A DNA stretch of 64,000 nucleotides from Paenibacillus sp. FSL H8-0548 (lineage in GTDB: Bacteria > Bacillota > Bacilli > Paenibacillales > Paenibacillaceae): assembly GCF_038630985.1 (NCBI RefSeq), contig NZ_CP152049.1, positions 5,476,501-5,540,500 of the forward strand. The letters are read 5' to 3'. Both the position numbers and the translations under genes were made by a program. Numbering within the stretch: the stretch's first letter is position 1; the number at the start of each line of letters is the position of its first letter. The notes beneath the pieces were generated by a model. It saw only the letters and a list, made by a program, of their open reading frames with translations, did no database searches and was not told the DNA's origin. Below are positions 1 to 64,000 of this stretch, piece by piece.

Positions 1-738
1 ATGTCCATGCTCCCTAGCCCGAACGCGATCAATCCTTTTCACTTCAGGTATGGATTGCACAAGCTGCAAAATCTCATCCATTCGTTCATCGTCTATATTT
101 TTCTCCATCAATACATCAACAGAGGAACGTCCCATTTGAATCGCAAGCCTTAGTACAAAATACGCTACAATGATACCCGCAACTGGATCTCCATATTTTA
201 GAAACTGAATATTGTAATGTTCTCCAAGCATCGCCAGAGCGATACCAATAACGGCTGCAAGAGATGCATAAACATCTGCAAGATGATCATAGGCAGTGGC
301 GATCAAGCCGCTGCTGTTCGCTTTTTTCCCAATACGCATCGTGTAGATATAAAGCCACTGTTTCCATACTAATGAAATTGCTGCCGTGATAAGAACGAGC
401 AGTGTTGCGGTATGAGGAGGACCCATCAGCGCCAGGACGGAGTGATACCCCATGTAGATGGCCGCTAGAACCAGTATGACAGCGATCATGCCAGCGCCAA
501 TAACCTCTGCTTTGCCATGTCCATAAGGGTGATCCTTATCCGGAGGCCGCTTCGATATCATCATGGCTATTAATGCTGCTGCGCTCGCAAATACATCCCC
601 TGCATTATGCACACCATCAGCCAAAAGCACCTGACTTCCAAAGAGAAATCCAACTATTAGCTTCAAGGCGGTTAACAGGATATTACTAATTAGACTAATC
701 CAAATTGCAAAAGTAGATTGTTTGCTTGTTGCTTCCAT
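1..738 (-). CDS. Cation diffusion facilitator (CDF) transporter, 3' end outside window
   Basis: The reading frame starts at the ATG read from 738 and runs off the left edge, giving about 246 residues. The N-terminal half is a CDF transmembrane domain with several hydrophobic helices; the part near the edge is the start of the cytoplasmic domain. CDF proteins export divalent metals in exchange for protons. The helix-2 half-site reads HNAGD (His44, Asp48) and the helix-5 half-site reads DHLAD (Asp151, Asp155). The DxxxD form in helix 5, in place of the HxxxD of zinc exporters, is the kind seen in Mn/Fe-type CDFs, so manganese export is possible but unproven. No other gene is close upstream; a repeat-rich gap precedes it. 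Confidence 0.9.
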   Translation of the reverse strand, partial: MEATSKQSTFAIWISLISNILLTALKLIVGFLFGSQVLLADGVHNAGDVFASAAALIAMMISKRPPDKDHPYGHGKAEVIGAGMIAVILVLAAIYMGYHSVLALMGPPHTATLLVLITAAISLVWKQWLYIYTMRIGKKANSSGLIATAYDHLADVYASLAAVIGIALAMLGEHYNIQFLKYGDPVAGIIVAYFVLRLAIQMGRSSVDVLMEKNIDDERMDEILQLVQSIPEVKRIDRVRAREHGH

Positions 739-821
739 AACAGTCGTTCGTCTCCCAGCATTTCTTGAATATAATGTTGATCACCATCGACATCCTTATA
801 TCGATTTTTATCACTCACCAA

Positions 822-918
822 GTGTAAACGGCTGTCGCCGTACTTTAGCGGCGCGCTGCACGTTTCATTCCGAGAAATATAGAGAAAGTATGGCGAAAAG
901 ATATACTTTCCTATATTT
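822..918. repeat. 97-bp double-hairpin dispersed repeat, copy 1
   Basis: This stretch is about 80 percent identical by eye to 29562-29658. It contains nested inverted repeats: AAACG with CGTTT around an inner GTCGCCG/CGGCG hairpin, then GAAATATAG with CTATATTT enclosing GAAAGTAT/ATACTTTC. It lies upstream of the CDF gene. It has no coding potential. A transcribed structured element or a small mobile palindrome are both possible. Confidence 0.75.
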
Positions 919-1189
919 TCAAAAAAGGTACCGTGTCATTATACAAAACGAAATTCGTGTGGGTCTAGAGAAACAGTCTTGCCTTATGTAAGAAGTCTTA
1001 CTGCACGCCAATAGAGTTTGGTCCAACTAACTATGTTGCACATGCGAAAAACTAGTGTAATCTCTACGATCGATAAACTTAACATTGTCCGCTCAATCAC
1101 ACAGCCTACTACAAAACCATCCCTTTAATCGCAGAAAAAAATCGTCCTTACGGGTGATTGAAAATCGCAGACGCATCAGCTCACACTTC

Positions 1190-1322
1190 TAACGGAAACA
1201 CGCGCCTCTATTTGTACCCTACATGCCCGATCTCGCTTCATTTCTGTGTAATAGCGTCTCCCACTTCCGTTAAAATGTGACGCTAACCCAAAATGCAACT
1301 TTAGCGTCTCTGGCTTCCGTTA
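1190..1322. repeat. Three short copies of a GCGTCTC...CTTCCGTTA repeat
   Basis: Two direct 21-bp copies lie at 1252-1272 and 1302-1322. Both read TAGCGTCTC, three variable bases, then CTTCCGTTA. A diverged inverted copy beginning TAACGGAA lies at 1190-1210. The stretch is non-coding and sits in the gap of about 1.2 kb between the CDF gene and the decayed region. Confidence 0.6.
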
Positions 1323-1338
1323 GCTTTCGTTATCCCCA

Positions 1339-1465
1339 CATTCTTATTATTGGCTGTCACGGGCAGAGCTCGTGCTGCCGCCACCTTTGTTCTAGGCATG
1401 TTTGTATATCCCCCCTATACTTCACTAAACTAACACACCCATCGTCTTTTCCCTCAACTTTCCCC
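1339..1465. repeat. Direct repeat unit A (about 125 bp)
   Basis: This aligns with 1728-1851. Shared blocks include CTTTGTTCTAGGCATGT and TCGTCTTTTCCCTCAACTTT, with a more diverged centre. No plausible gene spans either unit. The two copies bracket about 260 bp that holds two hairpins. Confidence 0.7.
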
Positions 1466-1638
1466 ACGCTCGATGCCGCTCCTCAAATCCTCACTTCTCC
1501 TACTCCCAGCGCGGAAGCTATCCTGCACTTTTGCAGTAACTTCGTGCAATTGGGACGCTCTAGCTAACCTATCCTGTACTCACGCATTATAGCTCATCGT
1601 TTCAGCCCATCTCCAACCTTCTTATCTCCATTGTGGGC

Positions 1639-1720
1639 AGCTATCCTGCTTACGTACAGGATAGCTACCCTAAACCATTAAAAAGGATAGGCTACCCTGC
1701 AAATGTGCAGGATAGCCTAT
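1639..1720. repeat. Tandem hairpins built on CTATCCTG/CAGGATAG
   Basis: The first hairpin (1639-1666) has a perfect 10-bp stem AGCTATCCTG/CAGGATAGCT. The second (1687-1720) pairs ATAGGCTACCCTGC with GCAGGATAGCCTAT with one mismatch. Further CTATCCTG half-sites lie upstream near 1519 and 1568. They lack a strong U-tract, so they look more like repetitive palindromes than terminators. Confidence 0.65.
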
Positions 1721-1727
1721 TACTGCT

Positions 1728-1851
1728 CATTCTTATGATTGACTATCACGGCAAAGCTCGTGATGCTGCCGCCTTTGTTCTAGGCATGTGTGTAGGCTCC
1801 CTACCCTTCACACAAACGAACACACGCATCGTCTTTTCCCTCAACTTTCCC
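1728..1851. repeat. Direct repeat unit B (about 125 bp)
   Basis: This is the second copy of the unit at 1339-1465, in the same orientation. Between 1852 and 1980 I see nothing recognisable. Confidence 0.7.
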
Positions 1852-1980
1852 AATGATCATTTTCATGCCATTCTTTATAGTAGTGTAACCAACCATACGC
1901 GGACTCCCACCGCTCGGTATTACACTACCCAAAACGGCTGGTTTAGAACTTTTCTTATTCCCCATTACAACTATCGCAAA

Positions 1981-2018
1981 GGTGCCCGCATAAAGTCTGA
2001 ACAGACTTATACGGCACC
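1981..2018 (-). terminator. Strong hairpin at the end of the BenE-like remnant
   Basis: GGTGCC...GGCACC close a stem of about 16 bp with one bulge and a 4-base loop. It overlaps the last codons and the stop of the upstream reading frame. Only a short T-run follows, so termination is likely but not certain. Confidence 0.5.
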
Positions 2019-2352
2019 CCCTTTTCCTTCGCCAAGCAGCTTCATCGTAACGATACCGGCAGCCAAGCACCATACCGGTGCGGAAATGCCTTGAAAAGCG
2101 ACGTTGGCTACGGCGATTGCGAATGTAAAATCTGTTGAGTAACGGTAAGCAGCTTCCGAGAACGTCAATTGAACGCTTTGAATGAACACACCCAATAGCG
2201 AGAAGCCCGTAAGAAGCACGATAAACGAAAGCGGTAGAATGTTAATAAAGGCGATCATCTTCCAAGCAAATAACCCGAACATTGCTAACAATACGCCCGA
2301 GACGACTGCGGCGTTCTTCGGATTACGAGGCGCAGCATGGATATGATTGAGT
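2007..2352 (-). pseudogene. C-terminal remnant of a BenE-like (benzoate/H+ symporter family) membrane protein
   Basis: About 113 residues show three or four hydrophobic segments. The order HAAPRNPKN, a GLFA helix, a proline-containing helix, an LLTGFSLLGV helix and a final GISAPVWCLAAG helix resembles the last quarter of BenE-family transporters as I remember them. The N-terminal three quarters of such a protein are absent. Upstream, the frame continues without a stop into a GxGYxYP fragment, so two unrelated remnants are fused in one frame. The family call is by recall only. A non-functional relic is the best reading. Confidence 0.5.
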
Positions 2353-3130
2353 ACGGATGCATTATCGCTGCCTGCATTGCCTTCCCACAACATATCTCTC
2401 GGCGTTACTATCGGTTTGCCATTCGCCCATTTAAGCGCGCCGTTCAGCGCCTTATGATTGCTGTATTCCAAATAGATAACGCCGTCCACATTCGGCTGCG
2501 CCGTATATTTGTCCCAAATCTCGGCATTGTTGAAGGCGTTAAAATCAATGACCTCAACGAGTCCCAAATCCATTTTGCCCATATAACCGTTTAGGCTGTT
2601 CAAATGCTGGTCAAGCTCCGCCACCGGATACCTTGATCAGCCGCCTGACGGACCCACTACAAAAGCATCCCGCTCGGTTGCATTCTTGTAATACCGCTCT
2701 CCGACAGTCGAAGCCAGCTCGATCATGCTTGGCGATATCGCCCAGCCCATATCGAAGCTGCCGCGATTCGCGTTGCCGAACCAAGGCTTGTTCTTCTCAG
2801 CGAGATCGTTCAGCATCCACTGAATATTGTCGCCGTCGGACATAACGAATGATACGTAGTGGACATTTTCCTCCGCTGAGTCAGGATCGGCACCAGCCAT
2901 TACCGATTGGCGAAAATCGCTATTCCCATCATAAAACGTAAAGCCCCCGTCATCGCCGCATAATCCCTAAGCTTCGGTCCCATCTCCTCCTTCTGCTCGA
3001 TGAAGAGATCATGCTCCACAAGCACGAACTCCTTGAAGGGAGCAAGCGAGGAAGCCGCATTAATAGAGCTGTCGCCCTTCTTCCAAACCAAGTAACCTTC
3101 AAAATATTTTTTATAATTTTGGTTTCGAAT
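2353..3130 (-). pseudogene. Decayed GxGYxYP-family protein
   Basis: The reading is collinear with the GxGYxYP family: a domain with LVEHDLFIEQKEEMGPKLRDYAA, then SDGDNIQW, then MGWAISPS, then the signature region, then GKPIVTPRDMLWEG. It is broken twice. At the C5 run at 2944-2948 (G5 on the coding strand) the frame shifts by one base: MTG in one frame continues as GFTFYDGN in another. At 2637-2639 a TGA falls directly after GPSGG, and the GYxYP half of the family signature is missing before SRYPVAELD resumes. The 5' third of the gene is also absent, because the remnant starts next to the hairpin that follows the 3181-5367 gene. These proteins are of unknown function and often sit near glycan genes. 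Confidence 0.7.
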
Positions 3131-3134
3131 ATAG

Positions 3135-3166
3135 GAAATGCCGGCATCTTTCGGTGCCGGCATTTC
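3135..3166 (-). terminator. Perfect 12-bp hairpin after the glycan operon
   Basis: GAAATGCCGGCA pairs with TGCCGGCATTTC around an 8-base loop, 14 bp past the stop of the last glycan-operon gene. There is no real T-run after it, so it may be a weak terminator or a 3' stabilising stem. Confidence 0.55.
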
Positions 3167-3180
3167 TTGAAGCAATCGTA

Positions 3181-5367
3181 TTACCACTCTACGTTAATCG
3201 TTATTCCTTCTGGAACCCCTGCATAGCGAATGAGCACCGTGCCCGATTCCGCATCATATTGAAAGGATGCTTCCTTCTCACCCGCCGTGATGCTGCTAGG
3301 CTCGCCCGGTACGCGAAGACGCGTACTGACGGTGATATCATGCGGAGACTCCGACACGAAGGAAATTTGGTTCTCCCCCTCCTGTTCATCGCGAATGCGC
3401 GACGAGCTGACGAGAATGCTCGTTTCCTCCAGCTCCTGATTGGAGTAGTTCAAATCAAACAATAAGCTGTCTTCGCCGGACTTTATTTCCACGGAGCGCC
3501 TGATCGGCAGGCTGGCCTCGAACAAATCGATGTACAAGCCTTCAAGAATAACCGACTGCTCCGTTTCCGTCTCGTCCAGCACATGCGTGATGACGTATGG
3601 CCCGCGCTTAATATGGAGCGTGCTGCTTTCCTTGTAATCAATCGTTTCTCCGCGGATTTCGAGCGATCGCTTCACGGCATTCCTTACAAGCTCAGCACCC
3701 TCATCGGTACGGGACAGCACAGCCGGATTTTCTCTATAGAAGAGAACAGCGCCGCTGCCAACCGCAAACTCACCTTCCTCAGGGCTGCGGCCAAGGCCAA
3801 GCGATTCGAATAAATGCTCTTCAGGACGAGTATAGGAACGGCGGCTGTTCGCGCGGTTCCACCATTCCGATACGGAATGGAACGGATCCGAGCCGTCTCC
3901 GACATAAATCAGAACGCCGCCTTCTCTAACCCATTGCCCAATCGCTTGATGGATACCCGGATGCTCTGGCTTCATAAATTCGTAGCTGAGCAGCAGTACC
4001 CGGTATCCATCTAAATAGCCTGGAAAGGTCAAAATGTTGTCGAGCTGCACCGGCCTAAGCGGAATGCCCACTTTAACGAGCGGAAGCGCCAAGCCATAGA
4101 ATGATGACCAATCAAGAAGCTCCTTCAGCTCCGCATCCAGCTCATCCGTGGTGCTCGTGCCGTCATATTTGACCGATTCGCCTGTCTGTTCTCCATCTCC
4201 GATGACGTCGCCGCGTTGGTACATGGCGGAGTTGGATAAGCAAAGACCAATCCCAGCCGTGTAATCGGAGGCTTTAGCAGCCTCCTCATGCCTATGCATA
4301 TCGCGCAGCACGTTCATGATGGTGAGAAGCACGGTAGCATAATCGCCGGGAATGGTTTCCTTCCCTGTCCCGTCCTCAGTCGGGTAGCTGCCCTCGAACA
4401 CGCGGCGCGGCCACGGACATACCTCGTACTGCTTCACCTCAGGATGGAGCAGGGAGGCAACGACGGTAGAATAATAGTTTTTGCGATAATCGCTCCAGCT
4501 GTAGCGGGGATTATCTTCGATGGGATCATGAAGAAACCACATTTCACGCCCCGTGCCTCTCGTAAGCTCCTGCATAATGCCATATTCCAGATAAGCTGTC
4601 TCAAAGGTCCGCTCTCGGCGAAGTCCTTTATACACGTTGGGCGTACGGGCCGTTCCCGTCCAAATTTGGGCGATGAAGCCGTCGCAGCCCGGCATGGAAA
4701 CAAGCAGCGCCTCAGGGCTAATAATTCGCCACTGCGTGTAGTTGATCAAGCTATGTGTAGGAATATAGAATCGTACCGTTCTGCCGTAAGTGACAAGCGA
4801 ATATTCCTTCATTTGGCTGCAAAGGCGGTCAAGCGCCCGGTAATACATAGCCGCCTTCAGCTTGGAAGCCCGGTACTGAGCATCCGGCGAGGAATGGGGA
4901 GGAACCCAATCTTCCCCGTAATAATTCAGCCACTCCCGCTTAAAAGCATCCGAATACCCGGAAGCCGCCCAAAACTCCGGCTCCTCCAAATGAATCGCTT
5001 CTACGCCGTAATCAATCGCAAGCTTGATGTGCGAAGCCAAATATTCAGCGAACGCAATCGTCGGCACCATGTAAGGAACATCCTTGCCGTGCAGCAAATG
5101 GTTGCCGCTGCGGTCCTTCTGGGCTTCATCCCAGTGATCCCTTCCGTCAAAACGGCCGTACAGATAGTCCTGATACTCGCCCCAGGATATGCCAGTCATC
5201 AGATGGATCGTATAGCCGGCATTCTTCCAGCCTTCTATTCGCTGAGGGAAATCCTTCGAAATGCCGTATACCATCACAAAATCGGTTCGCAAATCATATT
5301 TCGGTCCATATGGCCTCGATTCTTGAAATCCAGTCCATTCCGAGCGTCCCTGCGCTTTACTCTCCAA
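3181..5367 (-). CDS. Glycosidase-like protein of unassigned family
   Basis: The frame opens further upstream, but an AAAGGAGG site at 5378-5385 points to the TTG read from 5367, giving about 728 residues. No signal peptide is visible, so it is probably cytosolic. The first 400 residues look like a (beta/alpha)8 barrel: YGVEAIHLEEPEFW carries a possible acidic catalytic pair, and many aromatic residues follow. Residues about 450-560 (YRVLLLSYEFMKPEHPGI...GGVLIYVGDG) resemble the class-I amidotransferase-like domain found in beta-galactosidase-type enzymes, and the end is beta-rich. It is the last gene of the alpha-mannosidase operon, 16 bp after the binding-protein stop. A role in processing the same imported oligosaccharide is inferred; I cannot name the family or substrate. 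Confidence 0.65.
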   Translation of the reverse strand: MESKAQGRSEWTGFQESRPYGPKYDLRTDFVMVYGISKDFPQRIEGWKNAGYTIHLMTGISWGEYQDYLYGRFDGRDHWDEAQKDRSGNHLLHGKDVPYMVPTIAFAEYLASHIKLAIDYGVEAIHLEEPEFWAASGYSDAFKREWLNYYGEDWVPPHSSPDAQYRASKLKAAMYYRALDRLCSQMKEYSLVTYGRTVRFYIPTHSLINYTQWRIISPEALLVSMPGCDGFIAQIWTGTARTPNVYKGLRRERTFETAYLEYGIMQELTRGTGREMWFLHDPIEDNPRYSWSDYRKNYYSTVVASLLHPEVKQYEVCPWPRRVFEGSYPTEDGTGKETIPGDYATVLLTIMNVLRDMHRHEEAAKASDYTAGIGLCLSNSAMYQRGDVIGDGEQTGESVKYDGTSTTDELDAELKELLDWSSFYGLALPLVKVGIPLRPVQLDNILTFPGYLDGYRVLLLSYEFMKPEHPGIHQAIGQWVREGGVLIYVGDGSDPFHSVSEWWNRANSRRSYTRPEEHLFESLGLGRSPEEGEFAVGSGAVLFYRENPAVLSRTDEGAELVRNAVKRSLEIRGETIDYKESSTLHIKRGPYVITHVLDETETEQSVILEGLYIDLFEASLPIRRSVEIKSGEDSLLFDLNYSNQELEETSILVSSSRIRDEQEGENQISFVSESPHDITVSTRLRVPGEPSSITAGEKEASFQYDAESGTVLIRYAGVPEGITINVEW

Positions 5368-5383
5368 AATAGTGAAACCTCCT

Positions 5384-7087
5384 TTAGTTCGGCATACCAA
5401 GCGTAACGATTTCTTTGCCCTTCAGGTTTTCGTTTGTAAACTTCATCGCATCTTCAAAACCCGTTTTGTTCATTTGGCCGCGCAGATCATTAATGATCTT
5501 AAGCGCCGCTTCATCGGATTTCGCAAAAATAGCTTCCTTCCACACGTCGCCAATTTTGTCCATCGACGGCTTCAGCATTTCCCATTGCGTCGACTTCATC
5601 ATGACATCGCCCGGGTTGTAAGCCGAAATAACGCTAATGCCGTTAGGACGAAGAATTTTGCGCGCATTGTCCATTGCCGCCAGACGGTCTTGATCTGCCC
5701 AGATGTCTCCGCCGCCGACAGAATTGATGCGGTCTTGGCCGGAGAGAGATTCTAGACCAATGCCGATACCTTCGTTTTTCTTCATTTTGCCTGTAGTATC
5801 AGCAGTGAATTTATCAAACCATTCCTTCTTCGCGACTGGTTTGCCGTTCTCCATATCCCAATGTACGCCTTGCACGCCGTATCTCACGAGAAGGAAACCT
5901 TCATCGGAAGCGAGGTAATCAAGCAAGCGCAGTGCAGCGTCAACGTTTTTCGATTTTTTCGGAATGACCGTTACGTTGTTACCTTGGATGGATAGATCAG
6001 CTGGACGATCAGCTGCAGCGCCTGCGCGCTCCAATGGACCAACCGGTATATAATCGCTGCCTGGATGCGCTTTCACATAATCCTTAGAAGCATCGAGAAT
6101 AGCTGGATAGTGAGCGGCCAACACAGCGATGCGGCCCTGCTTGATTTTCTCGTTCGCAATCGGATCTGTTTGTGTAAAAGCCTCTGCATCTAGAAGACCT
6201 TCTGCTAGAAGCTTGCGGTAATAAAGGCTGTATTCTTCATATTGTTTCGAGAAAAAGCTGTGCTCAAGCGTGCCGTCGCCTTTATCAATATAGTCGGAGC
6301 CATAGAACATTGTATTGGCGATACCGACAGCCCAGCCATTATGAAAGCCGCCAAGCGGGATAACTGGCATGCCGCTCTCCTTAAGATCTGCGTCCTTAAT
6401 TTTTTTCAGGAAGCTGTAAAGTTCGTCCTTCGTGCGGACGGTTTGCGGATCAACGCCAATTTTCTCTGCTATATCCTTTCTTACATAGAAGCCATACAGC
6501 CAATCCATTGCATCCTCAGGCGTAGCTGGGTGATTCTGGTAAAGCAAAAACTGTTTGCCATCATAAGCATTGAACGCTTTCTCGTAAAGCGCTGGCGGAA
6601 CGTTCTCCTCTGCTACCGCTTTAGCAAGGTTTGGATATTTATCAAGTTTATCCGATAGATCCACCAGTTGATCTTCTTTCGCTGCTTTAATAATGCCGTC
6701 TAATTCTCCGCCCCAAGCTGGGCCCGTATAAATATCCGGCAAATCCTGCGTTGCGAAGATCGTATTCACTTTCTCGACCTCACTGCCTTTCGTGTATTCC
6801 CATTCTACAGTAACCCCTGTTTTTTCTTTAATAACCTTTTCAATAGCTGTCGTATCTACATCGCCGCCGCTAGAGCCGTTCCAGTTGTGAAGAACTTTGA
6901 GCTTTACTTCTTTTATTTCTGTTGAGGTATCCTTGTTGTCAGTAGACGTGTTGTTGGTTCCACCGCCGTTGTCGGAAGGAGCATTGTTGTTTCCACCGCC
7001 ATTGTTACTGCTACAGCCAAACAGCATTACTACTATCAGTGCGACCGCTAGCCATGACGAAGCTCTTTTTACTCTTTTGTTCTTCAT
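5384..7087 (-). CDS. Extracellular sugar-binding lipoprotein (LipO-like)
   Basis: This 567-residue binding protein begins with a lipoprotein signal: positive N-terminus, hydrophobic stretch, and lipobox LFGC with Cys25, followed by an Asn/Gly/Ser-rich linker. The mature part is a family-1-type solute-binding protein of the long type that partners LplB/LplC permeases. It follows those permease genes by 54 bp and precedes the glycosidase-like gene. It would capture an oligosaccharide, plausibly mannose-containing given the GH38 gene, and deliver it to the importer. No ATPase gene is in the operon, which is normal for this type because a shared MsmX/UgpC-like ATPase usually serves; one is encoded at 60390-61508. 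Confidence 0.9.
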   Translation of the reverse strand: MKNKRVKRASSWLAVALIVVMLFGCSSNNGGGNNNAPSDNGGGTNNTSTDNKDTSTEIKEVKLKVLHNWNGSSGGDVDTTAIEKVIKEKTGVTVEWEYTKGSEVEKVNTIFATQDLPDIYTGPAWGGELDGIIKAAKEDQLVDLSDKLDKYPNLAKAVAEENVPPALYEKAFNAYDGKQFLLYQNHPATPEDAMDWLYGFYVRKDIAEKIGVDPQTVRTKDELYSFLKKIKDADLKESGMPVIPLGGFHNGWAVGIANTMFYGSDYIDKGDGTLEHSFFSKQYEEYSLYYRKLLAEGLLDAEAFTQTDPIANEKIKQGRIAVLAAHYPAILDASKDYVKAHPGSDYIPVGPLERAGAAADRPADLSIQGNNVTVIPKKSKNVDAALRLLDYLASDEGFLLVRYGVQGVHWDMENGKPVAKKEWFDKFTADTTGKMKKNEGIGIGLESLSGQDRINSVGGGDIWADQDRLAAMDNARKILRPNGISVISAYNPGDVMMKSTQWEMLKPSMDKIGDVWKEAIFAKSDEAALKIINDLRGQMNKTGFEDAMKFTNENLKGKEIVTLGMPN

Positions 7088-7141
7088 AAGAACCCTCCCA
7101 TTAACTTTTATAAAATATGATAAAGTCCCGCTTGCGGACGA

Positions 7142-8038
7142 TTACCCTTTGACCGAGCCGATCATAACACCCTTAACGAAGTAACGCTGTAAAAACGGGT
7201 AGATGCAAAGAATCGGGAATACGGTAATGACGAGCAGCGCCATGCGCATGGATTCCGGCGTTGCACCCTCCATATTGACGCTAACCGTCTGTCCACCATT
7301 CTGGGCAGCCCTCTGCATCGATGAGGAAAGCGCTTCCGCTTCCGTCAGCATTTCCTGCAGCAGCGTCTGAACCGGAATCAGGTCTTTATTGGACACGTAA
7401 TATGCACCCGTGAACCAATCATTCCAGTGGGAAACCCCGATGAACAGTGAGATAGTCGCAAGTACCGGCCCAGACAGCGGCAAAATAATTTTCAAGAAAA
7501 TTTGAAAATCGCCGTATCCGTCTATGCGGGCCGATTCCTCCAGCTCCTCAGGTATGCCCTGCAGGAACGTGCGGAGAATGACGATATGCATGAAGTTAAA
7601 CAGCATCGGTATGACGAATACCCAAAAGTTGTTAATGAGATTCAGTTTTTGCAGAGTGATGAAGTATGGGATGAAGCCTGCGCTGAAGATCGTCGGCAAA
7701 AAGATGTAATACGTAAAAAACGTTCGACCAGGCAGTGTTTTTTTGGAAAGGGCATAAGCCATCAGCGTGCAAAGCAATACGTGTAAAAACGTGCCGAGCA
7801 CCGTGCGAAGCAGCGTGATTTTGTAGGCCTGCCAAATGCGGGCGTTATCGAAAACCTCCGCATAGTTATGCAGCGTAAATTTGCGCGGAAAGAAATATAG
7901 CGCACCCATCATGGAATCTTTGCCATCGTTGAGCGAGTAGACCAAGATATAAATAAAAGGATAAATCATCGACAGACCAAACAGGGTCAAAAAGATATAA
8001 TTCAAGCAGTTAAAAACGGAAAATTGTCGCTTCACCAT
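7142..8038 (-). CDS. Carbohydrate ABC permease, LplC/YtcP type
   Basis: 298 residues with six predicted membrane helices. The cytoplasmic ATPase-docking loop is visible near residues 165-185 (EELEESARIDGYGDFQIFLKIILP, an EAA-type motif). The protein ends with the typical KGVMIGSVKG tail. It lies 13 bp downstream of its partner permease and forms the second half of the heterodimeric channel of this importer. Confidence 0.93.
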   Translation of the reverse strand: MVKRQFSVFNCLNYIFLTLFGLSMIYPFIYILVYSLNDGKDSMMGALYFFPRKFTLHNYAEVFDNARIWQAYKITLLRTVLGTFLHVLLCTLMAYALSKKTLPGRTFFTYYIFLPTIFSAGFIPYFITLQKLNLINNFWVFVIPMLFNFMHIVILRTFLQGIPEELEESARIDGYGDFQIFLKIILPLSGPVLATISLFIGVSHWNDWFTGAYYVSNKDLIPVQTLLQEMLTEAEALSSSMQRAAQNGGQTVSVNMEGATPESMRMALLVITVFPILCIYPFLQRYFVKGVMIGSVKG

Positions 8039-8051
8039 ATCAAACCTCTCC

Positions 8052-8963
8052 TTAAAACAGGGATACGTCGCTCACTTTGCGGGCAATACGATTGACAGTG
8101 ACGATAAGAATGAGCGCAATGACACTTTGGAACAAACCGACGGCGGCGGCATAACTAAGCCTTCCTTCACCGATACCTGCTCTGATGACATGCACGTCGA
8201 GAACGCTTCCAATTGCTGCGGTAGCCGGGCCGTTAAGTAAGAGCAGCTGCTCATAACCGGCGCTCATCAGACTGCCAGTCGAGAGAATGAACAAAATGAC
8301 AGCAATATTCCGAATGCCAGGGAGCGTAACATGCCACATTTGGCGGGTGCGTCCTGCACCATCAATCTTAGCTGCTTCGTACAGCTGTTGGTCGATGCCT
8401 GCGATAGCTGCCATATAAATGATGGAGTTCCATCCGATATTTTTCCATATGTCCGAGCCTACAATTATTTGATAAAACCAAGATGTATTGTTAAGAAATT
8501 GGATCGGCTCCATGCCGAAGGAACCGATCAGATCATTGAAGGGGCCTCCGAATGGTGTCAATAGGCGCTGCATCAACGTGACAACAACGATCCAAGAAAC
8601 AAAATAGGGCAGGTACGAAAGCGTTTGCACTGTTTTCTTGAATTTAACGTTGCGAACTTCATTGAGCAGAATAGACAATATAATCGGCATCGTAAAACCG
8701 ATAAGAAGCTTCATGAGACTGATGACAATCGTGTTGCGGATCAATTCGAATGACTGATAGTAGGTAAAGAATTGCTGAAAGTATTTCCACCCTGCCCAGG
8801 GGCTTCCAGTGAAGCCCCCAGAGAACATGAAATCACGAAACGCAACCTGTACACCAAAGAGAGGAACATAGGAGAAAAGGAAAAACCAGATTATGCCGGG
8901 CAGCATGAACAAATAAAATAGTTTGTGACGCCAGATTCGCTTCCAAAGTATATTTTCGGTCAT
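8052..8963 (-). CDS. Carbohydrate ABC permease, LplB type
   Basis: 303 residues and six predicted helices, starting with the charged KRIWRHKLFYLF segment typical of LplB-like subunits. The EAA loop (LYEAAKIDGAGRTRQMWHVTLPG) is near residues 195-218. Its start codon shares a base with the end of the alpha-mannosidase gene, which suggests translational coupling. It pairs with the permease at 7142-8038. Confidence 0.93.
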   Translation of the reverse strand: MTENILWKRIWRHKLFYLFMLPGIIWFFLFSYVPLFGVQVAFRDFMFSGGFTGSPWAGWKYFQQFFTYYQSFELIRNTIVISLMKLLIGFTMPIILSILLNEVRNVKFKKTVQTLSYLPYFVSWIVVVTLMQRLLTPFGGPFNDLIGSFGMEPIQFLNNTSWFYQIIVGSDIWKNIGWNSIIYMAAIAGIDQQLYEAAKIDGAGRTRQMWHVTLPGIRNIAVILFILSTGSLMSAGYEQLLLLNGPATAAIGSVLDVHVIRAGIGEGRLSYAAAVGLFQSVIALILIVTVNRIARKVSDVSLF

Positions 8964-11900
8964 TAATTCTGCCTCCTAGCCAATCGAATCGTTGTAATTT
9001 CGAACGGAGTAAAGGAAAGCTGGAACGCTCCATCCTCCTCATGGAGTTTATCGGTTGGAGCTTCCATCAAATCGGCAAGCCAAGCTTCCGATAGGTTCAT
9101 ATCTATAGAGATTTTTGTATTCACGTGAGTTCCAGCCGTTTCGTACAAACGGACAATCAGGTCATCGCTGTCCTCTGCTTGCTTCACCGTTTCTACCATA
9201 ACGTTCGGATGATCCACGCTTATAAATGATTTTGCTTCAGGCAAACTCGACACCGTACGGCTCGCGTTAACGCGAACCGACCGTAAAGGGACATTCAGCT
9301 CGTAACCGCGTTTATATACCTCCGCTTGTACATGATCGCCTGTATGAGGGTACAGTGAGTAAGTGAATTCATGCTCAGCTCGGTCTGCCTCTGGGTCTGG
9401 ATAGGATGTGCTGCGCAAAAGGTTCAAATCGAGCACGTTTTGCCAAGCTCGGTGTCCATATTTGCAATCATTGAGCAGCGCTACACCGTAATTCGGCTCC
9501 GACAGGTCGATCCACTGATGCGCGCAAATTTCATCCTTCGCATAATCCCAGAGCGTATTGCGATGAGTGGGACGCTTCAAGTAGCCAAACTGAATTTCAC
9601 AGCTAGCGCTGTCCGAGCGAACGGAAACCGGGAACGACGTTCGCAGCATTTTTGCAGACTCCTGCCAATCAGCCTTTGTAGAGAAATCGATGCGGCGGCT
9701 GCCTTCCGTCAAGATAACCTTTTGAATCAAAGTAGACTGGCCGAACCGATAAACGAGCACAAATCCTGCTGTTGGTCCATCTTGAAAAGCTGCCGACTCG
9801 ACAGGCTGAAGAGGCACGCCTTCCGTTTGTCGATAATCCTGTTTAATATCCCAAGCATCGCCCTCGTCATGATATAGGCTCAGCTCATTAGCTTTCTGTC
9901 CTTGCGGAATAACTTCTCTGCCATTCTCTTTATCTATAATAGAAGAGATCGTAAAGCCCTCAGCGAACGTAATCGTAAACAAGTCATTTTCCAAAATACG
10001 ATCAATTACCGATGCTTTCATATCTGGAAAAGCAGGATGAGTCTCCACCGCATCAGGCGTTACAACGGTTTCCGCTTCAGTTGCTGCCGTCTCGGCCATT
10101 GCCAACGTGTGCGCATCCGCATTCGCCAAGGCGTATCCCATTGCAGGAACCTTAACGCGAATCCAGCCTCCATCCTTTTGCACCCATTCCTCGCGATCCC
10201 ATGACAAGGAGTTGAAAAACACGTCAGAATTTTTGTCAGCAGGAAGAGCTTCCACAGCCGTGCCGTATTCATCCTCAATCATTTGCTCAACTCGGCCGAG
10301 CAGCGCCTCGTAACGCTCAAGCGACTCGTCATATACACGTTTAATTGAAGAGCCCGGTAAAATATCATGGAACTGGTAGAGCAGTACTTCCTTCCAAATG
10401 AGCTCCAGCTCTTCCGAAGGATATTGCTTGCCATGCGTCACTCCGGCAATAATAGCCGCGAATTCCAGCTCGCGCAGCGATTTCTCCAGCTTCCGGTTGT
10501 AGCGTTTGTTCCTCGCTTGGCTCGTCAGCGTTCCTTGATGCTTCTCAAGATAGAGCTCGCCGGACCAAGATTGGTACCGCTCAGAGCCCTTAGCCAGCTT
10601 CTCGAAAAATTTCGAAGACGGTTCTTGAACAACCGGGCTGAGCCCTTGCAAATTTTTCTCCCTCTTAAGCCGTTCAAGATGCTCCTCGCCTGGACCGCCA
10701 CCGCCGTCGCCGATTCCGAACAACATCAGACAATTTTCCGATAAGTTTTTGTCCATATATTCTTTTTCGGCCTTGATGATCGAGCGGGGCGCTGCTGGAC
10801 TGTTATACGTATCCTCTGGCGGCATATGAGTAAGCACGCTCGAGCCGTCGATCCCTTCCCAGTGGAAGGTGTGATGCGGATGACGGTTGTAAACGCTCCA
10901 TGACAGCTTCTGGGTCATCATGAAGTCAACGCCTGATTTTTTCAAAATTTGAGGCAAGCTCGCTGTGTAACCGAACACATCCGGCATCCAAAGCGACTTC
11001 ATTTCCTGCCCGAATTCCGCTTGAAAATACCGTTTTCCGTACAGAATTTGCCGAATTAGCGATTCTCCGCTTGGCACATTGGTATCCGATTCGACCCACA
11101 TTGCGCCTTGCAGCTCCCAGCGTCCCTCTTGAACACGTTCCTTGATGCGTGCATAAAGCTTTGGATAATGAATCTTCATCCAATCGTATAGCTGCGGCTG
11201 GCTTGCACCGAATATATAGTCGGGGTAGCGCTCCATCATTTGCAATACGGTTGAAAATGTTCGTGCTCCTTTGCGAATCGTTTCGCGAATCGGCCACAGC
11301 CAAGCCAAATCCATATGCGCATGGCCTACAGCGCTAATGGTAAGCGACGGATCGCCGCCTTGCTTTGCCAGCTGCTCTTGTAGCAACCTTGCTGCCGCAG
11401 CCACTCGTTCCTCGTTAAATGCGATAAGAAGGTTCGAAGCATCATACAATGCCTGCAAAATACGTTCTCTTCGCGCCGACCCTTCAGGCATTTGCTCCGC
11501 CGTCTCCAGCAGTACCTCCGCGTCATAATACAGCTCACGGATGTCCTCGCGGCAGATCGCGATTTGGGCCTCCTTCAACGTACCGCTGCGGTAGCGTCCG
11601 AACAGGTCATTACAGCCCGCGTCTCCCCATAAATCGATCGTTTCGTCGCCCGTCGAGCTTTCGCTGATATGCACCACTCGCTTGCCTGGCAGCCCTAAAG
11701 TAAAATCAAACTCCGAATTGATATTCGTAAGTCCCTGCTTAGGAGTTCCCTCTTCGTCTACTAGGCAAAGCTCTCCATTAACGTCAATGAGAAGAACAAC
11801 CTTAGTCCCGATCGCTTCCTCAGTCACCTTGCCGCTAAAATGAAACCAAGCGCAATCCCAAAGGTTTCCCCAGTGGTCTCCAGCAGCAACTTCAATTTTT

Positions 11901-12046
11901 TCGCCAGACTCCCTTGCTTCGTAAGGAACCGGCTCCGGTGTTATCCAGGCTGTTGCCTTCAAGTCTGAAAGCGGCTTGTATATTTGCTCCCTCACTCTCT
12001 CAAGTGCTGATCTTAATTGTTCTGTTCTTATCTTCTCATAAGGCAT
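8963..12046 (-). CDS. Alpha-mannosidase, glycoside hydrolase family 38
   Basis: 1027 residues, usual length for bacterial GH38. The zinc-site motif GHAHMDLAWLWP contains His242, His244 and Asp246, and WMPDVFGY carries the expected nucleophile Asp356. An alpha-helical middle and large beta-sandwich domains follow. No signal peptide, so it acts on imported oligosaccharides in the cytosol. A good AAAGGAGA ribosome site precedes the ATG. It is the first gene of the operon with two permeases, a binding lipoprotein and a glycosidase-like protein. A catabolite site at 12121-12134 lies about 75 bp upstream of the start, so glucose repression through CcpA is likely. Substrate is probably alpha-mannosides, as in N-glycan or mannan fragments. 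Confidence 0.95.
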   Translation of the reverse strand: MPYEKIRTEQLRSALERVREQIYKPLSDLKATAWITPEPVPYEARESGEKIEVAAGDHWGNLWDCAWFHFSGKVTEEAIGTKVVLLIDVNGELCLVDEEGTPKQGLTNINSEFDFTLGLPGKRVVHISESSTGDETIDLWGDAGCNDLFGRYRSGTLKEAQIAICREDIRELYYDAEVLLETAEQMPEGSARRERILQALYDASNLLIAFNEERVAAAARLLQEQLAKQGGDPSLTISAVGHAHMDLAWLWPIRETIRKGARTFSTVLQMMERYPDYIFGASQPQLYDWMKIHYPKLYARIKERVQEGRWELQGAMWVESDTNVPSGESLIRQILYGKRYFQAEFGQEMKSLWMPDVFGYTASLPQILKKSGVDFMMTQKLSWSVYNRHPHHTFHWEGIDGSSVLTHMPPEDTYNSPAAPRSIIKAEKEYMDKNLSENCLMLFGIGDGGGGPGEEHLERLKREKNLQGLSPVVQEPSSKFFEKLAKGSERYQSWSGELYLEKHQGTLTSQARNKRYNRKLEKSLRELEFAAIIAGVTHGKQYPSEELELIWKEVLLYQFHDILPGSSIKRVYDESLERYEALLGRVEQMIEDEYGTAVEALPADKNSDVFFNSLSWDREEWVQKDGGWIRVKVPAMGYALANADAHTLAMAETAATEAETVVTPDAVETHPAFPDMKASVIDRILENDLFTITFAEGFTISSIIDKENGREVIPQGQKANELSLYHDEGDAWDIKQDYRQTEGVPLQPVESAAFQDGPTAGFVLVYRFGQSTLIQKVILTEGSRRIDFSTKADWQESAKMLRTSFPVSVRSDSASCEIQFGYLKRPTHRNTLWDYAKDEICAHQWIDLSEPNYGVALLNDCKYGHRAWQNVLDLNLLRSTSYPDPEADRAEHEFTYSLYPHTGDHVQAEVYKRGYELNVPLRSVRVNASRTVSSLPEAKSFISVDHPNVMVETVKQAEDSDDLIVRLYETAGTHVNTKISIDMNLSEAWLADLMEAPTDKLHEEDGAFQLSFTPFEITTIRLARRQN

Positions 12047-12120
12047 TTGCAGGTCTCCTTTTTCATCCGGTTATATCCTTCATATCGATTCTCTTTTAAG
12101 CAGCTCTATCGCCTTAAATT

Positions 12121-12134
12121 TGAAAGCGGTTTCA
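12121..12134 (-). promoter_or_regulatory. cre site (CcpA operator)
   Basis: TGAAAGCGGTTTCA matches the published cre consensus TGWNANCGNTNWCA at every fixed position. It lies about 75 bp upstream of the mannosidase ATG, where binding would block transcription. Confidence 0.8.
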
Positions 12135-12213
12135 ATATTATTTTCCTATAACATTCACTATCTTCGTTCCCCGGTATTTTCAAGTAAGCTCTCTTCTAAC
12201 AAACATCTTATTC

Positions 12214-12244
12214 ATAATATAATATATAGATTGAATATATTCAA
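12214..12244. promoter_or_regulatory. AT-rich palindromes, candidate operator for the glycan regulator
   Basis: ATAATATAATATATAG is followed by the perfect 14-bp palindrome TTGAATATATTCAA (12231-12244). Similar AT-alternating sites occur in front of the regulator gene at 13497-13511 and at 13651-13672. The site lies between the mannosidase operon and the regulator stop. Regulator binding is inferred from position and similarity only. Confidence 0.35.
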
Positions 12245-12253
12245 TATATAAAT

Positions 12254-12289
12254 AAAAAAATCTTTTCCAGATTCGGAAAAGATTTTTTT
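12254..12289 (-). terminator. Rho-independent terminator after the GntR/LacI-type regulator
   Basis: A 15-bp stem AAAAAAATCTTTTCC/GGAAAAGATTTTTTT with a 6-base loop, 19 bp past the stop codon, with T-runs on both strands. It could work in both directions. Confidence 0.85.
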
Positions 12290-12307
12290 ATCACTGCATG
12301 CTGTTGA

Positions 12308-13465
12308 TTATTGGGACGGGACAGGACCCGTCGTTTGCCTAACGACCAGCTCTGGCTGGATTAAGGTTTTGGTATACTTGCTCTTGCGATCCGCGCCGCC
12401 TTCAATAATTTCAAGCAGCGTCCCGGCGGCCCGATAGCCCATCTCAAGTTCAAATTGCTTAATATGTGTAAAAATACCGAATTCTTCAACGATTGACGTC
12501 GGATCATCGAAGCTTATAATCGAAAGATCATTTGGTACATCTAGGCCAGCTTGTTGCGCCATTTGATAAATCTTAACGCCTAGCCTGCCATTAAGCGTAA
12601 TGTATGCCGTAGCCATTCGATTGCGAATATAGCGATACAACGGGTGCTTCTCCGTATCCTTCATGTTCTCCACTTGGAAACCGGTAATCATATGGGCAGG
12701 ATTGATGAGCGCTCCCTTGTTTTTCAATGCGTTCATGTAGCCATCAATACGCTCTTGCACCGTTATCGTTTGCAAAGGAGAATCGGAGCAAATAGCAATC
12801 TCACGGTGACCAAGCTCCCACAAATAATCGACAGCGAGGCTTGTTCCAAGCCTTCCATCCGCTGCGATATAATTGGTCTCGACACCTGGAAGGAACCGAT
12901 CGATCAGCACAAACGGATAGCCGCTAAATTTCATGCTTAAAATTTCCTCGTTGTAATTCTCTTCGTCAACCGGAAAGACCAGCACGCCGTCTGCTCCCAT
13001 TTCCTTGAGCGTTTTAAATGCCTCTTTCTCTTTATCGATATCTCCTTCGGACAGTAAAATCACGCTGCGATAGCCCTTCTCTCGAAGCGCTCTATTAACG
13101 CCATCGATCAAACGAATCGCAAAATAATCACATATAGATGGCATTACTAGACCAATGATGCGCGTCCTGTTCTCAATAACAGCCTGTTCTACGTTAATTA
13201 CTGGTGCTGCAGGAGCCGTCTCTTCTGTTTCTGCTGGCTCCTCACCGCTGACGAAGCTGCCCTTGCCCGGCACACGAGTAATTATTCTATCGTTTGCTAA
13301 ACCGACCATAGCATTAACAACCGTAATTTTACTGACGTTAAAGAGTTTCATTAGATCTTTCTCAGTCGGTACGCGGTCCCCCGCCTTCAAGCCCTCAGTT
13401 ATAATCAGCTCGCGGATATAATCTTGAATTTTCTGATAAAGCGGTGTACGAACGATTGAATTCAT
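12308..13465 (-). CDS. GntR-type DNA-binding regulator with LacI-like sugar-binding domain (AraR-like)
   Basis: 385 residues from the ATG read from 13465. Two codons upstream a TTG is also open, but the GGTGA site favours this ATG. Residues about 5-75 form a GntR winged helix (YQKIQDYIRELI...VPTEKDLMKLFNVSKITVVNAM...ITRVPGKGSFV). A linker rich in Ala and Glu follows, then a periplasmic-binding-like effector domain from about 105 to 375. AraR of Bacillus has the same architecture. It is encoded directly upstream of the alpha-mannosidase operon in the same direction, separated by a terminator, so it probably represses that operon and is released by an imported sugar. Confidence 0.88.
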   Translation of the reverse strand: MNSIVRTPLYQKIQDYIRELIITEGLKAGDRVPTEKDLMKLFNVSKITVVNAMVGLANDRIITRVPGKGSFVSGEEPAETEETAPAAPVINVEQAVIENRTRIIGLVMPSICDYFAIRLIDGVNRALREKGYRSVILLSEGDIDKEKEAFKTLKEMGADGVLVFPVDEENYNEEILSMKFSGYPFVLIDRFLPGVETNYIAADGRLGTSLAVDYLWELGHREIAICSDSPLQTITVQERIDGYMNALKNKGALINPAHMITGFQVENMKDTEKHPLYRYIRNRMATAYITLNGRLGVKIYQMAQQAGLDVPNDLSIISFDDPTSIVEEFGIFTHIKQFELEMGYRAAGTLLEIIEGGADRKSKYTKTLIQPELVVRQTTGPVPSQ

Positions 13466-13496
13466 GTGCAATCACCAAGCTTCATATTGATATTTG

Positions 13497-13672
13497 TAAT
13501 ATATAATATATCCTTAAACTCCGATACGCAATACTAATACATTTGTCGAAAAAAGTTTCGTTTCCTTTTGTCGAAAATGATTAAATGATAGGTTAATCTC
13601 TATATTCATTAGGTCTTTTCGCATAGTTCCACTAGCTTTGTCGATTCTTCTTATTATATATATAATATATAT
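13497..13672. promoter_or_regulatory. AT-alternating sites upstream of the GntR/LacI-type regulator
   Basis: TAATATATAATATAT at 13497-13511 lies about 30 bp before the regulator start, and a longer TTATTATATATATAATATATAT block lies at 13651-13672. Both resemble the site at 12214-12229. They may be operators for autoregulation. The interval 13472-13690 holds no gene. Confidence 0.3.
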
Positions 13673-13692
13673 TGTCGATTCATCATACAACC

Positions 13693-13736
13693 AAAAAAAA
13701 AAAAAAAAAAAACAGACTACCATCTGCAATCTGTTT
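13693..13736 (-). terminator. Terminator with an unusually long 20-base T-run
   Basis: On the minus strand AAACAGA/TCTGTTT closes a hairpin with a 13-base interior, followed by an uninterrupted run of 20 T (20 A on the plus strand, 13693-13712). It ends the operon whose last gene is the LacI regulator at 13787. Confidence 0.75.
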
Positions 13737-13786
13737 CCCTACTTACTCCAGCGGAACATTTCCGTGCCTAATCCTCAGTCGTTTCT

Positions 13787-14860
13787 TTAAGACTGCGCCC
13801 CAGCAGTCGACTCCCGGTACAGCAGCTCGCCTGCAACGAGCAGCTTCTCCATAGGCTCCTGCTTGCTTGCAATACGGCTGAGCAGCCTTTCTACTGCGCG
13901 CTTCCCTAGTGTTTCCTTCGGCACATGCACCGTCGTTAAGGCTGGTGTCATACGGTAAGAATCATCAATGTTGTCGAATCCCGTCACCGACACCTCCCCC
14001 GGCACCGATAGTCCCAGCTCCTGCATCGCATGAACCGCTCCAATTGCAATCATATCATTCGCGCATAGAAGTGCAGTTGGCATCGTTTTCGACTTCAAGC
14101 GTTTGACTGCCCATTGCCTAACGGGCTCCTGAAAATCCTCATGCTCAAACCCTTCAACGGGCAATAGGTTTTCCTCTCTGTGACCGAAAGCAAGCCCATA
14201 ATCAGCCTGCTCCTCAAGCGCGCTTCGAAACCCTAGGAAACGATCCTTAAAGCTTCGCGAGTAATTAATATTGCCAACAAAGCAGAGCCGCTTATGCCCT
14301 TTTCCAATCAGATGCTTCGTAAGCCGGTACATAGATTCATAGTTGTTCGTAAATACAGTATCGGTTGGGATCAACATATCCTCATGATCAACCAGCACCA
14401 TAGGCAAGCCAATTCGATGCACCTCCAGCAGCAGCGGTGTTGATATTTCACCAACGCCAATAAGTCCCAATATGCCGTTAGGGTTTAGAAAATGTAGAAA
14501 ATGGTCTACGCTTTGCTCCGACACGATGACCATGCCGCAGCCTTCCTCCTCTAGTCTCGACGAAATGCCATCCAGAATCCGACCCCAATATAAGGACTCC
14601 TTCGTTTGAAAACGGATATTCGGCATCAATACGAGAACAGATTGTTTGTTCGCGGCAGGCACCTTCGGAAGCTGCTCCAGCTTCATCGATTTGACATAAG
14701 CGTTCTTTTGCGAAAAATAGCCTAGCTGCGCTGCCGCTTGAATAACCCGCTCCTGCGTTGCTTCACTTACGCCGCCTTTGCCAGAGAGCGCCTTCGAAAC
14801 GACGAACTTTGAAACACCCAAATGATCGGCAATTTGCTGCATTGTGACTTTATTAGACAT
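13787..14860 (-). CDS. LacI-family transcription regulator
   Basis: About 357 residues from the ATG read from 14860, chosen because AAGGTGG sits just before it; the frame is open a little further upstream. The N-terminus has the LacI helix-turn-helix and hinge (VTMQQIADHLGVSKFVVSKALSGKGGVSEATQERV). Residues about 60-340 form a sugar-binding-like effector domain with the usual CANDMIAIGA and SVTGFDN motifs. It is the last gene of an operon with an SDR enzyme, a YesM-type kinase and a binding lipoprotein; the start is 14 bp after the binding-protein stop. It probably controls this operon in response to a sugar. Confidence 0.9.
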   Translation of the reverse strand: MSNKVTMQQIADHLGVSKFVVSKALSGKGGVSEATQERVIQAAAQLGYFSQKNAYVKSMKLEQLPKVPAANKQSVLVLMPNIRFQTKESLYWGRILDGISSRLEEEGCGMVIVSEQSVDHFLHFLNPNGILGLIGVGEISTPLLLEVHRIGLPMVLVDHEDMLIPTDTVFTNNYESMYRLTKHLIGKGHKRLCFVGNINYSRSFKDRFLGFRSALEEQADYGLAFGHREENLLPVEGFEHEDFQEPVRQWAVKRLKSKTMPTALLCANDMIAIGAVHAMQELGLSVPGEVSVTGFDNIDDSYRMTPALTTVHVPKETLGKRAVERLLSRIASKQEPMEKLLVAGELLYRESTAGAQS

Positions 14861-14874
14861 TGAAATATTCCACC

Positions 14875-16164
14875 TTAGCTTTTGGTAATCGTTCTTGCTT
14901 CTCGCCATCGCTCATTATAATTATCGAATACCGCCTGCAAGTCAGGCGCAGCAATCCATTCTTGAATGTAATCGCCTGACCAAAAAGCAATTTGTGCTGT
15001 ATTAGCAATATCAAGCAGCAGATCACTTGGAACGCGGCGCTCGATAAACTCACTGTTGAAGGACAGAAATTGCTGGAACTGCGGCAAGGAGGGCTCCCTA
15101 TTGTCGATAACGGGTAAAAAACCGGAATCATCCACATAACCAGACTCATTCACAAAAAACTCCACCCACGCCTCTGCCAGTTCTTTATTTTCACTAAATT
15201 TGCTTATTCCTACAAACCAATCTGGGCTGAGCGGCGAGAATCGATTCTCGCTGTTATCATATGGAAATGGGAAAAATCCGATATTTTCCGATTTTGCTCC
15301 TGCTGTAACGATTTGATTAATAACCCAATTTCCTTGCAAATACATGCCCGCTCGTCCTTCAGCAAGCTCTTTTTTTGACGTTTCCCACTGATTGGTTAGC
15401 AGCTGCTTCTCAACATATCCGCGATCAATCAACGTTTTGACAATTGTAATCGCCTGTCCCCATGCGTTGTCAATTTTCCACGGCTCATCTTGATCAACCA
15501 TCTTATTCAAATACTCAGCATCGCCAGTCATGTAGCTGACCAAATCCTCACTCCAGGTCATAAGCGGCCACTGGGCACCGTAGTTCAAGTATACCGGTAC
15601 AATTCCTGCTTGCTTCAGCAGCTCGCAAGCTTCGTAAAACTGCTCCAGCGTCGTTGGTATTTGCTTAATGCCGGCCTTCTCAAAGGCCTCCTTGTTATAG
15701 ACAATGCCGGTTGTCGTTGCCCCCGTCGCAATGCCGTAGCGTTTCCCCGCATAAGCTTTAAAATCAGAAAAATGAATATGCTCAAAAAGCTTCTCCGGAA
15801 GCGGCTCGAAATAGTTGGGTAAATTTTCATTTTTAATATTGTTTGGCAGCAGCAGCACATCACCTAAATTGCGAATGGAGAGCCTGACCATAATATCGCT
15901 GGCGTAGTTCTGAATGCCTTCGAACGTCACGGTAACACCGGGGTGAAGCTGAGCGAATTGATCGGCATATTTTTGAAATACGCCATTCTCAATCAGATCG
16001 ATACGATTAGTCAACACATTCAAGGCCGCGTTTTGATCAACCTGTTCAGTCTTGTTCGTTGGCTCGGTTTCCGCCCCGTTATCGCTTGGGCCCCGTTGAC
16101 AGCCCGCGATACTCATGGCGCAAAACAGAACAACAAGCACTAGCGTATACGTGTATTTGTTCAT
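14875..16164 (-). CDS. Extracellular sugar-binding lipoprotein without adjacent permeases
   Basis: 429 residues with a lipoprotein signal (lipobox SIAGC, Cys22) and a family-1 solute-binding fold (FEKAGIKQIPTTLEQFYEAC, GRAGMYLQGNWVI). Its ATG overlaps the stop of the kinase gene (ATGA), which indicates tight coupling. No permease or ATPase gene is near it. It may therefore serve as a ligand-presenting partner for the neighbouring kinase, as in known binding-protein/LytS-type sensor pairs, or may use a permease encoded elsewhere. Confidence 0.88.
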   Translation of the reverse strand: MNKYTYTLVLVVLFCAMSIAGCQRGPSDNGAETEPTNKTEQVDQNAALNVLTNRIDLIENGVFQKYADQFAQLHPGVTVTFEGIQNYASDIMVRLSIRNLGDVLLLPNNIKNENLPNYFEPLPEKLFEHIHFSDFKAYAGKRYGIATGATTTGIVYNKEAFEKAGIKQIPTTLEQFYEACELLKQAGIVPVYLNYGAQWPLMTWSEDLVSYMTGDAEYLNKMVDQDEPWKIDNAWGQAITIVKTLIDRGYVEKQLLTNQWETSKKELAEGRAGMYLQGNWVINQIVTAGAKSENIGFFPFPYDNSENRFSPLSPDWFVGISKFSENKELAEAWVEFFVNESGYVDDSGFLPVIDNREPSLPQFQQFLSFNSEFIERRVPSDLLLDIANTAQIAFWSGDYIQEWIAAPDLQAVFDNYNERWREARTITKS

Positions 16165-18038
16165 TCTGCTTCTCTCCCTAATTCTAATGGAAGCTGTAAC
16201 ATGACCTCGGTGCCCTGTCCCTGCACACTGGTTACCTTTATTCCATATTGGCGGCCGTAGTGCAGCTTGATGCGCTCGTTTACATTTTTTAGGCCGATTC
16301 CACCGGTTTTTCGTTTCACAGCCTTTTCTTCTGCACCGGCAAGCGAACGGTTTAGCCGCTCCAAGGTATCTTCATCAATTCCAAGGCCATCATCCCATAT
16401 TCTAAGCCACAGCGCTTGCGGGGTCCGCTCAACGCTCATGACGATCCGCATCGAAGGCTTATTGTCGTCCATCCCATGGTAAATCGCATTTTCAACGATT
16501 GGCTGCAGGACAAGCTTAATAATCGGGTAGGTTAGCAAATCGGCCGGAATCTTGGTTTCCAGCTGAAAGCGATTTGGATACCGGTAGTTTAGCATTTCAA
16601 CGTAATTGCGCATATGCAGCGTCTCGTTCTCGAGTGTTACCTCCTCATGCAAATCACTTATACTGTAGCGCAGCAGCTTTCCGAGTATGGCAATCATATC
16701 TGCTGCGATATGATCATCATTCAGCTCGGCAGCCATCCGAATCGATTCAAGTGTATTATACATAAAATGCGGATTGATTTGACTCTGCAGCGCATGCAGC
16801 TCCGCTTCCTTCTTCTTCGTCTCCATAACATAAATATCCTGTATCAAATGGTCAATTCGGACGATCATGCGATTAAACTGATTGCCAAGCTGACCGACCT
16901 CATCGCGGTATTTCACTGGAAATTGTACGTTGAAGTCGCCTTCCTGCACATTTTTCATCATACGCATCATTTTGCGGAGCGGATTCGTTAGCGCATACGA
17001 GAATACGACCGATATGAAGAGCGCCACAATTAACGTAATCAGTGTAGCAATCCAGGTTACATTGCGAATAACGACAGCATCCCTCGTAAGCTCGCTGACA
17101 GGAATCGAGGTCATAACCTTCCAATTCGTCTTGGGTGAGGTCGTGTAAATATACAATCGCTTCAGCCCATCCTCCTCAAAATAAAAGCTTCCATTGCCGC
17201 CCTTCGCCTGAGCAACAGCGGGATCATCCAATATATTCGTCGCCATTCTCGCTTTATCGCTGTCATAAACAACATTTCCAAGCACGTCAATAATGACAGA
17301 TTGTCCACTCGTTACTTTATCAAGCTCGCTCATTTGATCTTCGATTACACTAATATTCGCATCTACTGCAATCAGCCCAATTGGCTTGAGTGATTTATCA
17401 ATAACCTTGCGGACGACTGTAAATGCATACCTGACGCTCTGCAAATTATTCGTATATTTCTGCGTGCTGAGCAGCACTGCTTCCCCGCCGGAGGTTTGCA
17501 CGCGCTCACGCCAATTTTCATAGCTTTCCTTCACGTTAAGCCTTATTCCGCCGCTCGCCGAGGAGTAGTAGCCGTTTCCGAATTGATCAAATATATAGAC
17601 CGAGTTGGCCCCGCGCTTTATCGTATTGATAAACGATATGTTTCCTTCAATGCCGCGTTGAATTAACAGCAGCTGGTCAAAATCCTCAGGCATTTGACTG
17701 CTGCTATCCCCTGTCGCCTGCTGTCTCTTCTCATAATAGCGGTTCGAGTTAATCAGGTTTTGTTTAATATCGTCCTGATACGCTGGAATAGAGGAGATGC
17801 GCTCCATATCTTCGATATAATCATCAACTCGAACGATCATATTTTCAAGCATTTTGGTCGAGTAGACGATCGTCTTCTCCTCTATCGAACGGGAATAGTT
17901 GCTGTAGGAGATGTAGCCAATAAACGATAACGGCAGAGTGATCAGCAAAAGAAATACGATAAACAGCTTTTGTTCCATCCGCATGCTGCCAAAAACTGCC
18001 CATATGCGCCACAATCGTTTGTTCATACCCAATCTCAT
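16161..18038 (-). CDS. YesM-type sensor histidine kinase, no response regulator nearby
   Basis: 625 residues. A membrane helix at about 24-44 and another at about 326-350 flank a large extracellular Cache-like sensor. A HAMP domain follows (about 350-402). The dimerisation/phosphoacceptor segment contains LQSQINPHFMYNT with His424. The ATPase domain shows the N-box QPIVENAIYHG, the DDGLGI box and TGGIGLKN. In the usual arrangement such kinases are paired with an AraC-type YesN response regulator. None is encoded on either side here: the neighbours are an SDR 18 bp upstream and a binding lipoprotein overlapping downstream. The partner regulator must be elsewhere or the signal must leave by another route. 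Confidence 0.92.
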   Translation of the reverse strand: MRLGMNKRLWRIWAVFGSMRMEQKLFIVFLLLITLPLSFIGYISYSNYSRSIEEKTIVYSTKMLENMIVRVDDYIEDMERISSIPAYQDDIKQNLINSNRYYEKRQQATGDSSSQMPEDFDQLLLIQRGIEGNISFINTIKRGANSVYIFDQFGNGYYSSASGGIRLNVKESYENWRERVQTSGGEAVLLSTQKYTNNLQSVRYAFTVVRKVIDKSLKPIGLIAVDANISVIEDQMSELDKVTSGQSVIIDVLGNVVYDSDKARMATNILDDPAVAQAKGGNGSFYFEEDGLKRLYIYTTSPKTNWKVMTSIPVSELTRDAVVIRNVTWIATLITLIVALFISVVFSYALTNPLRKMMRMMKNVQEGDFNVQFPVKYRDEVGQLGNQFNRMIVRIDHLIQDIYVMETKKKEAELHALQSQINPHFMYNTLESIRMAAELNDDHIAADMIAILGKLLRYSISDLHEEVTLENETLHMRNYVEMLNYRYPNRFQLETKIPADLLTYPIIKLVLQPIVENAIYHGMDDNKPSMRIVMSVERTPQALWLRIWDDGLGIDEDTLERLNRSLAGAEEKAVKRKTGGIGLKNVNERIKLHYGRQYGIKVTSVQGQGTEVMLQLPLELGREAE

Positions 18039-18056
18039 ACGCGAAACTCCCCTATG

Positions 18057-18818
18057 TTAGATGGCCGGCATAACGTTCCCGCCGTTTACAGGTATATAAG
18101 CTCCTGTAATAAAGCTTGCCAAGTCCGATGCCAAAAAAGCTACCGTATTAGCGATCTCTTGATCGGTTCCTCTGCGCTTAAGCGGAACGCTTTGTGCATA
18201 TTCATTCGTTTCCTCTATGCCGCTTGCTCGGTCACGGTCGCTTATGGTCCATCCTGGAGCAACCTGATTCACCGTAATCTGATGCGCGCCAGCCTCCTTG
18301 GCCAGCACACGATAAACCCCGTCCATTCCACGCTTTCCAGCCGTATACGCAGATTGCCCAGCGAAATTTTGCATCGCGCACTCCGTATTAATACCGATCA
18401 CTCTGCCGCCGCCCCGTTCAATCATCGCAGGTACGAAGGCTTTCGCCAAGAAAACGCTTTGCAGCACACAGGACTCAAATTGACTGATATAATCCGCAAC
18501 TGGCTGCTCAAGTATGCTAGTCCATTGATATTGAATAACCGCATTCGCGACAACAATATCAACATGTCCAAGCTCCTCTTTCACCTTTGCATGCATCGCA
18601 TAAATATGCTGCTCATTCGTAACGTCAGCTTGCACGATCATCGCCCATCTGCCCATAGCTTCGATCTCTTGCTTTAGCTCTCTTGCCTTCGCCTCGTTAT
18701 TATTGTAATGCAGTACGATGTTAGCGCCGCAGCCTGCTAATGTTCGTGCCATCACACGTCCTAAGTCGCCGGTTGCTCCTGTAATTAAAGCCGTTTTATT
18801 CGAAAGATCAATTTGCAC
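18057..18818 (-). CDS. Short-chain dehydrogenase/reductase
   Basis: 253 residues, classical SDR length. The nucleotide site TGATGDLG is at residues 14-20, and the active-site YTAGK gives Tyr158 and Lys162. The usual catalytic serine, 13 residues before the Tyr, is replaced by Thr145 (INTECAMQ), and the NAG motif reads NAV. Activity is therefore possible but not assured. It is the first gene of the operon with the kinase, binding protein and LacI regulator, and is divergent from the ArsR-like gene. A sugar or polyol substrate is inferred from context. Confidence 0.88.
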   Translation of the reverse strand: MQIDLSNKTALITGATGDLGRVMARTLAGCGANIVLHYNNNEAKARELKQEIEAMGRWAMIVQADVTNEQHIYAMHAKVKEELGHVDIVVANAVIQYQWTSILEQPVADYISQFESCVLQSVFLAKAFVPAMIERGGGRVIGINTECAMQNFAGQSAYTAGKRGMDGVYRVLAKEAGAHQITVNQVAPGWTISDRDRASGIEETNEYAQSVPLKRRGTDQEIANTVAFLASDLASFITGAYIPVNGGNVMPAI

Positions 18819-18944
18819 GATTAGAGTCTCCCTTTTCTACAATCCGTATTTGTTATATTATTTATTAATAGTTATGCTATCAAAAAAACAACATTTTATA
18901 AAGCGTATTCACAAAAAAACGTTTGCCCTCCACAAATGAGTGAC

Positions 18945-18975
18945 TTGACGAAATAATTCATATTATGGTTATACT
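18945..18975 (+). promoter_or_regulatory. Possible promoter of the ArsR-like gene
   Basis: TTGACG (18945-18950) and TATACT (18970-18975) with a 19-bp spacer, about 37 bp before the start codon. The spacer is longer than ideal. Confidence 0.4.
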
Positions 18976-19011
18976 TAACATTTATACTAACTATCCTTCG
19001 GAGGTTACCCC

Positions 19012-19944
19012 TTGAAAATAGAACTGTCAGAGCAAAGCTTGCCTATATTTGAAGCCATATCAAGCAATGTACGTATCCAAATTATCCACCTGCTCTCCAA
19101 AAAATCGATGAACATTCGTGAGCTTGCCGAGGCGTTAGGCTTAAGCAGCGCCATTATGACAATGCACGTCAAGAAGCTGGAGAAGGCAGCTATTATAAGC
19201 TCCGAGATGACACCGGGAAAAGGCGGCGCCGCGCAGAAGGTATGCTCTCTTCGCATGGATGGACTCGAAATCGCTTTTCCAAGCAAGGAAGTCGTTCATC
19301 GCGAATCCCGACGCACCGAAGTATCCATCGGTCACTTTACTGATCTAAGCATCGTCCCTACCTGTGGGATTTGCACGACGGAGAAAGTCATCGGAATTTT
19401 TGACGACCCGCGCTACTTTCTAGATCCGGATCGCGTAAATGCCAAAATATTATGGTTTTCACAAGGCTACATTGAATACAAAATACCGAATTTCTTATTA
19501 GCCAGCGAAAATCCGGAAGAGCTTGAAATTTCAATGGAAATTTCATCAGAAGCTCCTCTGACCAATATGAACTGGCCTTCTGACCTTACGTTCTTCTTTA
19601 ACGGCGTTAAGGTGGGCATGTGGACAAGCCCCGCTGATTTCGGCGGCAAAGGCAAGCTCAACCCCTCTTGGTGGTTTGACGATGTCAATCAATTTGGATT
19701 ATTAAAGCGGCTGATCATCAAGAAGGATGGCACGTATATGGACGGTCTGAAGCTCTCAAGCGTCGGTCTTAATGACGTTGATATTAGCAGCAGCCACTGG
19801 ACATTTCGAATCGCAATTCTTGAGGATGCTGAGCATATCGGCGGCTTTACTCTATTTGGATCAGGCTTTGGCAACTACAATCAAGATCTCATATTCAAGC
19901 TTTATTATACGAAGCAAGCACAAAAGGATCGGACGATGTCCTAA
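19012..19944 (+). CDS. ArsR-like winged-helix regulator with large C-terminal domain
   Basis: 310 residues starting at TTG 19012, with CGGAGGT about 9 bp before it. Residues about 10-85 form a winged helix (SNVRIQIIHLLSKKSMNIRELAEALGLSSAIMTMHVKKLEKAAII). The remaining 220 residues are a beta-rich domain with a CGIC motif (Cys118, Cys121) and many aromatics, not a classic metal sensor. Proteins of this layout occur beside carbohydrate genes in Paenibacillus; ligand binding by the C-terminal domain is inferred. It is divergent from the SDR-kinase operon and may regulate it. A strong terminator follows at 20029. Confidence 0.8.
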   Translation: MKIELSEQSLPIFEAISSNVRIQIIHLLSKKSMNIRELAEALGLSSAIMTMHVKKLEKAAIISSEMTPGKGGAAQKVCSLRMDGLEIAFPSKEVVHRESRRTEVSIGHFTDLSIVPTCGICTTEKVIGIFDDPRYFLDPDRVNAKILWFSQGYIEYKIPNFLLASENPEELEISMEISSEAPLTNMNWPSDLTFFFNGVKVGMWTSPADFGGKGKLNPSWWFDDVNQFGLLKRLIIKKDGTYMDGLKLSSVGLNDVDISSSHWTFRIAILEDAEHIGGFTLFGSGFGNYNQDLIFKLYYTKQAQKDRTMS

Positions 19945-20028
19945 CCCATGCCTATACGCTGACCTCCGTCCTCATGAGGGTCCATAGAAGGAATGGGGAA
20001 CTGCCGAGGTTTTTAGCTTATAACAGTC

Positions 20029-20073
20029 AAAGAAAGGGTTGCGAGCCATTCGACAAGCATCCCTTTCTTTATT
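20029..20073 (+). terminator. Terminator after the ArsR-like gene
   Basis: AAAGAAAGGG pairs with CCCTTTCTTT around a partly paired interior, followed by ATT. It is the natural end of the 19012 transcript. Confidence 0.7.
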
Positions 20074-20146
20074 AGCATTTATATAGCCTCTCGGCATTCG
20101 CCGGGGCTGATGGGACAAGAGTTTCCTCGTACCACCAAACATGCCT

Positions 20147-20174
20147 TCCTCCTACTTCGGTAGGGGGATTTTTT
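20147..20174 (+). terminator. Terminator inside the left end of the insertion sequence
   Basis: TCCTCCTAC, loop TTCG, GTAGGGGGA, then six T. The stem has 9 pairs with one G-U. Carried by the element, it would shield the transposase gene from outside transcription. Confidence 0.75.
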
Positions 20175-20314
20175 AATTAATTCCATATTTCATTATGGGG
20201 AATATCCTGAAATTTTTTGGTTTATTTCTCAAAAAAAACCTTGACTTTTCCCCAATTTCTCCAAAATCGTGTGAAAAGGTGTCCCTTACCTATCCACGAT
20301 TGGAGTGAATCTCT

Positions 20315-21597
20315 TTGAAACCCGTTTTCGTCCCACATGCCGACTACCAAGCTTTTGTTCTTCAACAACTTCGCTATTATTTCGGACCTGGCGTTGTTCT
20401 GATCCATAAGGATTGGCCGCTTGCGGTCAAACTTTGGCAAACAGTCCTTTCTGCCATCACAACGTTCCTTCAGGATGCTTATTCAGCCCGTGGGCCTCTT
20501 CCGCGAGATCCAGCTTCCTTGCTGCGTTCCTACTTGCTTTACCTGATGACCAACCCGGAAATAGGGTTGACTGAATGGATTAATGAAATGAAACGCAAGA
20601 AAACCAAACGAGGCAAGAAGGGCGAGAAAGCACCCACAACAACGCCCGGCAAGGTCAAACGCCTCGTCACTTGGATGATGCGTCATGCGGCTAAGAAAAT
20701 GGATTTGCCTGCCGACCCACTGTTTTATTTCTTCCAGTCGCAGATTCTTTCCGTGTCGGCTCATTTGGATTGGCTAGGGGATTTGGATAGCTTAAGCGCC
20801 GCCAGTGATGGAACACCGATCGTCACAGCTGCCTATCCCCGAAGCAAACCAACTTGTGCTTGTCGTGCCCGTGGTATAGCTGAATGCAGTCACCTTCGCA
20901 ATTACTCCCAGCCCGATTGCAACTCAGGTTGGGACAGCTCCAGAGAGAAGTACGATAACGGCTACCACCTCTACATGATCTCAGCAGCGGAAAGCAAACA
21001 CGATTTGCCCTTGTATCCGAGACTTCAACCTGCCTCCCGGCATGATGCAGTCAGTCTGGTGATGAGCACGGTCGATTTCAAGCAACGATTCACCTTGGGC
21101 ACGGTAGACAAAATGCTGCTCGATGCTGCGCATGATGCGGAAGCGATTTATTTGCTTCTTGACCAACAGAACATCGAGCCTTTCATTGATCTCAACATCC
21201 GAAGCAAGAAGAATACGGCTACGGATCACGACATCCAGATTTCTCCGACCGGCATTCCGATCTGTCCGAAGGGCCATGAAATGAAGCCAAACGGGTTTGA
21301 TAAATCCCAAAACCGCCAGAAGTGGCGGTGCACCCCCTCCTGCGGTTGCTCCGATGCCAAGTATGGACGAACCTACCATACTCACAGTAGTGATAACCCG
21401 CGTTTGTTTACCAAGACCGTTCCAACAAAAGAGAGAAAGTGGATTACAAGCTCGAATCCGGTCGGCACCGCTCGACGATGATGTGGTACATGCGCATCTA
21501 TGGCATTATGATTTGCCAACACATGGATGCGTGGTACGTGAGCCAGAAAGAGGATTGGGACAAGCTGAAATCTTCCATTTGTCCTTCAGCAGCCTAA
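20315..21597 (+). pseudogene. DDE-type transposase, frameshifted near the 3' end
   Basis: The first frame starts at TTG 20315 after a TGGAGTG site and runs about 370 residues: a helical N-terminus, a catalytic-core start SDGTPIVT, a Cys-rich insert (CACRARGIAECSH), and the Zn-like segment CPKGHEMKP...CTPSCGC. Near 21420-21440 the coding signal moves to another frame: VDYKLESGRHRSTMMWYMRIYG...WYVSQKEDWDKL ends at the TAA at 21595-21597. The original frame ends at 21481 in sequence unlike a transposase tail. The homology is continuous across the two frames, so this is a one-base lesion and the copy is probably inactive. Confidence 0.75.
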
Positions 21598-21830
21598 ATT
21601 TTAAAATACGCAACAAACCAATTGGCGGAGTCTGTCCTTTTTTGAAGCTGGTTTTCAATTTCCATTATTTCCAGCAGATCACCCACTGCTCTACGCTCAT
21701 TCCTCAGTTTTCACTCATTTAGTTCCGAGAGGCTATAGAATAAAACTTGAATTTGCTGCTGTGTTTCATACTTCTTTATATTATCATTAAAAACCTTGTA
21801 TTCCCAGCACTTTAATCGTGATTATATTGG

Positions 21831-21864
21831 TTGAACTAGAAATTTTCGTTTTGGGCGCTGCGCG
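21831..21864. repeat. Truncated end of the hairpin repeat family
   Basis: TTGAACTAGAAATTTTCG followed by TTTTGGGCGCTGCGCG matches one end of the complete copy at 47751. The rest of the element is missing. Confidence 0.6.
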
Positions 21865-22014
21865 TACGAAGTAAATAATGTCTTAGACCGGACATTCAAA
21901 AAACTCAAGGAATCGACTAAAGCCTGATCATAAACAACTAGACTAAGCATCAGGAATGCGGAGCAGATGCTGTAGTTGGCCGACTTCGACGACGAGGTGC
22001 CGATTAAGCACTTG

Positions 22015-22144
22015 GATGGAATTTCTCCTGCTAAAATAACGTTGTTCGCTTCGCAGTATGAAATAGAGGGAATTTGTCCCGTTAATTTTAATGTTTCTTA
22101 TGAATTTCGGCTGATACCTTAGAATTAGAGGAAGAAATTCCATC
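22015..22144. repeat. 130-bp palindromic element with GATGGAATTTCT ends
   Basis: GATGGAATTTCTCC at the left end is matched by the inverse at the right end (GGAAGAAATTCCATC). The imperfect inverted ends are about 20 bp long. Non-coding. It abuts the hairpin repeat at 22149. The rest of 21738-22014 shows nothing recognisable apart from the fragment at 21831. Confidence 0.5.
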
Positions 22145-22148
22145 TATC

Positions 22149-22339
22149 ATAAGTTGAACTTGAAAAATGAAGTTTTAGCGAAGCGAGAAGATCGTTCTGG
22201 AGAAACGAAGTGTTCGCCTTTGCAGCCATATTCTTACCTTTAAATGTCTTAGGAAATCAAAGAATCTGGCTGCAACAGCGACCCTAAAGAATGATCTTCT
22301 CGCGCAGCGACCAAAACGTAATTTTTTTGTTCAACTTAT
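22149..22339. repeat. 190-bp hairpin repeat (TAAGTTGAAC ends), copy A
   Basis: The ends are ATAAGTTGAAC and GTTCAACTTAT, and inverted similarity continues inward for about 50 bp (AGCGAAGCGAGAAGATCGTTCT against AGAATGATCTTCTCGCGCAGCG). The interior adds TTTGCAGCCA/TGGCTGCAA. The whole element can fold as one long stem. It is nearly identical to the copy at 63317 over its first 170 bp. Confidence 0.85.
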
Positions 22340-22343
22340 AAAT

Positions 22344-22388
22344 AAAAAAAGGGCTGCCCCAAAGTCATATATGACCAAGTGCAGCCCT
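22344..22388 (-). terminator. Terminator after the ATPase-AbrB gene
   Basis: On the minus strand AGGGCTGC pairs with GCAGCCCT, with an inner GGTCATATATGACT hairpin, followed by seven T. Confidence 0.85.
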
Positions 22389-22432
22389 GCCAAATTAATG
22401 TAAAAAAACTATCTGTGACGCTATGCGCAAGT

Positions 22433-23317
22433 TTACTCTGCTTTTTCCTCAGGAGGAAGAAGGATGATCTTGCCATCGCCTAGCTCAACACGCAGCTTAT
22501 TGGAGTTTTTGACGCCTATCGATTCCAAATAGTTGGCCGGCACTTGAAGCCGGCCTGCTTTATCCAGTACGGCATACTCTACATGTGTACTCTCATCACT
22601 GTCTGATTCCTCCAGCTCTGCAAGCTCTTCTGCATAGGAACGCCTGCGCAGCATCTCCGATGATATTTTCCCATCGCGAATTGACGCTACGCGGTCGACC
22701 TTCTTCGCAAGCTCGGGATCATGTGTTACGATAACGACCGTAATGCCAATCGTCCGATTCAGCTCACGAAATAAATCCAATATTTGATTCGCCATACGTG
22801 AATCTACTGAACCCGTCGGCTCATCTGCAAGCAGGAGCTTCGGATGATTCGCGAGCGCAATAGCGATCGCTACCCGCTGCTGCTCACCGCCCGATAACTC
22901 ATAGAGCTTATTCGAAGCACGGTGGCTGAGGCCTACCGCATCGAGAAGCTCCTTGGCACGCCAGCGCTTGCGGCTGCCCGTCAACAAAATCGGCAGCTCA
23001 ACATTTTCAAGCGCGGTTAAATAAGGGATTAAGTTTCTCGCATTATTTTGCCAAACGAAGCCTACGCTCTCCCTTTTGTAACGAACAAAGTCACGCTCTT
23101 TAAATTTCAGCATGTCTCTGCCATCTACAGTCAGCTTGCCAGCCGTTGGCCGGTCCAAGCCGCCCAGCATGTTCAGGAGCGTAGATTTGCCGCTGCCGCT
23201 GTTGCCAATGATCGCCATAAGCTCGCCGCTTTCAATATGGAGATCAAGACCTTGCAGGGCAAATACCTCCAGATCGGCCGTTTTGTAAATTTTGACTAAT
23301 CCTTCGCAATGAATCAT
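22433..23317 (-). CDS. MacB/LolD-type ABC ATPase with C-terminal AbrB-like domain
   Basis: 294 residues. Residues 1-225 are a complete ATPase: Walker A GNSGSGKST (about 37-45), signature LSGGEQQ, Walker B LLLADEPTGSVDS and a switch His in THDP. After an acidic linker (residues about 228-245) the last 50 residues read YAVLDKAGRLQVPANYLESIGV...LRVELGDGKIILLPPE, which resembles the AbrB/SpoVT swapped-hairpin fold. That fold normally binds DNA or forms dimers and is not part of standard MacB ATPases. It is the last gene of the four-gene operon, 3 bp after the FtsX-like permease, and is probably one of its energy subunits. Confidence 0.88.
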   Translation of the reverse strand: MIHCEGLVKIYKTADLEVFALQGLDLHIESGELMAIIGNSGSGKSTLLNMLGGLDRPTAGKLTVDGRDMLKFKERDFVRYKRESVGFVWQNNARNLIPYLTALENVELPILLTGSRKRWRAKELLDAVGLSHRASNKLYELSGGEQQRVAIAIALANHPKLLLADEPTGSVDSRMANQILDLFRELNRTIGITVVIVTHDPELAKKVDRVASIRDGKISSEMLRRRSYAEELAELEESDSDESTHVEYAVLDKAGRLQVPANYLESIGVKNSNKLRVELGDGKIILLPPEEKAE

Positions 23318-23320
23318 CGG

Positions 23321-26200
23321 TCAATCCTCCCCTAGCTTGATCGCTTGATGAATACGCAGGCGCGACAGCATGTAGGCCAATATCCCAAGTCCGATGAGGA
23401 GCATGAAGCCAACTAGCACATAAATGCGCATTAAATCCGTAGAGTCGAACATAACCTTAAACGGTGGAACAAGGCTGCTCGGGTTGAAAGCAATTTGGAA
23501 GTTTGGAACATAGAGCAGGCTTGCTAAATTACCGACACCGATGCCGATGAATACAGCAACACCCGATGTAAGCAGCTGCTCAACTCCAAGCATCCCAATC
23601 AACTGCTTAAGTGATAAGCCGATGGCTCGTAAAATACCATTTTGCAGCGTACGACCTCGCAGAGATAATACCCAATACAACAAAAACCCAATAAAGCTGA
23701 CGAGTATAGAGAGAACGAAGCCGAGCGTCAAAATCCCATTCAGCGCCATCAAAAAAGGATCGTTTTTGGCATCCACAAGCTCTACTCTCGTATTCACGAT
23801 ATTTGTAATTGGAAGCTTTGATTGCTTGATTTCCTCATAGAACTCCGCCGTACTGACCTCGGGGTCCAGCTTAACCCACACATCATACGGCTCAAGCGCA
23901 AGCTGAACCTGAATGCGCGGCAGATGTCCAACGATCAGCATAGGCGCATTTCCTGATCCCGACTTATTACTGACATCTACACTGCCTATCGCTGGATTCG
24001 GGTTAAAGGTCGGGAAATATTCAATGATGCCATACACCTTGAACGGCTGCTGCGGGACATCACTCCAGCCCACCCATATCGTATCGCCTGGCTTAACCTC
24101 CTTCTGGTTCGCCAGCGTTTTCGAAATGAGTACCGCCTGTGGATCGCCGGCCAACAGATTGAGATAGTCATTCAACGGATAATCGAGCAAGCTGTCTCGA
24201 AACCATGTCGTTTCTCCGAATTCATCCGTATCAATGCCGATTAGTGTGGCTGCACCGGTTCCATCATTAACACTAAATGCAGCCTCCTTCTTGAATACCT
24301 TAGCTGCATGCTGAACGCCTTCCAGTGTCTTAAAGGGCTCAAACGCTGGCTCTATATAATGAACCGGAGCCTGTATGATTGCCGTTTCCTGCTGTGGTGC
24401 CCCTGGAGCCGCAGGAGGCGGCGCATCATTCACCCACTGTGAGGTAAGCACGATTTCGGCACCATTGCCGTACCTGATCCGATCCTCTGTATTATTATTT
24501 ATCGTTCTTGCTGCCGAGGCACTAAATACGCCCGTAGCGATGGTCATAATCAGAAAGATCATCAAAAATTGATATTGCGTGCTGGAGCGGCCAACTTGAA
24601 TTAATGTTGCATAGACAGAAGGCGGCCACCATTTTTTGCCTAGCCAATATACGAGTCTAAGCACCCACGGATATAAGCGAAGCAGGAGCAAGCCCGCACC
24701 CATAATGAATAAAGCCGGAATAACGAACTGCAGCGGATCGATATTCAAATCACCCGCGTTCAGCCCTAAGGCTTGCAAATCAGCAAGCCTCTTTCTGAAT
24801 GTGTACAGTCCGTAAATAGCTAATGCCAGCGCAAAAACATCAATAAACATTTTGTGCCAGAGCGGTGATTTGAGAAGTCTTGCTAATTGTTGCTTATGCC
24901 CAACTATCGTAACACGAGTCGCCATGATGATGGGGATAAGCATGATCACGAAGCAAGCTCCCGAGGCTATGGCACCGTAACGATACGCATCCTCCGTAAG
25001 TCTGACTGGCAAACGTACGCGCTGTACAAATTCAAGAAAGCCATTGGATGAGCCGAGCATTTCGGTCAACAATACACCGAGCAGCGGTCCTACACCAAAG
25101 GCGATGCCGCATAAAATAATGCCTTCCACTGAATAGGAGGTAATGACCTGCCAACGTGCAGCACCTCTGCTGCGCAGAACGGCGATTTCATTTTTTTGGC
25201 GATCGGCGATTAGATTCGAGACCATGAACATGTAGAAGCCGAGCATGATCAACACCGGAACGTTAAGCGACCACATCAGTGTTCGCAGCTGCTCGGCACG
25301 CTCTAAATATTTTGCTATCGTGTCAAGAGCTGGCGTTTCCGATACGACCTGATACATCGTGACATTGTTAAGCATAACGTTGCGAATTTTGTTCGTCGTT
25401 TGAACAAAATCGTCAACGAATCTCAGCTCAAGCTTAGAGTAATCGAGAACGAAGAACCAGCCCACAGATGCAACTGGAATACGGCTCTCCTGCATCAGCT
25501 GCTGCTTAGCTATCTTATCGCTCAGGATGAAGCTCCCGCTAAGCTCGCTTAGATCTGCATCTCTGAAATACGGATCATCATCCTCCAGCTTCTCAAACAC
25601 GCCTACCGGCTTGAATTTTATTTCCCCGGCAATTTTTGAGTCGTCTGCATAAAACTCGGAATCGAGCACGGTTTTGAATTGAATGAGCCCTCGCTCCGTA
25701 ATGAGCACCTCATACACACCATCAACAGGCTGCCGCTCAGCCGGCATTCTGCCGTCAGTTAATTTAATATGCTGCTCTAAATCAGAGAAGGAACGAAGCG
25801 TCATCGTCTTAACCGATTTTGTCGTATCGGGTGTAGGATCATTTGTTGGTCTAATCTTCATCGACTTGGATTGAATATCAACAACAAGCTCCTGCACCGG
25901 TATTTGAAAGCTGGGTCCTGCCTGCTCGCGAATATATCGATCTACTTTCGAATAGATCGTATTCATCTGCTCAGGCGTTTCTTTTGTATAAAATAATTTA
26001 TTGTATTGGCTTCCCGGATAAATGCCCCTCTTGGCCTGCATGGTCTCAAGATCCTTGACCAGCATTCTCGACAAAACGGCTTCCGAATAAATAGGCATAC
26101 TGCTAACCAATGCGACAGACATGACGAGGCCAATAAAAAGGCTCGCAACGAGCCACTTGTTTTGAATCATTTTACGAATAATCATGATAAATAAAGCCAC
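23321..26200 (-). CDS. FtsX-like ABC permease, large two-module form
   Basis: About 960 residues from a GTG read from 26200, chosen because GGGAGG lies 7 bp upstream. An N-terminal membrane helix is followed by an extracellular domain (about 40-300), then an FtsX core of three or four helices (about 310-460), two more helices, a second extracellular domain (about 560-800) and a second FtsX core (about 820-960). Such permeases act in mechanotransmission or export, not import. It is encoded between an adaptor lipoprotein and an ATPase, as in MacAB-like systems. Confidence 0.9.
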   Translation of the reverse strand: MALFIMIIRKMIQNKWLVASLFIGLVMSVALVSSMPIYSEAVLSRMLVKDLETMQAKRGIYPGSQYNKLFYTKETPEQMNTIYSKVDRYIREQAGPSFQIPVQELVVDIQSKSMKIRPTNDPTPDTTKSVKTMTLRSFSDLEQHIKLTDGRMPAERQPVDGVYEVLITERGLIQFKTVLDSEFYADDSKIAGEIKFKPVGVFEKLEDDDPYFRDADLSELSGSFILSDKIAKQQLMQESRIPVASVGWFFVLDYSKLELRFVDDFVQTTNKIRNVMLNNVTMYQVVSETPALDTIAKYLERAEQLRTLMWSLNVPVLIMLGFYMFMVSNLIADRQKNEIAVLRSRGAARWQVITSYSVEGIILCGIAFGVGPLLGVLLTEMLGSSNGFLEFVQRVRLPVRLTEDAYRYGAIASGACFVIMLIPIIMATRVTIVGHKQQLARLLKSPLWHKMFIDVFALALAIYGLYTFRKRLADLQALGLNAGDLNIDPLQFVIPALFIMGAGLLLLRLYPWVLRLVYWLGKKWWPPSVYATLIQVGRSSTQYQFLMIFLIMTIATGVFSASAARTINNNTEDRIRYGNGAEIVLTSQWVNDAPPPAAPGAPQQETAIIQAPVHYIEPAFEPFKTLEGVQHAAKVFKKEAAFSVNDGTGAATLIGIDTDEFGETTWFRDSLLDYPLNDYLNLLAGDPQAVLISKTLANQKEVKPGDTIWVGWSDVPQQPFKVYGIIEYFPTFNPNPAIGSVDVSNKSGSGNAPMLIVGHLPRIQVQLALEPYDVWVKLDPEVSTAEFYEEIKQSKLPITNIVNTRVELVDAKNDPFLMALNGILTLGFVLSILVSFIGFLLYWVLSLRGRTLQNGILRAIGLSLKQLIGMLGVEQLLTSGVAVFIGIGVGNLASLLYVPNFQIAFNPSSLVPPFKVMFDSTDLMRIYVLVGFMLLIGLGILAYMLSRLRIHQAIKLGED

Positions 26201-26237
26201 TTGACAACCTCCCAAGCCTACGACAATAGTGCAATTA

Positions 26238-27272
26238 TTATTGCAGCACGACTATAGCGCCTTCTTCCAGACCCTTCGTGATCTCCATTTCAGTTGAGCC
26301 CTTGATACCCGTTTCCACATCGATTTCACGAATTTTGTTGCCGTCCTCCAGCGTCCTGACGAATGTTCTGCCTAGGAAGCTGCGCACACCGCTGCGCGGA
26401 ATTTTCAAAACCTCATCACGCTGCTGCAAAATAATTCTCACATCCACAAATGCTCCAATGGCAGCATCGCTTGGCACCTTAGGCACCTCTATGAACAATG
26501 TCTTCGAATAACGATCCCGCTGCTGCTCATTCAAGGTCGTCGGAGCGGACGATGGCGTTTGTACAACTTTACCTTCCAGCTCCTCAGAACCAAACTTCAC
26601 TGCTGCTGGGAAGCCTACATCTACACTGCTAATTTCCGATCCAGTCTCTACACGAAGCGCAATTCGCAGCCTGTTTGGATCAGAAATAATGACAAGCGTC
26701 TGGTACGCATCGACAAAATCGCCCTCCTCCAAATCCTCGACAAAGGTGACCTGTCCATCCATTCCGGAAACGAGCTGCTTGCTATTGAAGGTCGCCATCA
26801 GCCGCTCCAGCTTCAAGCTCTCAATCTCCATCTGGAGCTTGGCAATTTCAATCGCATCGCTATCACCGCCGGCTTTGGCCTGCTTAAGTGTCAGCTTCGA
26901 CCTCGCAACAGAAAGCTGCTGCTCCTTCAATTGAATGTCTAGACCATCTACATTCAGCTGTACGAGCACATCGCCCTTCTTCACCTGTTGTCCTGCAGTA
27001 ACCATCATCTTGGCGATGCGTCCACCTTGGCCTGTAAACTGCGCAATTTCCGATTGCGTCGATTCCAAACTCCCGCTTCCTTTAATTTCCTGCGTAATCG
27101 TTCCTTTCTCAACAGTGACGGTCCGATAATTTTCTTGTGCCGGCTTCACAAGCGGCGGCTTTAACGCATTCTCCTCTGCAGGCAGCAAGGAGCATCCTGT
27201 AAGGGAAACGCCAATAAGGAGCGCGAATGACCAGCCGAGCAGCGGCTTAAGCTTTTGTGACAATTTGTCCAT
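26238..27272 (-). CDS. HlyD/MacA-like adaptor lipoprotein
   Basis: About 344 residues from the ATG read from 27272. GGAGG touches that ATG, so a TTG three codons later (27263), 9 bp from the site, may be the real start. The signal has lipobox LTGC. A biotinyl-lipoyl-like half (ITQEIKGSGSL...VTAGQQVKKGDVLVQL), an alpha hairpin (about 125-165) and beta-barrel parts follow, ending in ITKGLEEGAIVVL. In a Gram-positive cell it would link the FtsX-like permease to substrates at the outer face. Its start overlaps the upstream ATPase gene by about 26 bp. Confidence 0.88.
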   Translation of the reverse strand: MDKLSQKLKPLLGWSFALLIGVSLTGCSLLPAEENALKPPLVKPAQENYRTVTVEKGTITQEIKGSGSLESTQSEIAQFTGQGGRIAKMMVTAGQQVKKGDVLVQLNVDGLDIQLKEQQLSVARSKLTLKQAKAGGDSDAIEIAKLQMEIESLKLERLMATFNSKQLVSGMDGQVTFVEDLEEGDFVDAYQTLVIISDPNRLRIALRVETGSEISSVDVGFPAAVKFGSEELEGKVVQTPSSAPTTLNEQQRDRYSKTLFIEVPKVPSDAAIGAFVDVRIILQQRDEVLKIPRSGVRSFLGRTFVRTLEDGNKIREIDVETGIKGSTEMEITKGLEEGAIVVLQ

Positions 27273-27939
27273 CCTCCAATTCATACACATGGTCAACGAT
27301 TTCCATAATGGCAGGATCATGAGTAGTCATAATAATCGTCATGCCTGCCGTTTCAACCAAATCACGAAACACCTTCATAATTTGCAAGCCTGTCCGGCTA
27401 TCCAGCTCTGCTGTAGGCTCATCGGCAAGCAGCAGCTTTGGCTTATGAGCAATCGCCCTTGCAATGGCCGTACGCTGCTGCTCCCCGCCCGACAGCTCGA
27501 ACGGGCGATGATGCATCCTTGTTTTTAAACCAACCTGATCCAAAGCCTCTACTGCCGCTTCCTTGCGGCCATTAGCCCCTAATCCCGCGACTCTTAAAAT
27601 AAACTCCACATTCTCATAAGCGGACATAAGAGGAATCAGGGCGAAGGATTGAAAAATAAGTCCCATTTCGTTCCGTCGCACAAGATCCCGCTCTTGATTG
27701 GACATCGCTGTCAGATCACGTCCATCGAACGTTATTTGTCCCTCAGTCGGTCGGTCCAGCGCGCTTAACAAATTAATTAGCGTCGTTTTTCCAGAGCCAG
27801 ATCTCCCTTTAAACGCGATAAGCTTACCAGAAGGAATCGATAGATCGACACCTTTCAATACAGTAACTGCTCCGCTACCGCGTCCAAACGTTCTTTTTAA
27901 AGCGCTTGCATGAATAATATCATGCTTAGTCGGCAGCAT
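27247..27939 (-). CDS. MacB/LolD-type ABC ATPase
   Basis: About 230 residues from the ATG read from 27939, placed by GGAGGT 10 bp upstream. Walker A GRSGSGKTT, signature LSGGEQQRTAIARA, Walker B LLLADEPTAELDS and THDP are all intact. First gene of the operon adaptor, permease, second ATPase. Two different ATPases in one operon suggest a heterodimeric motor on the two-module permease. The substrate is not evident; peptide or antibiotic export are usual for the family. Confidence 0.92.
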   Translation of the reverse strand: MLPTKHDIIHASALKRTFGRGSGAVTVLKGVDLSIPSGKLIAFKGRSGSGKTTLINLLSALDRPTEGQITFDGRDLTAMSNQERDLVRRNEMGLIFQSFALIPLMSAYENVEFILRVAGLGANGRKEAAVEALDQVGLKTRMHHRPFELSGGEQQRTAIARAIAHKPKLLLADEPTAELDSRTGLQIMKVFRDLVETAGMTIIMTTHDPAIMEIVDHVYELEDGQIVTKA

Positions 27940-28141
27940 GTAATGGTATACCTCCGTTTCCAAATAAAACGTTTTCTTTTTGTATCTTTTTCCATTTTAA
28001 CCTCGTCTAGTATTCTGCACAAGTCTATCTACTCTTTCTTGTAATGAACGTACTCAGTACTCGCTGTTCTTGGCGAAAATACAAAATTTCCGTTGTAAAT
28101 CTAGAGTGAATATTAGATTGCCCTATGAATTTTCCTATACT

Positions 28142-28188
28142 AAAAAAAAGCCTATCACCACCATAAAATTAGGTGTGACAGGCTTTTT
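28142..28188 (-). terminator. Terminator after the AEC carrier
   Basis: AAAAAGCCTGTCACACC pairs with GGTGGTGATAGGCTTTTTTTT on the minus strand, directly after the stop at 28196. T-runs are present on both strands. The gap 27940-28141 shows nothing else clear. Confidence 0.8.
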
Positions 28189-28195
28189 GGAGGTT

Positions 28196-29128
28196 TTACA
28201 TTTCCAGCTTCAAGAAAAAAATAACGGCTGTAACGGTTAAAATACTAATAATAGTAGAAACAAATACCGACTGTGAGGCAAATTCAGCCTCATTGTCAAA
28301 CTCGACTGCCAGCAGCACGCTGCTAAGCGAGGTCGGAACCGCCGAGGACACGATAAGCGCGGCAGCGGTTAGCTTATCCAGTCCCATCGTCCATACGATT
28401 AGCCAAGCAAGCAGCGGTCCAGCAACGAGCCGCAGCATCCCTGACAAGCTGACATCGATGAGAAGTGAACGATTAATTTTCCACTCCATATTCCCAAGCT
28501 GAACACCGAGCGTAATAAGCGCTGTACCGATAAACGCATCCGATAAATAACCAAGCGGCGTAGCAAGCGGCTGAGGAATAGCGACCTCGAAGCCTCTTAA
28601 TAGAAAGGCAATCGGTATGACATAAATAATAGGCATTGAAATGATCGTGCGCCAAATGGTGCGCATATCCGCTTTGTGTGCGTTCACGTTATAGATGCCA
28701 TACGTATTCGGTATCAATGACTGTGTCATCATAATCAGCACCTGAATCGCGAGCGTCTTCTCATTGCCGGCAAATGCGAGCTGATTAAGCGGTATGCCAT
28801 AATTAGCGCTATTATAGAAGAGAACGCTGTTTCGCATCGCACTCTTCATACTTGGCTTATAACCCCTAATCCGGATAACTACCTCAACCAACATATATTG
28901 CGCAACCATAAACAGCACGAAGAAAAACAAAATCTTTCCGATCACTGAGGCAGATATATCGGTTTTATATAACAAATTAAACATAATCGCTGGCGAAAAT
29001 AAATAAAAGTTCAGCTTCGATAAGGTTTTAATATCCAGCTTGAATGCCCGCCCAAGAATAATACCGAGACCGATCATAATGACCATGGGAAGTACATTTG
29101 TCAACAAGATGTGAAGGAAAATATTCAT
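28196..29128 (-). CDS. AEC (auxin efflux carrier) family transporter
   Basis: 310 residues with about ten hydrophobic helices in two halves. NILLTNVLPMVIMIGLGIILGR at the start, the Asn/Tyr-rich NSANYGIPLNQLAF segment in the middle and the C-terminal AVPTSLSSVLLAVEFDNEAE are typical of AEC proteins such as MdcF and malate permeases. Bacterial members export or exchange organic anions. It stands alone between terminators, so no partner hints at the substrate. Confidence 0.88.
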   Translation of the reverse strand: MNIFLHILLTNVLPMVIMIGLGIILGRAFKLDIKTLSKLNFYLFSPAIMFNLLYKTDISASVIGKILFFFVLFMVAQYMLVEVVIRIRGYKPSMKSAMRNSVLFYNSANYGIPLNQLAFAGNEKTLAIQVLIMMTQSLIPNTYGIYNVNAHKADMRTIWRTIISMPIIYVIPIAFLLRGFEVAIPQPLATPLGYLSDAFIGTALITLGVQLGNMEWKINRSLLIDVSLSGMLRLVAGPLLAWLIVWTMGLDKLTAAALIVSSAVPTSLSSVLLAVEFDNEAEFASQSVFVSTIISILTVTAVIFFLKLEM

Positions 29129-29561
29129 GGCTGCAGCTACTTCTCTCTATTATATAGTTGGGAATTATAGGAGGATTAGATACTAAGCCTATAATCGCTT
29201 CACTCATTTTAATAGCTTATGGACGATTAGGCAAGCTTGATAGGAGCTAGATTGGAGAAAGTCGGAGCACGAGCACTCTATCAACCTAACAGCCAACTCT
29301 TCCTAAAACTCAATATTACTCCATCAGTTGTTCGCTTACACTGCACTTTCTGCAATAGAATCGATGTGCCATGAGCAGCCGCTAGCTTACACTGCACTTT
29401 CTGCAGTAGTTTACCTGTTTTTTGGTGGAAATCATCCGTTAGGAGCTAATCCTAATGCATAATTACAATGTAGCTGTCCAGATCGGCTCTCATGTGAGAT
29501 TTCTACTGCAGAAAGTACAATGCAGCGATCTCATTAGTTCTATTCCTTGAGCTGCGCTCAA

Positions 29562-29658
29562 GGTGAAACGGCTGTCTCCGTCCTTTGGCGGCGTCAGCAC
29601 GTTTCATTCCCAGAAATATAGAGATCGTATGGCGCAATGATATCATTTCCTATATTTG
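29562..29658. repeat. 97-bp double-hairpin dispersed repeat, copy 2
   Basis: This is the second copy of the element at 822-918, in the same orientation. The inverted pairs GAAACG/CGTTTC and GAAATATAG/CTATATTT are kept, while the loops differ. It lies just beyond the cysK terminator. Confidence 0.75.
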
Positions 29659-29661
29659 CAC

Positions 29662-29722
29662 AAAAAACAATAGATTCGCTCCTATTTGGCCTATTAAGCC
29701 TCCATCGGTGCGAATCTATTGT
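29662..29722 (-). terminator. Terminator after cysK
   Basis: ACAATAGATTCG pairs perfectly with CGAATCTATTGT over 12 bp with an inner GGC/GCC hairpin, followed by TTTTTTG on the minus strand, about 105 bp past the cysK stop. Confidence 0.75.
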
Positions 29723-29828
29723 AATAACTACACTCTACGCTCGTTCGACTTAGCTAAGCAGCAGATATCATTGTACAAAGTACAATGCAGACTCGGCAAT
29801 CGCGTTACGACTCACTGATTATTGGCCC

Positions 29829-30773
29829 CTACAACTGCTGCTCCTGCTGATAAAGCACCGTGGATAGATAGCGCTCCCCATTGCTCGGAATGATGGCTAT
29901 TACACGTTTGCCCGTTCCCAGCTTCTGGGCAAGCTGAATAGCTGCATAGATTGCCGCACCGGAAGAAATACCGCCGAGAATGCCTTCCTCCTTAGCCACT
30001 CTTCTGGCTGTCTCGAAGGCATCCTCATTGCTGACTTGAATAATTTCATTATAAACGTCCGTATCTAGTATCGAGGGAACGAAGCCTGCGCCTATCCCTT
30101 GAATTTTGTGGAGTCCGGAAGGCCCCCCCGAAAGAACAGGCGAGCCGGCTGGCTCAACCGCCGCAATATGAATATGTGGATACCGATCGCGCAGCACCTC
30201 GCCGGCGCCCGTAATGGTGCCGCCTGTGCCGACGCCTGCTACAAAGCCGTCCAAGCTGCCGCCCAGCGATTCAACTGCCCTAATGATCTCAGGTCCAGTC
30301 GTTTCGCGGTGGATTTTCACATTGGCCGGATTATCGAATTGCAGCGCTGGAAAATAATCAGGATGCTTCGCCTGCAGCTCCTGCGCAGTTCGGATAGCGC
30401 CCTTCATCCCTTCGGACCCTGGTGTCAGCACTAATTCCGCGCCATAAGCCCGGAGCAGATTGCGACGCTCCAAGCTCATCGTTTCCGGCATAACGAGAAT
30501 AGCCTTATAGCCTCTGGCTGCCGCTACCAAAGCGATGCCAATGCCTGTGTTGCCGCTTGTCGCTTCAATGATCGTATCGCCCGGCTTCAATCTTCCTTCC
30601 CGTTCCGCCTCCTCGATGATACTAATCGCGATGCGATCCTTCACGCTGCTGCCTGGATTAAAAAACTCCAGCTTCAATAATATTTCTGCGCTGCCCTCCG
30701 GCACTACCTTGTTAAGACGGACCAAAGGTGTATTCCCAATTAAATCTGTAATATTATCAGCCACGAGACTCAT
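29829..30773 (-). CDS. cysK: Cysteine synthase (O-acetylserine sulfhydrylase)
   Basis: 314 residues, usual CysK length. The PLP lysine is in [10 protein letters not shown] (Lys45), the substrate loop is [10 protein letters not shown], and the phosphate loop is [12 protein letters not shown], with GGISSGAA near the C-terminus. It joins sulfide to O-acetylserine to make cysteine in the cytosol. A TAGGAGG site precedes the ATG. It follows the exporter genes in the same direction after 75 bp. Its presence near the LLM/YezD region may be a sulfur link, but it lacks the leader found there. Confidence 0.95.
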
Positions 30774-30848
30774 CCTGCCTACCTCCTATATACTCCTCTA
30801 TAATAAATAGCCTTGCGGCACGTGCCGAAATGGGTTAAAACAAGCTTG

Positions 30849-32732
30849 TTACACAGCAACATTGCCCTGCGAATGCTCATACAGCTCTTTATAATGTCCG
30901 TCATGCTCCAGCAGCTGCTGATGATTGCCTTGCTCCACGATTTCACCATGGCTCATGACAATGATGCGATCCGCCTGCATAATGGTAGACAAACGATGGG
31001 CAATGACAATGGTAGTACGATCCTGTGATACGACCGATAGCGCATTCTGAATCAGCTGCTCGGTATGTGAATCAAGATTTGCGCTAGCTTCATCCAGGAT
31101 AAGCACCTTAGGCTTAAATACGATAATTCGCGCAAAGGAGATCAGCTGGCGTTCGCCTGCAGATAAACCGCTGCCGCGCTCCGATAGCTTCGTCTCGTAT
31201 CCGTTTTTCAACCGCTTAATGATCGTATCCGCTCCAACAAATTCGCAGGCACGAATAACCTCCTCGCGGGAAATCGTCTCATCGAACATTCTAACGTTTT
31301 CGATGATGCTGCCTGAATAAAGGTAAGGCTCCTGCTGTACGAGCCCTACAAGCCTATGAAGAGTTGCCTGCGGAATATCCCTCACATCCGTCTCATCAAT
31401 TCGGATGCTGCCTTTCTTCACATCATAGAAACGGCACAGCAGGCTGATCAGCGAGCTCTTGCCCGCCCCTGTCGTTCCTACAACGCCAATGAGCTCGCCC
31501 GAATTAATATGCAAATCCAAATCGCGAATGATCGGTATCCCTTCCTCATAGGAGAACGAAATGCGGTCAAAGTCGATTCTGCCCTTCACCTGCTCCAAGC
31601 TTAAGCTCGACAGCGCAGCCTGGCGCTCATCCGCGTCATCGTCTGCCGCCGTTTTGGACAAATCCACCGGCTCCTGCTCGCGATCCATAATGTCTGGCTT
31701 ATTTGCGAATACGCTCCAAATTCTTGTTATGGCAACCGTAGCGGACTGCAGCGTGTTCCATTGCTGAGTGATCGTATTAATCGGTTGGAAAAACCTGCGA
31801 ATATACGTAATAAAAGCATACAATACGCCAAATTCAAGTTGCTGGCCAAGTACCGCATTTCCGCCAATCCAAGTGACGAATGCAATCGATAAATTGCTCA
31901 AAATATCAAAGGTCCGTCCGAACACAACATTCGTCCGAATTTCTCTGAGATTAGCTTTGAAATACAGTTCGTTACGTTCGTCGAACTGCTTCTCCTGCTC
32001 CTTCTGCTGATGGAACACCTGCACTAAGTTCATGCCCGATAGATTTTCCGCTACAAAGGCAACAAGGCGAGAGAGCCTCGTTCTGGCAAGCTGATAGGTC
32101 TTGCGCATAAAGGAACGAAAGCCAATAGCAATCCCCCAAATAATAGGCAGCAAAATCAAGCAATACAGCGCAAGCTGTGTATCCAGCTGAAACATCATCA
32201 CGATAATAAAGATTAGTGTGAGGCCATCCCTAAAGAGGCTGAGGAGCACCTGATTAAAAAATTGGTTCAGAGCCTCCGTATCACTGGATACATGAGTGAT
32301 GAGACTGCCGCTGGACATCCGGTCAAAATATCGCATCGACTGCTTCAAAATATGGCCAAACAGCTGCTTACGAATGCGGGATACGATGCTCTGCCCTATA
32401 TTTTGAAGCAAATTGCTTTGAAAATAAGTGAATATTAAGCTCGATACAGATAAACCCAAATATACAAAACAAATCGTAAGAAGCCCTTTATAATCGTTCT
32501 TTCCCGACAATAAATTATCATCAATGGCAATCTTCATCAAAAAAGGCTGCAGCAAATCCGATAGGATCGCAATGATCGTGCAGCAAAATACGCCGATAAA
32601 GGACCAAATATGTGGTCTCGCATAGCTAAAAAGCGTACGAAACGCCGGTACATATTCCGGTTTCTGCTCAGGCAAATTAGGATCACCCTTCTGATCCGCC
32701 TGCCAATTATGAATGGCTTGTGCCGGTCGCAT
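30849..32732 (-). CDS. ABC exporter half-transporter, BmrD/YheH-like partner
   Basis: About 627 residues from the ATG read from 32732, after GGAGGGGAG. Six membrane helices (about 30-320) and an ATPase with Walker A GTTGAGKSS and Walker B LILDEASANLDS. The catalytic Glu is intact but the signature reads LSAGER in place of LSGGQ. Its upstream neighbour has the opposite pattern, so the two form an asymmetric heterodimer with one degenerate site, as in BmrCD. An insert with DDDADERQ precedes the ATPase domain. The start overlaps the neighbour by 26 bp. Drug or peptide export is the likely role. Confidence 0.92.
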   Translation of the reverse strand: MRPAQAIHNWQADQKGDPNLPEQKPEYVPAFRTLFSYARPHIWSFIGVFCCTIIAILSDLLQPFLMKIAIDDNLLSGKNDYKGLLTICFVYLGLSVSSLIFTYFQSNLLQNIGQSIVSRIRKQLFGHILKQSMRYFDRMSSGSLITHVSSDTEALNQFFNQVLLSLFRDGLTLIFIIVMMFQLDTQLALYCLILLPIIWGIAIGFRSFMRKTYQLARTRLSRLVAFVAENLSGMNLVQVFHQQKEQEKQFDERNELYFKANLREIRTNVVFGRTFDILSNLSIAFVTWIGGNAVLGQQLEFGVLYAFITYIRRFFQPINTITQQWNTLQSATVAITRIWSVFANKPDIMDREQEPVDLSKTAADDDADERQAALSSLSLEQVKGRIDFDRISFSYEEGIPIIRDLDLHINSGELIGVVGTTGAGKSSLISLLCRFYDVKKGSIRIDETDVRDIPQATLHRLVGLVQQEPYLYSGSIIENVRMFDETISREEVIRACEFVGADTIIKRLKNGYETKLSERGSGLSAGERQLISFARIIVFKPKVLILDEASANLDSHTEQLIQNALSVVSQDRTTIVIAHRLSTIMQADRIIVMSHGEIVEQGNHQQLLEHDGHYKELYEHSQGNVAV

Positions 32733-34470
32733 ATTGACTCCCCTCCTCCTGTATGGCATGAAGTGTCGCATAGAGTCCTTGCTGCTCCAATAGCTCCAAG
32801 TGCGTGCCGCGCTGCACGATCACACCTTCATCAAGAACGATGATTTCATCCGCATGCTTAATTGCACTAATGCGATGAGCAATAATAATCGTCGTTTTGT
32901 TATTTCGTTCCTTTTGAATGGAATTCATAATATCCTTCTCCGTCACTGCATCGACCGCGCTTACGCTATCGTCAAGAATCATAATCGGGGCATCCTTAAT
33001 GATGCCTCGCGCCAAGCTCGTTCTCTGACGCTGGCCGCCGGACAACGTTAATCCGCGTTCGCCGAGCCGAGTTTCGAACTTGTTCGGCAATTCATCAATA
33101 CTGCTGTAGATTTGCGCATGCTTTGCGGCGGCTTCAACCTCCTCCAGCCCCCGATCGCGATCGGAGAAGGCGATATTCTCCCTAATGGTCGTGCTGAACA
33201 AAAATCCATCCTGCGGAACGTAAGCAATTTGCTCCCGCAGGCTTTTTAGCGTCAGCTTGCGTACATCTGTATTTCCATACAAAATTGTTCCTGGCGGCGG
33301 GTCATAGGTACGCAGCAGCAGCTTCATCAATGTTGTTTTCCCGCTGCCCGTTCGGCCTATAATGCCAAGCGTTTTGCCTGCCTTGACGTTCAAGCTAATG
33401 TCTTTGAGCACAGGGCTTGAAGCTTCATCATAAGCAAAGGACAAATTCCGAACCGAGATCGCTTCAGAAATCAAATTTACAACCTTCGCATCCTCCAGCT
33501 CCACAATATCTGAACGCTGTGACAGCAAGCCATTTAGACGCTCTAAAGAAGCGCGTGAGCGTTGAATGGTGTTAATGACGTTTCCGATTTGCTGAAGCGG
33601 ATTCATCAGCATCGTGATATATAACGTGAGCGCAACAAAGTTGCCTAACGTGATCTGTTTCGTTATCGTCATATAACCGCCAAAGGCAAGCGCAACAACT
33701 AAAGCTAGCGTACCGAGAAATGGAATGAGTGCTTGGAAAAAAGATGAGACACGCACCAAACGCAGCTGTTTATGCCGAATCTCGTCGACTGTGCTGCCAA
33801 AGCGCTCATTCATAATGTCTTCTACCGCAAATTTCTTCGTCACCCGAATACCGCCGAATTGCTCCTCTGCTGTTTCCGTCATCGTGCCGAGCGCTTCCTG
33901 CACCTCAAGCGAACGTTTTCTAATCATGGGTCCCAAATAGACCACGATAACCGGAATAAGCAGGAGCGGAAATATGGATGCCAAAATTAAATAATAGGGT
34001 ATGCTGCTCAGCAGCATCATTGTAATCGCCGCTATGAGAAGCATTGTCGCATTAGTTGTAGCGTTGAAGCCCATCGATATCGACTCGCGTACCGCCGTTA
34101 CGTCATTCATAAAGTAGCTTAGCAGCTTGCCGACACCATTTTTCGAATAAAAACGTTCGCTCATTTCCGTAAAATGCTTAAACAGCACCTTCCGAACATG
34201 AAATTCGAATTTTCTGCCTACATACATAATTAGATACATTGCAATGCCATTGAACAGCACATGCCCCACACCTATAATTAGAAGCTTTAAGCTGTAATCA
34301 ACAATCAAGCTGCTTGTTAAGCCGCTGCTTTGCAGCTTATCCGTAAATTCTCCCAGCACCTTGGGAAAAAAAACGTTAATCACATTAGAAAGCAAATGAA
34401 AGAAAACAGAAAACAGATACACATACCACGTTCTCCGAAAAAAATCAGCTAATATTCGTTTGGGTTTCAA
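32707..34470 (-). CDS. ABC exporter half-transporter, BmrC/YheI-like partner
   Basis: About 587 residues. The frame opens at a GTG read from 34482, but AGGAAGTGATC covers that codon and places a TTG (34470) at good spacing, so TTG is preferred. Six membrane helices, then an ATPase with Walker A GRTGSGKTT, a canonical LSGGQRQR signature, and a Walker B reading MILDDSVSAVD: Asp replaces the catalytic Glu. This marks the degenerate half of a heterodimer with the product of 30849-32732. Confidence 0.92.
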   Translation of the reverse strand: MKPKRILADFFRRTWYVYLFSVFFHLLSNVINVFFPKVLGEFTDKLQSSGLTSSLIVDYSLKLLIIGVGHVLFNGIAMYLIMYVGRKFEFHVRKVLFKHFTEMSERFYSKNGVGKLLSYFMNDVTAVRESISMGFNATTNATMLLIAAITMMLLSSIPYYLILASIFPLLLIPVIVVYLGPMIRKRSLEVQEALGTMTETAEEQFGGIRVTKKFAVEDIMNERFGSTVDEIRHKQLRLVRVSSFFQALIPFLGTLALVVALAFGGYMTITKQITLGNFVALTLYITMLMNPLQQIGNVINTIQRSRASLERLNGLLSQRSDIVELEDAKVVNLISEAISVRNLSFAYDEASSPVLKDISLNVKAGKTLGIIGRTGSGKTTLMKLLLRTYDPPPGTILYGNTDVRKLTLKSLREQIAYVPQDGFLFSTTIRENIAFSDRDRGLEEVEAAAKHAQIYSSIDELPNKFETRLGERGLTLSGGQRQRTSLARGIIKDAPIMILDDSVSAVDAVTEKDIMNSIQKERNNKTTIIIAHRISAIKHADEIIVLDEGVIVQRGTHLELLEQQGLYATLHAIQEEGSQYATGTSHS

Positions 34471-34504
34471 TAAAACGATCACTTCCTAGTGTAAAAGTAT
34501 GTTA

Positions 34505-36340
34505 TTACGCTTCAATTGTTTGCGGAAATTGTAATTCATACAGTTGGCTGTAGCGCCCTTGCTGCGTCAGCAGCTCATCATGCGTTCCATTCTCTACGAT
34601 TCCTCCATGCTCCAGCACATAAATTTGATCCGCCTGTGAGATGGTAGATAGACGATGCGCGATGACCAGACAGGTGCGGCCCTTCAGCAATTGCGCCAGT
34701 GCGTCTTGAATATGCTGCTCCGACTCAGAGTCAAGCGAAGCAGTTGCCTCATCCAAAATAATAACGCGAGGATTTTTCAATATCGCTCTGGCAATGGAAA
34801 GCCGCTGCTTCTGCCCTCCAGAGAGCTTAACTCCCCGTTCACCAATTTGAGTCTCGTACCCTAGCGGAAACGAATCGATGAACCCCGCTGCATTGGCTGC
34901 ATGAGCTGCCGCGATCACATCCGCATTCGACGCGTGAGGATTTCCGTAGCGAATATTCTCACCAATCGTGCCATTAAACAGCACAACATCCTGCGACACA
35001 ATGCCGATTTGCTCTCTGAGCGAGGAAAGCGTAATATCCTTCAGCGAATAGCCGTCAATCGTTATTTCACCAGATTGTGGATCATAGAATCTAGCGATAA
35101 GATTAGCAATCGTTGTTTTCCCCGAGCCCGATGATCCGACGAGCGCAGTTACTTTGCCAGCCTCAAGCTCCAGGTGAAATGCTTTCAGCACCGTTGCATT
35201 TCCTGAATAAGCAAAATCAATATGATCAAAAACGATATGACCGCTCACTTTCGGCAGCTGTATCGCTTCCTTCTTCTCAACAATTTCAGCTTCTGTATCC
35301 ATAACCTCCATAATTCGTTCATAGGCGGCTGCAGATTGCTGAATCGTATTAATAATCCGGCTAAAATGGCGTATCGGATTTTGCAGAAGCCGCAAGTAGG
35401 CGATGAACGCAACGATGGTTCCCACTGTCATCTGATCATGCATGGCCAGCCATGCTCCAAATACAAGTACAATGGCAAGACCAAGAAAATTAAGAAAATC
35501 AATAATAGGCTCATAAGCAGCTCGCAAGCGGGTCACCTGTACATTCGCATCCATATTTCTCTGCGTGTGCTCTGAGAAACGATCCGACTCGTAATCCTCG
35601 GCGGTAAACGCCTTGATCAGCCTTATGCCCGTAAGCGTGTTTTGCAAATGATCACTCACATCCGCTACGGATTCCTGTACCTTTCGGAACGAGGACCTCA
35701 TTCTTTTGCCGAATACTTTCGTTGTCAGGATCATAAAGGGGAAGGTTGCAAGCAGCAGCACCGTCAGCCTCCAATCAATCCAGAGCATATACACCGCAAT
35801 CGCTGTAAAGGTGAAAAAGTCGGTAAACAATTGCATCATGCTGGAGGAAATCATTTGTTGAAGAATACTTACATCATTCGTGACCCGGGACATTAAATCA
35901 CCAGTACGATTACGATCGAAGAACGACACATCCAAGCTTTGCATATGGCGATACAAATCGTTGCGGAGATTGTACAGCACCCTTTGACCGATAGAAGCCA
36001 TAAGCGACGTACTAATATAACGCAAAGCGCCAAGTGCCAGCGCTGCACCCAACACACCGCCGCCAATTAGAAACAGCTTATGAAAAAGCTTATTCGGAAT
36101 AATGCTGTCGATCGTCATACGTGTCAATTGCGGAACAATAAACTCAAGCAATGAAATTCCGATGACACAGGCGACGGCAACGATCAGCAAAGGCATTTGC
36201 AGCCTTGCATGCGTATAGATTCTCACGAACATGCTCAGTATGCTCGCGGGCTTCACCTTCTCGCCAGTTCCGAATTTCCGCATACCACCCGTTCCCCCGC
36301 CTTGTCTAGGCGTAGATACGGAATTGAAGTTGCTGTTCAT
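34505..36340 (-). CDS. ABC exporter half-transporter, homodimer type
   Basis: 611 residues with a Gly-rich N-terminal tail, six membrane helices (about 45-335) and an ATPase with Walker A GSSGSGKTT, signature LSGGQKQR and Walker B VIILDEATASLDS, all canonical. It is therefore self-sufficient as a homodimer. The start codon overlaps the PadR stop (ATGA). A lipid, drug or peptide exporter; the substrate is not evident. Confidence 0.92.
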   Translation of the reverse strand: MNSNFNSVSTPRQGGGTGGMRKFGTGEKVKPASILSMFVRIYTHARLQMPLLIVAVACVIGISLLEFIVPQLTRMTIDSIIPNKLFHKLFLIGGGVLGAALALGALRYISTSLMASIGQRVLYNLRNDLYRHMQSLDVSFFDRNRTGDLMSRVTNDVSILQQMISSSMMQLFTDFFTFTAIAVYMLWIDWRLTVLLLATFPFMILTTKVFGKRMRSSFRKVQESVADVSDHLQNTLTGIRLIKAFTAEDYESDRFSEHTQRNMDANVQVTRLRAAYEPIIDFLNFLGLAIVLVFGAWLAMHDQMTVGTIVAFIAYLRLLQNPIRHFSRIINTIQQSAAAYERIMEVMDTEAEIVEKKEAIQLPKVSGHIVFDHIDFAYSGNATVLKAFHLELEAGKVTALVGSSGSGKTTIANLIARFYDPQSGEITIDGYSLKDITLSSLREQIGIVSQDVVLFNGTIGENIRYGNPHASNADVIAAAHAANAAGFIDSFPLGYETQIGERGVKLSGGQKQRLSIARAILKNPRVIILDEATASLDSESEQHIQDALAQLLKGRTCLVIAHRLSTISQADQIYVLEHGGIVENGTHDELLTQQGRYSQLYELQFPQTIEA

Positions 36341-36927
36341 ATTCCTTCGCCCTCTTCGCTGACGCGGGTCGTGCCTGCAGCAATTTGGCGAAGAGAAAAA
36401 CGCAGCTGCTCAAGTATGATACGCAGCTCTGCGGCCTTTTCACTATCGCTTACAACTGCGCGTTCTGCAGCCTTTAGCAAATGCAGCAGCTCTTTACCCG
36501 CTGGTGTTAAGCGCCGATTCGGCCTGCTTCGATCACAAGGAACGCCTTCCTCCTCAGCCTCTCCCTGCTCTCGGCGTTCTGGACTGATAACGGTATTCTC
36601 CTTCTCCTCGAACAAGTAAACTCTGCCATTGTCGGTAATTTCGAACACCTTCTTGCCATCTTGCTTCGAGGATTCCACAAATCCCTGATCCCGAAGCATC
36701 TGCAAGGTAGGATAAATCGACCCGGCACTTGGCTTATAGGTACCTCCCGACTGCTCCTCTAGCGCCTTCATCATTTGATAGCCATGCATGCTCTCCTTCT
36801 CCAGCAGCTCCAGCAGTGCATACTTCACTCCGCCGCGGCTAAAATATCGTCTTCCTGTTCCGCTAATATCCCTTTCATGTTCATGATGCAAAAACAATCT
36901 TTCGTCTGGCTGCCATTCCTTCGTCAT
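36337..36927 (-). CDS. PadR-family repressor
   Basis: 196 residues. After about 30 extra N-terminal residues a PadR winged helix is clear (GGVKYALLELLEKESMHGYQMMKALEEQSGGTYKPSAGSIYPTLQMLRDQGFV...EITDNGR). A C-terminal helical arm follows (about 125-190). PadR proteins repress exporter operons and are released by the exported compound. It is the first gene of the operon with three exporters. Two identical palindromes lie directly upstream. Confidence 0.92.
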   Translation of the reverse strand: MTKEWQPDERLFLHHEHERDISGTGRRYFSRGGVKYALLELLEKESMHGYQMMKALEEQSGGTYKPSAGSIYPTLQMLRDQGFVESSKQDGKKVFEITDNGRVYLFEEKENTVISPERREQGEAEEEGVPCDRSRPNRRLTPAGKELLHLLKAAERAVVSDSEKAAELRIILEQLRFSLRQIAAGTTRVSEEGEGI

Positions 36928-36946
36928 GATGCGATCTCCTCCGTTA

Positions 36947-36987
36947 ACGATATATCGTATTGATTTAAATATTAAACGATATATCGT
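36947..36987 (-). promoter_or_regulatory. Twin ACGATATATCGT operators of the PadR operon
   Basis: The perfect 12-bp palindrome ACGATATATCGT occurs at 36947-36958 and again at 36976-36987, 29 bp apart centre to centre. The first is 20 bp before the PadR start codon. Autoregulation by PadR is the obvious inference. Confidence 0.8.
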
Positions 36988-37005
36988 TAATTGGCAATAA
37001 TTATC

Positions 37006-37194
37006 TAAGTTGAACTAGACATTTACGTTTGGGACGCTGCGCGAGAAGATCATTCTTACGATCGCTGTTGCAGCCAGATTCTTTGATTTCCTAAGACATT
37101 TAAAGGTATGAATCCGGCCGCAAAGGCGAACACTTCGTTTCTCCAGAACGATCTTCTCGCTTCGCTTACACTTCATTTTTAAGTTCAACTTATA
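37006..37194. repeat. 190-bp hairpin repeat, copy B (inverted)
   Basis: The ends are TAAGTTGAAC and GTTCAACTTA, and the interior is homologous to the copies at 22149 and 63317 but in the opposite orientation. It fills most of the gap between the PadR operators and the terminator of the aldo-keto reductase. Confidence 0.85.
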
Positions 37195-37233
37195 TAGTTA
37201 TAAAAAAATAACCGCAGTTCAAAATTGCCCATG

Positions 37234-37272
37234 ACAAAATCCAGTAAATTAACGTACTTTACTGGATTTTGT
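37234..37272 (-). terminator. Perfect 15-bp hairpin after the aldo-keto reductase
   Basis: ACAAAATCCAGTAAA pairs with TTTACTGGATTTTGT around a 9-base loop, about 30 bp past the stop. TTTTG follows inside the stem end. Confidence 0.7.
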
Positions 37273-37301
37273 TGCAGCTGTTTAAAGAAGAAGAAGAAGA
37301 A

Positions 37302-38276
37302 TTAGAATTTCCCTTTGGCGGCGACAGGATCATTATCTATAACAGCCGCAATTCTCTCTAGTGCAGCATCGTCGAGCACGATCCCCGACGCCTTCACATT
37401 CTCTTCCACCTGCTCGGGACGGCTTGCTCCGACCAAAGCACTCGAAACGTTAGGCTGCCGTAAAATCCACGCCAGCGCTAACTGACCAACCGTAATATCA
37501 AGCTCGGAAGCGATGACTTTGAGCCCTTCAACCTTCGCCAGCTTCTCCTCGGTAATTCTGTTTTTAAAGTTCTCATGCTTGGCTGCGCGAGACTCAGCCG
37601 GCACTTGATCATTGGCTGAATATTTGCCTGTAAGCAGGCCTTGGGCAAGCGGAGAGAAGACAACCTGTCCAAATCCTTTTTTGCTGCCAAGCGGTATAAT
37701 TTCCTTCTCAATGTAACGATCAAACAAATTGTAGATCGGCTGGTTAACAACAATCCGATCAAGCAAATATTTATCAGCAATCGCAAACGCCTCTGTTATT
37801 TGTGCTGCCGTCCATTCGCTGACGCCTACATAATGAATCTTTCCTTGGCGAACCAAATCCTCAAAAGCGCGAAGCGTTTCTTCAATAGGTGTTTCAGGAT
37901 CAAAGCGATGGCTATAAAAAACGTCTACATAATCAAGTCCAAGGCGCTTCAAGCTGGCATTTGCTGATTCAATAACATGCTTGCGAGATAGTCCACGATC
38001 ATTGGGGCCATCGCCAATTTTGCCGTATACCTTCGTTGCCAAAACATAGGATTCGCGTGGATAAGCGCGAAGCGTTTCTCCAACAACCTTCTCCGCCTCA
38101 CCCTTCGCATAGACGTTAGCCGTATCAAAAAAATTAACACCTAAATCATAGGCTGTTTGAATCGATTTCACTGCATTTTCACGCTCTACGTACCCGCCGT
38201 AGGTTAACCAGCTTCCTAGACTAATTTCGCTGACCTTAAGACCACTTGCACCCAAATTCCGATATTTTACTGACAT
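37302..38276 (-). CDS. Aldo-keto reductase
   Basis: 324 residues with a full AKR barrel. The catalytic set is visible: Asp51 and Tyr56 in DTANVYAKGE, Lys in LATKVYGK and His in FYSHRFD. The cofactor region has SALVGASRPEQ. It would reduce an aldehyde with NADPH. It follows an LLM monooxygenase gene by 54 bp under the shared leader at 39728-39846. The pairing of a flavin monooxygenase with an aldehyde reductase resembles sugar-sulfonate desulfonation pathways, where the monooxygenase leaves an aldehyde; this is inference. Confidence 0.92.
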   Translation of the reverse strand: MSVKYRNLGASGLKVSEISLGSWLTYGGYVERENAVKSIQTAYDLGVNFFDTANVYAKGEAEKVVGETLRAYPRESYVLATKVYGKIGDGPNDRGLSRKHVIESANASLKRLGLDYVDVFYSHRFDPETPIEETLRAFEDLVRQGKIHYVGVSEWTAAQITEAFAIADKYLLDRIVVNQPIYNLFDRYIEKEIIPLGSKKGFGQVVFSPLAQGLLTGKYSANDQVPAESRAAKHENFKNRITEEKLAKVEGLKVIASELDITVGQLALAWILRQPNVSSALVGASRPEQVEENVKASGIVLDDAALERIAAVIDNDPVAAKGKF

Positions 38277-38330
38277 TTAAATATCCTCCCTCAATTGAAT
38301 GTATTTTTGAGCCTTGACCAATCTGTCCGT

Positions 38331-39698
38331 TTAACCGTTTTGCGTTTTCAGCTTTTCTGCAGCGCTGCCTAACGCCCATATCGCTTTATGATTATTTTCC
38401 GGCTTGGCGAGTCCTAAGTTTTCCCGCAGCGTCGTGCCTTCATATGAAGTACGGAACAGTCCGCGGTTTTGCAGCTCAGGGACAACCTTATCGACAAACG
38501 TTTCAAAGCCGCTGTAATAAATATGCGGTAAAATATTAAAGCCATCCGCACCATTTCCTCTAATCCAGCTTTCAATAAAATCAGCCGTTTGAATAACCGA
38601 GCCTGTGAAGGATACATGTCCATGACCTGCAGCACTGCGCGCAAGGAACTGGCGAATCGTCATCTTATCCCGAATGGCAGCATCGACTACAACCTCCTGG
38701 CGGCTTGTAATTCCTGTCGTAATCGCTCCATAAGGCTTTGCTTTATCAATAGGCACTAGACTATCAAGCGGATATTCCGTCAGATCGACTGTGAAGTAAT
38801 TAGATAACCGCTTAAGCGACTGTTTCGTATTCAATAATGCGTTAAACTCATCCTCAATATCACGGGCCTCCGCTTCCGTATCCGCAACGATTGGACTAAG
38901 CCCAGGCATGATCAGCAGCTGCTCAGGCGTCCGCCCATAGGTCTGCAGCCTGCCTTTGACATCCTTATAAAACGATTGCGCGGCGCCCAGCGTTTGCTGT
39001 GCTGTAAAGATGACATCAGCCGTTTTAGCTGCCAGCTCCTTGCCGCTCTCTGAGGAACCTGCCTGCACCAATACAGGATAGCCCTGCGGTGGACGAGGAA
39101 TGTTGAGCGGCCCTTTTACCGAATGATAATTGCCTTTAAAGTTGATCTCGTGCACCTTGCTCTTATCCAGCGTTACATCCGTCTCTCTATCATAGATGAG
39201 CGCGTCCTCTTCCCAGCTGTTCCACAGCTGCTTCGTGATTTCGACAAACTCATCGCCGATCTCATAACGCTTGGTCACCTCGGGATGCTCGGTCCTATTG
39301 AAATTTTCAGCATCTGCCTGCGAGTGTCCTGTGACAATATTCCATGCCGCCCTGCCCTTGCTGATATGATCCAGCGAAGCGAACTTCCTTGCCACATGAT
39401 AAGGATCATTGTACGTTGTACTCACCGTCGCAATTAAGCCAACATGCTTAGTCAATGCAGCTAGTCCTGCTAGAAGAGTGAAAGGCTCGAGCCGTCTGCC
39501 AAGACCTGAGTAATTATCTGCGGTAAACAAGGAATCGAACAGTCCTCTTTCGGCAATTTGGGCAATCTTGGCGTAATAGCCCAAATCCAAATCCTCTTTT
39601 GGACTTGAAGCCGGATGCTTCCATGCAGCCGCATGATGCCCCGCTCCCCGCAGAAACACGTTAAAATGTGCTTTCTTGTCCTGTTCTGTTCCACTCAT
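38331..39698 (-). CDS. LLM-class flavin-dependent monooxygenase (NtaA/SnaA/DszA branch)
   Basis: About 455 residues from the ATG read from 39698. Family hallmarks: FNVFLRGAGHHAAAWKHP at the start, FTADNY, VTGHSQADAENF, a KGPLNIPRPPQGYPVLVQAGSS block and the C-terminal DKVVPELQNRGLFR. These enzymes use FMNH2 and O2 to oxidise small N- or S-containing substrates and need a separate flavin reductase. None is adjacent, though the nitroreductase at 39873 could supply reduced flavin. Closest of the four paralogues is 46400-47716, with which it shares the VLRxxGHHA and GHGH features. Confidence 0.92.
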   Translation of the reverse strand: MSGTEQDKKAHFNVFLRGAGHHAAAWKHPASSPKEDLDLGYYAKIAQIAERGLFDSLFTADNYSGLGRRLEPFTLLAGLAALTKHVGLIATVSTTYNDPYHVARKFASLDHISKGRAAWNIVTGHSQADAENFNRTEHPEVTKRYEIGDEFVEITKQLWNSWEEDALIYDRETDVTLDKSKVHEINFKGNYHSVKGPLNIPRPPQGYPVLVQAGSSESGKELAAKTADVIFTAQQTLGAAQSFYKDVKGRLQTYGRTPEQLLIMPGLSPIVADTEAEARDIEDEFNALLNTKQSLKRLSNYFTVDLTEYPLDSLVPIDKAKPYGAITTGITSRQEVVVDAAIRDKMTIRQFLARSAAGHGHVSFTGSVIQTADFIESWIRGNGADGFNILPHIYYSGFETFVDKVVPELQNRGLFRTSYEGTTLRENLGLAKPENNHKAIWALGSAAEKLKTQNG

Positions 39699-39727
39699 AT
39701 GGCAGCCCCCCATTTCATTTTGACCAT

Positions 39728-39846
39728 AAAAAAAGGAGACTCAGCTTTAAAAAAAGCCAAATCTCCGGTTGTCCGGTCGTTTAATTCCGATTATATTGAG
39801 TTGCATACTATGAATTAATAATAGTACGATACCTTTTCTTTGTCAA
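39728..39846 (-). promoter_or_regulatory. ACCGGA-repeat leader 1: promoter, direct repeat and terminator
   Basis: TTGACA (39846-39841), 17 bp, TATTAT (39823-39818). The repeat ACCGGACAACCGGAGA occupies 39777-39762. GGAGA then pairs with TCTCC, with an inner GGCTTT/AAAGCT, and seven T end the terminator, about 30 bp before the LLM start. ATAATCGGAATTAA and ATAGTATG lie in the leader before the repeat. Confidence 0.75.
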
Positions 39847-39872
39847 TGGATTCGCTTGGGATCGCTCTCCAT

Positions 39873-40628
39873 TTATTTCAAATCAAAGCCTTGCCCTGTT
39901 AGGAAATCATGCAAATGACCGCGCAGCCGATTCGAACTGAATCTTCTCAGCATTTCAAGAGACCATTTTGTCTCCTTCTCACCACTTTTGGCTTCGCCCT
40001 TGCGGGAAGCATAATATACACGAGTGACATCGTCATACGCATGTATTTCTTTTTCTAGACTCCTCGCATCTTTATAAACCTCTTTGTGGTAAACAGCTTC
40101 AAGCGGCAATCGCGGCCGGATATCGGGCTCTTGATCAGGCACGCCAACGCACATGCCGAAGACTGGATAAACAAGCGGCGGCAGATTCAGCAAATCTGTA
40201 ACTCCCTGCGGATTATTGCGAATACCGCCGATATAGACCATTCCGTAGCCAAGCGACTCCGCTGCAATGGCCGCGTTTTGAGCAGCTAGTGTCGCATCGA
40301 TCGTGCCTAGAAGAAACAACTCAACGTTTTGATGCAGCTGGATATTCTCGTGTAAATTTGTCGCAATATGAATTTTATTCAAATCTGCGCACCACACGAG
40401 AAATACTGGACTTTCAACGATTTGCTGCTGGTTTCCTGCAAGCTCCGCTAATTGTCGTTTCCGCTCCGGATCAGTAACGGCGATTACGCTGTATGCTTGA
40501 ATATTCGAGGAGGTGGAGGCCGCTTGGCCCGCCAGCAGTATTTGCTCCAATTCCTGATCAGGAATTGGAGTCGGCTTGTATTTACGAATTGAGCGATGCT
40601 TTTTTAATAATTCAATTACCTCGTTCAT
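39873..40628 (-). CDS. NfsA-type nitroreductase / NADPH-flavin oxidoreductase
   Basis: 251 residues. The nitroreductase start motif HRSIRKYKPTPIP and the FMN contacts AASTSSNIQAYSVI are clear, followed by GYGMVYIGGIRNNP and the long C-terminal arm typical of NfsA/FRP proteins. These enzymes use NADPH to reduce FMN, quinones or nitro compounds. Given the four flavin monooxygenases nearby, supply of reduced FMN is an attractive role. It has its own copy of the ACCGGA-repeat leader. Confidence 0.9.
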   Translation of the reverse strand: MNEVIELLKKHRSIRKYKPTPIPDQELEQILLAGQAASTSSNIQAYSVIAVTDPERKRQLAELAGNQQQIVESPVFLVWCADLNKIHIATNLHENIQLHQNVELFLLGTIDATLAAQNAAIAAESLGYGMVYIGGIRNNPQGVTDLLNLPPLVYPVFGMCVGVPDQEPDIRPRLPLEAVYHKEVYKDARSLEKEIHAYDDVTRVYYASRKGEAKSGEKETKWSLEMLRRFSSNRLRGHLHDFLTGQGFDLK

Positions 40629-40664
40629 GTGTTCATCCCCTTAGTTTGTTTCAATTTTTAAAAC

Positions 40665-40788
40665 AAAAAACCGGAGACACAGCTAACTGTTATCTCCGGT
40701 CGTCCGGTAGAAACTAAATTCCTATTATTCTAAGAGATTTAGTGAGAAATATCATGAAAAATTTATCATGAACTAATTTATTTGTCAA
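40665..40788 (-). promoter_or_regulatory. ACCGGA-repeat leader 2: promoter, direct repeat and terminator
   Basis: TTGACA (40788-40783), 17 bp, TAAATT (40765-40760). The repeat ACCGGACGACCGGAGA occupies 40708-40693. ACCGGAGA pairs with TCTCCGGT, extended by AACAG/CTGT, then TTTTTT. ATAATAGGAATTTA precedes the repeat. The nitroreductase ATG follows about 40 bp after the terminator. Confidence 0.75.
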
Positions 40789-40852
40789 TATTTCTTCAGC
40801 CTCTATTTGCTCATCGAGCCTTTAGTCGATTAAAAGTAAAAATTAAAAAGCG

Positions 40853-40880
40853 TTGCTTTCCACACTTTTCCCAGTATAAT
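40853..40880 (+). promoter_or_regulatory. Promoter of the FAD-dependent oxidoreductase gene
   Basis: TTGCTT (40853-40858), 16 bp, TATAAT (40875-40880), about 44 bp before the start codon. Confidence 0.55.
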
Positions 40881-40923
40881 ACTCGGTATAAAACGATTCT
40901 CAAAATGTTTGGAGGAAAAAACA

Positions 40924-42075
40924 ATGGTCGATCTTATCATCATTGGCGCTGGTCCCTATGGCATTTCCCTCGCAGCACATGCAGCCGCCAGCCAATTATC
41001 CTACGTGCTGCTGGGCAAACCGATGCACTTTTGGAGTGAACAAATGCCCCAAAATATGTTTATTCGTACTAACCCTCGTTACATCAGCCTCTCCGACAAA
41101 AACGATGCATTCACAATTGAACGTTATTGCAGCGAAAAGGGCGTAGAGCTGCGCTCTCCGTTTCCCCGCCCCGACTTTGTCAATTATGCTTTTTGGTTTG
41201 CAGCAATGACAGGAGTCGATTTCACCCCCGAGCTCACCGTACAGCTTGATTCATCACCTACCGGATACCGCGCAACCACCAATGAAGGCAACCATTTCGA
41301 AGCTAAAAACGTCATTGTCGCGACTGGCTTACAGCACTATAGCTACATCCCCGAGATATTAAGTGAACTGCCCTCCGAGCTTTGCACTCATACGTTTGGA
41401 CATACTGATTTCAATCATTTTGCCGGTAAAAGAGTAGCCGTAATCGGAAGTGGACAGAGCGCATGGGAAGCTGCGGCACTGCTTCATATGGCGGGCAGCG
41501 AGGCGGAGATTCTCTTTCGGCGCGAGGCTGTCAACTTTGCCGGCGAAGACAATACGGCATCTGGCCAGCGCTTGCTTGAAACTGCCGAGCTTTTTTTCGG
41601 GCTGCCTCAGGAGCTGAAGGCGGAGAAATGGAACACGCCAAGGCAAGGCAGCGTCGCCCACTTCCTGCGGCCCTTCGTAGAAGGCAAGCTTCCCGTTACC
41701 GGTGGAGCTACTATTCTGCGAGTTGATCCCACGAAGGACGGCAAAGTGTTGCTAAGCCTGGCTAACGAGCAAACTAGACTCGTCGATCATGTCATAGCCG
41801 CTACCGGTTACCGGATTAATCTTGATCAGGTCCCCTTTCTGCCTGACTATTTACGGCAAGCTATTCAACGAGAATCCGGAAAATCCGCCTCCTTTCCAAT
41901 GCTTAGCTCCCAATTTGAGAGCAGTATGCCTGGACTTTATTTTACCGGCCCACTTGCCTCGCACACTCACGGTCCCGCCTTTGGCTTTATTGCAGGGGTG
42001 CGCAAAGCCTGCCGAACGATCATTCCTTATCTATCTCAATCTAAAACACAAGAACAAGAGCAAGCGACTTCCTAG
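40924..42075 (+). CDS. FAD/NAD(P)-dependent oxidoreductase (flavin monooxygenase-like)
   Basis: About 383 residues from the ATG at 40924, placed by TTGGAGG 7-8 bp upstream; the frame is open five codons further. An FAD-binding GAGPYG lies at the N-terminus, a second Rossmann motif GSGQSAWEAA near residue 175 and an ATGY motif near 290, as in lysine/ornithine N-monooxygenase-like and flavin-containing monooxygenase proteins. It is divergent from the nitroreductase and has a plain promoter without the leader. Substrate unknown; an N- or S-oxygenation is plausible. Confidence 0.85.
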   Translation: MVDLIIIGAGPYGISLAAHAAASQLSYVLLGKPMHFWSEQMPQNMFIRTNPRYISLSDKNDAFTIERYCSEKGVELRSPFPRPDFVNYAFWFAAMTGVDFTPELTVQLDSSPTGYRATTNEGNHFEAKNVIVATGLQHYSYIPEILSELPSELCTHTFGHTDFNHFAGKRVAVIGSGQSAWEAAALLHMAGSEAEILFRREAVNFAGEDNTASGQRLLETAELFFGLPQELKAEKWNTPRQGSVAHFLRPFVEGKLPVTGGATILRVDPTKDGKVLLSLANEQTRLVDHVIAATGYRINLDQVPFLPDYLRQAIQRESGKSASFPMLSSQFESSMPGLYFTGPLASHTHGPAFGFIAGVRKACRTIIPYLSQSKTQEQEQATS

Positions 42076-42095
42076 TCGGCTTGCTCTTGTTCTTG
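42049..42095. terminator. Bidirectional hairpin overlapping the end of the FAD gene
   Basis: CAAGAACAAGAGCAAGC pairs with GCTTGCTCTTGTTCTTG, about 17 bp, with the stop codon in the loop. It can end the plus-strand transcript. Confidence 0.7.
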
Positions 42096-42140
42096 CTTTA
42101 GCCAAGGCAGCGTTCCAACGCCATAAAACAACACAGCACA

Positions 42141-42177
42141 AAGCAAAGGGGCCGCATCATTCGCTGCACCTTTGCTT
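42141..42177 (-). terminator. Hairpin after the second binding-lipoprotein gene
   Basis: AAGCAAAGG pairs with CCTTTGCTT across a 19-base interior, 15 bp past the stop at 42192. No long T-run. Confidence 0.5.
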
Positions 42178-42191
42178 GAATCCGCTTATGC

Positions 42192-43577
42192 TTATAGATC
42201 GCCTAACGTCGTTCTTAACGTTTCGACATCTTTATTAATGGCATCTGTCGCCTTCCGAATTGCCGAGTTGACATCCAGCCCGTTAATTGCCAAGTCCTCG
42301 GCAGCCTCCGTAAGCCTTACCCCAATTTCAAGCTCATACGGATGAATATAGTGCTCCTGCAGCGGCTCTCCGATAAATACATTTTGCACGGATTTACCCT
42401 GCAGCACCGGGATGTCCAAGCCGTACTCCTTTTCAATTTCCGGGTTGATAACGGCCGGTACACGTCCATTCCTAGCTAGAATCGTCTGTCCCTCATCGGA
42501 TAAGATTTCAGCAATGACCTGGAATGCCTCGTCTTTATGCTTGCTTTGACTATTTACGGACAAGGAGTGAATTTGGGCCTCTCTCGTTTTCCCCAGTTGA
42601 TCGCTGAAGTTTGGAGCCGGCGCAATGTCCCAGTTAAACTCAACGCCCTGCTGACGCAGCTCCTCAAGCGGTCCGACCATATTCGCCAGCCACGTCACGC
42701 GCATACCGATAACCTGATCCTTCATAAACTGGTCGCGTCCCCAGTTCCAAGTATGCTCTGGCGTAACATAGCCGGGAATTTCAAAGATACGCTTGTTAAG
42801 CTCGAAGACACGCAGCCATTCCGGTGTATCCAGCGCCGCATTGCCCGTCTCACGATCCACGTAGGGCAGTCCCAGCCCTTTGGATAGTCCCGTCAAATTA
42901 TCGACTGATAATCCAATATAGTTTACGCCGTTCTCGGTACGGGTCAGCTTGGCTGCAATATCCAGCACCTCATCCCAGTTCAACTGCTTTTCTGTCGGGT
43001 ACGGGACTCCAAACTTATCGAAAATATCCTTATTGTAATAGAGAACATGTTGATTGGCATTGAATGGGATCGCATAAATCTCGTTGCCCTTGTCACTCGT
43101 AATTTCTTTAATGTAATCATAGAGAATTGGCTTAATTCGGCTCTCATCAAAATTATGGCGTTTAATGTACTCTCGCAAATCCTCATAAGCTCCGGTACGA
43201 ATAATACGCTGATGCGAAGAGGATGAGGAATAAATAATATCCGGTACATGCGTGGACAGGACCTCTTCGTTAGTCGTATTTGCAGCAGGCGTAATTCTCT
43301 CAATCGTCACATTCGGGTATTTTTTCTTGATAGGGTCGGCGATTAAGGTGTTGAACTCTACATCTGGAAAGGTCCCGCTTGTGCTATAAAAGGTCAGCTT
43401 AAGCGGCTCGTCTCCAAGCTTTTTGAAATCCGCTTTTTCCGTTTCAGCTGTTTGAGGGGCTGATGCTGGCTCCTTATTATTTGCTGCGGTGCTTGAAGGG
43501 GCATTGCCTGTGCTGGCGCAAGCAGTCATAATTGCCAATAAAATCAAAATGGATGTACTTAAAGCAAGCCTCTTCAT
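42192..43577 (-). CDS. Sugar-type binding lipoprotein in the LLM operon (copy 2)
   Basis: 461 residues with a lipoprotein signal (lipobox MTAC) and a low-complexity Ala/Ser/Pro linker. The mature part is a family-1-like binding protein: ALPFN-type segment AIPFNANQHVLYYNKDIFDKFGVPYP and GYVTPEHTWNWGRDQFMKDQ. It is highly similar to the product of 44976-46340, often identical over long runs. It is not of the SsuA/TauA type usual for alkanesulfonates. No permease gene lies in the operon; the last gene of the LLM-SBP-LLM-SBP block. Confidence 0.9.
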   Translation of the reverse strand: MKRLALSTSILILLAIMTACASTGNAPSSTAANNKEPASAPQTAETEKADFKKLGDEPLKLTFYSTSGTFPDVEFNTLIADPIKKKYPNVTIERITPAANTTNEEVLSTHVPDIIYSSSSSHQRIIRTGAYEDLREYIKRHNFDESRIKPILYDYIKEITSDKGNEIYAIPFNANQHVLYYNKDIFDKFGVPYPTEKQLNWDEVLDIAAKLTRTENGVNYIGLSVDNLTGLSKGLGLPYVDRETGNAALDTPEWLRVFELNKRIFEIPGYVTPEHTWNWGRDQFMKDQVIGMRVTWLANMVGPLEELRQQGVEFNWDIAPAPNFSDQLGKTREAQIHSLSVNSQSKHKDEAFQVIAEILSDEGQTILARNGRVPAVINPEIEKEYGLDIPVLQGKSVQNVFIGEPLQEHYIHPYELEIGVRLTEAAEDLAINGLDVNSAIRKATDAINKDVETLRTTLGDL

Positions 43578-43627
43578 GTCCGTTTCTCTCCCTTTAATTA
43601 CGCCTTCTATTCGAAGCTTATTTTGTT

Positions 43628-44950
43628 TTAAACGATGGAATTGCTCTCATAACGAATATTAGCCGGTCGCGTCAAGCCAAGGTTTTCACGCAGCGTTGCA
43701 CCCTCATATTCGGTCCGGAACAGCCCTCGGTTTTGCAGCTCTGGAATGACCTTATCCACAAAAATGTTTAAACCGCTCGGATAAATTTGCGGCATGACGT
43801 TAAAGCCGTCAGCTGCCCCATTCAGAAACCATTTTTCAATTTCATCAGCCAGCTGGAGCGGTGTGCCTGTAAAGGTAAAATGTCCTCTTGCGCCAGCCAA
43901 TCGATTGACAAGCTGCTTTAACGTAGGCTGCTCGTCGCGAATCAGATCCAGTATTAGCTGATGGCGGCTCTTGTTGCCGTTTACCTCTTCGATCTCCCGC
44001 ACGTTGACTAGCGACAGCGGTTCATCAAGCGGATGGTTGGATAAATCAATGCCTAGTCGTTCAGATAAACGTGAAATGGCAGCTTGTTTATTGACATATT
44101 CAAACAACTCATTTTCTATCTCCCTAGCCTGCTCTACTGTATCTGCAAGAATCGGGCTAATTCCCGGCAGTATTTTGAGCTGATCAGCCGTTCTGCCATA
44201 TTTCAACAGTCTTGCTTTCACATCTGTATAAAACGCCTGCGCATTTTCAAACGTCTGATGAGCTGTGAAAATAACCTCAGCCACCTTAGCTGCAAATTCC
44301 TTGCCGCTTTCAGATGAGCCAGCCTGCACAAGCACCGGATAGCCTTGCGGCGGACGTGAAATGTTCAACGGTCCTTGTACCGAATAATATTTGCCTTTGA
44401 AGTCGATCGTATGAACCTTGTCCTTAATAACGCGGGTGCCTGCTTCCTTGTCATTAATGACGGCATCATCCTCCCAGCTGTCCCAAAGCCGCTTCGCTAC
44501 CTCTACAAACTCCTCGGCTTCTTCGTACCGCAGCGAGTGCTCGGGATGCTCTTCTCTGCCAAAATTATGAGCAGCCGAGCCGCTGCCTGTAACAATATTC
44601 CAGCCCGCTCTGCCTTTGCTGATATGATCCAGGGAAGCGAACTTCCGGGCAACGTGAAACGGTTCATTATAGGTCGTACCTACAGTCGCTATTAGACCAA
44701 TGTGCTTCGTTCTGCTCGCAAGAGCGGCAAGCTGCGTGAAGGGCTCCAGCTTATTCGAGCGTCCCGAATAGCCGTCCGCTAGAAAAACAGAGTCCAGCAG
44801 CCCCCGTTCAGCCGTCTGAACAATTTCCAGCACATGCTGAAAATCCAAATTGCTGCTCGGCTCGGACTCAGGAAGCCGCCACGATGCTTCGTGGTGGCCG
44901 GTTCCAAACAAAAAGGCATTGAGATTCAATTGACGACGCGGTTGACTCAT
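43628..44950 (-). CDS. LLM-class flavin-dependent monooxygenase (NtaA/SnaA/DszA branch)
   Basis: About 440 residues. Two ATGs two codons apart are possible; AAGGGGA favours the one read from 44950. Features: LNLNAFLFGTGHHEASWR, FLADGYSGRS, VTGSGSAAHNFGREEHPEHS and DKVIPELQNRGLFR. Closest paralogue here is 47883-49190 (both GTGHHEASW/ASGHHEASW and GARGHFTFTGTPLQLAD). It lies between the two nearly duplicate binding-lipoprotein genes, 50 bp and 25 bp from them. Substrate unknown. Confidence 0.92.
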   Translation of the reverse strand: MSQPRRQLNLNAFLFGTGHHEASWRLPESEPSSNLDFQHVLEIVQTAERGLLDSVFLADGYSGRSNKLEPFTQLAALASRTKHIGLIATVGTTYNEPFHVARKFASLDHISKGRAGWNIVTGSGSAAHNFGREEHPEHSLRYEEAEEFVEVAKRLWDSWEDDAVINDKEAGTRVIKDKVHTIDFKGKYYSVQGPLNISRPPQGYPVLVQAGSSESGKEFAAKVAEVIFTAHQTFENAQAFYTDVKARLLKYGRTADQLKILPGISPILADTVEQAREIENELFEYVNKQAAISRLSERLGIDLSNHPLDEPLSLVNVREIEEVNGNKSRHQLILDLIRDEQPTLKQLVNRLAGARGHFTFTGTPLQLADEIEKWFLNGAADGFNVMPQIYPSGLNIFVDKVIPELQNRGLFRTEYEGATLRENLGLTRPANIRYESNSIV

Positions 44951-44975
44951 ATTCATTCCCCTTCCAACTGTTTAC

Positions 44976-46340
44976 TTATTCGCCGATGGTCGTTTTTAAC
45001 GTCTCAACATCCTTATTAATCGCATCCGTCGCCTTGCGAATGGCTGAGTTGACATCCAGCCCATTTATGGCCAAATCCTCAGCGGCCTCTGTCAACCTAA
45101 TCGTAATGCTCGACTCATACGGATGAATATAATGCTCTTGAATCGGCTCTCCGATAAACACATTTTGAACCGTTTTCCCTTGCAATACAGGAATTTCCGC
45201 GCCATAATCCTTCTCTAGCTCCGAATTAATAATGGCTGGGACACGACCATTTCTGGCAATAATTCGTTGTCCTTCATCCGACAAAATTTCTGCGATAACC
45301 TGAAACGCCTCATCTTGATGCGGGCTTTGACTATTAATCGCAATCGAGTGAATTTGTGCTTCTCTTGTGTTGCCGAGCTGATCGCTAAAGTTAGGAGCAG
45401 GAGCAAAATCCCAATTAAACTCCACACCCTGCTGACGAAGTTCTTCAAGCGGACCGACCATATTAGCCAGCCATGAAACGCGAATGGCAACGTTCTGATC
45501 CTTCATGAAGTTGTCGCGTGTCCAGTTCCAGGTGCCATCTGGCGTGACATAACCTGGTATTTCATAAATTTTCTTCAGCAGCTCGAACACGCGCAGCCAT
45601 TCCGGTGTATCCAGCGCAGCTTGGCCTGTCTCACGGTTCAGATACGGAATACCGAGCGATTTGGACAAGCCTGTTAAATTATCTACAACAAGACCGATAT
45701 AATTTACACCATTTTCCGTACGCGTCAGCTTCGTTCCAATCTCTACCGCCTCGTCCCATGTCAGCTGTTTTTCAGTTGGATACGGAACACCGAATTTATC
45801 AAAAATATCTTTATTATAGTAGAGCACATGCTGATTAATATTAAATGGCAGAGCGAGAACCGCATCTCCCTTGCCTTTCGTTATGTCCTTGATATATTCA
45901 TATCCAATTGGCTTAAGGCGGCTTTCATCAAAATTATGTTTTTTGATCAGCTCTCTTAAATCCTGATAAACACCCGTACGGATGACGCGCTGCTGCACGC
46001 TGCCAAAAATTATATCCGGTACATGCGTGGACAATACTTCCTCTGGCGTCGTTGTTGCGGCAGGTGTGATGCGTTCAATCGTTACATTCGGATATTTGGC
46101 ATGAATCGGCCCAGCAATCATCGTTTCGAACTCCACATCTGTGAAGGTTGCTCCCGTAGTATAAAGCGTTAGCTTGAGCGGCTCATCGCCCAGCTTCTTG
46201 AAATCCGCCTTCTCTGTCGAGCCGCTGTCTGATGTTGGCTTATTGGAAGCCTTGCTTGCTGGTGCCGTATTGCCTTCTCCGCAGGCCGTTGCCAGCACAG
46301 TTATAGCCAATATAATCATCAAAGATTTAATTTTTTTCAT
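44976..46340 (-). CDS. Sugar-type binding lipoprotein in the LLM operon (copy 1)
   Basis: About 454 residues from the ATG read from 46340 after GAGAGGG; the frame is open five codons further. Lipobox LATAC. Sequence closely follows the copy at 42192: KADFKKLGDEPLKLT, LYYNKDIFDKFGVPYPTEKQL and NGLDVNSAIRKATDAINKD are shared. The pair arose by duplication together with an LLM gene. Ligand unknown; the partner permease is not adjacent, though the sugar importer at 49368-61508 lies just upstream on the same strand. Confidence 0.9.
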   Translation of the reverse strand: MKKIKSLMIILAITVLATACGEGNTAPASKASNKPTSDSGSTEKADFKKLGDEPLKLTLYTTGATFTDVEFETMIAGPIHAKYPNVTIERITPAATTTPEEVLSTHVPDIIFGSVQQRVIRTGVYQDLRELIKKHNFDESRLKPIGYEYIKDITKGKGDAVLALPFNINQHVLYYNKDIFDKFGVPYPTEKQLTWDEAVEIGTKLTRTENGVNYIGLVVDNLTGLSKSLGIPYLNRETGQAALDTPEWLRVFELLKKIYEIPGYVTPDGTWNWTRDNFMKDQNVAIRVSWLANMVGPLEELRQQGVEFNWDFAPAPNFSDQLGNTREAQIHSIAINSQSPHQDEAFQVIAEILSDEGQRIIARNGRVPAIINSELEKDYGAEIPVLQGKTVQNVFIGEPIQEHYIHPYESSITIRLTEAAEDLAINGLDVNSAIRKATDAINKDVETLKTTIGE

Positions 46341-46399
46341 TAGATACCCTCTCATTTCTATTCGTTAGTGTTGTCATATGACTAGATCTGCTAGATCTG

Positions 46400-47716
46400 C
46401 TAGATTTGCTGCAAATGGCGCGTATTCGCTGGACGCTTCAGCCCAAGGCTCTCACGCAGGGTCGTACCTTCGTACTCTGTACGGAACAGTCCGCGGTTTT
46501 GCAGCTCAGGAATAACCTTATCTACAAAGATTTCAAGTCCCGTCGGGAACAGCTGAGGCAAAACATTAAAGCCATCTGCCGCATGGTTTTTAAACCATTT
46601 CTCGATAAGATCTGCGGTTTGCAGAACAGAGCCTGTAAAGGTGATATGTCCATGTCCGCCGTTGCTGCGGTATAGCAGTTGACGAATCGTAAAGTTTTCT
46701 CTGCGAGCCGCGTCGAGAATAACCTCCTGCCGGCTGCGAATGCCGTTAAATTGTTCAGCAGGCTTTGCTTTATCGAGCGGCACCTGAGCATCTAGCGAAT
46801 AGTCGTTCAAATTAACCGTAAATCTTTCGGACAAGCTATCCAGCGCCCGCTTCGTATTGACGAAGGAATGCAGCTCCTCCTCAAGCTCGCGTGCCTCAGC
46901 CTCTGTATCCGCAACAATAGGAGCGAGGCCAGGCAATATAACGAGCTCATCAGCCGCTCTCCCATACTTCGCCAAGCGAGACTTTACATCGCTATAAAAT
47001 TCTCTGCCTGCATCAAACGTTTGCTGTGCGGTGAAAATAACCTCCGCTGTCTTAGCTGCCAGCTCTTTGCCCTGCTCAGAGGACCCCGCCTGCACGAGTA
47101 CCGGATAGCCCTGCGGTGGCCGAGGAATGTTAAGCGGCCCCTTAACCGAATAGCTATGGCCTTTGAAGTTGATCTCATGCACCTTGCTCGCATCAATCAG
47201 CTTACCTGCTTTTTTATCAAAAATGAGAGCATCATCCTCCCAGCTGTCCCATAGCTGCTTTACGACCTCAACGAACTCCTCACCCGTCTCATAGCGCTCC
47301 GCATGCTCAGGATGTTCATCTCTACTGAAATTATGAGCAGCAGAGCCTGCACCCGTAACGATATTCCAGCCTGCTCGGCCTCCGCTAATATGATCCAGCG
47401 AAGCAAAGGCTCTAGCAACATGAAATGGATCATTGTACACCGTTCCTACCGTTGCAATCAGGCCAATATGCTTCGTTACCGATGCTAATGCAGCGAGCAG
47501 CGTAAATGGCTCCAGCTTGCTGCCGCCTCCGGCGTAGCCATCCGCGAGAAATACGGAATCGAGCTTGCCGCGTTCAGCAATTTTTGCCAGCTGTCCTAAA
47601 TAATCGATGTCTAATTCAAGCTCAGGGTGGGAATCATCATGTCGCCATGCTCCTGCATGATGGCCAGTTGCTCTTAAAAACACATTCAAATGAACCTTGC
47701 GGCTTGCTTCGCTCAT
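46400..47716 (-). CDS. LLM-class flavin-dependent monooxygenase (NtaA/SnaA/DszA branch)
   Basis: 438 residues: HLNVFLRATGHHAGAWRHD, FLADGYAGGG, VTGAGSAAHNFSRDEHPEHAERYETGEEF, KGPLNIPRPPQGYPVLVQAGSS and DKVIPELQNRGLFRTEYEGTTLRESLG. It is of the same subtype as 38331-39698. An AGAGGTG ribosome site precedes the ATG. A 136-bp copy of the hairpin repeat separates it from the upstream LLM gene, which could attenuate transcription between the two. Confidence 0.92.
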   Translation of the reverse strand: MSEASRKVHLNVFLRATGHHAGAWRHDDSHPELELDIDYLGQLAKIAERGKLDSVFLADGYAGGGSKLEPFTLLAALASVTKHIGLIATVGTVYNDPFHVARAFASLDHISGGRAGWNIVTGAGSAAHNFSRDEHPEHAERYETGEEFVEVVKQLWDSWEDDALIFDKKAGKLIDASKVHEINFKGHSYSVKGPLNIPRPPQGYPVLVQAGSSEQGKELAAKTAEVIFTAQQTFDAGREFYSDVKSRLAKYGRAADELVILPGLAPIVADTEAEARELEEELHSFVNTKRALDSLSERFTVNLNDYSLDAQVPLDKAKPAEQFNGIRSRQEVILDAARRENFTIRQLLYRSNGGHGHITFTGSVLQTADLIEKWFKNHAADGFNVLPQLFPTGLEIFVDKVIPELQNRGLFRTEYEGTTLRESLGLKRPANTRHLQQI

Positions 47717-47750
47717 TATAGATGCACCTCTTTTTTATTTTTATTGGTAT

Positions 47751-47886
47751 ATAAGTTGAACTAGAAATTTACGTTTTGGGCGCTGCGCAAGAAGATCATT
47801 CTGAATGGCTGCAAAGGCGAACACCTCGTTTCTAGAGAAACGATCTTCTCGCTTCGCTATAACTTCATTCTCCAAGTCCAGCTTAT
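47751..47886. repeat. Hairpin repeat, copy C (internally deleted, 136 bp)
   Basis: The ends TATAAGTTGAAC and the diverged GTCCAGCTTATA are kept, with AAGAAGATCATTCT and AACGATCTTCTCGC arms, but the central part is about 50 bp shorter than in the other copies. It lies within the LLM operon. Its right end overlaps the stop codon of the 47883 gene. Confidence 0.82.
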
Positions 47887-49190
47887 ACAGTTATTGCGTT
47901 CAATGGACGAGCAAGCCCCAAGTTTCCTCGCAGTGTCGATTCCTCGTAAGCGGTACGGAACAAGCCGCGATTTTGCAGCTCTGGAATAACCTTCTCTACG
48001 AAGCGTTCCAAGCCGCTTGGGTATATTTGCGGCATGATATTAAATCCGTCGGCTGCACCGTTGCGAAACCATTTCTCAATCACATCGGCTAGCTGCAGCG
48101 GTGTTCCCGTAAAGGTGAAATGTCCGCGCGCACCTGCCAGACGGTTAATTAATTGCCGCAGCGTCGGTTTTTCCCGCTCCACTAAATCCAAAATAAGCTG
48201 ATGGCGGCTCTTCATCCCGCTTACTTGCTCCGTAGTCTGCGCCCCATCCAAATTCACTAGATCGTCCAAGGCATGATTGGATAAATCAATACCAAGGCGG
48301 GAGGAAAGCCGCTTAGCTGCTCCCTCATGATCGATAAGCGCGAACAGCTCCGCTTCTATGTCCTGAGCTTCTGCTTCTGTATCCGCCAATATTGGGCTTA
48401 AGCCGGGCAATATTTTCAATTGCTCCGGTGTCCGTCCAAACTTAGCCAATCGGCCTTTCACATCGGTGTAAAAGGAGCGTGCTTCTTCAAACGTCAGCTG
48501 CGCAGTGAAGATAACCTCGGCTAGCTTTGCAGCAAAATCCTTCCCTGTCTCTGAGGAGCCTGCCTGAACAAGCACGGGATAGCCCTGTGGCGGACGAGCA
48601 ATATTCAGCGGTCCTTGAACGGTGTAATGCTTTCCTGCAAAGCCGATTTTATGGACCTTGGCTGGGTCGATAAGAAGATCATTTATTTTGTCATTTCGTA
48701 CCGCGTCATCCTCCCAGCTATCCCACAGCCGCTTAACCACCTCAACGAATTCCTCAGCCGATTCATAGCGCTCATGATGCTCGGGATGCTTGCTCCTGCT
48801 GAACTGCTCTGCAGCTGGCCCGGCACCCGTAACGATATTCCAGCCGGCCCTGCCTTTACTGATATGATCCAGAGACGCAAACTTTCGAGCAATATGAAAA
48901 GGCTCATTGTATGTCGTCTCAACCGTTGCGATCAACCCGATATGCTTCGTGGCTGCCGCCAGTGCCGACAGCAGCGTGAAAGGCTCTAGCGAGCCTGAAT
49001 GCGCCCAATACCCATCAGCTAAAAATACCGAATCCAGCAATCCTCTTTCAGCAATTTGCGTTATCTTTACATAATGATTGATATCCACGCCTAGCTCTGG
49101 CTTAGTATCCGCATGCCTCCACGATGCTTCGTGATGGCCTGATGCTGCCAGAAAAGCATTCAAGTTAAGCTTTCGTTCCGATCCACTCAT
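47883..49190 (-). CDS. LLM-class flavin-dependent monooxygenase (NtaA/SnaA/DszA branch)
   Basis: 435 residues: LNLNAFLAASGHHEASWRHAD, FLADGYWAHSG, VTGAGPAAEQFSRSKHPEHHERY and EKVIPELQNRGLFRTAYEESTLRGNLG. A GGGGGGG site precedes the ATG. First gene of the operon under leader 3. Its TAA stop lies in the last bases of the hairpin repeat, so the natural C-terminus was probably altered by that insertion. Closest paralogue is 43628-44950. Confidence 0.92.
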   Translation of the reverse strand: MSGSERKLNLNAFLAASGHHEASWRHADTKPELGVDINHYVKITQIAERGLLDSVFLADGYWAHSGSLEPFTLLSALAAATKHIGLIATVETTYNEPFHIARKFASLDHISKGRAGWNIVTGAGPAAEQFSRSKHPEHHERYESAEEFVEVVKRLWDSWEDDAVRNDKINDLLIDPAKVHKIGFAGKHYTVQGPLNIARPPQGYPVLVQAGSSETGKDFAAKLAEVIFTAQLTFEEARSFYTDVKGRLAKFGRTPEQLKILPGLSPILADTEAEAQDIEAELFALIDHEGAAKRLSSRLGIDLSNHALDDLVNLDGAQTTEQVSGMKSRHQLILDLVEREKPTLRQLINRLAGARGHFTFTGTPLQLADVIEKWFRNGAADGFNIMPQIYPSGLERFVEKVIPELQNRGLFRTAYEESTLRGNLGLARPLNAITV

Positions 49191-49217
49191 CGTTGAATCC
49201 CCCCCAACTTATATTTC

Positions 49218-49346
49218 AAAAAAAATAACCAGAGATGCCCTTAGGCAATCTCCGGTTATCCGGTCGATCATTACATACTATTCATATCAAATTAGATGGA
49301 ATTAGTTCTGTGAAAATAATTTACCACTCGACTTCCTATATGTCAA
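49218..49346 (-). promoter_or_regulatory. ACCGGA-repeat leader 3: promoter, direct repeat and terminator
   Basis: TTGACA (49346-49341), 17 bp, TAAATT (49323-49318). The repeat ACCGGATAACCGGAGA occupies 49264-49249. AACCGGAGATTGCC pairs with GGCATCTCTGGTT, with eight T after it. AATAGTATG and an inverted TGGAATTA lie in the leader before the repeat. The LLM ATG follows about 28 bp after the T-run. Confidence 0.78.
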
Positions 49347-49367
49347 TCATTTTAAACAATGCGGGAA

Positions 49368-50342
49368 TTACTCTACCAAGCCGGTTCGTTCCACTCCTTC
49401 AATAAACCAGCGCTGAGCAAACAAATAAACGACGAGCAGCGGCATAATAATTAAGAACGAAGCAGCCATTTTGATCGCCTCCGCATACACCGTTATTTCC
49501 CCGGCTCCCTCAGCAAGCTTCATCTCGCCGGCCATTCTAGCCAGCGTAATCGATAAGGGAACATTCTCAGCCGTAAACATGAACAGCGATGGAAAATAGA
49601 AATCGTTCCAGTTCCATACGAACGAGAACAGCACAACGACAACGGTAGCCGAGCGGGAGATCGGAAACATGACTCGAAAAAACATCCGGAAGGGCCCCGC
49701 GCCATCCATTCTTGCCGCCTCGTCAAGCTCCTTCGGCAGTGTGGAATAAAAGGAGCGATAAATAATAACAAACATTGCGCCCTTCAAGCCATGGCCGAAT
49801 ATCGCAGGCACGACCATCGGCAAAAAGGTGTTCAACCAGCCAAACTCCTTAAACAGCATAATTGACGGCAAAATCGTAATTTGCGGAGGCATAATAAACG
49901 TAAATAACAGCAGCGCTCCCCATACCTTTTTGAATGGAAAATCAAGCCTCGCAAATGCATAACCAGCGATTGCACAAGAAAACACTTGCAGCACAGCCAC
50001 TGAGGATGCGAGTGATATGCTAATAAGAAAGCTCTTGCCGTAGTTCAGCATTTCGCTCGCCTGCTGCAGATGTCCGAGAAAGATCGTTCTCGGCACCCAA
50101 ATAACGGTGGGGTCAAGAATATTTTGGGCATCCTTCACCATTGTCGTCACCATATAAAGAATGGGCTTAATATAAATAAAAGCGACATTGATCAGGATCA
50201 CATAAACAAACAGCTTAAAGAGCAGACCCTTATCAATCTCGGCGCCTAGGAGCCGATACCGCAATACTTCAAGCCCATTCCTCAGCCTATGGTCAGCATA
50301 AAGCCTCGCCGCTGTTTCACTGCCTCTTTTGACTATTTTCAC
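49368..50342 (-). CDS. Sugar ABC permease, MalG-type (second pair)
   Basis: 324 residues from a GTG read from 50342, with GAGGTG upstream. An extended N-terminus of about 45 residues precedes six helices. The EAA loop reads LPKELDEAARMDGAGPFRMFFRVMFP. It is the last gene of an eight-gene operon and partners the permease at 50366. No terminator is visible before the leader-3 promoter of the next operon, 22 bp past its stop. Confidence 0.9.
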   Translation of the reverse strand: MKIVKRGSETAARLYADHRLRNGLEVLRYRLLGAEIDKGLLFKLFVYVILINVAFIYIKPILYMVTTMVKDAQNILDPTVIWVPRTIFLGHLQQASEMLNYGKSFLISISLASSVAVLQVFSCAIAGYAFARLDFPFKKVWGALLLFTFIMPPQITILPSIMLFKEFGWLNTFLPMVVPAIFGHGLKGAMFVIIYRSFYSTLPKELDEAARMDGAGPFRMFFRVMFPISRSATVVVVLFSFVWNWNDFYFPSLFMFTAENVPLSITLARMAGEMKLAEGAGEITVYAEAIKMAASFLIIMPLLVVYLFAQRWFIEGVERTGLVE

Positions 50343-50365
50343 CTTAGCTCACCTCTCTTTCCTAT

Positions 50366-51232
50366 TTATCGTTTACCTGAAAGCGATTTGTCGACCCTGC
50401 TGTAAAGAAATAGAGTCAGGAGCACCACGGTTAGAATAATCAAAAAATAAATCCATGCCAGTGCGCTGGAGCTGCCATAATTGCTTGTATTCACACGACT
50501 GACAATCGGATTGGAAGGGAAAGTGAACAGATCGACAACCGTGTACATTAAATTCAAGAAAATATAAGGAACAAGCCCCGGAAGCGTGATTTTCCAGAAC
50601 GTGTTCCACGGCCCAGAACCATCAATGCGCGACGCTTCATAGACCGCAGCCGGCAGCGTTTGTCTTCCGGCGAGGAAGATTAAAATTTGCACGCCCGAAT
50701 ACCAGAGAACGAGAACAAACGAGCTCATAACCTTCTGAATGGGAGCTGCCCACCCTCCAGGGACGTATTCCCGTAAATAATAGTCAATGCGCAGCGTCTC
50801 CATAATGCTGAGCGAGCCCTCACCCTGCGCAATAAACTCCTGTACGATTTGGCCTGAGGAGAAAATGACCGGAAGGAAAAAGATAACCCGAAACAACGTG
50901 CGGCCAGGAAAACGCAAATTAAGCAAGATAGCGACGAGCAGGGAAAAGACAAGAATGATCGGAATCATCATCGCCGACTCCCTTAGAAACGGAAACAGCT
51001 CCTCATAGAGCAGACTTCCGTTCGCAATTAAAATTTCTCTATAGTGGCTCAGTCCTATAAACGTATAATTGACGCTGCTTACAGTAATTTTGACCTGATG
51101 AAAGCTCATGTAGAGCGAATAGCCTAGCGGAAAAGCGACAAACACCATGAAGCCAAACACCCATGGCGCAATAAATAACGAGCCCTCTAGTTTCCGCAGC
51201 GTTGCGCTCTCCAGCTTGCGATTAAATCTCAT
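50366..51232 (-). CDS. Sugar ABC permease, MalF-type (second pair)
   Basis: 288 residues, six helices, with EAA loop LPAAVYEASRIDGSGPWNTFWKITLPG. The ATG overlaps the stop of the DUF5696 gene (ATGA). Pairs with 49368-50342. Confidence 0.9.
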   Translation of the reverse strand: MRFNRKLESATLRKLEGSLFIAPWVFGFMVFVAFPLGYSLYMSFHQVKITVSSVNYTFIGLSHYREILIANGSLLYEELFPFLRESAMMIPIILVFSLLVAILLNLRFPGRTLFRVIFFLPVIFSSGQIVQEFIAQGEGSLSIMETLRIDYYLREYVPGGWAAPIQKVMSSFVLVLWYSGVQILIFLAGRQTLPAAVYEASRIDGSGPWNTFWKITLPGLVPYIFLNLMYTVVDLFTFPSNPIVSRVNTSNYGSSSALAWIYFLIILTVVLLTLFLYSRVDKSLSGKR

Positions 51233-53499
51233 GGCGTCGTTCCTCCTTTAATGACCACAAAGTCTTTTGCCGGAACAAATACGCCATCCTTGTTATAATC
51301 CGTCTCATTATAATTGACGACAATCCGATAGCTGCTGCCAAATACCGTTTCCTTTACCTGAGGCGCAAGCGTGCGATGAGCGGTTATGAATTGATCCTGA
51401 ACAGCGGCTAGCGCAGCATTGGCCTTGGTATATTCTTCAGTTAGATCGTCGATCCAATCCTTGTAATTTAGACTGTAGTGCCATAACGAATACGACTTTT
51501 TCAAATCATCCGCATGATTACCGCTAAGCACGTATGCCGGGTATGCGCCATACTCAATGCTCCGCAAAAACTCATCCTCATATTCATCGCGCAAATTCGA
51601 CCATTCCAGCGTATACGTGCGTAAGCCATGAAGCACGATTTGGACAAAAGGTATCTCCTCGCTAATAAATACATCATACGAATAGTCATCCGTTAATCGA
51701 TGAATATGATCAAGCTCATTTAGCGCGTAGAAATTTACGTTGTTCGCTACAAGCGAGCCCAGCGATTTTTTGCTATTCTCAAGTATACTGCGCTGCACCT
51801 CTACAACATCCGCTCTGCTGGCTTGATAGCGGCTGTTGAAATCGGTATTGACCTGCTGCCCGATGCCATCCTCAAAATAGATGCCGTCTGCACCTAAGCT
51901 CTTATAGTCATTTAAGTCTCTAGCAACAACCTTCTCATAAAATTTAGGGCTCACAAATACAGCAGCATCCTGATCCTGATTTTCCTGCTCCTCCAGCACT
52001 GTGCCAGCCAAATTGCGCAAGCCGTCGCGCCGCCACCAGAACCGATCATCGCCATTCGTATTCAGTGTATAGTTGGCGGTCAAATAAACGGGAATTTGAA
52101 GCGCATGGGCAAATGAAATGAAGCTTTTCATCCCGCTATCCCCTCCTATACGCTTATCTACAGGAAAATAGCCGCCATGTGTGCTGTAGCCATCCTGCTG
52201 CCAGCCCGAGAAATGAATTTGCAAATGATGAATCCCTTTGCTGTAAATTTCCCCAACCAGCTCTGCTGCCTCATCAGTCGTGGTTGCTTTCAAGTAAGAA
52301 TCGGAAAACAATCCCTTCTCAATATCAGCACCTACCAAATCAAGGAACAAGGGAATATCTTTCTCAGTCGCTTCCAGCGGCTTCACGCCCTGCTCGTTTA
52401 TTAAATAATTACGGTATACCTCAGCCATTCCTACATAATTGCTCTTCTCCGGCAGCAGCGGATAATAGCGTGTGGCGCGCGCATCAGCCAAAAACTTATC
52501 CCCGCTGTACGTATAGAAGCCCTCGCCCGTACTTTTACTGACGCTCTGGAAGAACCGTTTGCGATACTGCCATTCGGTCGTCGTCCAGTTCGACTGTCCT
52601 ACCGCGCCTGAAGGCGCCGCATAAACGTTCGCGAACGCTTCCCCTTGCGAGATAATCGCAACAAACGCTTGATCGCCTGACTTTATTCCGTATACTGGCA
52701 TAGCAATTCTCTGCCTGCCCGTATTTTCGTTATAGTAGGATAGATCCTGCCCGTATACGCTCTCGTTATAGGTCAACTGCTGCATCAAACGATCACTCTT
52801 GAAATGAATGAGCGAGCCTGAGCCATCCGGCAATAAAATATACCCTTCCTGCCCGACAGACGGCTGGGCGCCAAACAATGGATACAGCTTAACATTAAGC
52901 AGGCTTAAAGCGCCCTCCACGATTTCAGCGTCGATGATTCTCGTCTCCACATAATCCTTATGCAGACTTACCTCGATTGGAATCTTAATCTCTACCTTCG
53001 GCAGTACAAAGGTGACCTTAAATCCCGCATTCGTATTCTGAAAGTTTTCCAGATAGCCTTGGCTCTCAATTAGGCTTGTCGTAGCCGAGGAGGATTTATA
53101 GTTTTTGGCATTGACGTATTCCACCATAACCGGAGAAGACAAATTATTTTTCCAAGTTGCCGGCACTGTCTCTTCCTGCCAATATTTTGGGTCTGGATAG
53201 GAGCGCCAAATGCTGCCCGTTTCCTTGTTCATGACCTGAAAATGAGCACTTGTCTTGTCAGCGAACAGCCTCAAGGTATCCGTCTCTGCCACTAGCTCAA
53301 AGCGCTCCTCGGCTGGCAGTCCTTCCTTATACAGGCTAGCTCCATTTGCTTCGAACTTGCCTGTGTCATTTGCCGGCTTTACCACTTGTTTGTTCCAAAG
53401 ACCTCCTACCACAAGAGAGACCCAGCCTATCAAGGCTAGCAAAATAACGATGAGCACCAGCTTCGTGATGCGCTTATAGTTAAGTTTGACGGTAGTCAT
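51229..53499 (-). CDS. DUF5696 protein, membrane-anchored
   Basis: 756 residues. One N-terminal membrane helix (about 13-34) and no lipobox, so it is anchored with the bulk outside. The extracellular part has a beta-rich region (about 60-330, with YILLPDGSGSLIHF) and a barrel-like region (about 390-690, with HLQIHFSGWQQDGYSTHGGYFP and GADGIYFEDGIGQQ). That layout is reminiscent of glycoside hydrolases, but function is unknown. DUF5696 proteins are usually found with sugar ABC permeases in Paenibacillus-like genomes, as here. Coupled by overlaps to genes on both sides. Confidence 0.85.
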   Translation of the reverse strand: MTTVKLNYKRITKLVLIVILLALIGWVSLVVGGLWNKQVVKPANDTGKFEANGASLYKEGLPAEERFELVAETDTLRLFADKTSAHFQVMNKETGSIWRSYPDPKYWQEETVPATWKNNLSSPVMVEYVNAKNYKSSSATTSLIESQGYLENFQNTNAGFKVTFVLPKVEIKIPIEVSLHKDYVETRIIDAEIVEGALSLLNVKLYPLFGAQPSVGQEGYILLPDGSGSLIHFKSDRLMQQLTYNESVYGQDLSYYNENTGRQRIAMPVYGIKSGDQAFVAIISQGEAFANVYAAPSGAVGQSNWTTTEWQYRKRFFQSVSKSTGEGFYTYSGDKFLADARATRYYPLLPEKSNYVGMAEVYRNYLINEQGVKPLEATEKDIPLFLDLVGADIEKGLFSDSYLKATTTDEAAELVGEIYSKGIHHLQIHFSGWQQDGYSTHGGYFPVDKRIGGDSGMKSFISFAHALQIPVYLTANYTLNTNGDDRFWWRRDGLRNLAGTVLEEQENQDQDAAVFVSPKFYEKVVARDLNDYKSLGADGIYFEDGIGQQVNTDFNSRYQASRADVVEVQRSILENSKKSLGSLVANNVNFYALNELDHIHRLTDDYSYDVFISEEIPFVQIVLHGLRTYTLEWSNLRDEYEDEFLRSIEYGAYPAYVLSGNHADDLKKSYSLWHYSLNYKDWIDDLTEEYTKANAALAAVQDQFITAHRTLAPQVKETVFGSSYRIVVNYNETDYNKDGVFVPAKDFVVIKGGTTP

Positions 53500-55649
53500 C
53501 GGATAATCACCTCCTGGTACAAGGAATTAATAAAGTTGACGAATTCAATGCTTAGACTAATGAGGATGAAAATTAAAATGACAATGATCGTAAGCGCAAG
53601 CAGCGATAACAGAATAATAAAGATCGCTTCAATAAACGTATAATTGTGTATCCCCTGAACCATCCATATCAGCAGCAGCACCGTCCACAAGACGATAAAC
53701 AGCTTCAAGAACTGAAAGATGGCTGCCTCATTCAACGTTAATACATTGGAAATTAGAGTAACAGGTATTCCTATGAGAATAATCGGAAATAAGGCGTAGG
53801 CACTGCTGTAAAATACATCTTTGAAGCGTCCTTCGCCTCTGAGCAGCGAGCTGATCAAATAGTTGGAAACGACCCACCCAAGCCAGATCCCTACGAATTG
53901 TACCGAAATCGGCAGCAAATCAATACCGACATGTACCGCTGGATTAAAAATAAAGCTAGTGCCCGCTTGCATATACAAATACGATGCCACCGCTAGCACG
54001 AATATAATCAAGCTGCTTAGGAAGCCCGCTTTGTTCTCATAGCGAATCGCATAAAAGCCGTCCACCGGATGCTTGATCAAATAAAACACATGCTTAAGCT
54101 GCTGAAGCAGCAAGGGAAGCTTTCGAGTTTTGGCGCTTGGCTTTTTCTTCAGACGATGCTTTTTGGACAGCGTATTCCATAGCAGATATAAAGCACTGAA
54201 CGCAATCGCAATGTTCATCAACAAACCAAAATGGCTTTGAAACCATTTTAATCGATTTTGCCAGAAGGAGTCTGAATAGCCGTTCACGACACCCGCCTGA
54301 TAAAACAGCTTCTCCGCTTTAGCATAATCCTCTTTCTTATAGGCCGCCTTTGCCAGTCCAATCAAGGCCGGTGTGTACTGAGTATTCAAACGATGGACCT
54401 CGTTCCACAAGGGCTCACTTTGCTCGTATCTGCCCTCCTGCGTCAATTGATTTGCCTCATGCACCAGCTTGCCGAATTGCGATAAGCGCAGCACCTGAAC
54501 GAGGTTGTTGACGCTGTCGAGCACCAGCAGCTCGCCCTTCGAATTGCTTGCAATGGCCGCTGGCGTCTTAACGACGCCCGTTTTCGAGGTGGCGGTAATG
54601 ACATCGCCTCCCCAGAAAAACAGCAGATTTCCATTCAAATCATATTGGCTAATAATATTCCACACGGAATCAATGATCGTGATATTGCCAGCGAGGTCGA
54701 CCGTGATGTCATTCAGCTGGGGACTAATGTCCCGCTGCGTATAATAAAAAAACTCGCCATAGGATTTGACTGGCTGCAGCGCTGCAAACTCCCCCTTGCC
54801 CGGCAGCTGATCGAGGCCTGCAATATTAAGCTTCTTAACCTGGTCCGTCTGCACTTCCTTGGTCACTGTATAAATAAAGCCATTCTGGTCTATCGTCGAA
54901 TTCGCGATAGCTCCAGGCAGCTTCCTCAGCTCTCTTTGATACATTTCCCGGGTATACACAAACCGTTTAAACGCATCGAATAAAGAGAACGACACTTTAT
55001 TCGGTCCAAAGAAGCTGACGAAGCTGCCTTCGGGATCAAGCTGCACTAAGCCCTGATAAGCGCCCAGCGTTGTGACATAAATAAATCCACGTTTATCAAC
55101 AATCAGATTAACCGGATCGTATTTGAAGTCTGCGGGCAAATAGCTGGACTCAGGACGGCCAAATGACTTCAACAGCTTACCGGATGAATCGAGCCTAACC
55201 ACCCTATTGTTGCCCGTATCCGCAACATAAACCTCTCCTGCTTTGTCGACGTATACGCCGCTTGGCTTCTTAAGCGGGCTCTCGCTTACTATGATTTCAC
55301 GTACATATTGTCCTTTTTCATCTAAGTGAACGATCCGATTATTCCCTGTATCTGCAATATAAATGTGATCCTTCTCATCCACAAAAATATCCTTGGGCAG
55401 ATTTAGCTGCAGCTTAGATGCTCCCTCAGCGCTAGTTAGCTCACTTGCTTCAGCAGTGAGCACATTCGTGCCGATAATGCCAGCAGGAATGTAAGCTGCT
55501 TGCGTCTTCACCAGCTGTCCGAATCCATCCTTATAGTAGGTTTCATACGGTAACTGTGAGGCTGCAGCCTGTAAACTGGGCCACGCTATGTAAATCGCCG
55601 TAATCAGGACAATGATGACCGGACGAATCCGCAGCCTCCTGTTCTTCAC
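53496..55649 (-). CDS. NHL-propeller protein with C-terminal Yip1-like membrane domain
   Basis: 717 residues. A signal or anchor helix at about 9-29 is followed by NHL-type repeats (PKDIFVDEKDHIYIADTGNNRIVHLD, then PSGVYVDKAGEVYVADTGNNRVVRLD, and more to about 390). A short TPR-like helical stretch (about 400-460), a membrane helix, and a five-helix Yip1-like domain (about 515-710) follow. An extracellular propeller joined to a membrane domain suggests a sensor or scaffold for glycan binding. It sits between the two permease pairs, overlapping DUF5696 (ATGA). No known catalytic residues. Confidence 0.85.
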   Translation of the reverse strand: MKNRRLRIRPVIIVLITAIYIAWPSLQAAASQLPYETYYKDGFGQLVKTQAAYIPAGIIGTNVLTAEASELTSAEGASKLQLNLPKDIFVDEKDHIYIADTGNNRIVHLDEKGQYVREIIVSESPLKKPSGVYVDKAGEVYVADTGNNRVVRLDSSGKLLKSFGRPESSYLPADFKYDPVNLIVDKRGFIYVTTLGAYQGLVQLDPEGSFVSFFGPNKVSFSLFDAFKRFVYTREMYQRELRKLPGAIANSTIDQNGFIYTVTKEVQTDQVKKLNIAGLDQLPGKGEFAALQPVKSYGEFFYYTQRDISPQLNDITVDLAGNITIIDSVWNIISQYDLNGNLLFFWGGDVITATSKTGVVKTPAAIASNSKGELLVLDSVNNLVQVLRLSQFGKLVHEANQLTQEGRYEQSEPLWNEVHRLNTQYTPALIGLAKAAYKKEDYAKAEKLFYQAGVVNGYSDSFWQNRLKWFQSHFGLLMNIAIAFSALYLLWNTLSKKHRLKKKPSAKTRKLPLLLQQLKHVFYLIKHPVDGFYAIRYENKAGFLSSLIIFVLAVASYLYMQAGTSFIFNPAVHVGIDLLPISVQFVGIWLGWVVSNYLISSLLRGEGRFKDVFYSSAYALFPIILIGIPVTLISNVLTLNEAAIFQFLKLFIVLWTVLLLIWMVQGIHNYTFIEAIFIILLSLLALTIIVILIFILISLSIEFVNFINSLYQEVIIR

Positions 55650-55665
55650 TCGATTCCCCCCTTAT

Positions 55666-56514
55666 TTATTTAATGCCTGAATGTGCCATAGTAGAGATGA
55701 CCTTTCCTTGTAAAATAATAAAGAAAACTAAATTCGGCACGAGCATAATTAATGCCGCCACTGCCGCGGCGCCCTGCCGCGCCACATTATTCGCCAAATT
55801 ATTCGTCAGTGTTGATAAGAAAAACGGAAAGTTTTTCATTTCATCATCCTGCATGAACAGCATCGACGTCTCTACGTTGCCCCATGAATTTTGAAAGGAC
55901 AAAATAGCGACTGTCGCAATTGCCGGCATACACATTGGAATAATAATGCGAAAAAAAACGATAAACTCATTTGCCCCGTCAATTCTGGAAGCCTCCAGCA
56001 GCGAGTCTGGAATTTGGTCTACGAATTGCTTGAGCAGGAAGACACCTACCGGCAAAGCGAGCACCGGCAGCAAATGACCCAAATACGTATTCATAATGCC
56101 TAACTGGCTGACGACCAAATAACGCGGAATTTGGATGACCTCCGGCGTGAACATCAGCATAAGCAGAATCACAGCAAAAATAAACTTTCGCCCTGGAAAA
56201 GGATGCTTGGAGAGCGGATAAGCGCACAGTGCACTCACAGCGGTTACGCCAATAACGCTCGCTGCCGAAATGAACAGGCTGTTGAACAAATAACGAGATA
56301 CCGGAACGATCGAATTTGAGGTTACCCAAAATAACTCGACGAAGTTCTGAATATTCGGCTCCTGCACAAAAAACTTTGGCGGATAAATAAACAATTCGTG
56401 ATAAGGCTTAAACGCATGATTGAAAATGTAAATGATCGGAAGGATCATAACGACGGACAACACAAGCATGATGATATTGAAGCTAATTTTTGCAGCAAGG
56501 CTAGATGGTTTCAG
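55666..56514 (-). CDS. Sugar ABC permease, MalG-type (first pair), likely CTG start
   Basis: About 283 residues if translation starts at CTG read from 56514. That codon has AAGGAGG 8 bp upstream and gives a normal permease N-terminus (KPSSLAAKISFNII then the first helix). The first ATG in frame, at 56469, lies inside the first helix and has no ribosome site. The EAA loop reads IPDSLLEASRIDGANEFIVFFRIIIP. Stop of the partner permease is 3 bp upstream. Confidence 0.85.
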   Translation of the reverse strand: MKPSSLAAKISFNIIMLVLSVVMILPIIYIFNHAFKPYHELFIYPPKFFVQEPNIQNFVELFWVTSNSIVPVSRYLFNSLFISAASVIGVTAVSALCAYPLSKHPFPGRKFIFAVILLMLMFTPEVIQIPRYLVVSQLGIMNTYLGHLLPVLALPVGVFLLKQFVDQIPDSLLEASRIDGANEFIVFFRIIIPMCMPAIATVAILSFQNSWGNVETSMLFMQDDEMKNFPFFLSTLTNNLANNVARQGAAAVAALIMLVPNLVFFIILQGKVISTMAHSGIK

Positions 56515-56517
56515 GTG

Positions 56518-57414
56518 TTATTCCTCCTTCGTACCGAACAATCCCCAGCTAAGCTTGTTCGCAAAATACATTAATATAAGAAGAAACACGGAAATCGTCG
56601 CCGCATAGCCCATTTCAAAACGGATAAACCCATAATCGTTAATATGATTAACGATTAGGTGGCCTGCATATTCCGGCGTTGGGTTTTGACCGGAAAGCTC
56701 GACTCCGATTGCTCCTGTCTTAAAGGTCGTGACGATTGCCATGACAGCACCGAACAGCATTTGCGGCTTCATAGACGGTATCGTGATGAACCACAGCTCT
56801 TGCAAATTATTTTTGATGCCGTCAATTTTCCCCGCTTCGTAAAGCGTCGTATCCACGTTCAGAATACCCGCAAGCATAGCCAGAAAACCTACGCCCATAC
56901 TGGACCATAACGTTACAACGATCATCGAGTTCATTAGCAAATCCGGACTGGTTACCCACAGCTTTGGAATGTCAATGAAGCCGATTTTTAATAGGAAGCT
57001 GTTCAAATAACCGATTCTATCGCCCGAAAGCAATGGCAGCCATATGATCGTCATCGCGATTCCAACAGTGAGAGACGGTGTATACATCGCGAGCGCCACC
57101 CATTTGCGAAAGCTGCCGCGCAGCTTGGAAATGAGCCAAGCGAGCAGAAAGGCGGCTGCATAACCGCCCGGTCCCACAATAATCGCAAATTTGAACGTAT
57201 TCGGCAGCGCGTATTTTAAAAACAACAAATCCTGCGCAATCAAATATTGAAAGTTGCTCCAGCCTATAAACCGCGGCGGCTCAATTCCGTTATAGTACGT
57301 GAAGCTTAAGCCAACCGCAGCCACTATCGGAATAACAATAAATAAAGCAAAACAAATTAAGAAAGGAGCAATAAACAAATAGGAGATCCGAAACGACCAC
57401 AGCCTACTCCACAT
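56518..57414 (-). CDS. Sugar ABC permease, MalF-type (first pair)
   Basis: About 299 residues from the ATG read from 57414 with AAGGGA upstream; it overlaps the end of the binding-protein gene by 11 bp. Six helices and the EAA loop TTLYEAGKIDGIKNNLQELWFITIP. Pairs with the permease at 55666. Confidence 0.9.
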   Translation of the reverse strand: MWSRLWSFRISYLFIAPFLICFALFIVIPIVAAVGLSFTYYNGIEPPRFIGWSNFQYLIAQDLLFLKYALPNTFKFAIIVGPGGYAAAFLLAWLISKLRGSFRKWVALAMYTPSLTVGIAMTIIWLPLLSGDRIGYLNSFLLKIGFIDIPKLWVTSPDLLMNSMIVVTLWSSMGVGFLAMLAGILNVDTTLYEAGKIDGIKNNLQELWFITIPSMKPQMLFGAVMAIVTTFKTGAIGVELSGQNPTPEYAGHLIVNHINDYGFIRFEMGYAATISVFLLILMYFANKLSWGLFGTKEE

Positions 57415-60361
57415 AACGATCAATCCCTTCCCAAGGCTGATCGACAATTGGAATATTGAGCGTTTTGAGCGGCTTGCCCTGTGCATCAACAAAGCCGAAT
57501 TCCTGTTGTTTTCTCAGCAGTTCCCGGTTAATATCTCTTACCGCTTCCTCTAACGAGGACATATAGTTTGTCGTCCTGACAACGGATCTGATCCACGCAT
57601 TATTCGTCTCGCGCTCGAGGAAATAGCCACCCGGCACATTCGGAATATCCTTATACCATTTCCACTGGTTCAAAATAATTTGAGCATCCTCCTTCTTCCA
57701 AGGAAGATTATTAAATGCCTCTACATTCGATGTATTCCAGCGAAATGCTACGCCATTAACTGCCTCAAGATCGGAGCCGTACTGCTCCTGAACTTCAGCA
57801 GAGAGCCACCATTTCAGAAACTCCCAAGCCTCTGTCTTTTTATCCGATTTGTCAAAAATAACACCTGTACGCTGTCCCCCTCCAGCCCAGCGGCTGATCG
57901 TTCCGTCCGCTTGCTCCGTACCGGGTATAAGCGCAATGCCCCATCGGCCATTCAGCTCAGGCGCCGCTGCCGACAGTTGAACGTACATATTGTAATCCGA
58001 TATGCCTATCGGCATCGTACCGGTACGGAAATGCTGATAGAAGCTTGGCACCTCGCGCTCCACGGCGTAGGTGTTGAACAAATCGGTCCACTGCTTAAAG
58101 GCACGGTATGCTTCCGGTGTATCAAGCCCTGACTTCAAACCGCCCTGCTCATAAAAGTCCACTCCGTTCTGATAGAAGAAGTGGGTGAACTCCTTCGGGT
58201 TCACGTAGAAGTTCATAAAGTTTTGCTGCAGCGTAGGCAGCAAATTGTATACATCATCCCATGTCTGCGGAACGTCAGCCCCTAAGCGCTGCAAAATATC
58301 CTTTCTATAATAGAGCACTTGAAATGACTGCGTCTCCGGCACGCCGTAGTAGCCTCCATCATAATGAAGCGGCAGCCAAGAGCCTGGGCTAAACCTCGGA
58401 TAAAGCTGATCAAAATCTTCAAATTCGGCTAGATTTTGCAGCGTGCCGCGGATGGCGTAATCAACCGGCAAATCCTGCGTCAAGCCAAGCGCAATATCAG
58501 GCTGTACGCCTGCCGCATTAGACATGAGCAGCAGCTCGGGGTTAGGCAGCAGATTAACCTTCACTTCAATGCCCGTTTCCGGCGTAAACGACTCATCTGC
58601 GATTTGCTGCAGCTGATCGACATAATCCCGGCCACGCTGCACCCATATATTCAGCTTCGTATTATCCATATCATTCAGACTATCCCTTGCGTCAAACGAG
58701 TAGATAAAGTTTTCAGCGCCGCCCCACAAACGGCTGAAGAAAGCTGCTTCCATCTTAGGGGCATCTGCCTTCTCCGGAATAATATAAATCTCATCGAGCT
58801 GCAGTGATTGCTTGATCAGCGTATCGATAAAGGTTCCAAACTTCTCTCTCATCGATGATATTTCTTCCACCTGATAAGGAATCTCCTCTGGCTTCCTAAG
58901 CAAGGAGCGCAAATCCTTCGCTGAGGTATCCAGTCCTTGACTAATGGAATCCTTATTGCCATTCGCTTTGACGAGCCGCTCAGATAAATCATCCATCACA
59001 TCAGCTGCCAGTGCCATTTGCTCAGTCAAGCCAGGAAAATCCTGTTCCATATTCCAAGAACGGTTGCGGTCGATCATCTTCTTCGTGCTTGCGCCCGTAA
59101 TTGTGCGCAAATCCCAATCAATCGCATCCAGATGGGCAATCAGCTTCTCCAGATCGACGTTAATCGATTTGATAGGCGACTGTGTAACGGCAAGCGATAA
59201 TGTATGCTGTCCTTTCTCCAGCTTTAGGAGATAAGGCTCTTTGCTTGCATCCTGCAAAATCGTCCCTTTCCAGCCCGTTGAATAAGGAAAGCCATAGGCA
59301 AGAAATTCCTTAAAGGGCACTTCACCGTCGATTTTGATCGCTCGATAGGATGTTTTTTGCGCGATCGTATTTTGCAGAGCACGAAAGCCAATTTTGTAAA
59401 GCCCCGTCTCCGGTACATCAAACGACCATGTGATTTCCTGGTTTTGCTCCAGCCAACGCGGGCCGCCAACCGTATTGTACTTGATCCTTCCGGTATAACG
59501 CGGCAGGGTACGGGAATTTTTGTCCGAGAACAGCTTAATTGCCGTATCATTCTTAGATGCAAACTCCTCAGCCTGCAGCGTCAATATCTCCCCATCGATC
59601 GCAGACACATCGGAATTCTGCTTTGCAGCCTCCGAGTAAGCTGGAATCGTTTTGCTTGGAGCAAGCACAATTTTCTCCAGCGCCACAGGATCAAACCCTT
59701 GCAAGCGAATGGTATGCGTTCCTTGTGTGAAATGCCATTGCAAAGGCTGCGCATATGCCCCCCCTGAATCAATCAGAGGTTCTGTACTCCAGCCCGAAGC
59801 ATCAATGGACCGAGGCCGAATCTCATCACCGTCTGAGTTTTTCAGAATAGGACGGACATCCTCCCATTTGCGGTATAACGAAATAGAGGAAGCTTCTCGG
59901 AATGGTCTCTTGCCGTCTATAGTAACCTCCCATCCAATCGGTCCCTTTCTACCCACATCCTTCAGCGGGTGATAAGAAACCTCAATTTCATACAGCGCAC
60001 TCTCTGCAACGTCAACTTTATATTCCACCCACTCTGTGCTGCTCGTATTCCACAGCAGCACATTCAATTTCCCTTCATACTCCCCTACTTTAATTTCCTC
60101 CGTGTTCGAAACTAGAGCAGGCTCTGCCGCTTCAATGGGTATCGATTGCGTTGCATTCTGAATCCCCTGCTCCCGCCACGACGCCAGCACTTCACTAAAG
60201 TAGGGATCTGTCTCGTAATTAAACGTCGTAATAAGCTCATCATAATTAACCGTTACGCTATTCTTCGCGGATTCAGCGCTCCCTGCAGCTCCAGCTGAGA
60301 ATAGCAGAGCCGCGATTGCAATACTTCCCCCAAGCAAAAACCAATTCCGTTTCTTATTCAT
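57404..60361 (-). CDS. Large extracellular sugar-binding protein with N-terminal beta-sandwich modules, no lipobox
   Basis: About 985 residues from the ATG read from 60361. Signal-like start NWFLLGGSIAIAALLFSAGAAGSA with no Cys, so it is cleaved and released or kept by an uncleaved helix. Two beta-sandwich regions like CBM6/35 modules follow (about 60-260 and 270-420; HTIRLQGFDPVALEKIVLAP), then a helical region (about 420-560), then a family-1 solute-binding domain (about 590-985) with VLYYRKDILQRLGADVPQTWDDV and a C-terminal NINRELLRK-type helix. The fusion would let one protein hold a polysaccharide and pass fragments to the importer. Overlaps the UgpC-like gene region by close spacing. 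Confidence 0.85.
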   Translation of the reverse strand: MNKKRNWFLLGGSIAIAALLFSAGAAGSAESAKNSVTVNYDELITTFNYETDPYFSEVLASWREQGIQNATQSIPIEAAEPALVSNTEEIKVGEYEGKLNVLLWNTSSTEWVEYKVDVAESALYEIEVSYHPLKDVGRKGPIGWEVTIDGKRPFREASSISLYRKWEDVRPILKNSDGDEIRPRSIDASGWSTEPLIDSGGAYAQPLQWHFTQGTHTIRLQGFDPVALEKIVLAPSKTIPAYSEAAKQNSDVSAIDGEILTLQAEEFASKNDTAIKLFSDKNSRTLPRYTGRIKYNTVGGPRWLEQNQEITWSFDVPETGLYKIGFRALQNTIAQKTSYRAIKIDGEVPFKEFLAYGFPYSTGWKGTILQDASKEPYLLKLEKGQHTLSLAVTQSPIKSINVDLEKLIAHLDAIDWDLRTITGASTKKMIDRNRSWNMEQDFPGLTEQMALAADVMDDLSERLVKANGNKDSISQGLDTSAKDLRSLLRKPEEIPYQVEEISSMREKFGTFIDTLIKQSLQLDEIYIIPEKADAPKMEAAFFSRLWGGAENFIYSFDARDSLNDMDNTKLNIWVQRGRDYVDQLQQIADESFTPETGIEVKVNLLPNPELLLMSNAAGVQPDIALGLTQDLPVDYAIRGTLQNLAEFEDFDQLYPRFSPGSWLPLHYDGGYYGVPETQSFQVLYYRKDILQRLGADVPQTWDDVYNLLPTLQQNFMNFYVNPKEFTHFFYQNGVDFYEQGGLKSGLDTPEAYRAFKQWTDLFNTYAVEREVPSFYQHFRTGTMPIGISDYNMYVQLSAAAPELNGRWGIALIPGTEQADGTISRWAGGGQRTGVIFDKSDKKTEAWEFLKWWLSAEVQEQYGSDLEAVNGVAFRWNTSNVEAFNNLPWKKEDAQIILNQWKWYKDIPNVPGGYFLERETNNAWIRSVVRTTNYMSSLEEAVRDINRELLRKQQEFGFVDAQGKPLKTLNIPIVDQPWEGIDRYVE

Positions 60362-60389
60362 AACGAGAAGCTGCCTCCCTCCTTCGCAT

Positions 60390-61508
60390 CTATCCAATCA
60401 TTTCCGTAAATCTTACTCCGGTATCCTTATGAAAAAAATGAGCCTTGGACATATCCAGCTCAACCTTCACCTTCTCCTGCTCAGAGAAACGATTATCAGG
60501 GTCCACGCGTGCAATTAACGGCTTTTCCTGCCCGATATCCAAATAAAGAAAACGATCCGCACCCATTAGCTCATTCGCTAGATAGATTCCAGTTATAATC
60601 GTCTCGGAAAATAGTCCTTCGAGCTTAACGTTCTCCGGCCTTATACCCAATATAACCGATTTACTTACTTGGTTATTATGACGCAAAATTTCCTCCATGG
60701 CTTCATTGATCTTCAAGCTAAAGCGATTCGTATGAAACTCCAATTTCCCTTGAGCTGTCTCCTGAATACGACCATTAATAAAATTGATCTGTGGAGAGCC
60801 GATAAAGCTGGCTACAAAAGTATTCGCCGGTTTGGAATAAATAATTTCCGGTGTATCGCACTGCTGTATGACGCCGCCCTTCATAACGACGATACGGTCA
60901 GCCATCGTCATCGCTTCAACCTGATCATGCGTAACGAAAATAAAGGTCGTGCCGAGCTTTTTGTGAAGCTTCGTAATTTCCATTCGCATCGTTACTCTAA
61001 GCTTGGCATCCAGATTAGAAAGCGGCTCATCCATCAAGAACAGCTTTGGATCACGTACGATAGCCCGGCCAAGCGCCACACGCTGACGCTGTCCGCCCGA
61101 CAGCTCCCTTGGCTTACGATTGAGGTAAGGCTCGATTTCCAAAACTCTGCTTGCATTTTTAACTGCCAAATCAATCTCATGCTTAGGCAGCTTCCGCATC
61201 CGCAGACCAAATGCAATATTTTCGTACACGCTCAGATTAGGATAAAGCGCATAGTTTTGGAACACCATGGAAATATCTCGATCCTTGGGAGGCAGCTTAT
61301 TAACCAGCTGATCTCCAATATAGATCTCTCCCTCCGAAATATCCTCAAGTCCTGCAATCATTCTAAGTGTCGTTGATTTGCCGCAGCCGGAAGGCCCTAC
61401 AAAAACGATAAACTCCTTATCCTTGATTTCCAGCTGAAAGTCCTGCACGACCGCGTGCTTATCTTTTCCATAGCGCTTATATAAATGATTGATCGTAACA
61501 CCCGCCAC
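60390..61508 (-). CDS. ugpC: Sugar-importer ABC ATPase, MsmX/UgpC type
   Basis: 372 residues, GTG start read from 61508. Walker A GPSGCGKST, signature LSGGQRQRVALGRA, Walker B LFLMDEPLSNLDAKLR, THDQ switch, and a C-terminal MOBE/TOBE domain (ILGIRPENVKLEG...) as in MalK-like subunits. It should energise the permeases of this operon and, like MsmX, could also serve the mannosidase-operon importer, which lacks an ATPase. First gene of the eight-gene operon; only a terminator and no clear promoter lie between it and the aldo-keto reductase. Confidence 0.93.
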   Translation of the reverse strand: MAGVTINHLYKRYGKDKHAVVQDFQLEIKDKEFIVFVGPSGCGKSTTLRMIAGLEDISEGEIYIGDQLVNKLPPKDRDISMVFQNYALYPNLSVYENIAFGLRMRKLPKHEIDLAVKNASRVLEIEPYLNRKPRELSGGQRQRVALGRAIVRDPKLFLMDEPLSNLDAKLRVTMRMEITKLHKKLGTTFIFVTHDQVEAMTMADRIVVMKGGVIQQCDTPEIIYSKPANTFVASFIGSPQINFINGRIQETAQGKLEFHTNRFSLKINEAMEEILRHNNQVSKSVILGIRPENVKLEGLFSETIITGIYLANELMGADRFLYLDIGQEKPLIARVDPDNRFSEQEKVKVELDMSKAHFFHKDTGVRFTEMIG

Positions 61509-61536
61509 AATACGCCCCCCTATTCAAAAAGAATCT

Positions 61537-61579
61537 CAAAAAAATGGGGATATCCGATGACGCTCTGATATCCCCCATT
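61537..61579 (-). terminator. Terminator between aldo-keto reductase and sugar operon
   Basis: AATGGGGGATATC pairs with GATATCCCCATT (one bulged base), followed by seven T on the minus strand, about 30 bp past the stop at 61609. Confidence 0.8.
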
Positions 61580-61608
61580 GATACCGTCAAATGTATGAGG
61601 CTGATCGA

Positions 61609-62577
61609 TTAGCTGAATACGGACTCTTTCGCTGGCTGCAGCTGCGCGAGAGCTTCATCTACTTTCGCCAGCTCTTCCGCACTTAACCTCTCATGCCAGC
61701 TCTTTGCTGCTTCCGTTATATGCTCCGGCTTCGATGCTCCCAGAATAGCGGATGTAATCCCGGGACGACTTAGCACCCAAGCTAACGCATATTGTGCCTG
61801 AGTGAGCCCACGCTCCTCCGCCAGCGGCCGGATAGCTTCCGCCAATGCAATCGCATTTTTCTTTAACAGCGCCTCCAGCCGTTGTTCGCCTGCCGCAAGC
61901 CGCGAGCCCTCTGGAGGCGCTTCTCCAGCGCGGTACTTGCCTGAAAGAATGCCTCTGCCTAGCGGACTGTACACGATAACGCCAACATTCTCCGACTGTA
62001 CAAAAGGTATAATTTCCTTCTCAATCTCACGGGAGATCAAGCTGTATTCCGGCTGCAGACTTTCAAATCGATGCAGGTTATGCAATGCGCTGACGCCATG
62101 AGCTTTTGCCAGCTGCCATGCAGCAAAGTTTGATGCGCCTATGTACCTTACTTTGCCTTGACGAACCAGATCGTCTAATGCTCGGAGCGTTTCTTCGAGC
62201 GGAGTATTCGAATCAAAGCGATGAACCTGATATAGATCCAAATAGTCTGTCTGGAGCCGCTTCAAACTATCTTCAACCGCTTTGAAAATATGATAGCGGC
62301 TTTGCCCTGAATCATTGACGCCTTCTCCCACTCGGCCGTGTACTTTAGTTGCAAGAACAATTTGCTGACGTCTCTCCTTCAGCAAATTGCCAAGAATTCG
62401 CTCAGATGCTCCCTCTCCGTAGACGTTGGCTGTATCCACAAGATTAATGCCGTTATCGAGCGCTAAATCCAAAATGGTTGACGAAGCCTTCTCATCAATC
62501 CACCGTCCAAATGCCATTGTGCCTAGACTCACCTCAGAAACCTTCAATCCTGTTCTTCCCAATTTTCTATATTCCAT
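61609..62577 (-). CDS. Aldo-keto reductase
   Basis: 322 residues. Asp48 and Tyr53 in DTANVYGEGASE, Lys in LATKVHGR and His in YQVHRFDSN give the catalytic set; the cofactor end has SAILGASKPEHI. Clearly paralogous to 37302-38276. It stands alone under leader 4 and before a terminator. Reduction of an aldehyde produced by an LLM enzyme is inferred. Confidence 0.92.
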   Translation of the reverse strand: MEYRKLGRTGLKVSEVSLGTMAFGRWIDEKASSTILDLALDNGINLVDTANVYGEGASERILGNLLKERRQQIVLATKVHGRVGEGVNDSGQSRYHIFKAVEDSLKRLQTDYLDLYQVHRFDSNTPLEETLRALDDLVRQGKVRYIGASNFAAWQLAKAHGVSALHNLHRFESLQPEYSLISREIEKEIIPFVQSENVGVIVYSPLGRGILSGKYRAGEAPPEGSRLAAGEQRLEALLKKNAIALAEAIRPLAEERGLTQAQYALAWVLSRPGITSAILGASKPEHITEAAKSWHERLSAEELAKVDEALAQLQPAKESVFS

Positions 62578-62612
62578 TTTCGTCGCCCCCTAAATTTAGT
62601 TTCATTAAAGAC

Positions 62613-62725
62613 AAAAAACCGAAGACACTGTATTCCAAAGTGTCTCCGGTTTTCCGGTAGATATAATAGTATTCGCATTAAAATAGTATGTTTATTATCA
62701 TAAGACTGCTGCAGTACTCTGTCAA
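62613..62725 (-). promoter_or_regulatory. ACCGGA-repeat leader 4: promoter, direct repeat and terminator
   Basis: TTGACA (62725-62720), 17 bp, TATGAT (62702-62697). The repeat ACCGGAAAACCGGAGA occupies 62658-62643. ACCGGAGACACT pairs with AGTGTCTTCGGT, followed by TTTTTT. CATACTATT and AATACTATT lie in the leader before the repeat. The aldo-keto reductase ATG is about 35 bp further on. Confidence 0.78.
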
Positions 62726-62746
62726 CTACTAACTTTAGATTAAAAT

Positions 62747-63055
62747 CTAATAAGCAGCCAATGAGCTCCTCTCATGAATGCTGTTCTGATAAGTAAACTG
62801 GCTTAGCTCTACAACAAGATTTCCTTTTCCGAAGGACAAAAACTTCCTTCTCTCCTCCGACCTCGATTGCTGCATCGTATCAAGGAACTGAATGATCATT
62901 CTCCGCCTACGCTTAATCTCTGGATATCCGTTATCGTACAGCCATTGATCAATCGTATTATAGATGCCCTTATTCAACTGATACATTTGCAAGCAATAAT
63001 GGTGAAAGGCCAGGTCCGGCCATTCATACAGGCTGCTGTTCTGATCGCTCTTCAT
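62747..63055 (-). CDS. Unrecognised 102-residue protein downstream of yezD
   Basis: 102 residues, ATG read from 63055, 9 bp after the yezD stop, with AAAGG upstream. Charged and soluble, with a basic KRRRR patch (about 48-52) and aromatic-rich N-terminal half; no membrane helix or signal. I do not recognise a family. Co-transcription with yezD is likely. The stop overlaps the AT palindrome TTAGATTTTAATCTAA at 62734-62749, next to the leader-4 promoter. Confidence 0.6.
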   Translation of the reverse strand: MKSDQNSSLYEWPDLAFHHYCLQMYQLNKGIYNTIDQWLYDNGYPEIKRRRRMIIQFLDTMQQSRSEERRKFLSFGKGNLVVELSQFTYQNSIHERSSLAAY

Positions 63056-63064
63056 CCGATTTCG

Positions 63065-63247
63065 CTACCTTTGCTTCTTAATAGCAGAAGACGACTTCTC
63101 CGTATCGTAGCGACTGCGTTCTGTTCGATCTATTTGCACGATTTGACCATTATAAATCGTAATTTGAACAATGCCATACTGAACGCCTACCAATTGCTCC
63201 TTGATCCGCTGCAGCCATTCATCAGCAACCTCAACCGTTCGGGACAT
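63065..63247 (-). CDS. yezD: YezD-family small protein (DUF2292)
   Basis: About 60 residues from the ATG read from 63247 with GAGAGGGTG upstream. The core VQYGIVQITIYNGQIVQIDRTERSRYD matches the DUF2292/YezD pattern of YGxVxITVHxGxVVQIExTEK as I remember it. Function is not established, but such genes tend to accompany sulfur-assimilation operons. Its 5' region is separated from the promoter at 63676-63704 by a full hairpin repeat and a terminator-like stem. Confidence 0.82.
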   Translation of the reverse strand: MSRTVEVADEWLQRIKEQLVGVQYGIVQITIYNGQIVQIDRTERSRYDTEKSSSAIKKQR

Positions 63248-63316
63248 AATCAACACCCTCTCAAAAGTAATGTGTACAACAACTACAAAGCGGCTTCTAA
63301 ATTTTTCGATTTCTAG

Positions 63317-63508
63317 ATAAGTTGAGCTTGAAAAATGAAGTGTAAGCGAAGCGAGAAGATCGTTCTGTAGAAACGAAGTGTTCGCCTTTGCAGCCTTATT
63401 CTTACCTTTAAATGTCTTAGGAAATCAAAGAATCTGGCTGCAACAGCGATCGTAAGAATGATCTACTCGCGTAGTGCCCAACACGTAAATTTCTAGTTCA
63501 ACTTATAT
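63317..63508. repeat. 190-bp hairpin repeat, copy D
   Basis: Ends ATAAGTTGAGC and GTTCAACTTATA. It is nearly identical to copy A at 22149 through most of its length. It lies between the yezD promoter and gene, 70 bp before the start codon. Confidence 0.85.
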
Positions 63509-63515
63509 AGGTAGA

Positions 63516-63704
63516 AAAACAAGTAGACGCACGACAACCGATTCGGTATTCGGTTGGCCTGCGCCTCAGGTTGTCTAGTGAGCGCGAATTGCAGTGTCAT
63601 ACAATGAAGTAATACCAATGCCATTCTTATTAAATTCCAAATTCTTATTTCCGACTAATTCAATAGGATAAATTTAATTTAACATGTTGTTTTCTATTCG
63701 TCAA
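63516..63704 (-). promoter_or_regulatory. yezD promoter and attenuator-like hairpin
   Basis: TTGACG (63704-63699), 17 bp, TAAATT (63681-63676), the same promoter form as the four ACCGGA leaders. TTTGGAATTTAATAAG follows. A 15-bp stem with two mismatches (63565-63528, containing CAACCGA/TCGGTTG) and TTGTTTTT form a likely terminator. An upstream GACAACC at about 63577-63571 could compete for GGTTGTC. The ACCGGA repeat itself is absent. Confidence 0.55.
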
Positions 63705-63722
63705 CACTTTTTGCTGCTCATT

Positions 63723-64000
63723 TTATTGTTCAAATCGATAATCAAAGAAGAAATCCGCTTGATGCTCACTAGAGTCCTTGCCGTTTATCGCTTCGCTGTT
63801 CTCCAAGCCTCTTGCTGCTAGCCAGAAGCCCGTTACGGGCAATTGATCATTCGTGATCGGGATGACTTGGTTACCCTTAACCCCATACTTTTCGGTTTCT
63901 TTAATGGCATACGTAGAGAATTCCCCGTCATGTGCCGTTAGCGTATAGAAAGAAAGCTCCGTCTCTGACTCTGGCTTTATTTGAGCTCGATCAAGACTAT
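63723..64000 (-). CDS. C-terminal end of an unrecognised protein
   Basis: About 92 residues enter from the right edge and end at the TAA at 63723-63725. The sequence (ELSFYTLTAHDGEFSTYAIKETEKYG...TGFWLAARGLEN) looks soluble or secreted and beta-rich. I cannot assign a family from this piece. The yezD promoter starts 18 bp past its stop. Confidence 0.7.
   Translation of the reverse strand, partial: SLDRAQIKPESETELSFYTLTAHDGEFSTYAIKETEKYGVKGNQVIPITNDQLPVTGFWLAARGLENSEAINGKDSSEHQADFFFDYRFEQ

Follow-up and report, generated by a model that had tools for sequence, protein, structure and literature searches.

Four leaders in the window, by which is meant the whole stretch of 64,000 nucleotides of Paenibacillus DNA analyzed here, are probably attenuators of a sulfur-starvation regulon, each using an antiterminator hairpin like that of the RAT systems, with the small DUF2292 protein YezD as the most probable factor acting on it. 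As to the parts of this reading, control of readthrough by the element is very probable, and YezD is a reasonably likely binder of the hairpin. The features concerned are as follows.

63065..63256, minus strand: yezD (DUF2292), 63 aa, candidate RNA-binding partner (ORF; PF10055 44.3 bits, E 1.4e-10, cut-off 22)
62747..63055, minus strand: 102-aa protein of no known family, between yezD and the element (ORF; no Pfam match over cut-off)
62697..62725, minus strand: promoter-like TTGACA-17-TATGAT (sequence)
62640..62663, minus strand: element hairpin 1, before aldo/keto reductase (AKR) and ABC genes (covariance model R1, 26.2 bits, E 3.5e-6 in the window; training-set member)
62613..62649, minus strand: terminator sharing the 3′ strand of hairpin 1 (sequence; fold)
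61609..62577, minus strand: aldo/keto reductase, first gene behind hairpin 1 (PF00248)
49368..61508, minus strand: carbohydrate-type ABC importer, 997-aa SBP, NHL/Yip1 and DUF5696 proteins (ORFs; Pfam for four)
49318..49346, minus strand: promoter-like TTGACA-17-TAAATT (sequence)
49246..49269, minus strand: element hairpin 2, before NtaA/DmoA monooxygenase genes (R1, 29.7 bits, E 2.2e-7; training-set member), with 3/3 modelled outer pairs formed (AUC/GAU)
49218..49255, minus strand: terminator sharing the 3′ strand of hairpin 2 (sequence; fold)
47883..49190, minus strand: NtaA/DmoA family FMN monooxygenase behind hairpin 2 (TIGR03860, 534 bits)
40760..40788, minus strand: promoter-like TTGACA-17-TAAATT (sequence)
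40690..40713, minus strand: element hairpin 3, before a nitroreductase (R1, 25.0 bits, E 9.3e-6; training-set member)
40665..40699, minus strand: terminator sharing the 3′ strand of hairpin 3 (sequence; fold)
39873..40628, minus strand: oxygen-insensitive NADPH nitroreductase-like protein behind hairpin 3 (NF008033, 240.8 bits, cut-off 223)
39818..39846, minus strand: promoter-like TTGACA-17-TATTAT (sequence)
39782..39808, minus strand: CymR-like operator between promoter and hairpin 4 (3 mismatches to the consensus)
39759..39782, minus strand: element hairpin 4, before NtaA/DmoA monooxygenase and AKR (R1, 29.6 bits, E 2.3e-7; training-set member)
39728..39766, minus strand: terminator sharing GGAGA of hairpin 4 (sequence; fold)
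38331..39713, minus strand: NtaA/DmoA family FMN monooxygenase behind hairpin 4 (TIGR03860, 513.6 bits)

A sequence-only reading had claimed four minus-strand sites with a common layout, and all are present at their places. Each has TTGACA, a 17-bp spacer and a −10 box, which is followed by the repeat after 40, 51, 53 and 38 nt (promoters starting at 39846, 40788, 49346 and 62725, respectively). The two ACCGGA units that it described as a direct repeat are there, but it missed that they also pair with each other as an inverted repeat, because CCGG is its own reverse complement. In the four window leaders ACCGGA-NN-ACCGGAGA folds into a hairpin of the form YYC-KA-[CCGG]-ANNA-[CCGG]-A-GRR, in which the first ACCGGA unit is the 5′ strand. 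The element hairpin is 21–22 nt long. Its short outer stem is separated by a KA/A internal loop from an inner stem of 4 bp, which carries a loop of the form ANNA or ANNNA, and the whole element is only 24 nt.

With up to two mismatches, ACCGGANNACCGGAGA occurs four times in the window against 0.14 expected, a count reached in none of 100 shuffles; the exact sequence has one further copy in the whole genome, which is coding-like by eye and has no T-run behind it. The element pattern was found in 12 of 51 genomes of the genus, and the reversed pattern in none. These counts, with the covariation set out below, make it hardly credible that the leaders are plain terminators with a common spacer, present by chance or as a functionless repeat family, for which the small size of the element and nothing else speaks. 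The repeat had been claimed to be invariant, but it is not: a loop base differs in the orthologous leaders at 49249 of six relatives (ACCGGATAGCCGG), and stem letters elsewhere are swapped in a compensatory manner. On sequence comparison, the letters ACCGGA are themselves not the conserved feature.

Strict ACCGGA letters are the wrong yardstick for searches, because other stems occur. An exact scan of the genome collection gave at least 119 stretches, mostly chance by eye, and the first filter left as element-like by eye, among the matches listed, only two sites in locus L118 and one in L046. Terminators in L029 and L052 were missed by this filter, and L065 has an element with no evident terminator. 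A relaxed pattern matched 7 of 149 genomes in a phylum sample, none of them element-like by eye. Forty regions were picked by eye for plausible terminators among the matches listed, and the share among them is not a rate because of this choice.

The stem types across Bacillota are CCGG/CCGG, CCAG/CUGG, CUAG/CUAG, UCGG/CCGA and CUGG/CCAG. Covariation was assessed in 34 elements downstream of DUF2292 genes, which were picked by their unpaired letters and with chance matches kept in. In these, 224 of 238 cells are paired (94%), or 190 of 204 once the one pair fixed by the letter filter is dropped. Double changes occur in six of the seven pairs, the score was reached by 0/500 shuffles, and slid registers give 17–50% pairing. 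A regular expression that makes no demand on pairing matched 41 times across 87 loci whose frame was recognised, with 4/4 pairing in 29 of the matches; the structural motif was found 41 times in 94 DUF2292 loci, where 20 shuffles averaged 0.6. By these compensatory changes, the element is an RNA hairpin. Selection on the first ACCGGA unit, as proposed earlier, is thereby upheld, since the hairpin covaries. It is correspondingly very improbable that ACCGGA-NN-ACCGGA serves as a transcription factor's binding site in the DNA and overlaps the terminator only by coincidence. Such an operator would suit the distance of 38–53 nt by which the window copies follow their −10 boxes, and no terminator is evident at a few copies, in the sulfate operons of L372 and L065; but compensatory changes extend to asymmetric stems (CCAG/CUGG, UCGG/CCGA), the terminator overlaps the hairpin, and many copies sit between yezD and the next gene.

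Of 63 Paenibacillaceae sites, a set retained only where a T-run follows, 61 have a minimum-energy fold in which the terminator draws on nucleotides of the hairpin 3′ strand. The suggested strand switch on the second unit is thus seen at the level of sequence. Among the 29 DUF2292-adjacent elements, a T-run is absent in three; the terminator overlaps the hairpin in 19 of the 26 elements having one, and in the other seven the best terminator fold leaves the hairpin untouched. Pairing of the terminator 3′ arm with the second unit was also part of the earlier claim, and is found except at 39762, where only GGAGA pairs, with TCTCC, and not the whole unit. Both the overlap and the position at sulfur genes can be read directly from the DNA.

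This genome has seven covariance-model matches at E <0.1, namely the four window sites (training) and three more, which precede sulfonate-ABC-, NtaA- and sulfate-ABC-like genes (named by eye); one of the three has a CCAG/CUGG stem. Copies in other genomes precede TauD, sulfatase, sulfonate-ABC, Sat-like and CysH-like genes. The DUF2292-adjacent elements are followed by Sat, CysH, SsuA, SsuE, NifH-/NifB-/NifDK-like, CysK and MetK; these names, like those in L368, L371, L372 and L374, were given by eye from the sequence without a family search. The downstream gene differs between elements, and at some Paenibacillaceae sites the genes behind are not evidently sulfur-related. To judge from its neighbours, the element marks a sulfur regulon, and its range, unnoticed in the sequence-only reading, reaches far beyond Paenibacillus, as it recurs at sulfur genes in many Bacillota. 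The predicted regulon includes uncharacterised operons such as the AKR and carbohydrate-type ABC cluster of the window, where the genes at 49368..61508 lie on the same strand as the AKR gene and possibly form one operon with it.

Binding of the repeat by a protein or small molecule had been proposed as well, and several observations suggest DUF2292/YezD as the protein partner and candidate binder of the element. In a sample of 200 genomes of the class, the element is found in 73 of 81 with DUF2292 and 3 of 119 without (p 3e-41, descent ignored). With the training genomes removed the figures are 51/59 and 3/119, and with the genus's own family removed as well, 37/44 and 3/118; 8 of the 81 DUF2292 genomes gave no covariance-model match. 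DUF2292 lies within about 1.5 kb in 23 of the 30 best covariance-model loci (12 of 19 among non-training loci) and is their commonest neighbour, the next clusters reaching 10. In the window yezD, whose 44.3 bits against a cut-off of 22 place it in PF10055, stands upstream of the 62643 site; the sequence-only reading had overlooked it. YezD has about 60 aa and consists of a helix plus a β-hairpin; in the DUF2292 members scanned PF10055 is the sole Pfam match, and fold comparison of YezD models gave no confident relative. The best PDB sequence match, 7awz (Scone-E, E 1.2e-5), covers 13 residues with no stretch passing alone, and was not trusted.

The linkage could also follow from the pathway, with YezD merely a co-regulated sulfur protein and the switch worked by another, more general factor or a small metabolite. 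DUF2292 is present in 331 of 394 genomes of the family and often at sulfate genes, and shared sulfate-assimilation gene content could be the source of the co-occurrence. This alternative is unlikely, though not negligible, given that co-occurrence in the class sample is near one to one and that DUF2292 is the commonest neighbour of the best elements while the downstream gene varies. A 21-nt hairpin that leaves two or three loop bases free would also be small for an aptamer. At 31 Paenibacillaceae DUF2292 loci there were three weak matches only (best E 0.03), and any action of YezD there would therefore have to be in trans; among 62 other DUF2292 loci, 17 gave no match at E 0.05 or better. DUF2292 genomes in the family far outnumber those with strict ACCGGA sites, and at 331/394 its presence is uninformative as a predictor of such sites. 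The 102-aa protein by the 62643 site was set aside as a general trans factor, as it occurs in only 14 of 394 family genomes. Deletion of yezD in B. subtilis did not reduce viability in deep starvation, according to the available part of the source (PMC6385201).

In the mechanism we favor, with YezD as the factor, the four leaders would act as attenuators in which the nascent transcript folds the hairpin first. Hairpin and terminator would compete, because the hairpin 3′ strand is the start of the terminator 5′ arm. When sulfur is short, the factor, most probably YezD (DUF2292), would hold the hairpin and let polymerase read through into organic-sulfur or sulfate genes; when sulfur is plentiful, the terminator would prevail. 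The signal may be the status of cysteine, OAS or SAM. Twenty loci were chosen for an Rfam search among those having an element, and 8 have a SAM riboswitch, each time on the yezD strand and upstream of that gene. The logic of the S-box is that low SAM permits downstream expression. YezD would then be made at low SAM, which fits an activator. The opposite direction, in which YezD or another factor favors the terminator at plentiful sulfur, is rather improbable on this ground, and because the overlap in most elements makes the full hairpin and the full terminator mutually exclusive; in some elements, though, the two can coexist in the best fold, and sequence cannot tell direction.

Where a SAM riboswitch precedes yezD, a two-step attenuator might result, in which low SAM permits yezD, and YezD, together with a further signal, would relieve the terminator that follows and let transcription pass into cysH or sulfate transport. 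It is an evenly balanced question whether the DUF2292/YezD proteins form a novel family of RNA-binding antiterminators of very small size, with a dedicated hairpin at sulfate and organosulfur operons across Bacillota, including this two-step arrangement. If true, it would give a function to a common small family (331/394 genomes of the genus's own family and 81/200 of the class) that is uncharacterised in Pfam, and add another RNA-level sulfur control in Bacillota beside S-box and T-box. The claim is directly testable, given an element of only 24 nt and a protein of some 60 aa.

The motif had not been recognised as a known one, and Rfam indeed has no matching family. The window gave no match at gathering scores, S-box (SAM-I riboswitch, RF00162) included; ten loci gave one unrelated sRNA and one tRNA, with nothing on the element; and the 20 element loci gave S-boxes lying separate from the element, plus a single microRNA match due to chance. 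The S-box shares with the element leader termination at Bacillota sulfur genes, but is far larger, and in the eight of 20 chosen loci where both occur they lie apart. The cysteine T-box is likewise a leader terminator at cysteine genes, as described in the accessible portion of PMC2940859; there was no Rfam match to it in the window or other loci scanned. Naville and Gautheret (2010) predicted, in Bacilli, an attenuator cluster shared between a sulfonate ABC operon, upstream of which it lies, and an unknown gene (PMC2965389); this attenuator, from the part of that paper available, may be the same element.

CymR and YtlI of B. subtilis serve the same class of target genes, but by repression or activation at the DNA level, which would come on top of the RNA element. 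Against the CymR consensus, the mean best mismatch in the 63 leaders is 5.35 (6.63 shuffled). Fifteen of the 63 have four mismatches or fewer, as does only one of the four window leaders; the other three have 5, 5 and 6, with about 6 in shuffled sequence. ANTAR proteins recognise a dual hairpin with hexanucleotide loops, unlike the single hairpin with a 4–5 nt loop found here.

The closest likeness is to RAT/BglG-LicT-SacY, where a regulator with a CAT RNA-binding domain holds a hairpin of about 30 nt with two internal loops and thereby allows readthrough. The element differs in its size of about 21 nt, its one internal loop, its DUF2292 candidate protein and its sulfur rather than sugar genes. 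It has in common with RAT a short hairpin, an asymmetric internal loop and a 3′ strand that overlaps the terminator 5′ arm (61/63 and 19/26 in minimum-energy folds), and in both the regulator gene, here the candidate yezD, may be in the operon.

The sequence-only reading had claimed four leaders on the minus strand, and inspection of the window sequence found all of them as described. The window has four copies of their motif, of the ACCGGA-NN-ACCGGA type, where 0.14 would be expected, and none of 100 shuffles reached four. With six T in the next 30 nt, the motif was found in 12 of 51 genomes of the genus, and the reversed pattern in none of the 51. The orthologous cluster of several relatives has sites at the same places, and the 49249 leader reads ACCGGATAGCCGG in six relatives, with one base changed. 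The window encodes NtaA/DmoA monooxygenases, a nitroreductase, aldo/keto reductases, a carbohydrate-type ABC importer and a DUF5696 protein; because of their neighbours, we infer that the aldo/keto reductase and nitroreductase take part in sulfur use. Two genes precede the 62643 site:

63065-63256 (-), DUF2292 (YezD) gene, upstream of the 62643 site
62747-63055, protein of 102 aa without Pfam family, between yezD and the 62643 element

The 102-aa protein is present in 14 of 394 genomes of the family (Paenibacillaceae), and a relative lies behind another element in locus L052. A flavoprotein oxidoreductase (40909-42075, +), divergent from the 40693 leader, is conserved in the cluster; a scan of the window with a covariance model of the element (R1) gave no good element of its own for this gene.

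The hairpin structure was read from variants of the element near DUF2292, and has an outer stem GCY/GGC, an internal loop of GA opposite A, an inner stem of four pairs and a loop ANNA or ANNNA. In R1, which was built from 33 sequences including the four window sites, the inner stem is complete at all four; of the three outer pairs modelled, 49249 forms three, and 39762, 62643 and 40693 form two each. When 94 DUF2292 loci were searched for this structure, 38 of them had copies, 41 in all, compared with 0.6 on average in shuffles. A looser comparison is with 119 loci that had been selected by the letters of the motif, which gave 11 matches over 0.88 Mb. In this search, the 32 DUF2292 loci that came from the own genome and the own family had no copy. 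To avoid circularity, sequences for the covariation analysis were chosen by unpaired letters only, which matched 37 of the 87 loci in which a frame was recognised (41 matches in total, 29 with 4/4 inner pairs, six stem types). A further letter filter, with chance matches kept in, left 34 distinct sequences, in which 224 of 238 cells are paired (190 of 204 without the one pair fixed by the filter). Double changes occur at six of seven pairs, and none of 500 shuffles reached the covariation score of the 34 sequences.

A looser motif pattern was found in 106 of 394 family genomes, and the reversed pattern in four. Since chance matches and conserved coding sequence seem to account for many of the 106, 40 regions with plausible terminators were picked by eye among the matches listed. 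Together with the window, some further regions and locus L029, these gave 63 Paenibacillaceae sites, all with a T-run. Pfam searches of representative genes behind the sites identified TauD dioxygenase, sulfatases, HpaB-type flavin monooxygenases, FMN reductases, an NMT1-type binding protein with ABC ATPase, SBP_bac_11 (sulfate-type) binding proteins, and LysR regulators followed by SBP_bac_3 operons; also found by Pfam was a Cys/Met PLP enzyme with an NlpA-type ABC system and a luciferase-like monooxygenase. A sulfur role is not evident for an amidohydrolase, a LacI regulator, short-chain dehydrogenases, an SBP_bac_5 protein and a lyase. In the genome of the window (contig C1), R1 gave seven matches with E < 0.1, namely the four window sites and three others, whose genes were identified by eye:

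C1:397740, upstream of SsuB- and SsuA-like genes, stem CCAG/CUGG
C1:1628947, upstream of an NtaA-like monooxygenase gene
C1:5151262, sulfate operon

A weaker match at 864160 precedes an SsuD-like monooxygenase, and equally weak matches occur elsewhere in unrelated places. There is good support for the hairpin attenuator and for its sulfur regulon. This genome has another DUF2292 gene, the last in a sulfate-ABC-like operon; the leader of that operon also has the element, here with a spacer of 3 nt, and lacks an evident terminator. The sulfate-transport leaders L372 and L065 have the element and no evident terminator, and therefore the hairpin may act at another step too.

In a Peptococcaceae contig, the motif and a terminator lie directly behind an ORF read as DUF2292. 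A Pfam search of that genome (G394) confirmed the assignment (33.7 bits) and found two more, and all three genes (L296, L297, L298) adjoin an element; in L298 the element is a variant, lies some 200 nt upstream of the gene and gets no R1 match at E 0.05. CysK-, NifH-, NifB- and NifDK-like genes are nearby (by eye). The Nif-like genes could be methylthio-alkane reductase, serving sulfur scavenging and not nitrogen fixation, an idea drawn from PMC12552129.

DUF2292 occurs in 28 of 149 genomes of the G394 phylum sample and in 81 of 200 of the window's class sample (Bacilli). Among 59 DUF2292 loci examined from both samples, two of them own-family by coordinates (L319, L321), RCCGGANNRCCGGA occurs in eight and in none of 20 shuffles, and many others have an element variant behind the yezD stop codon. 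R1 gave 52 matches in 45 of 62 DUF2292 loci of other samples at E 0.05 or better, up to 29 of them training sequences. Within the 200 class genomes, 81 have DUF2292, 76 have the element by a search with tighter filters, and both are present in 73, leaving exceptions of 8 and 3, with kinship ignored and DUF2292 the sole gene compared. Again ignoring kinship, the element is in 51/59 genomes with DUF2292 versus 3/119 without when training genomes are removed, and in 37/44 versus 3/118 when the own family is also removed. DUF2292 is the commonest neighbour in the 30 best-match loci (23, comprising 11/11 training and 12/19 other loci), the next clusters reaching 10. YezD is therefore the best candidate for a partner of the element. 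An Rrf2-type regulator, CymR-like by eye, is near the element in seven of the 30 (L382, L388, L389, L390, L393, L394, L403).

In B. subtilis, yezD is entered as unknown or hypothetical in PMC6385201, PMC10714963 and PMC3862929. The consensus core is YGSVxIxVHDGxIVQIERTEKxR, and the model of the protein (mean pLDDT 78) consists of a single helix followed by or joined to a beta hairpin. Fold comparison of the models gave no confident match, and no trusted solved relative was found by sequence. Tandem two-copy proteins of 106-132 aa occur (L322, L324, L325, L326, L328, L296, L297), which suggests that single-repeat DUF2292 works as a dimer. A putative RNA-binding function of YezD is plausible.

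A SAM riboswitch (RF00162) was found in 8 of 20 loci chosen for having the element (L336, L337, L341, L343, L345, L346, L352, L353). All eight have the order riboswitch, yezD, element, with riboswitch and yezD on one strand, and in six a CysH-like gene (by eye) follows the element. This order suggests a cascade, in which low SAM would open yezD and the element would then gate the next gene. Other layouts occur: a tandem pair precedes a MetK-like gene (by eye) in L318 (335-358 and 440-463, -), and a second element lies about 140-160 nt behind the first in L356 (1699/1842, with a CCAT/ATGG stem) and L359 (1686/1842). In L160 (9431-9446, genome G026) the element is directly behind yezD and now precedes a PadR-ABC operon; the sulfur cluster found between the same flanks in relatives is apparently missing.

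At the DNA level, 44 of 63 leaders have a promoter-like pair TTGAC-(17-19)-TANNNT. Scored against a CymR-type operator consensus, 15 of 63 have a site with four or fewer mismatches, and the mean best mismatch is 5.35 versus 6.63 in shuffles. Only 39762 of the window leaders is good (three mismatches; the others have 5, 5 and 6).

Searches of a largely open-access library for the motif, for CymR, for the leader of cysH and for antitermination by small proteins turned up no description of this element, and an earlier one may exist. Naville and Gautheret (2010; PMC2965389) mention a bacilli attenuator that a sulfonate ABC operon has in common with an unknown gene; it may be this element.

In minimum-energy folds, the terminator takes nucleotides of the hairpin 3' strand at 61 of the 63 Paenibacillaceae sites, which were selected for a T-run. 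Of 29 elements adjacent to DUF2292, 26 have a T-run, and the terminator takes these nucleotides in 19 of the 26. The genes are predicted, and likely, to be regulated by readthrough. This arrangement, in which hairpin and terminator would compete for the hairpin 3' strand, is the layout of a RAT-type antiterminator.
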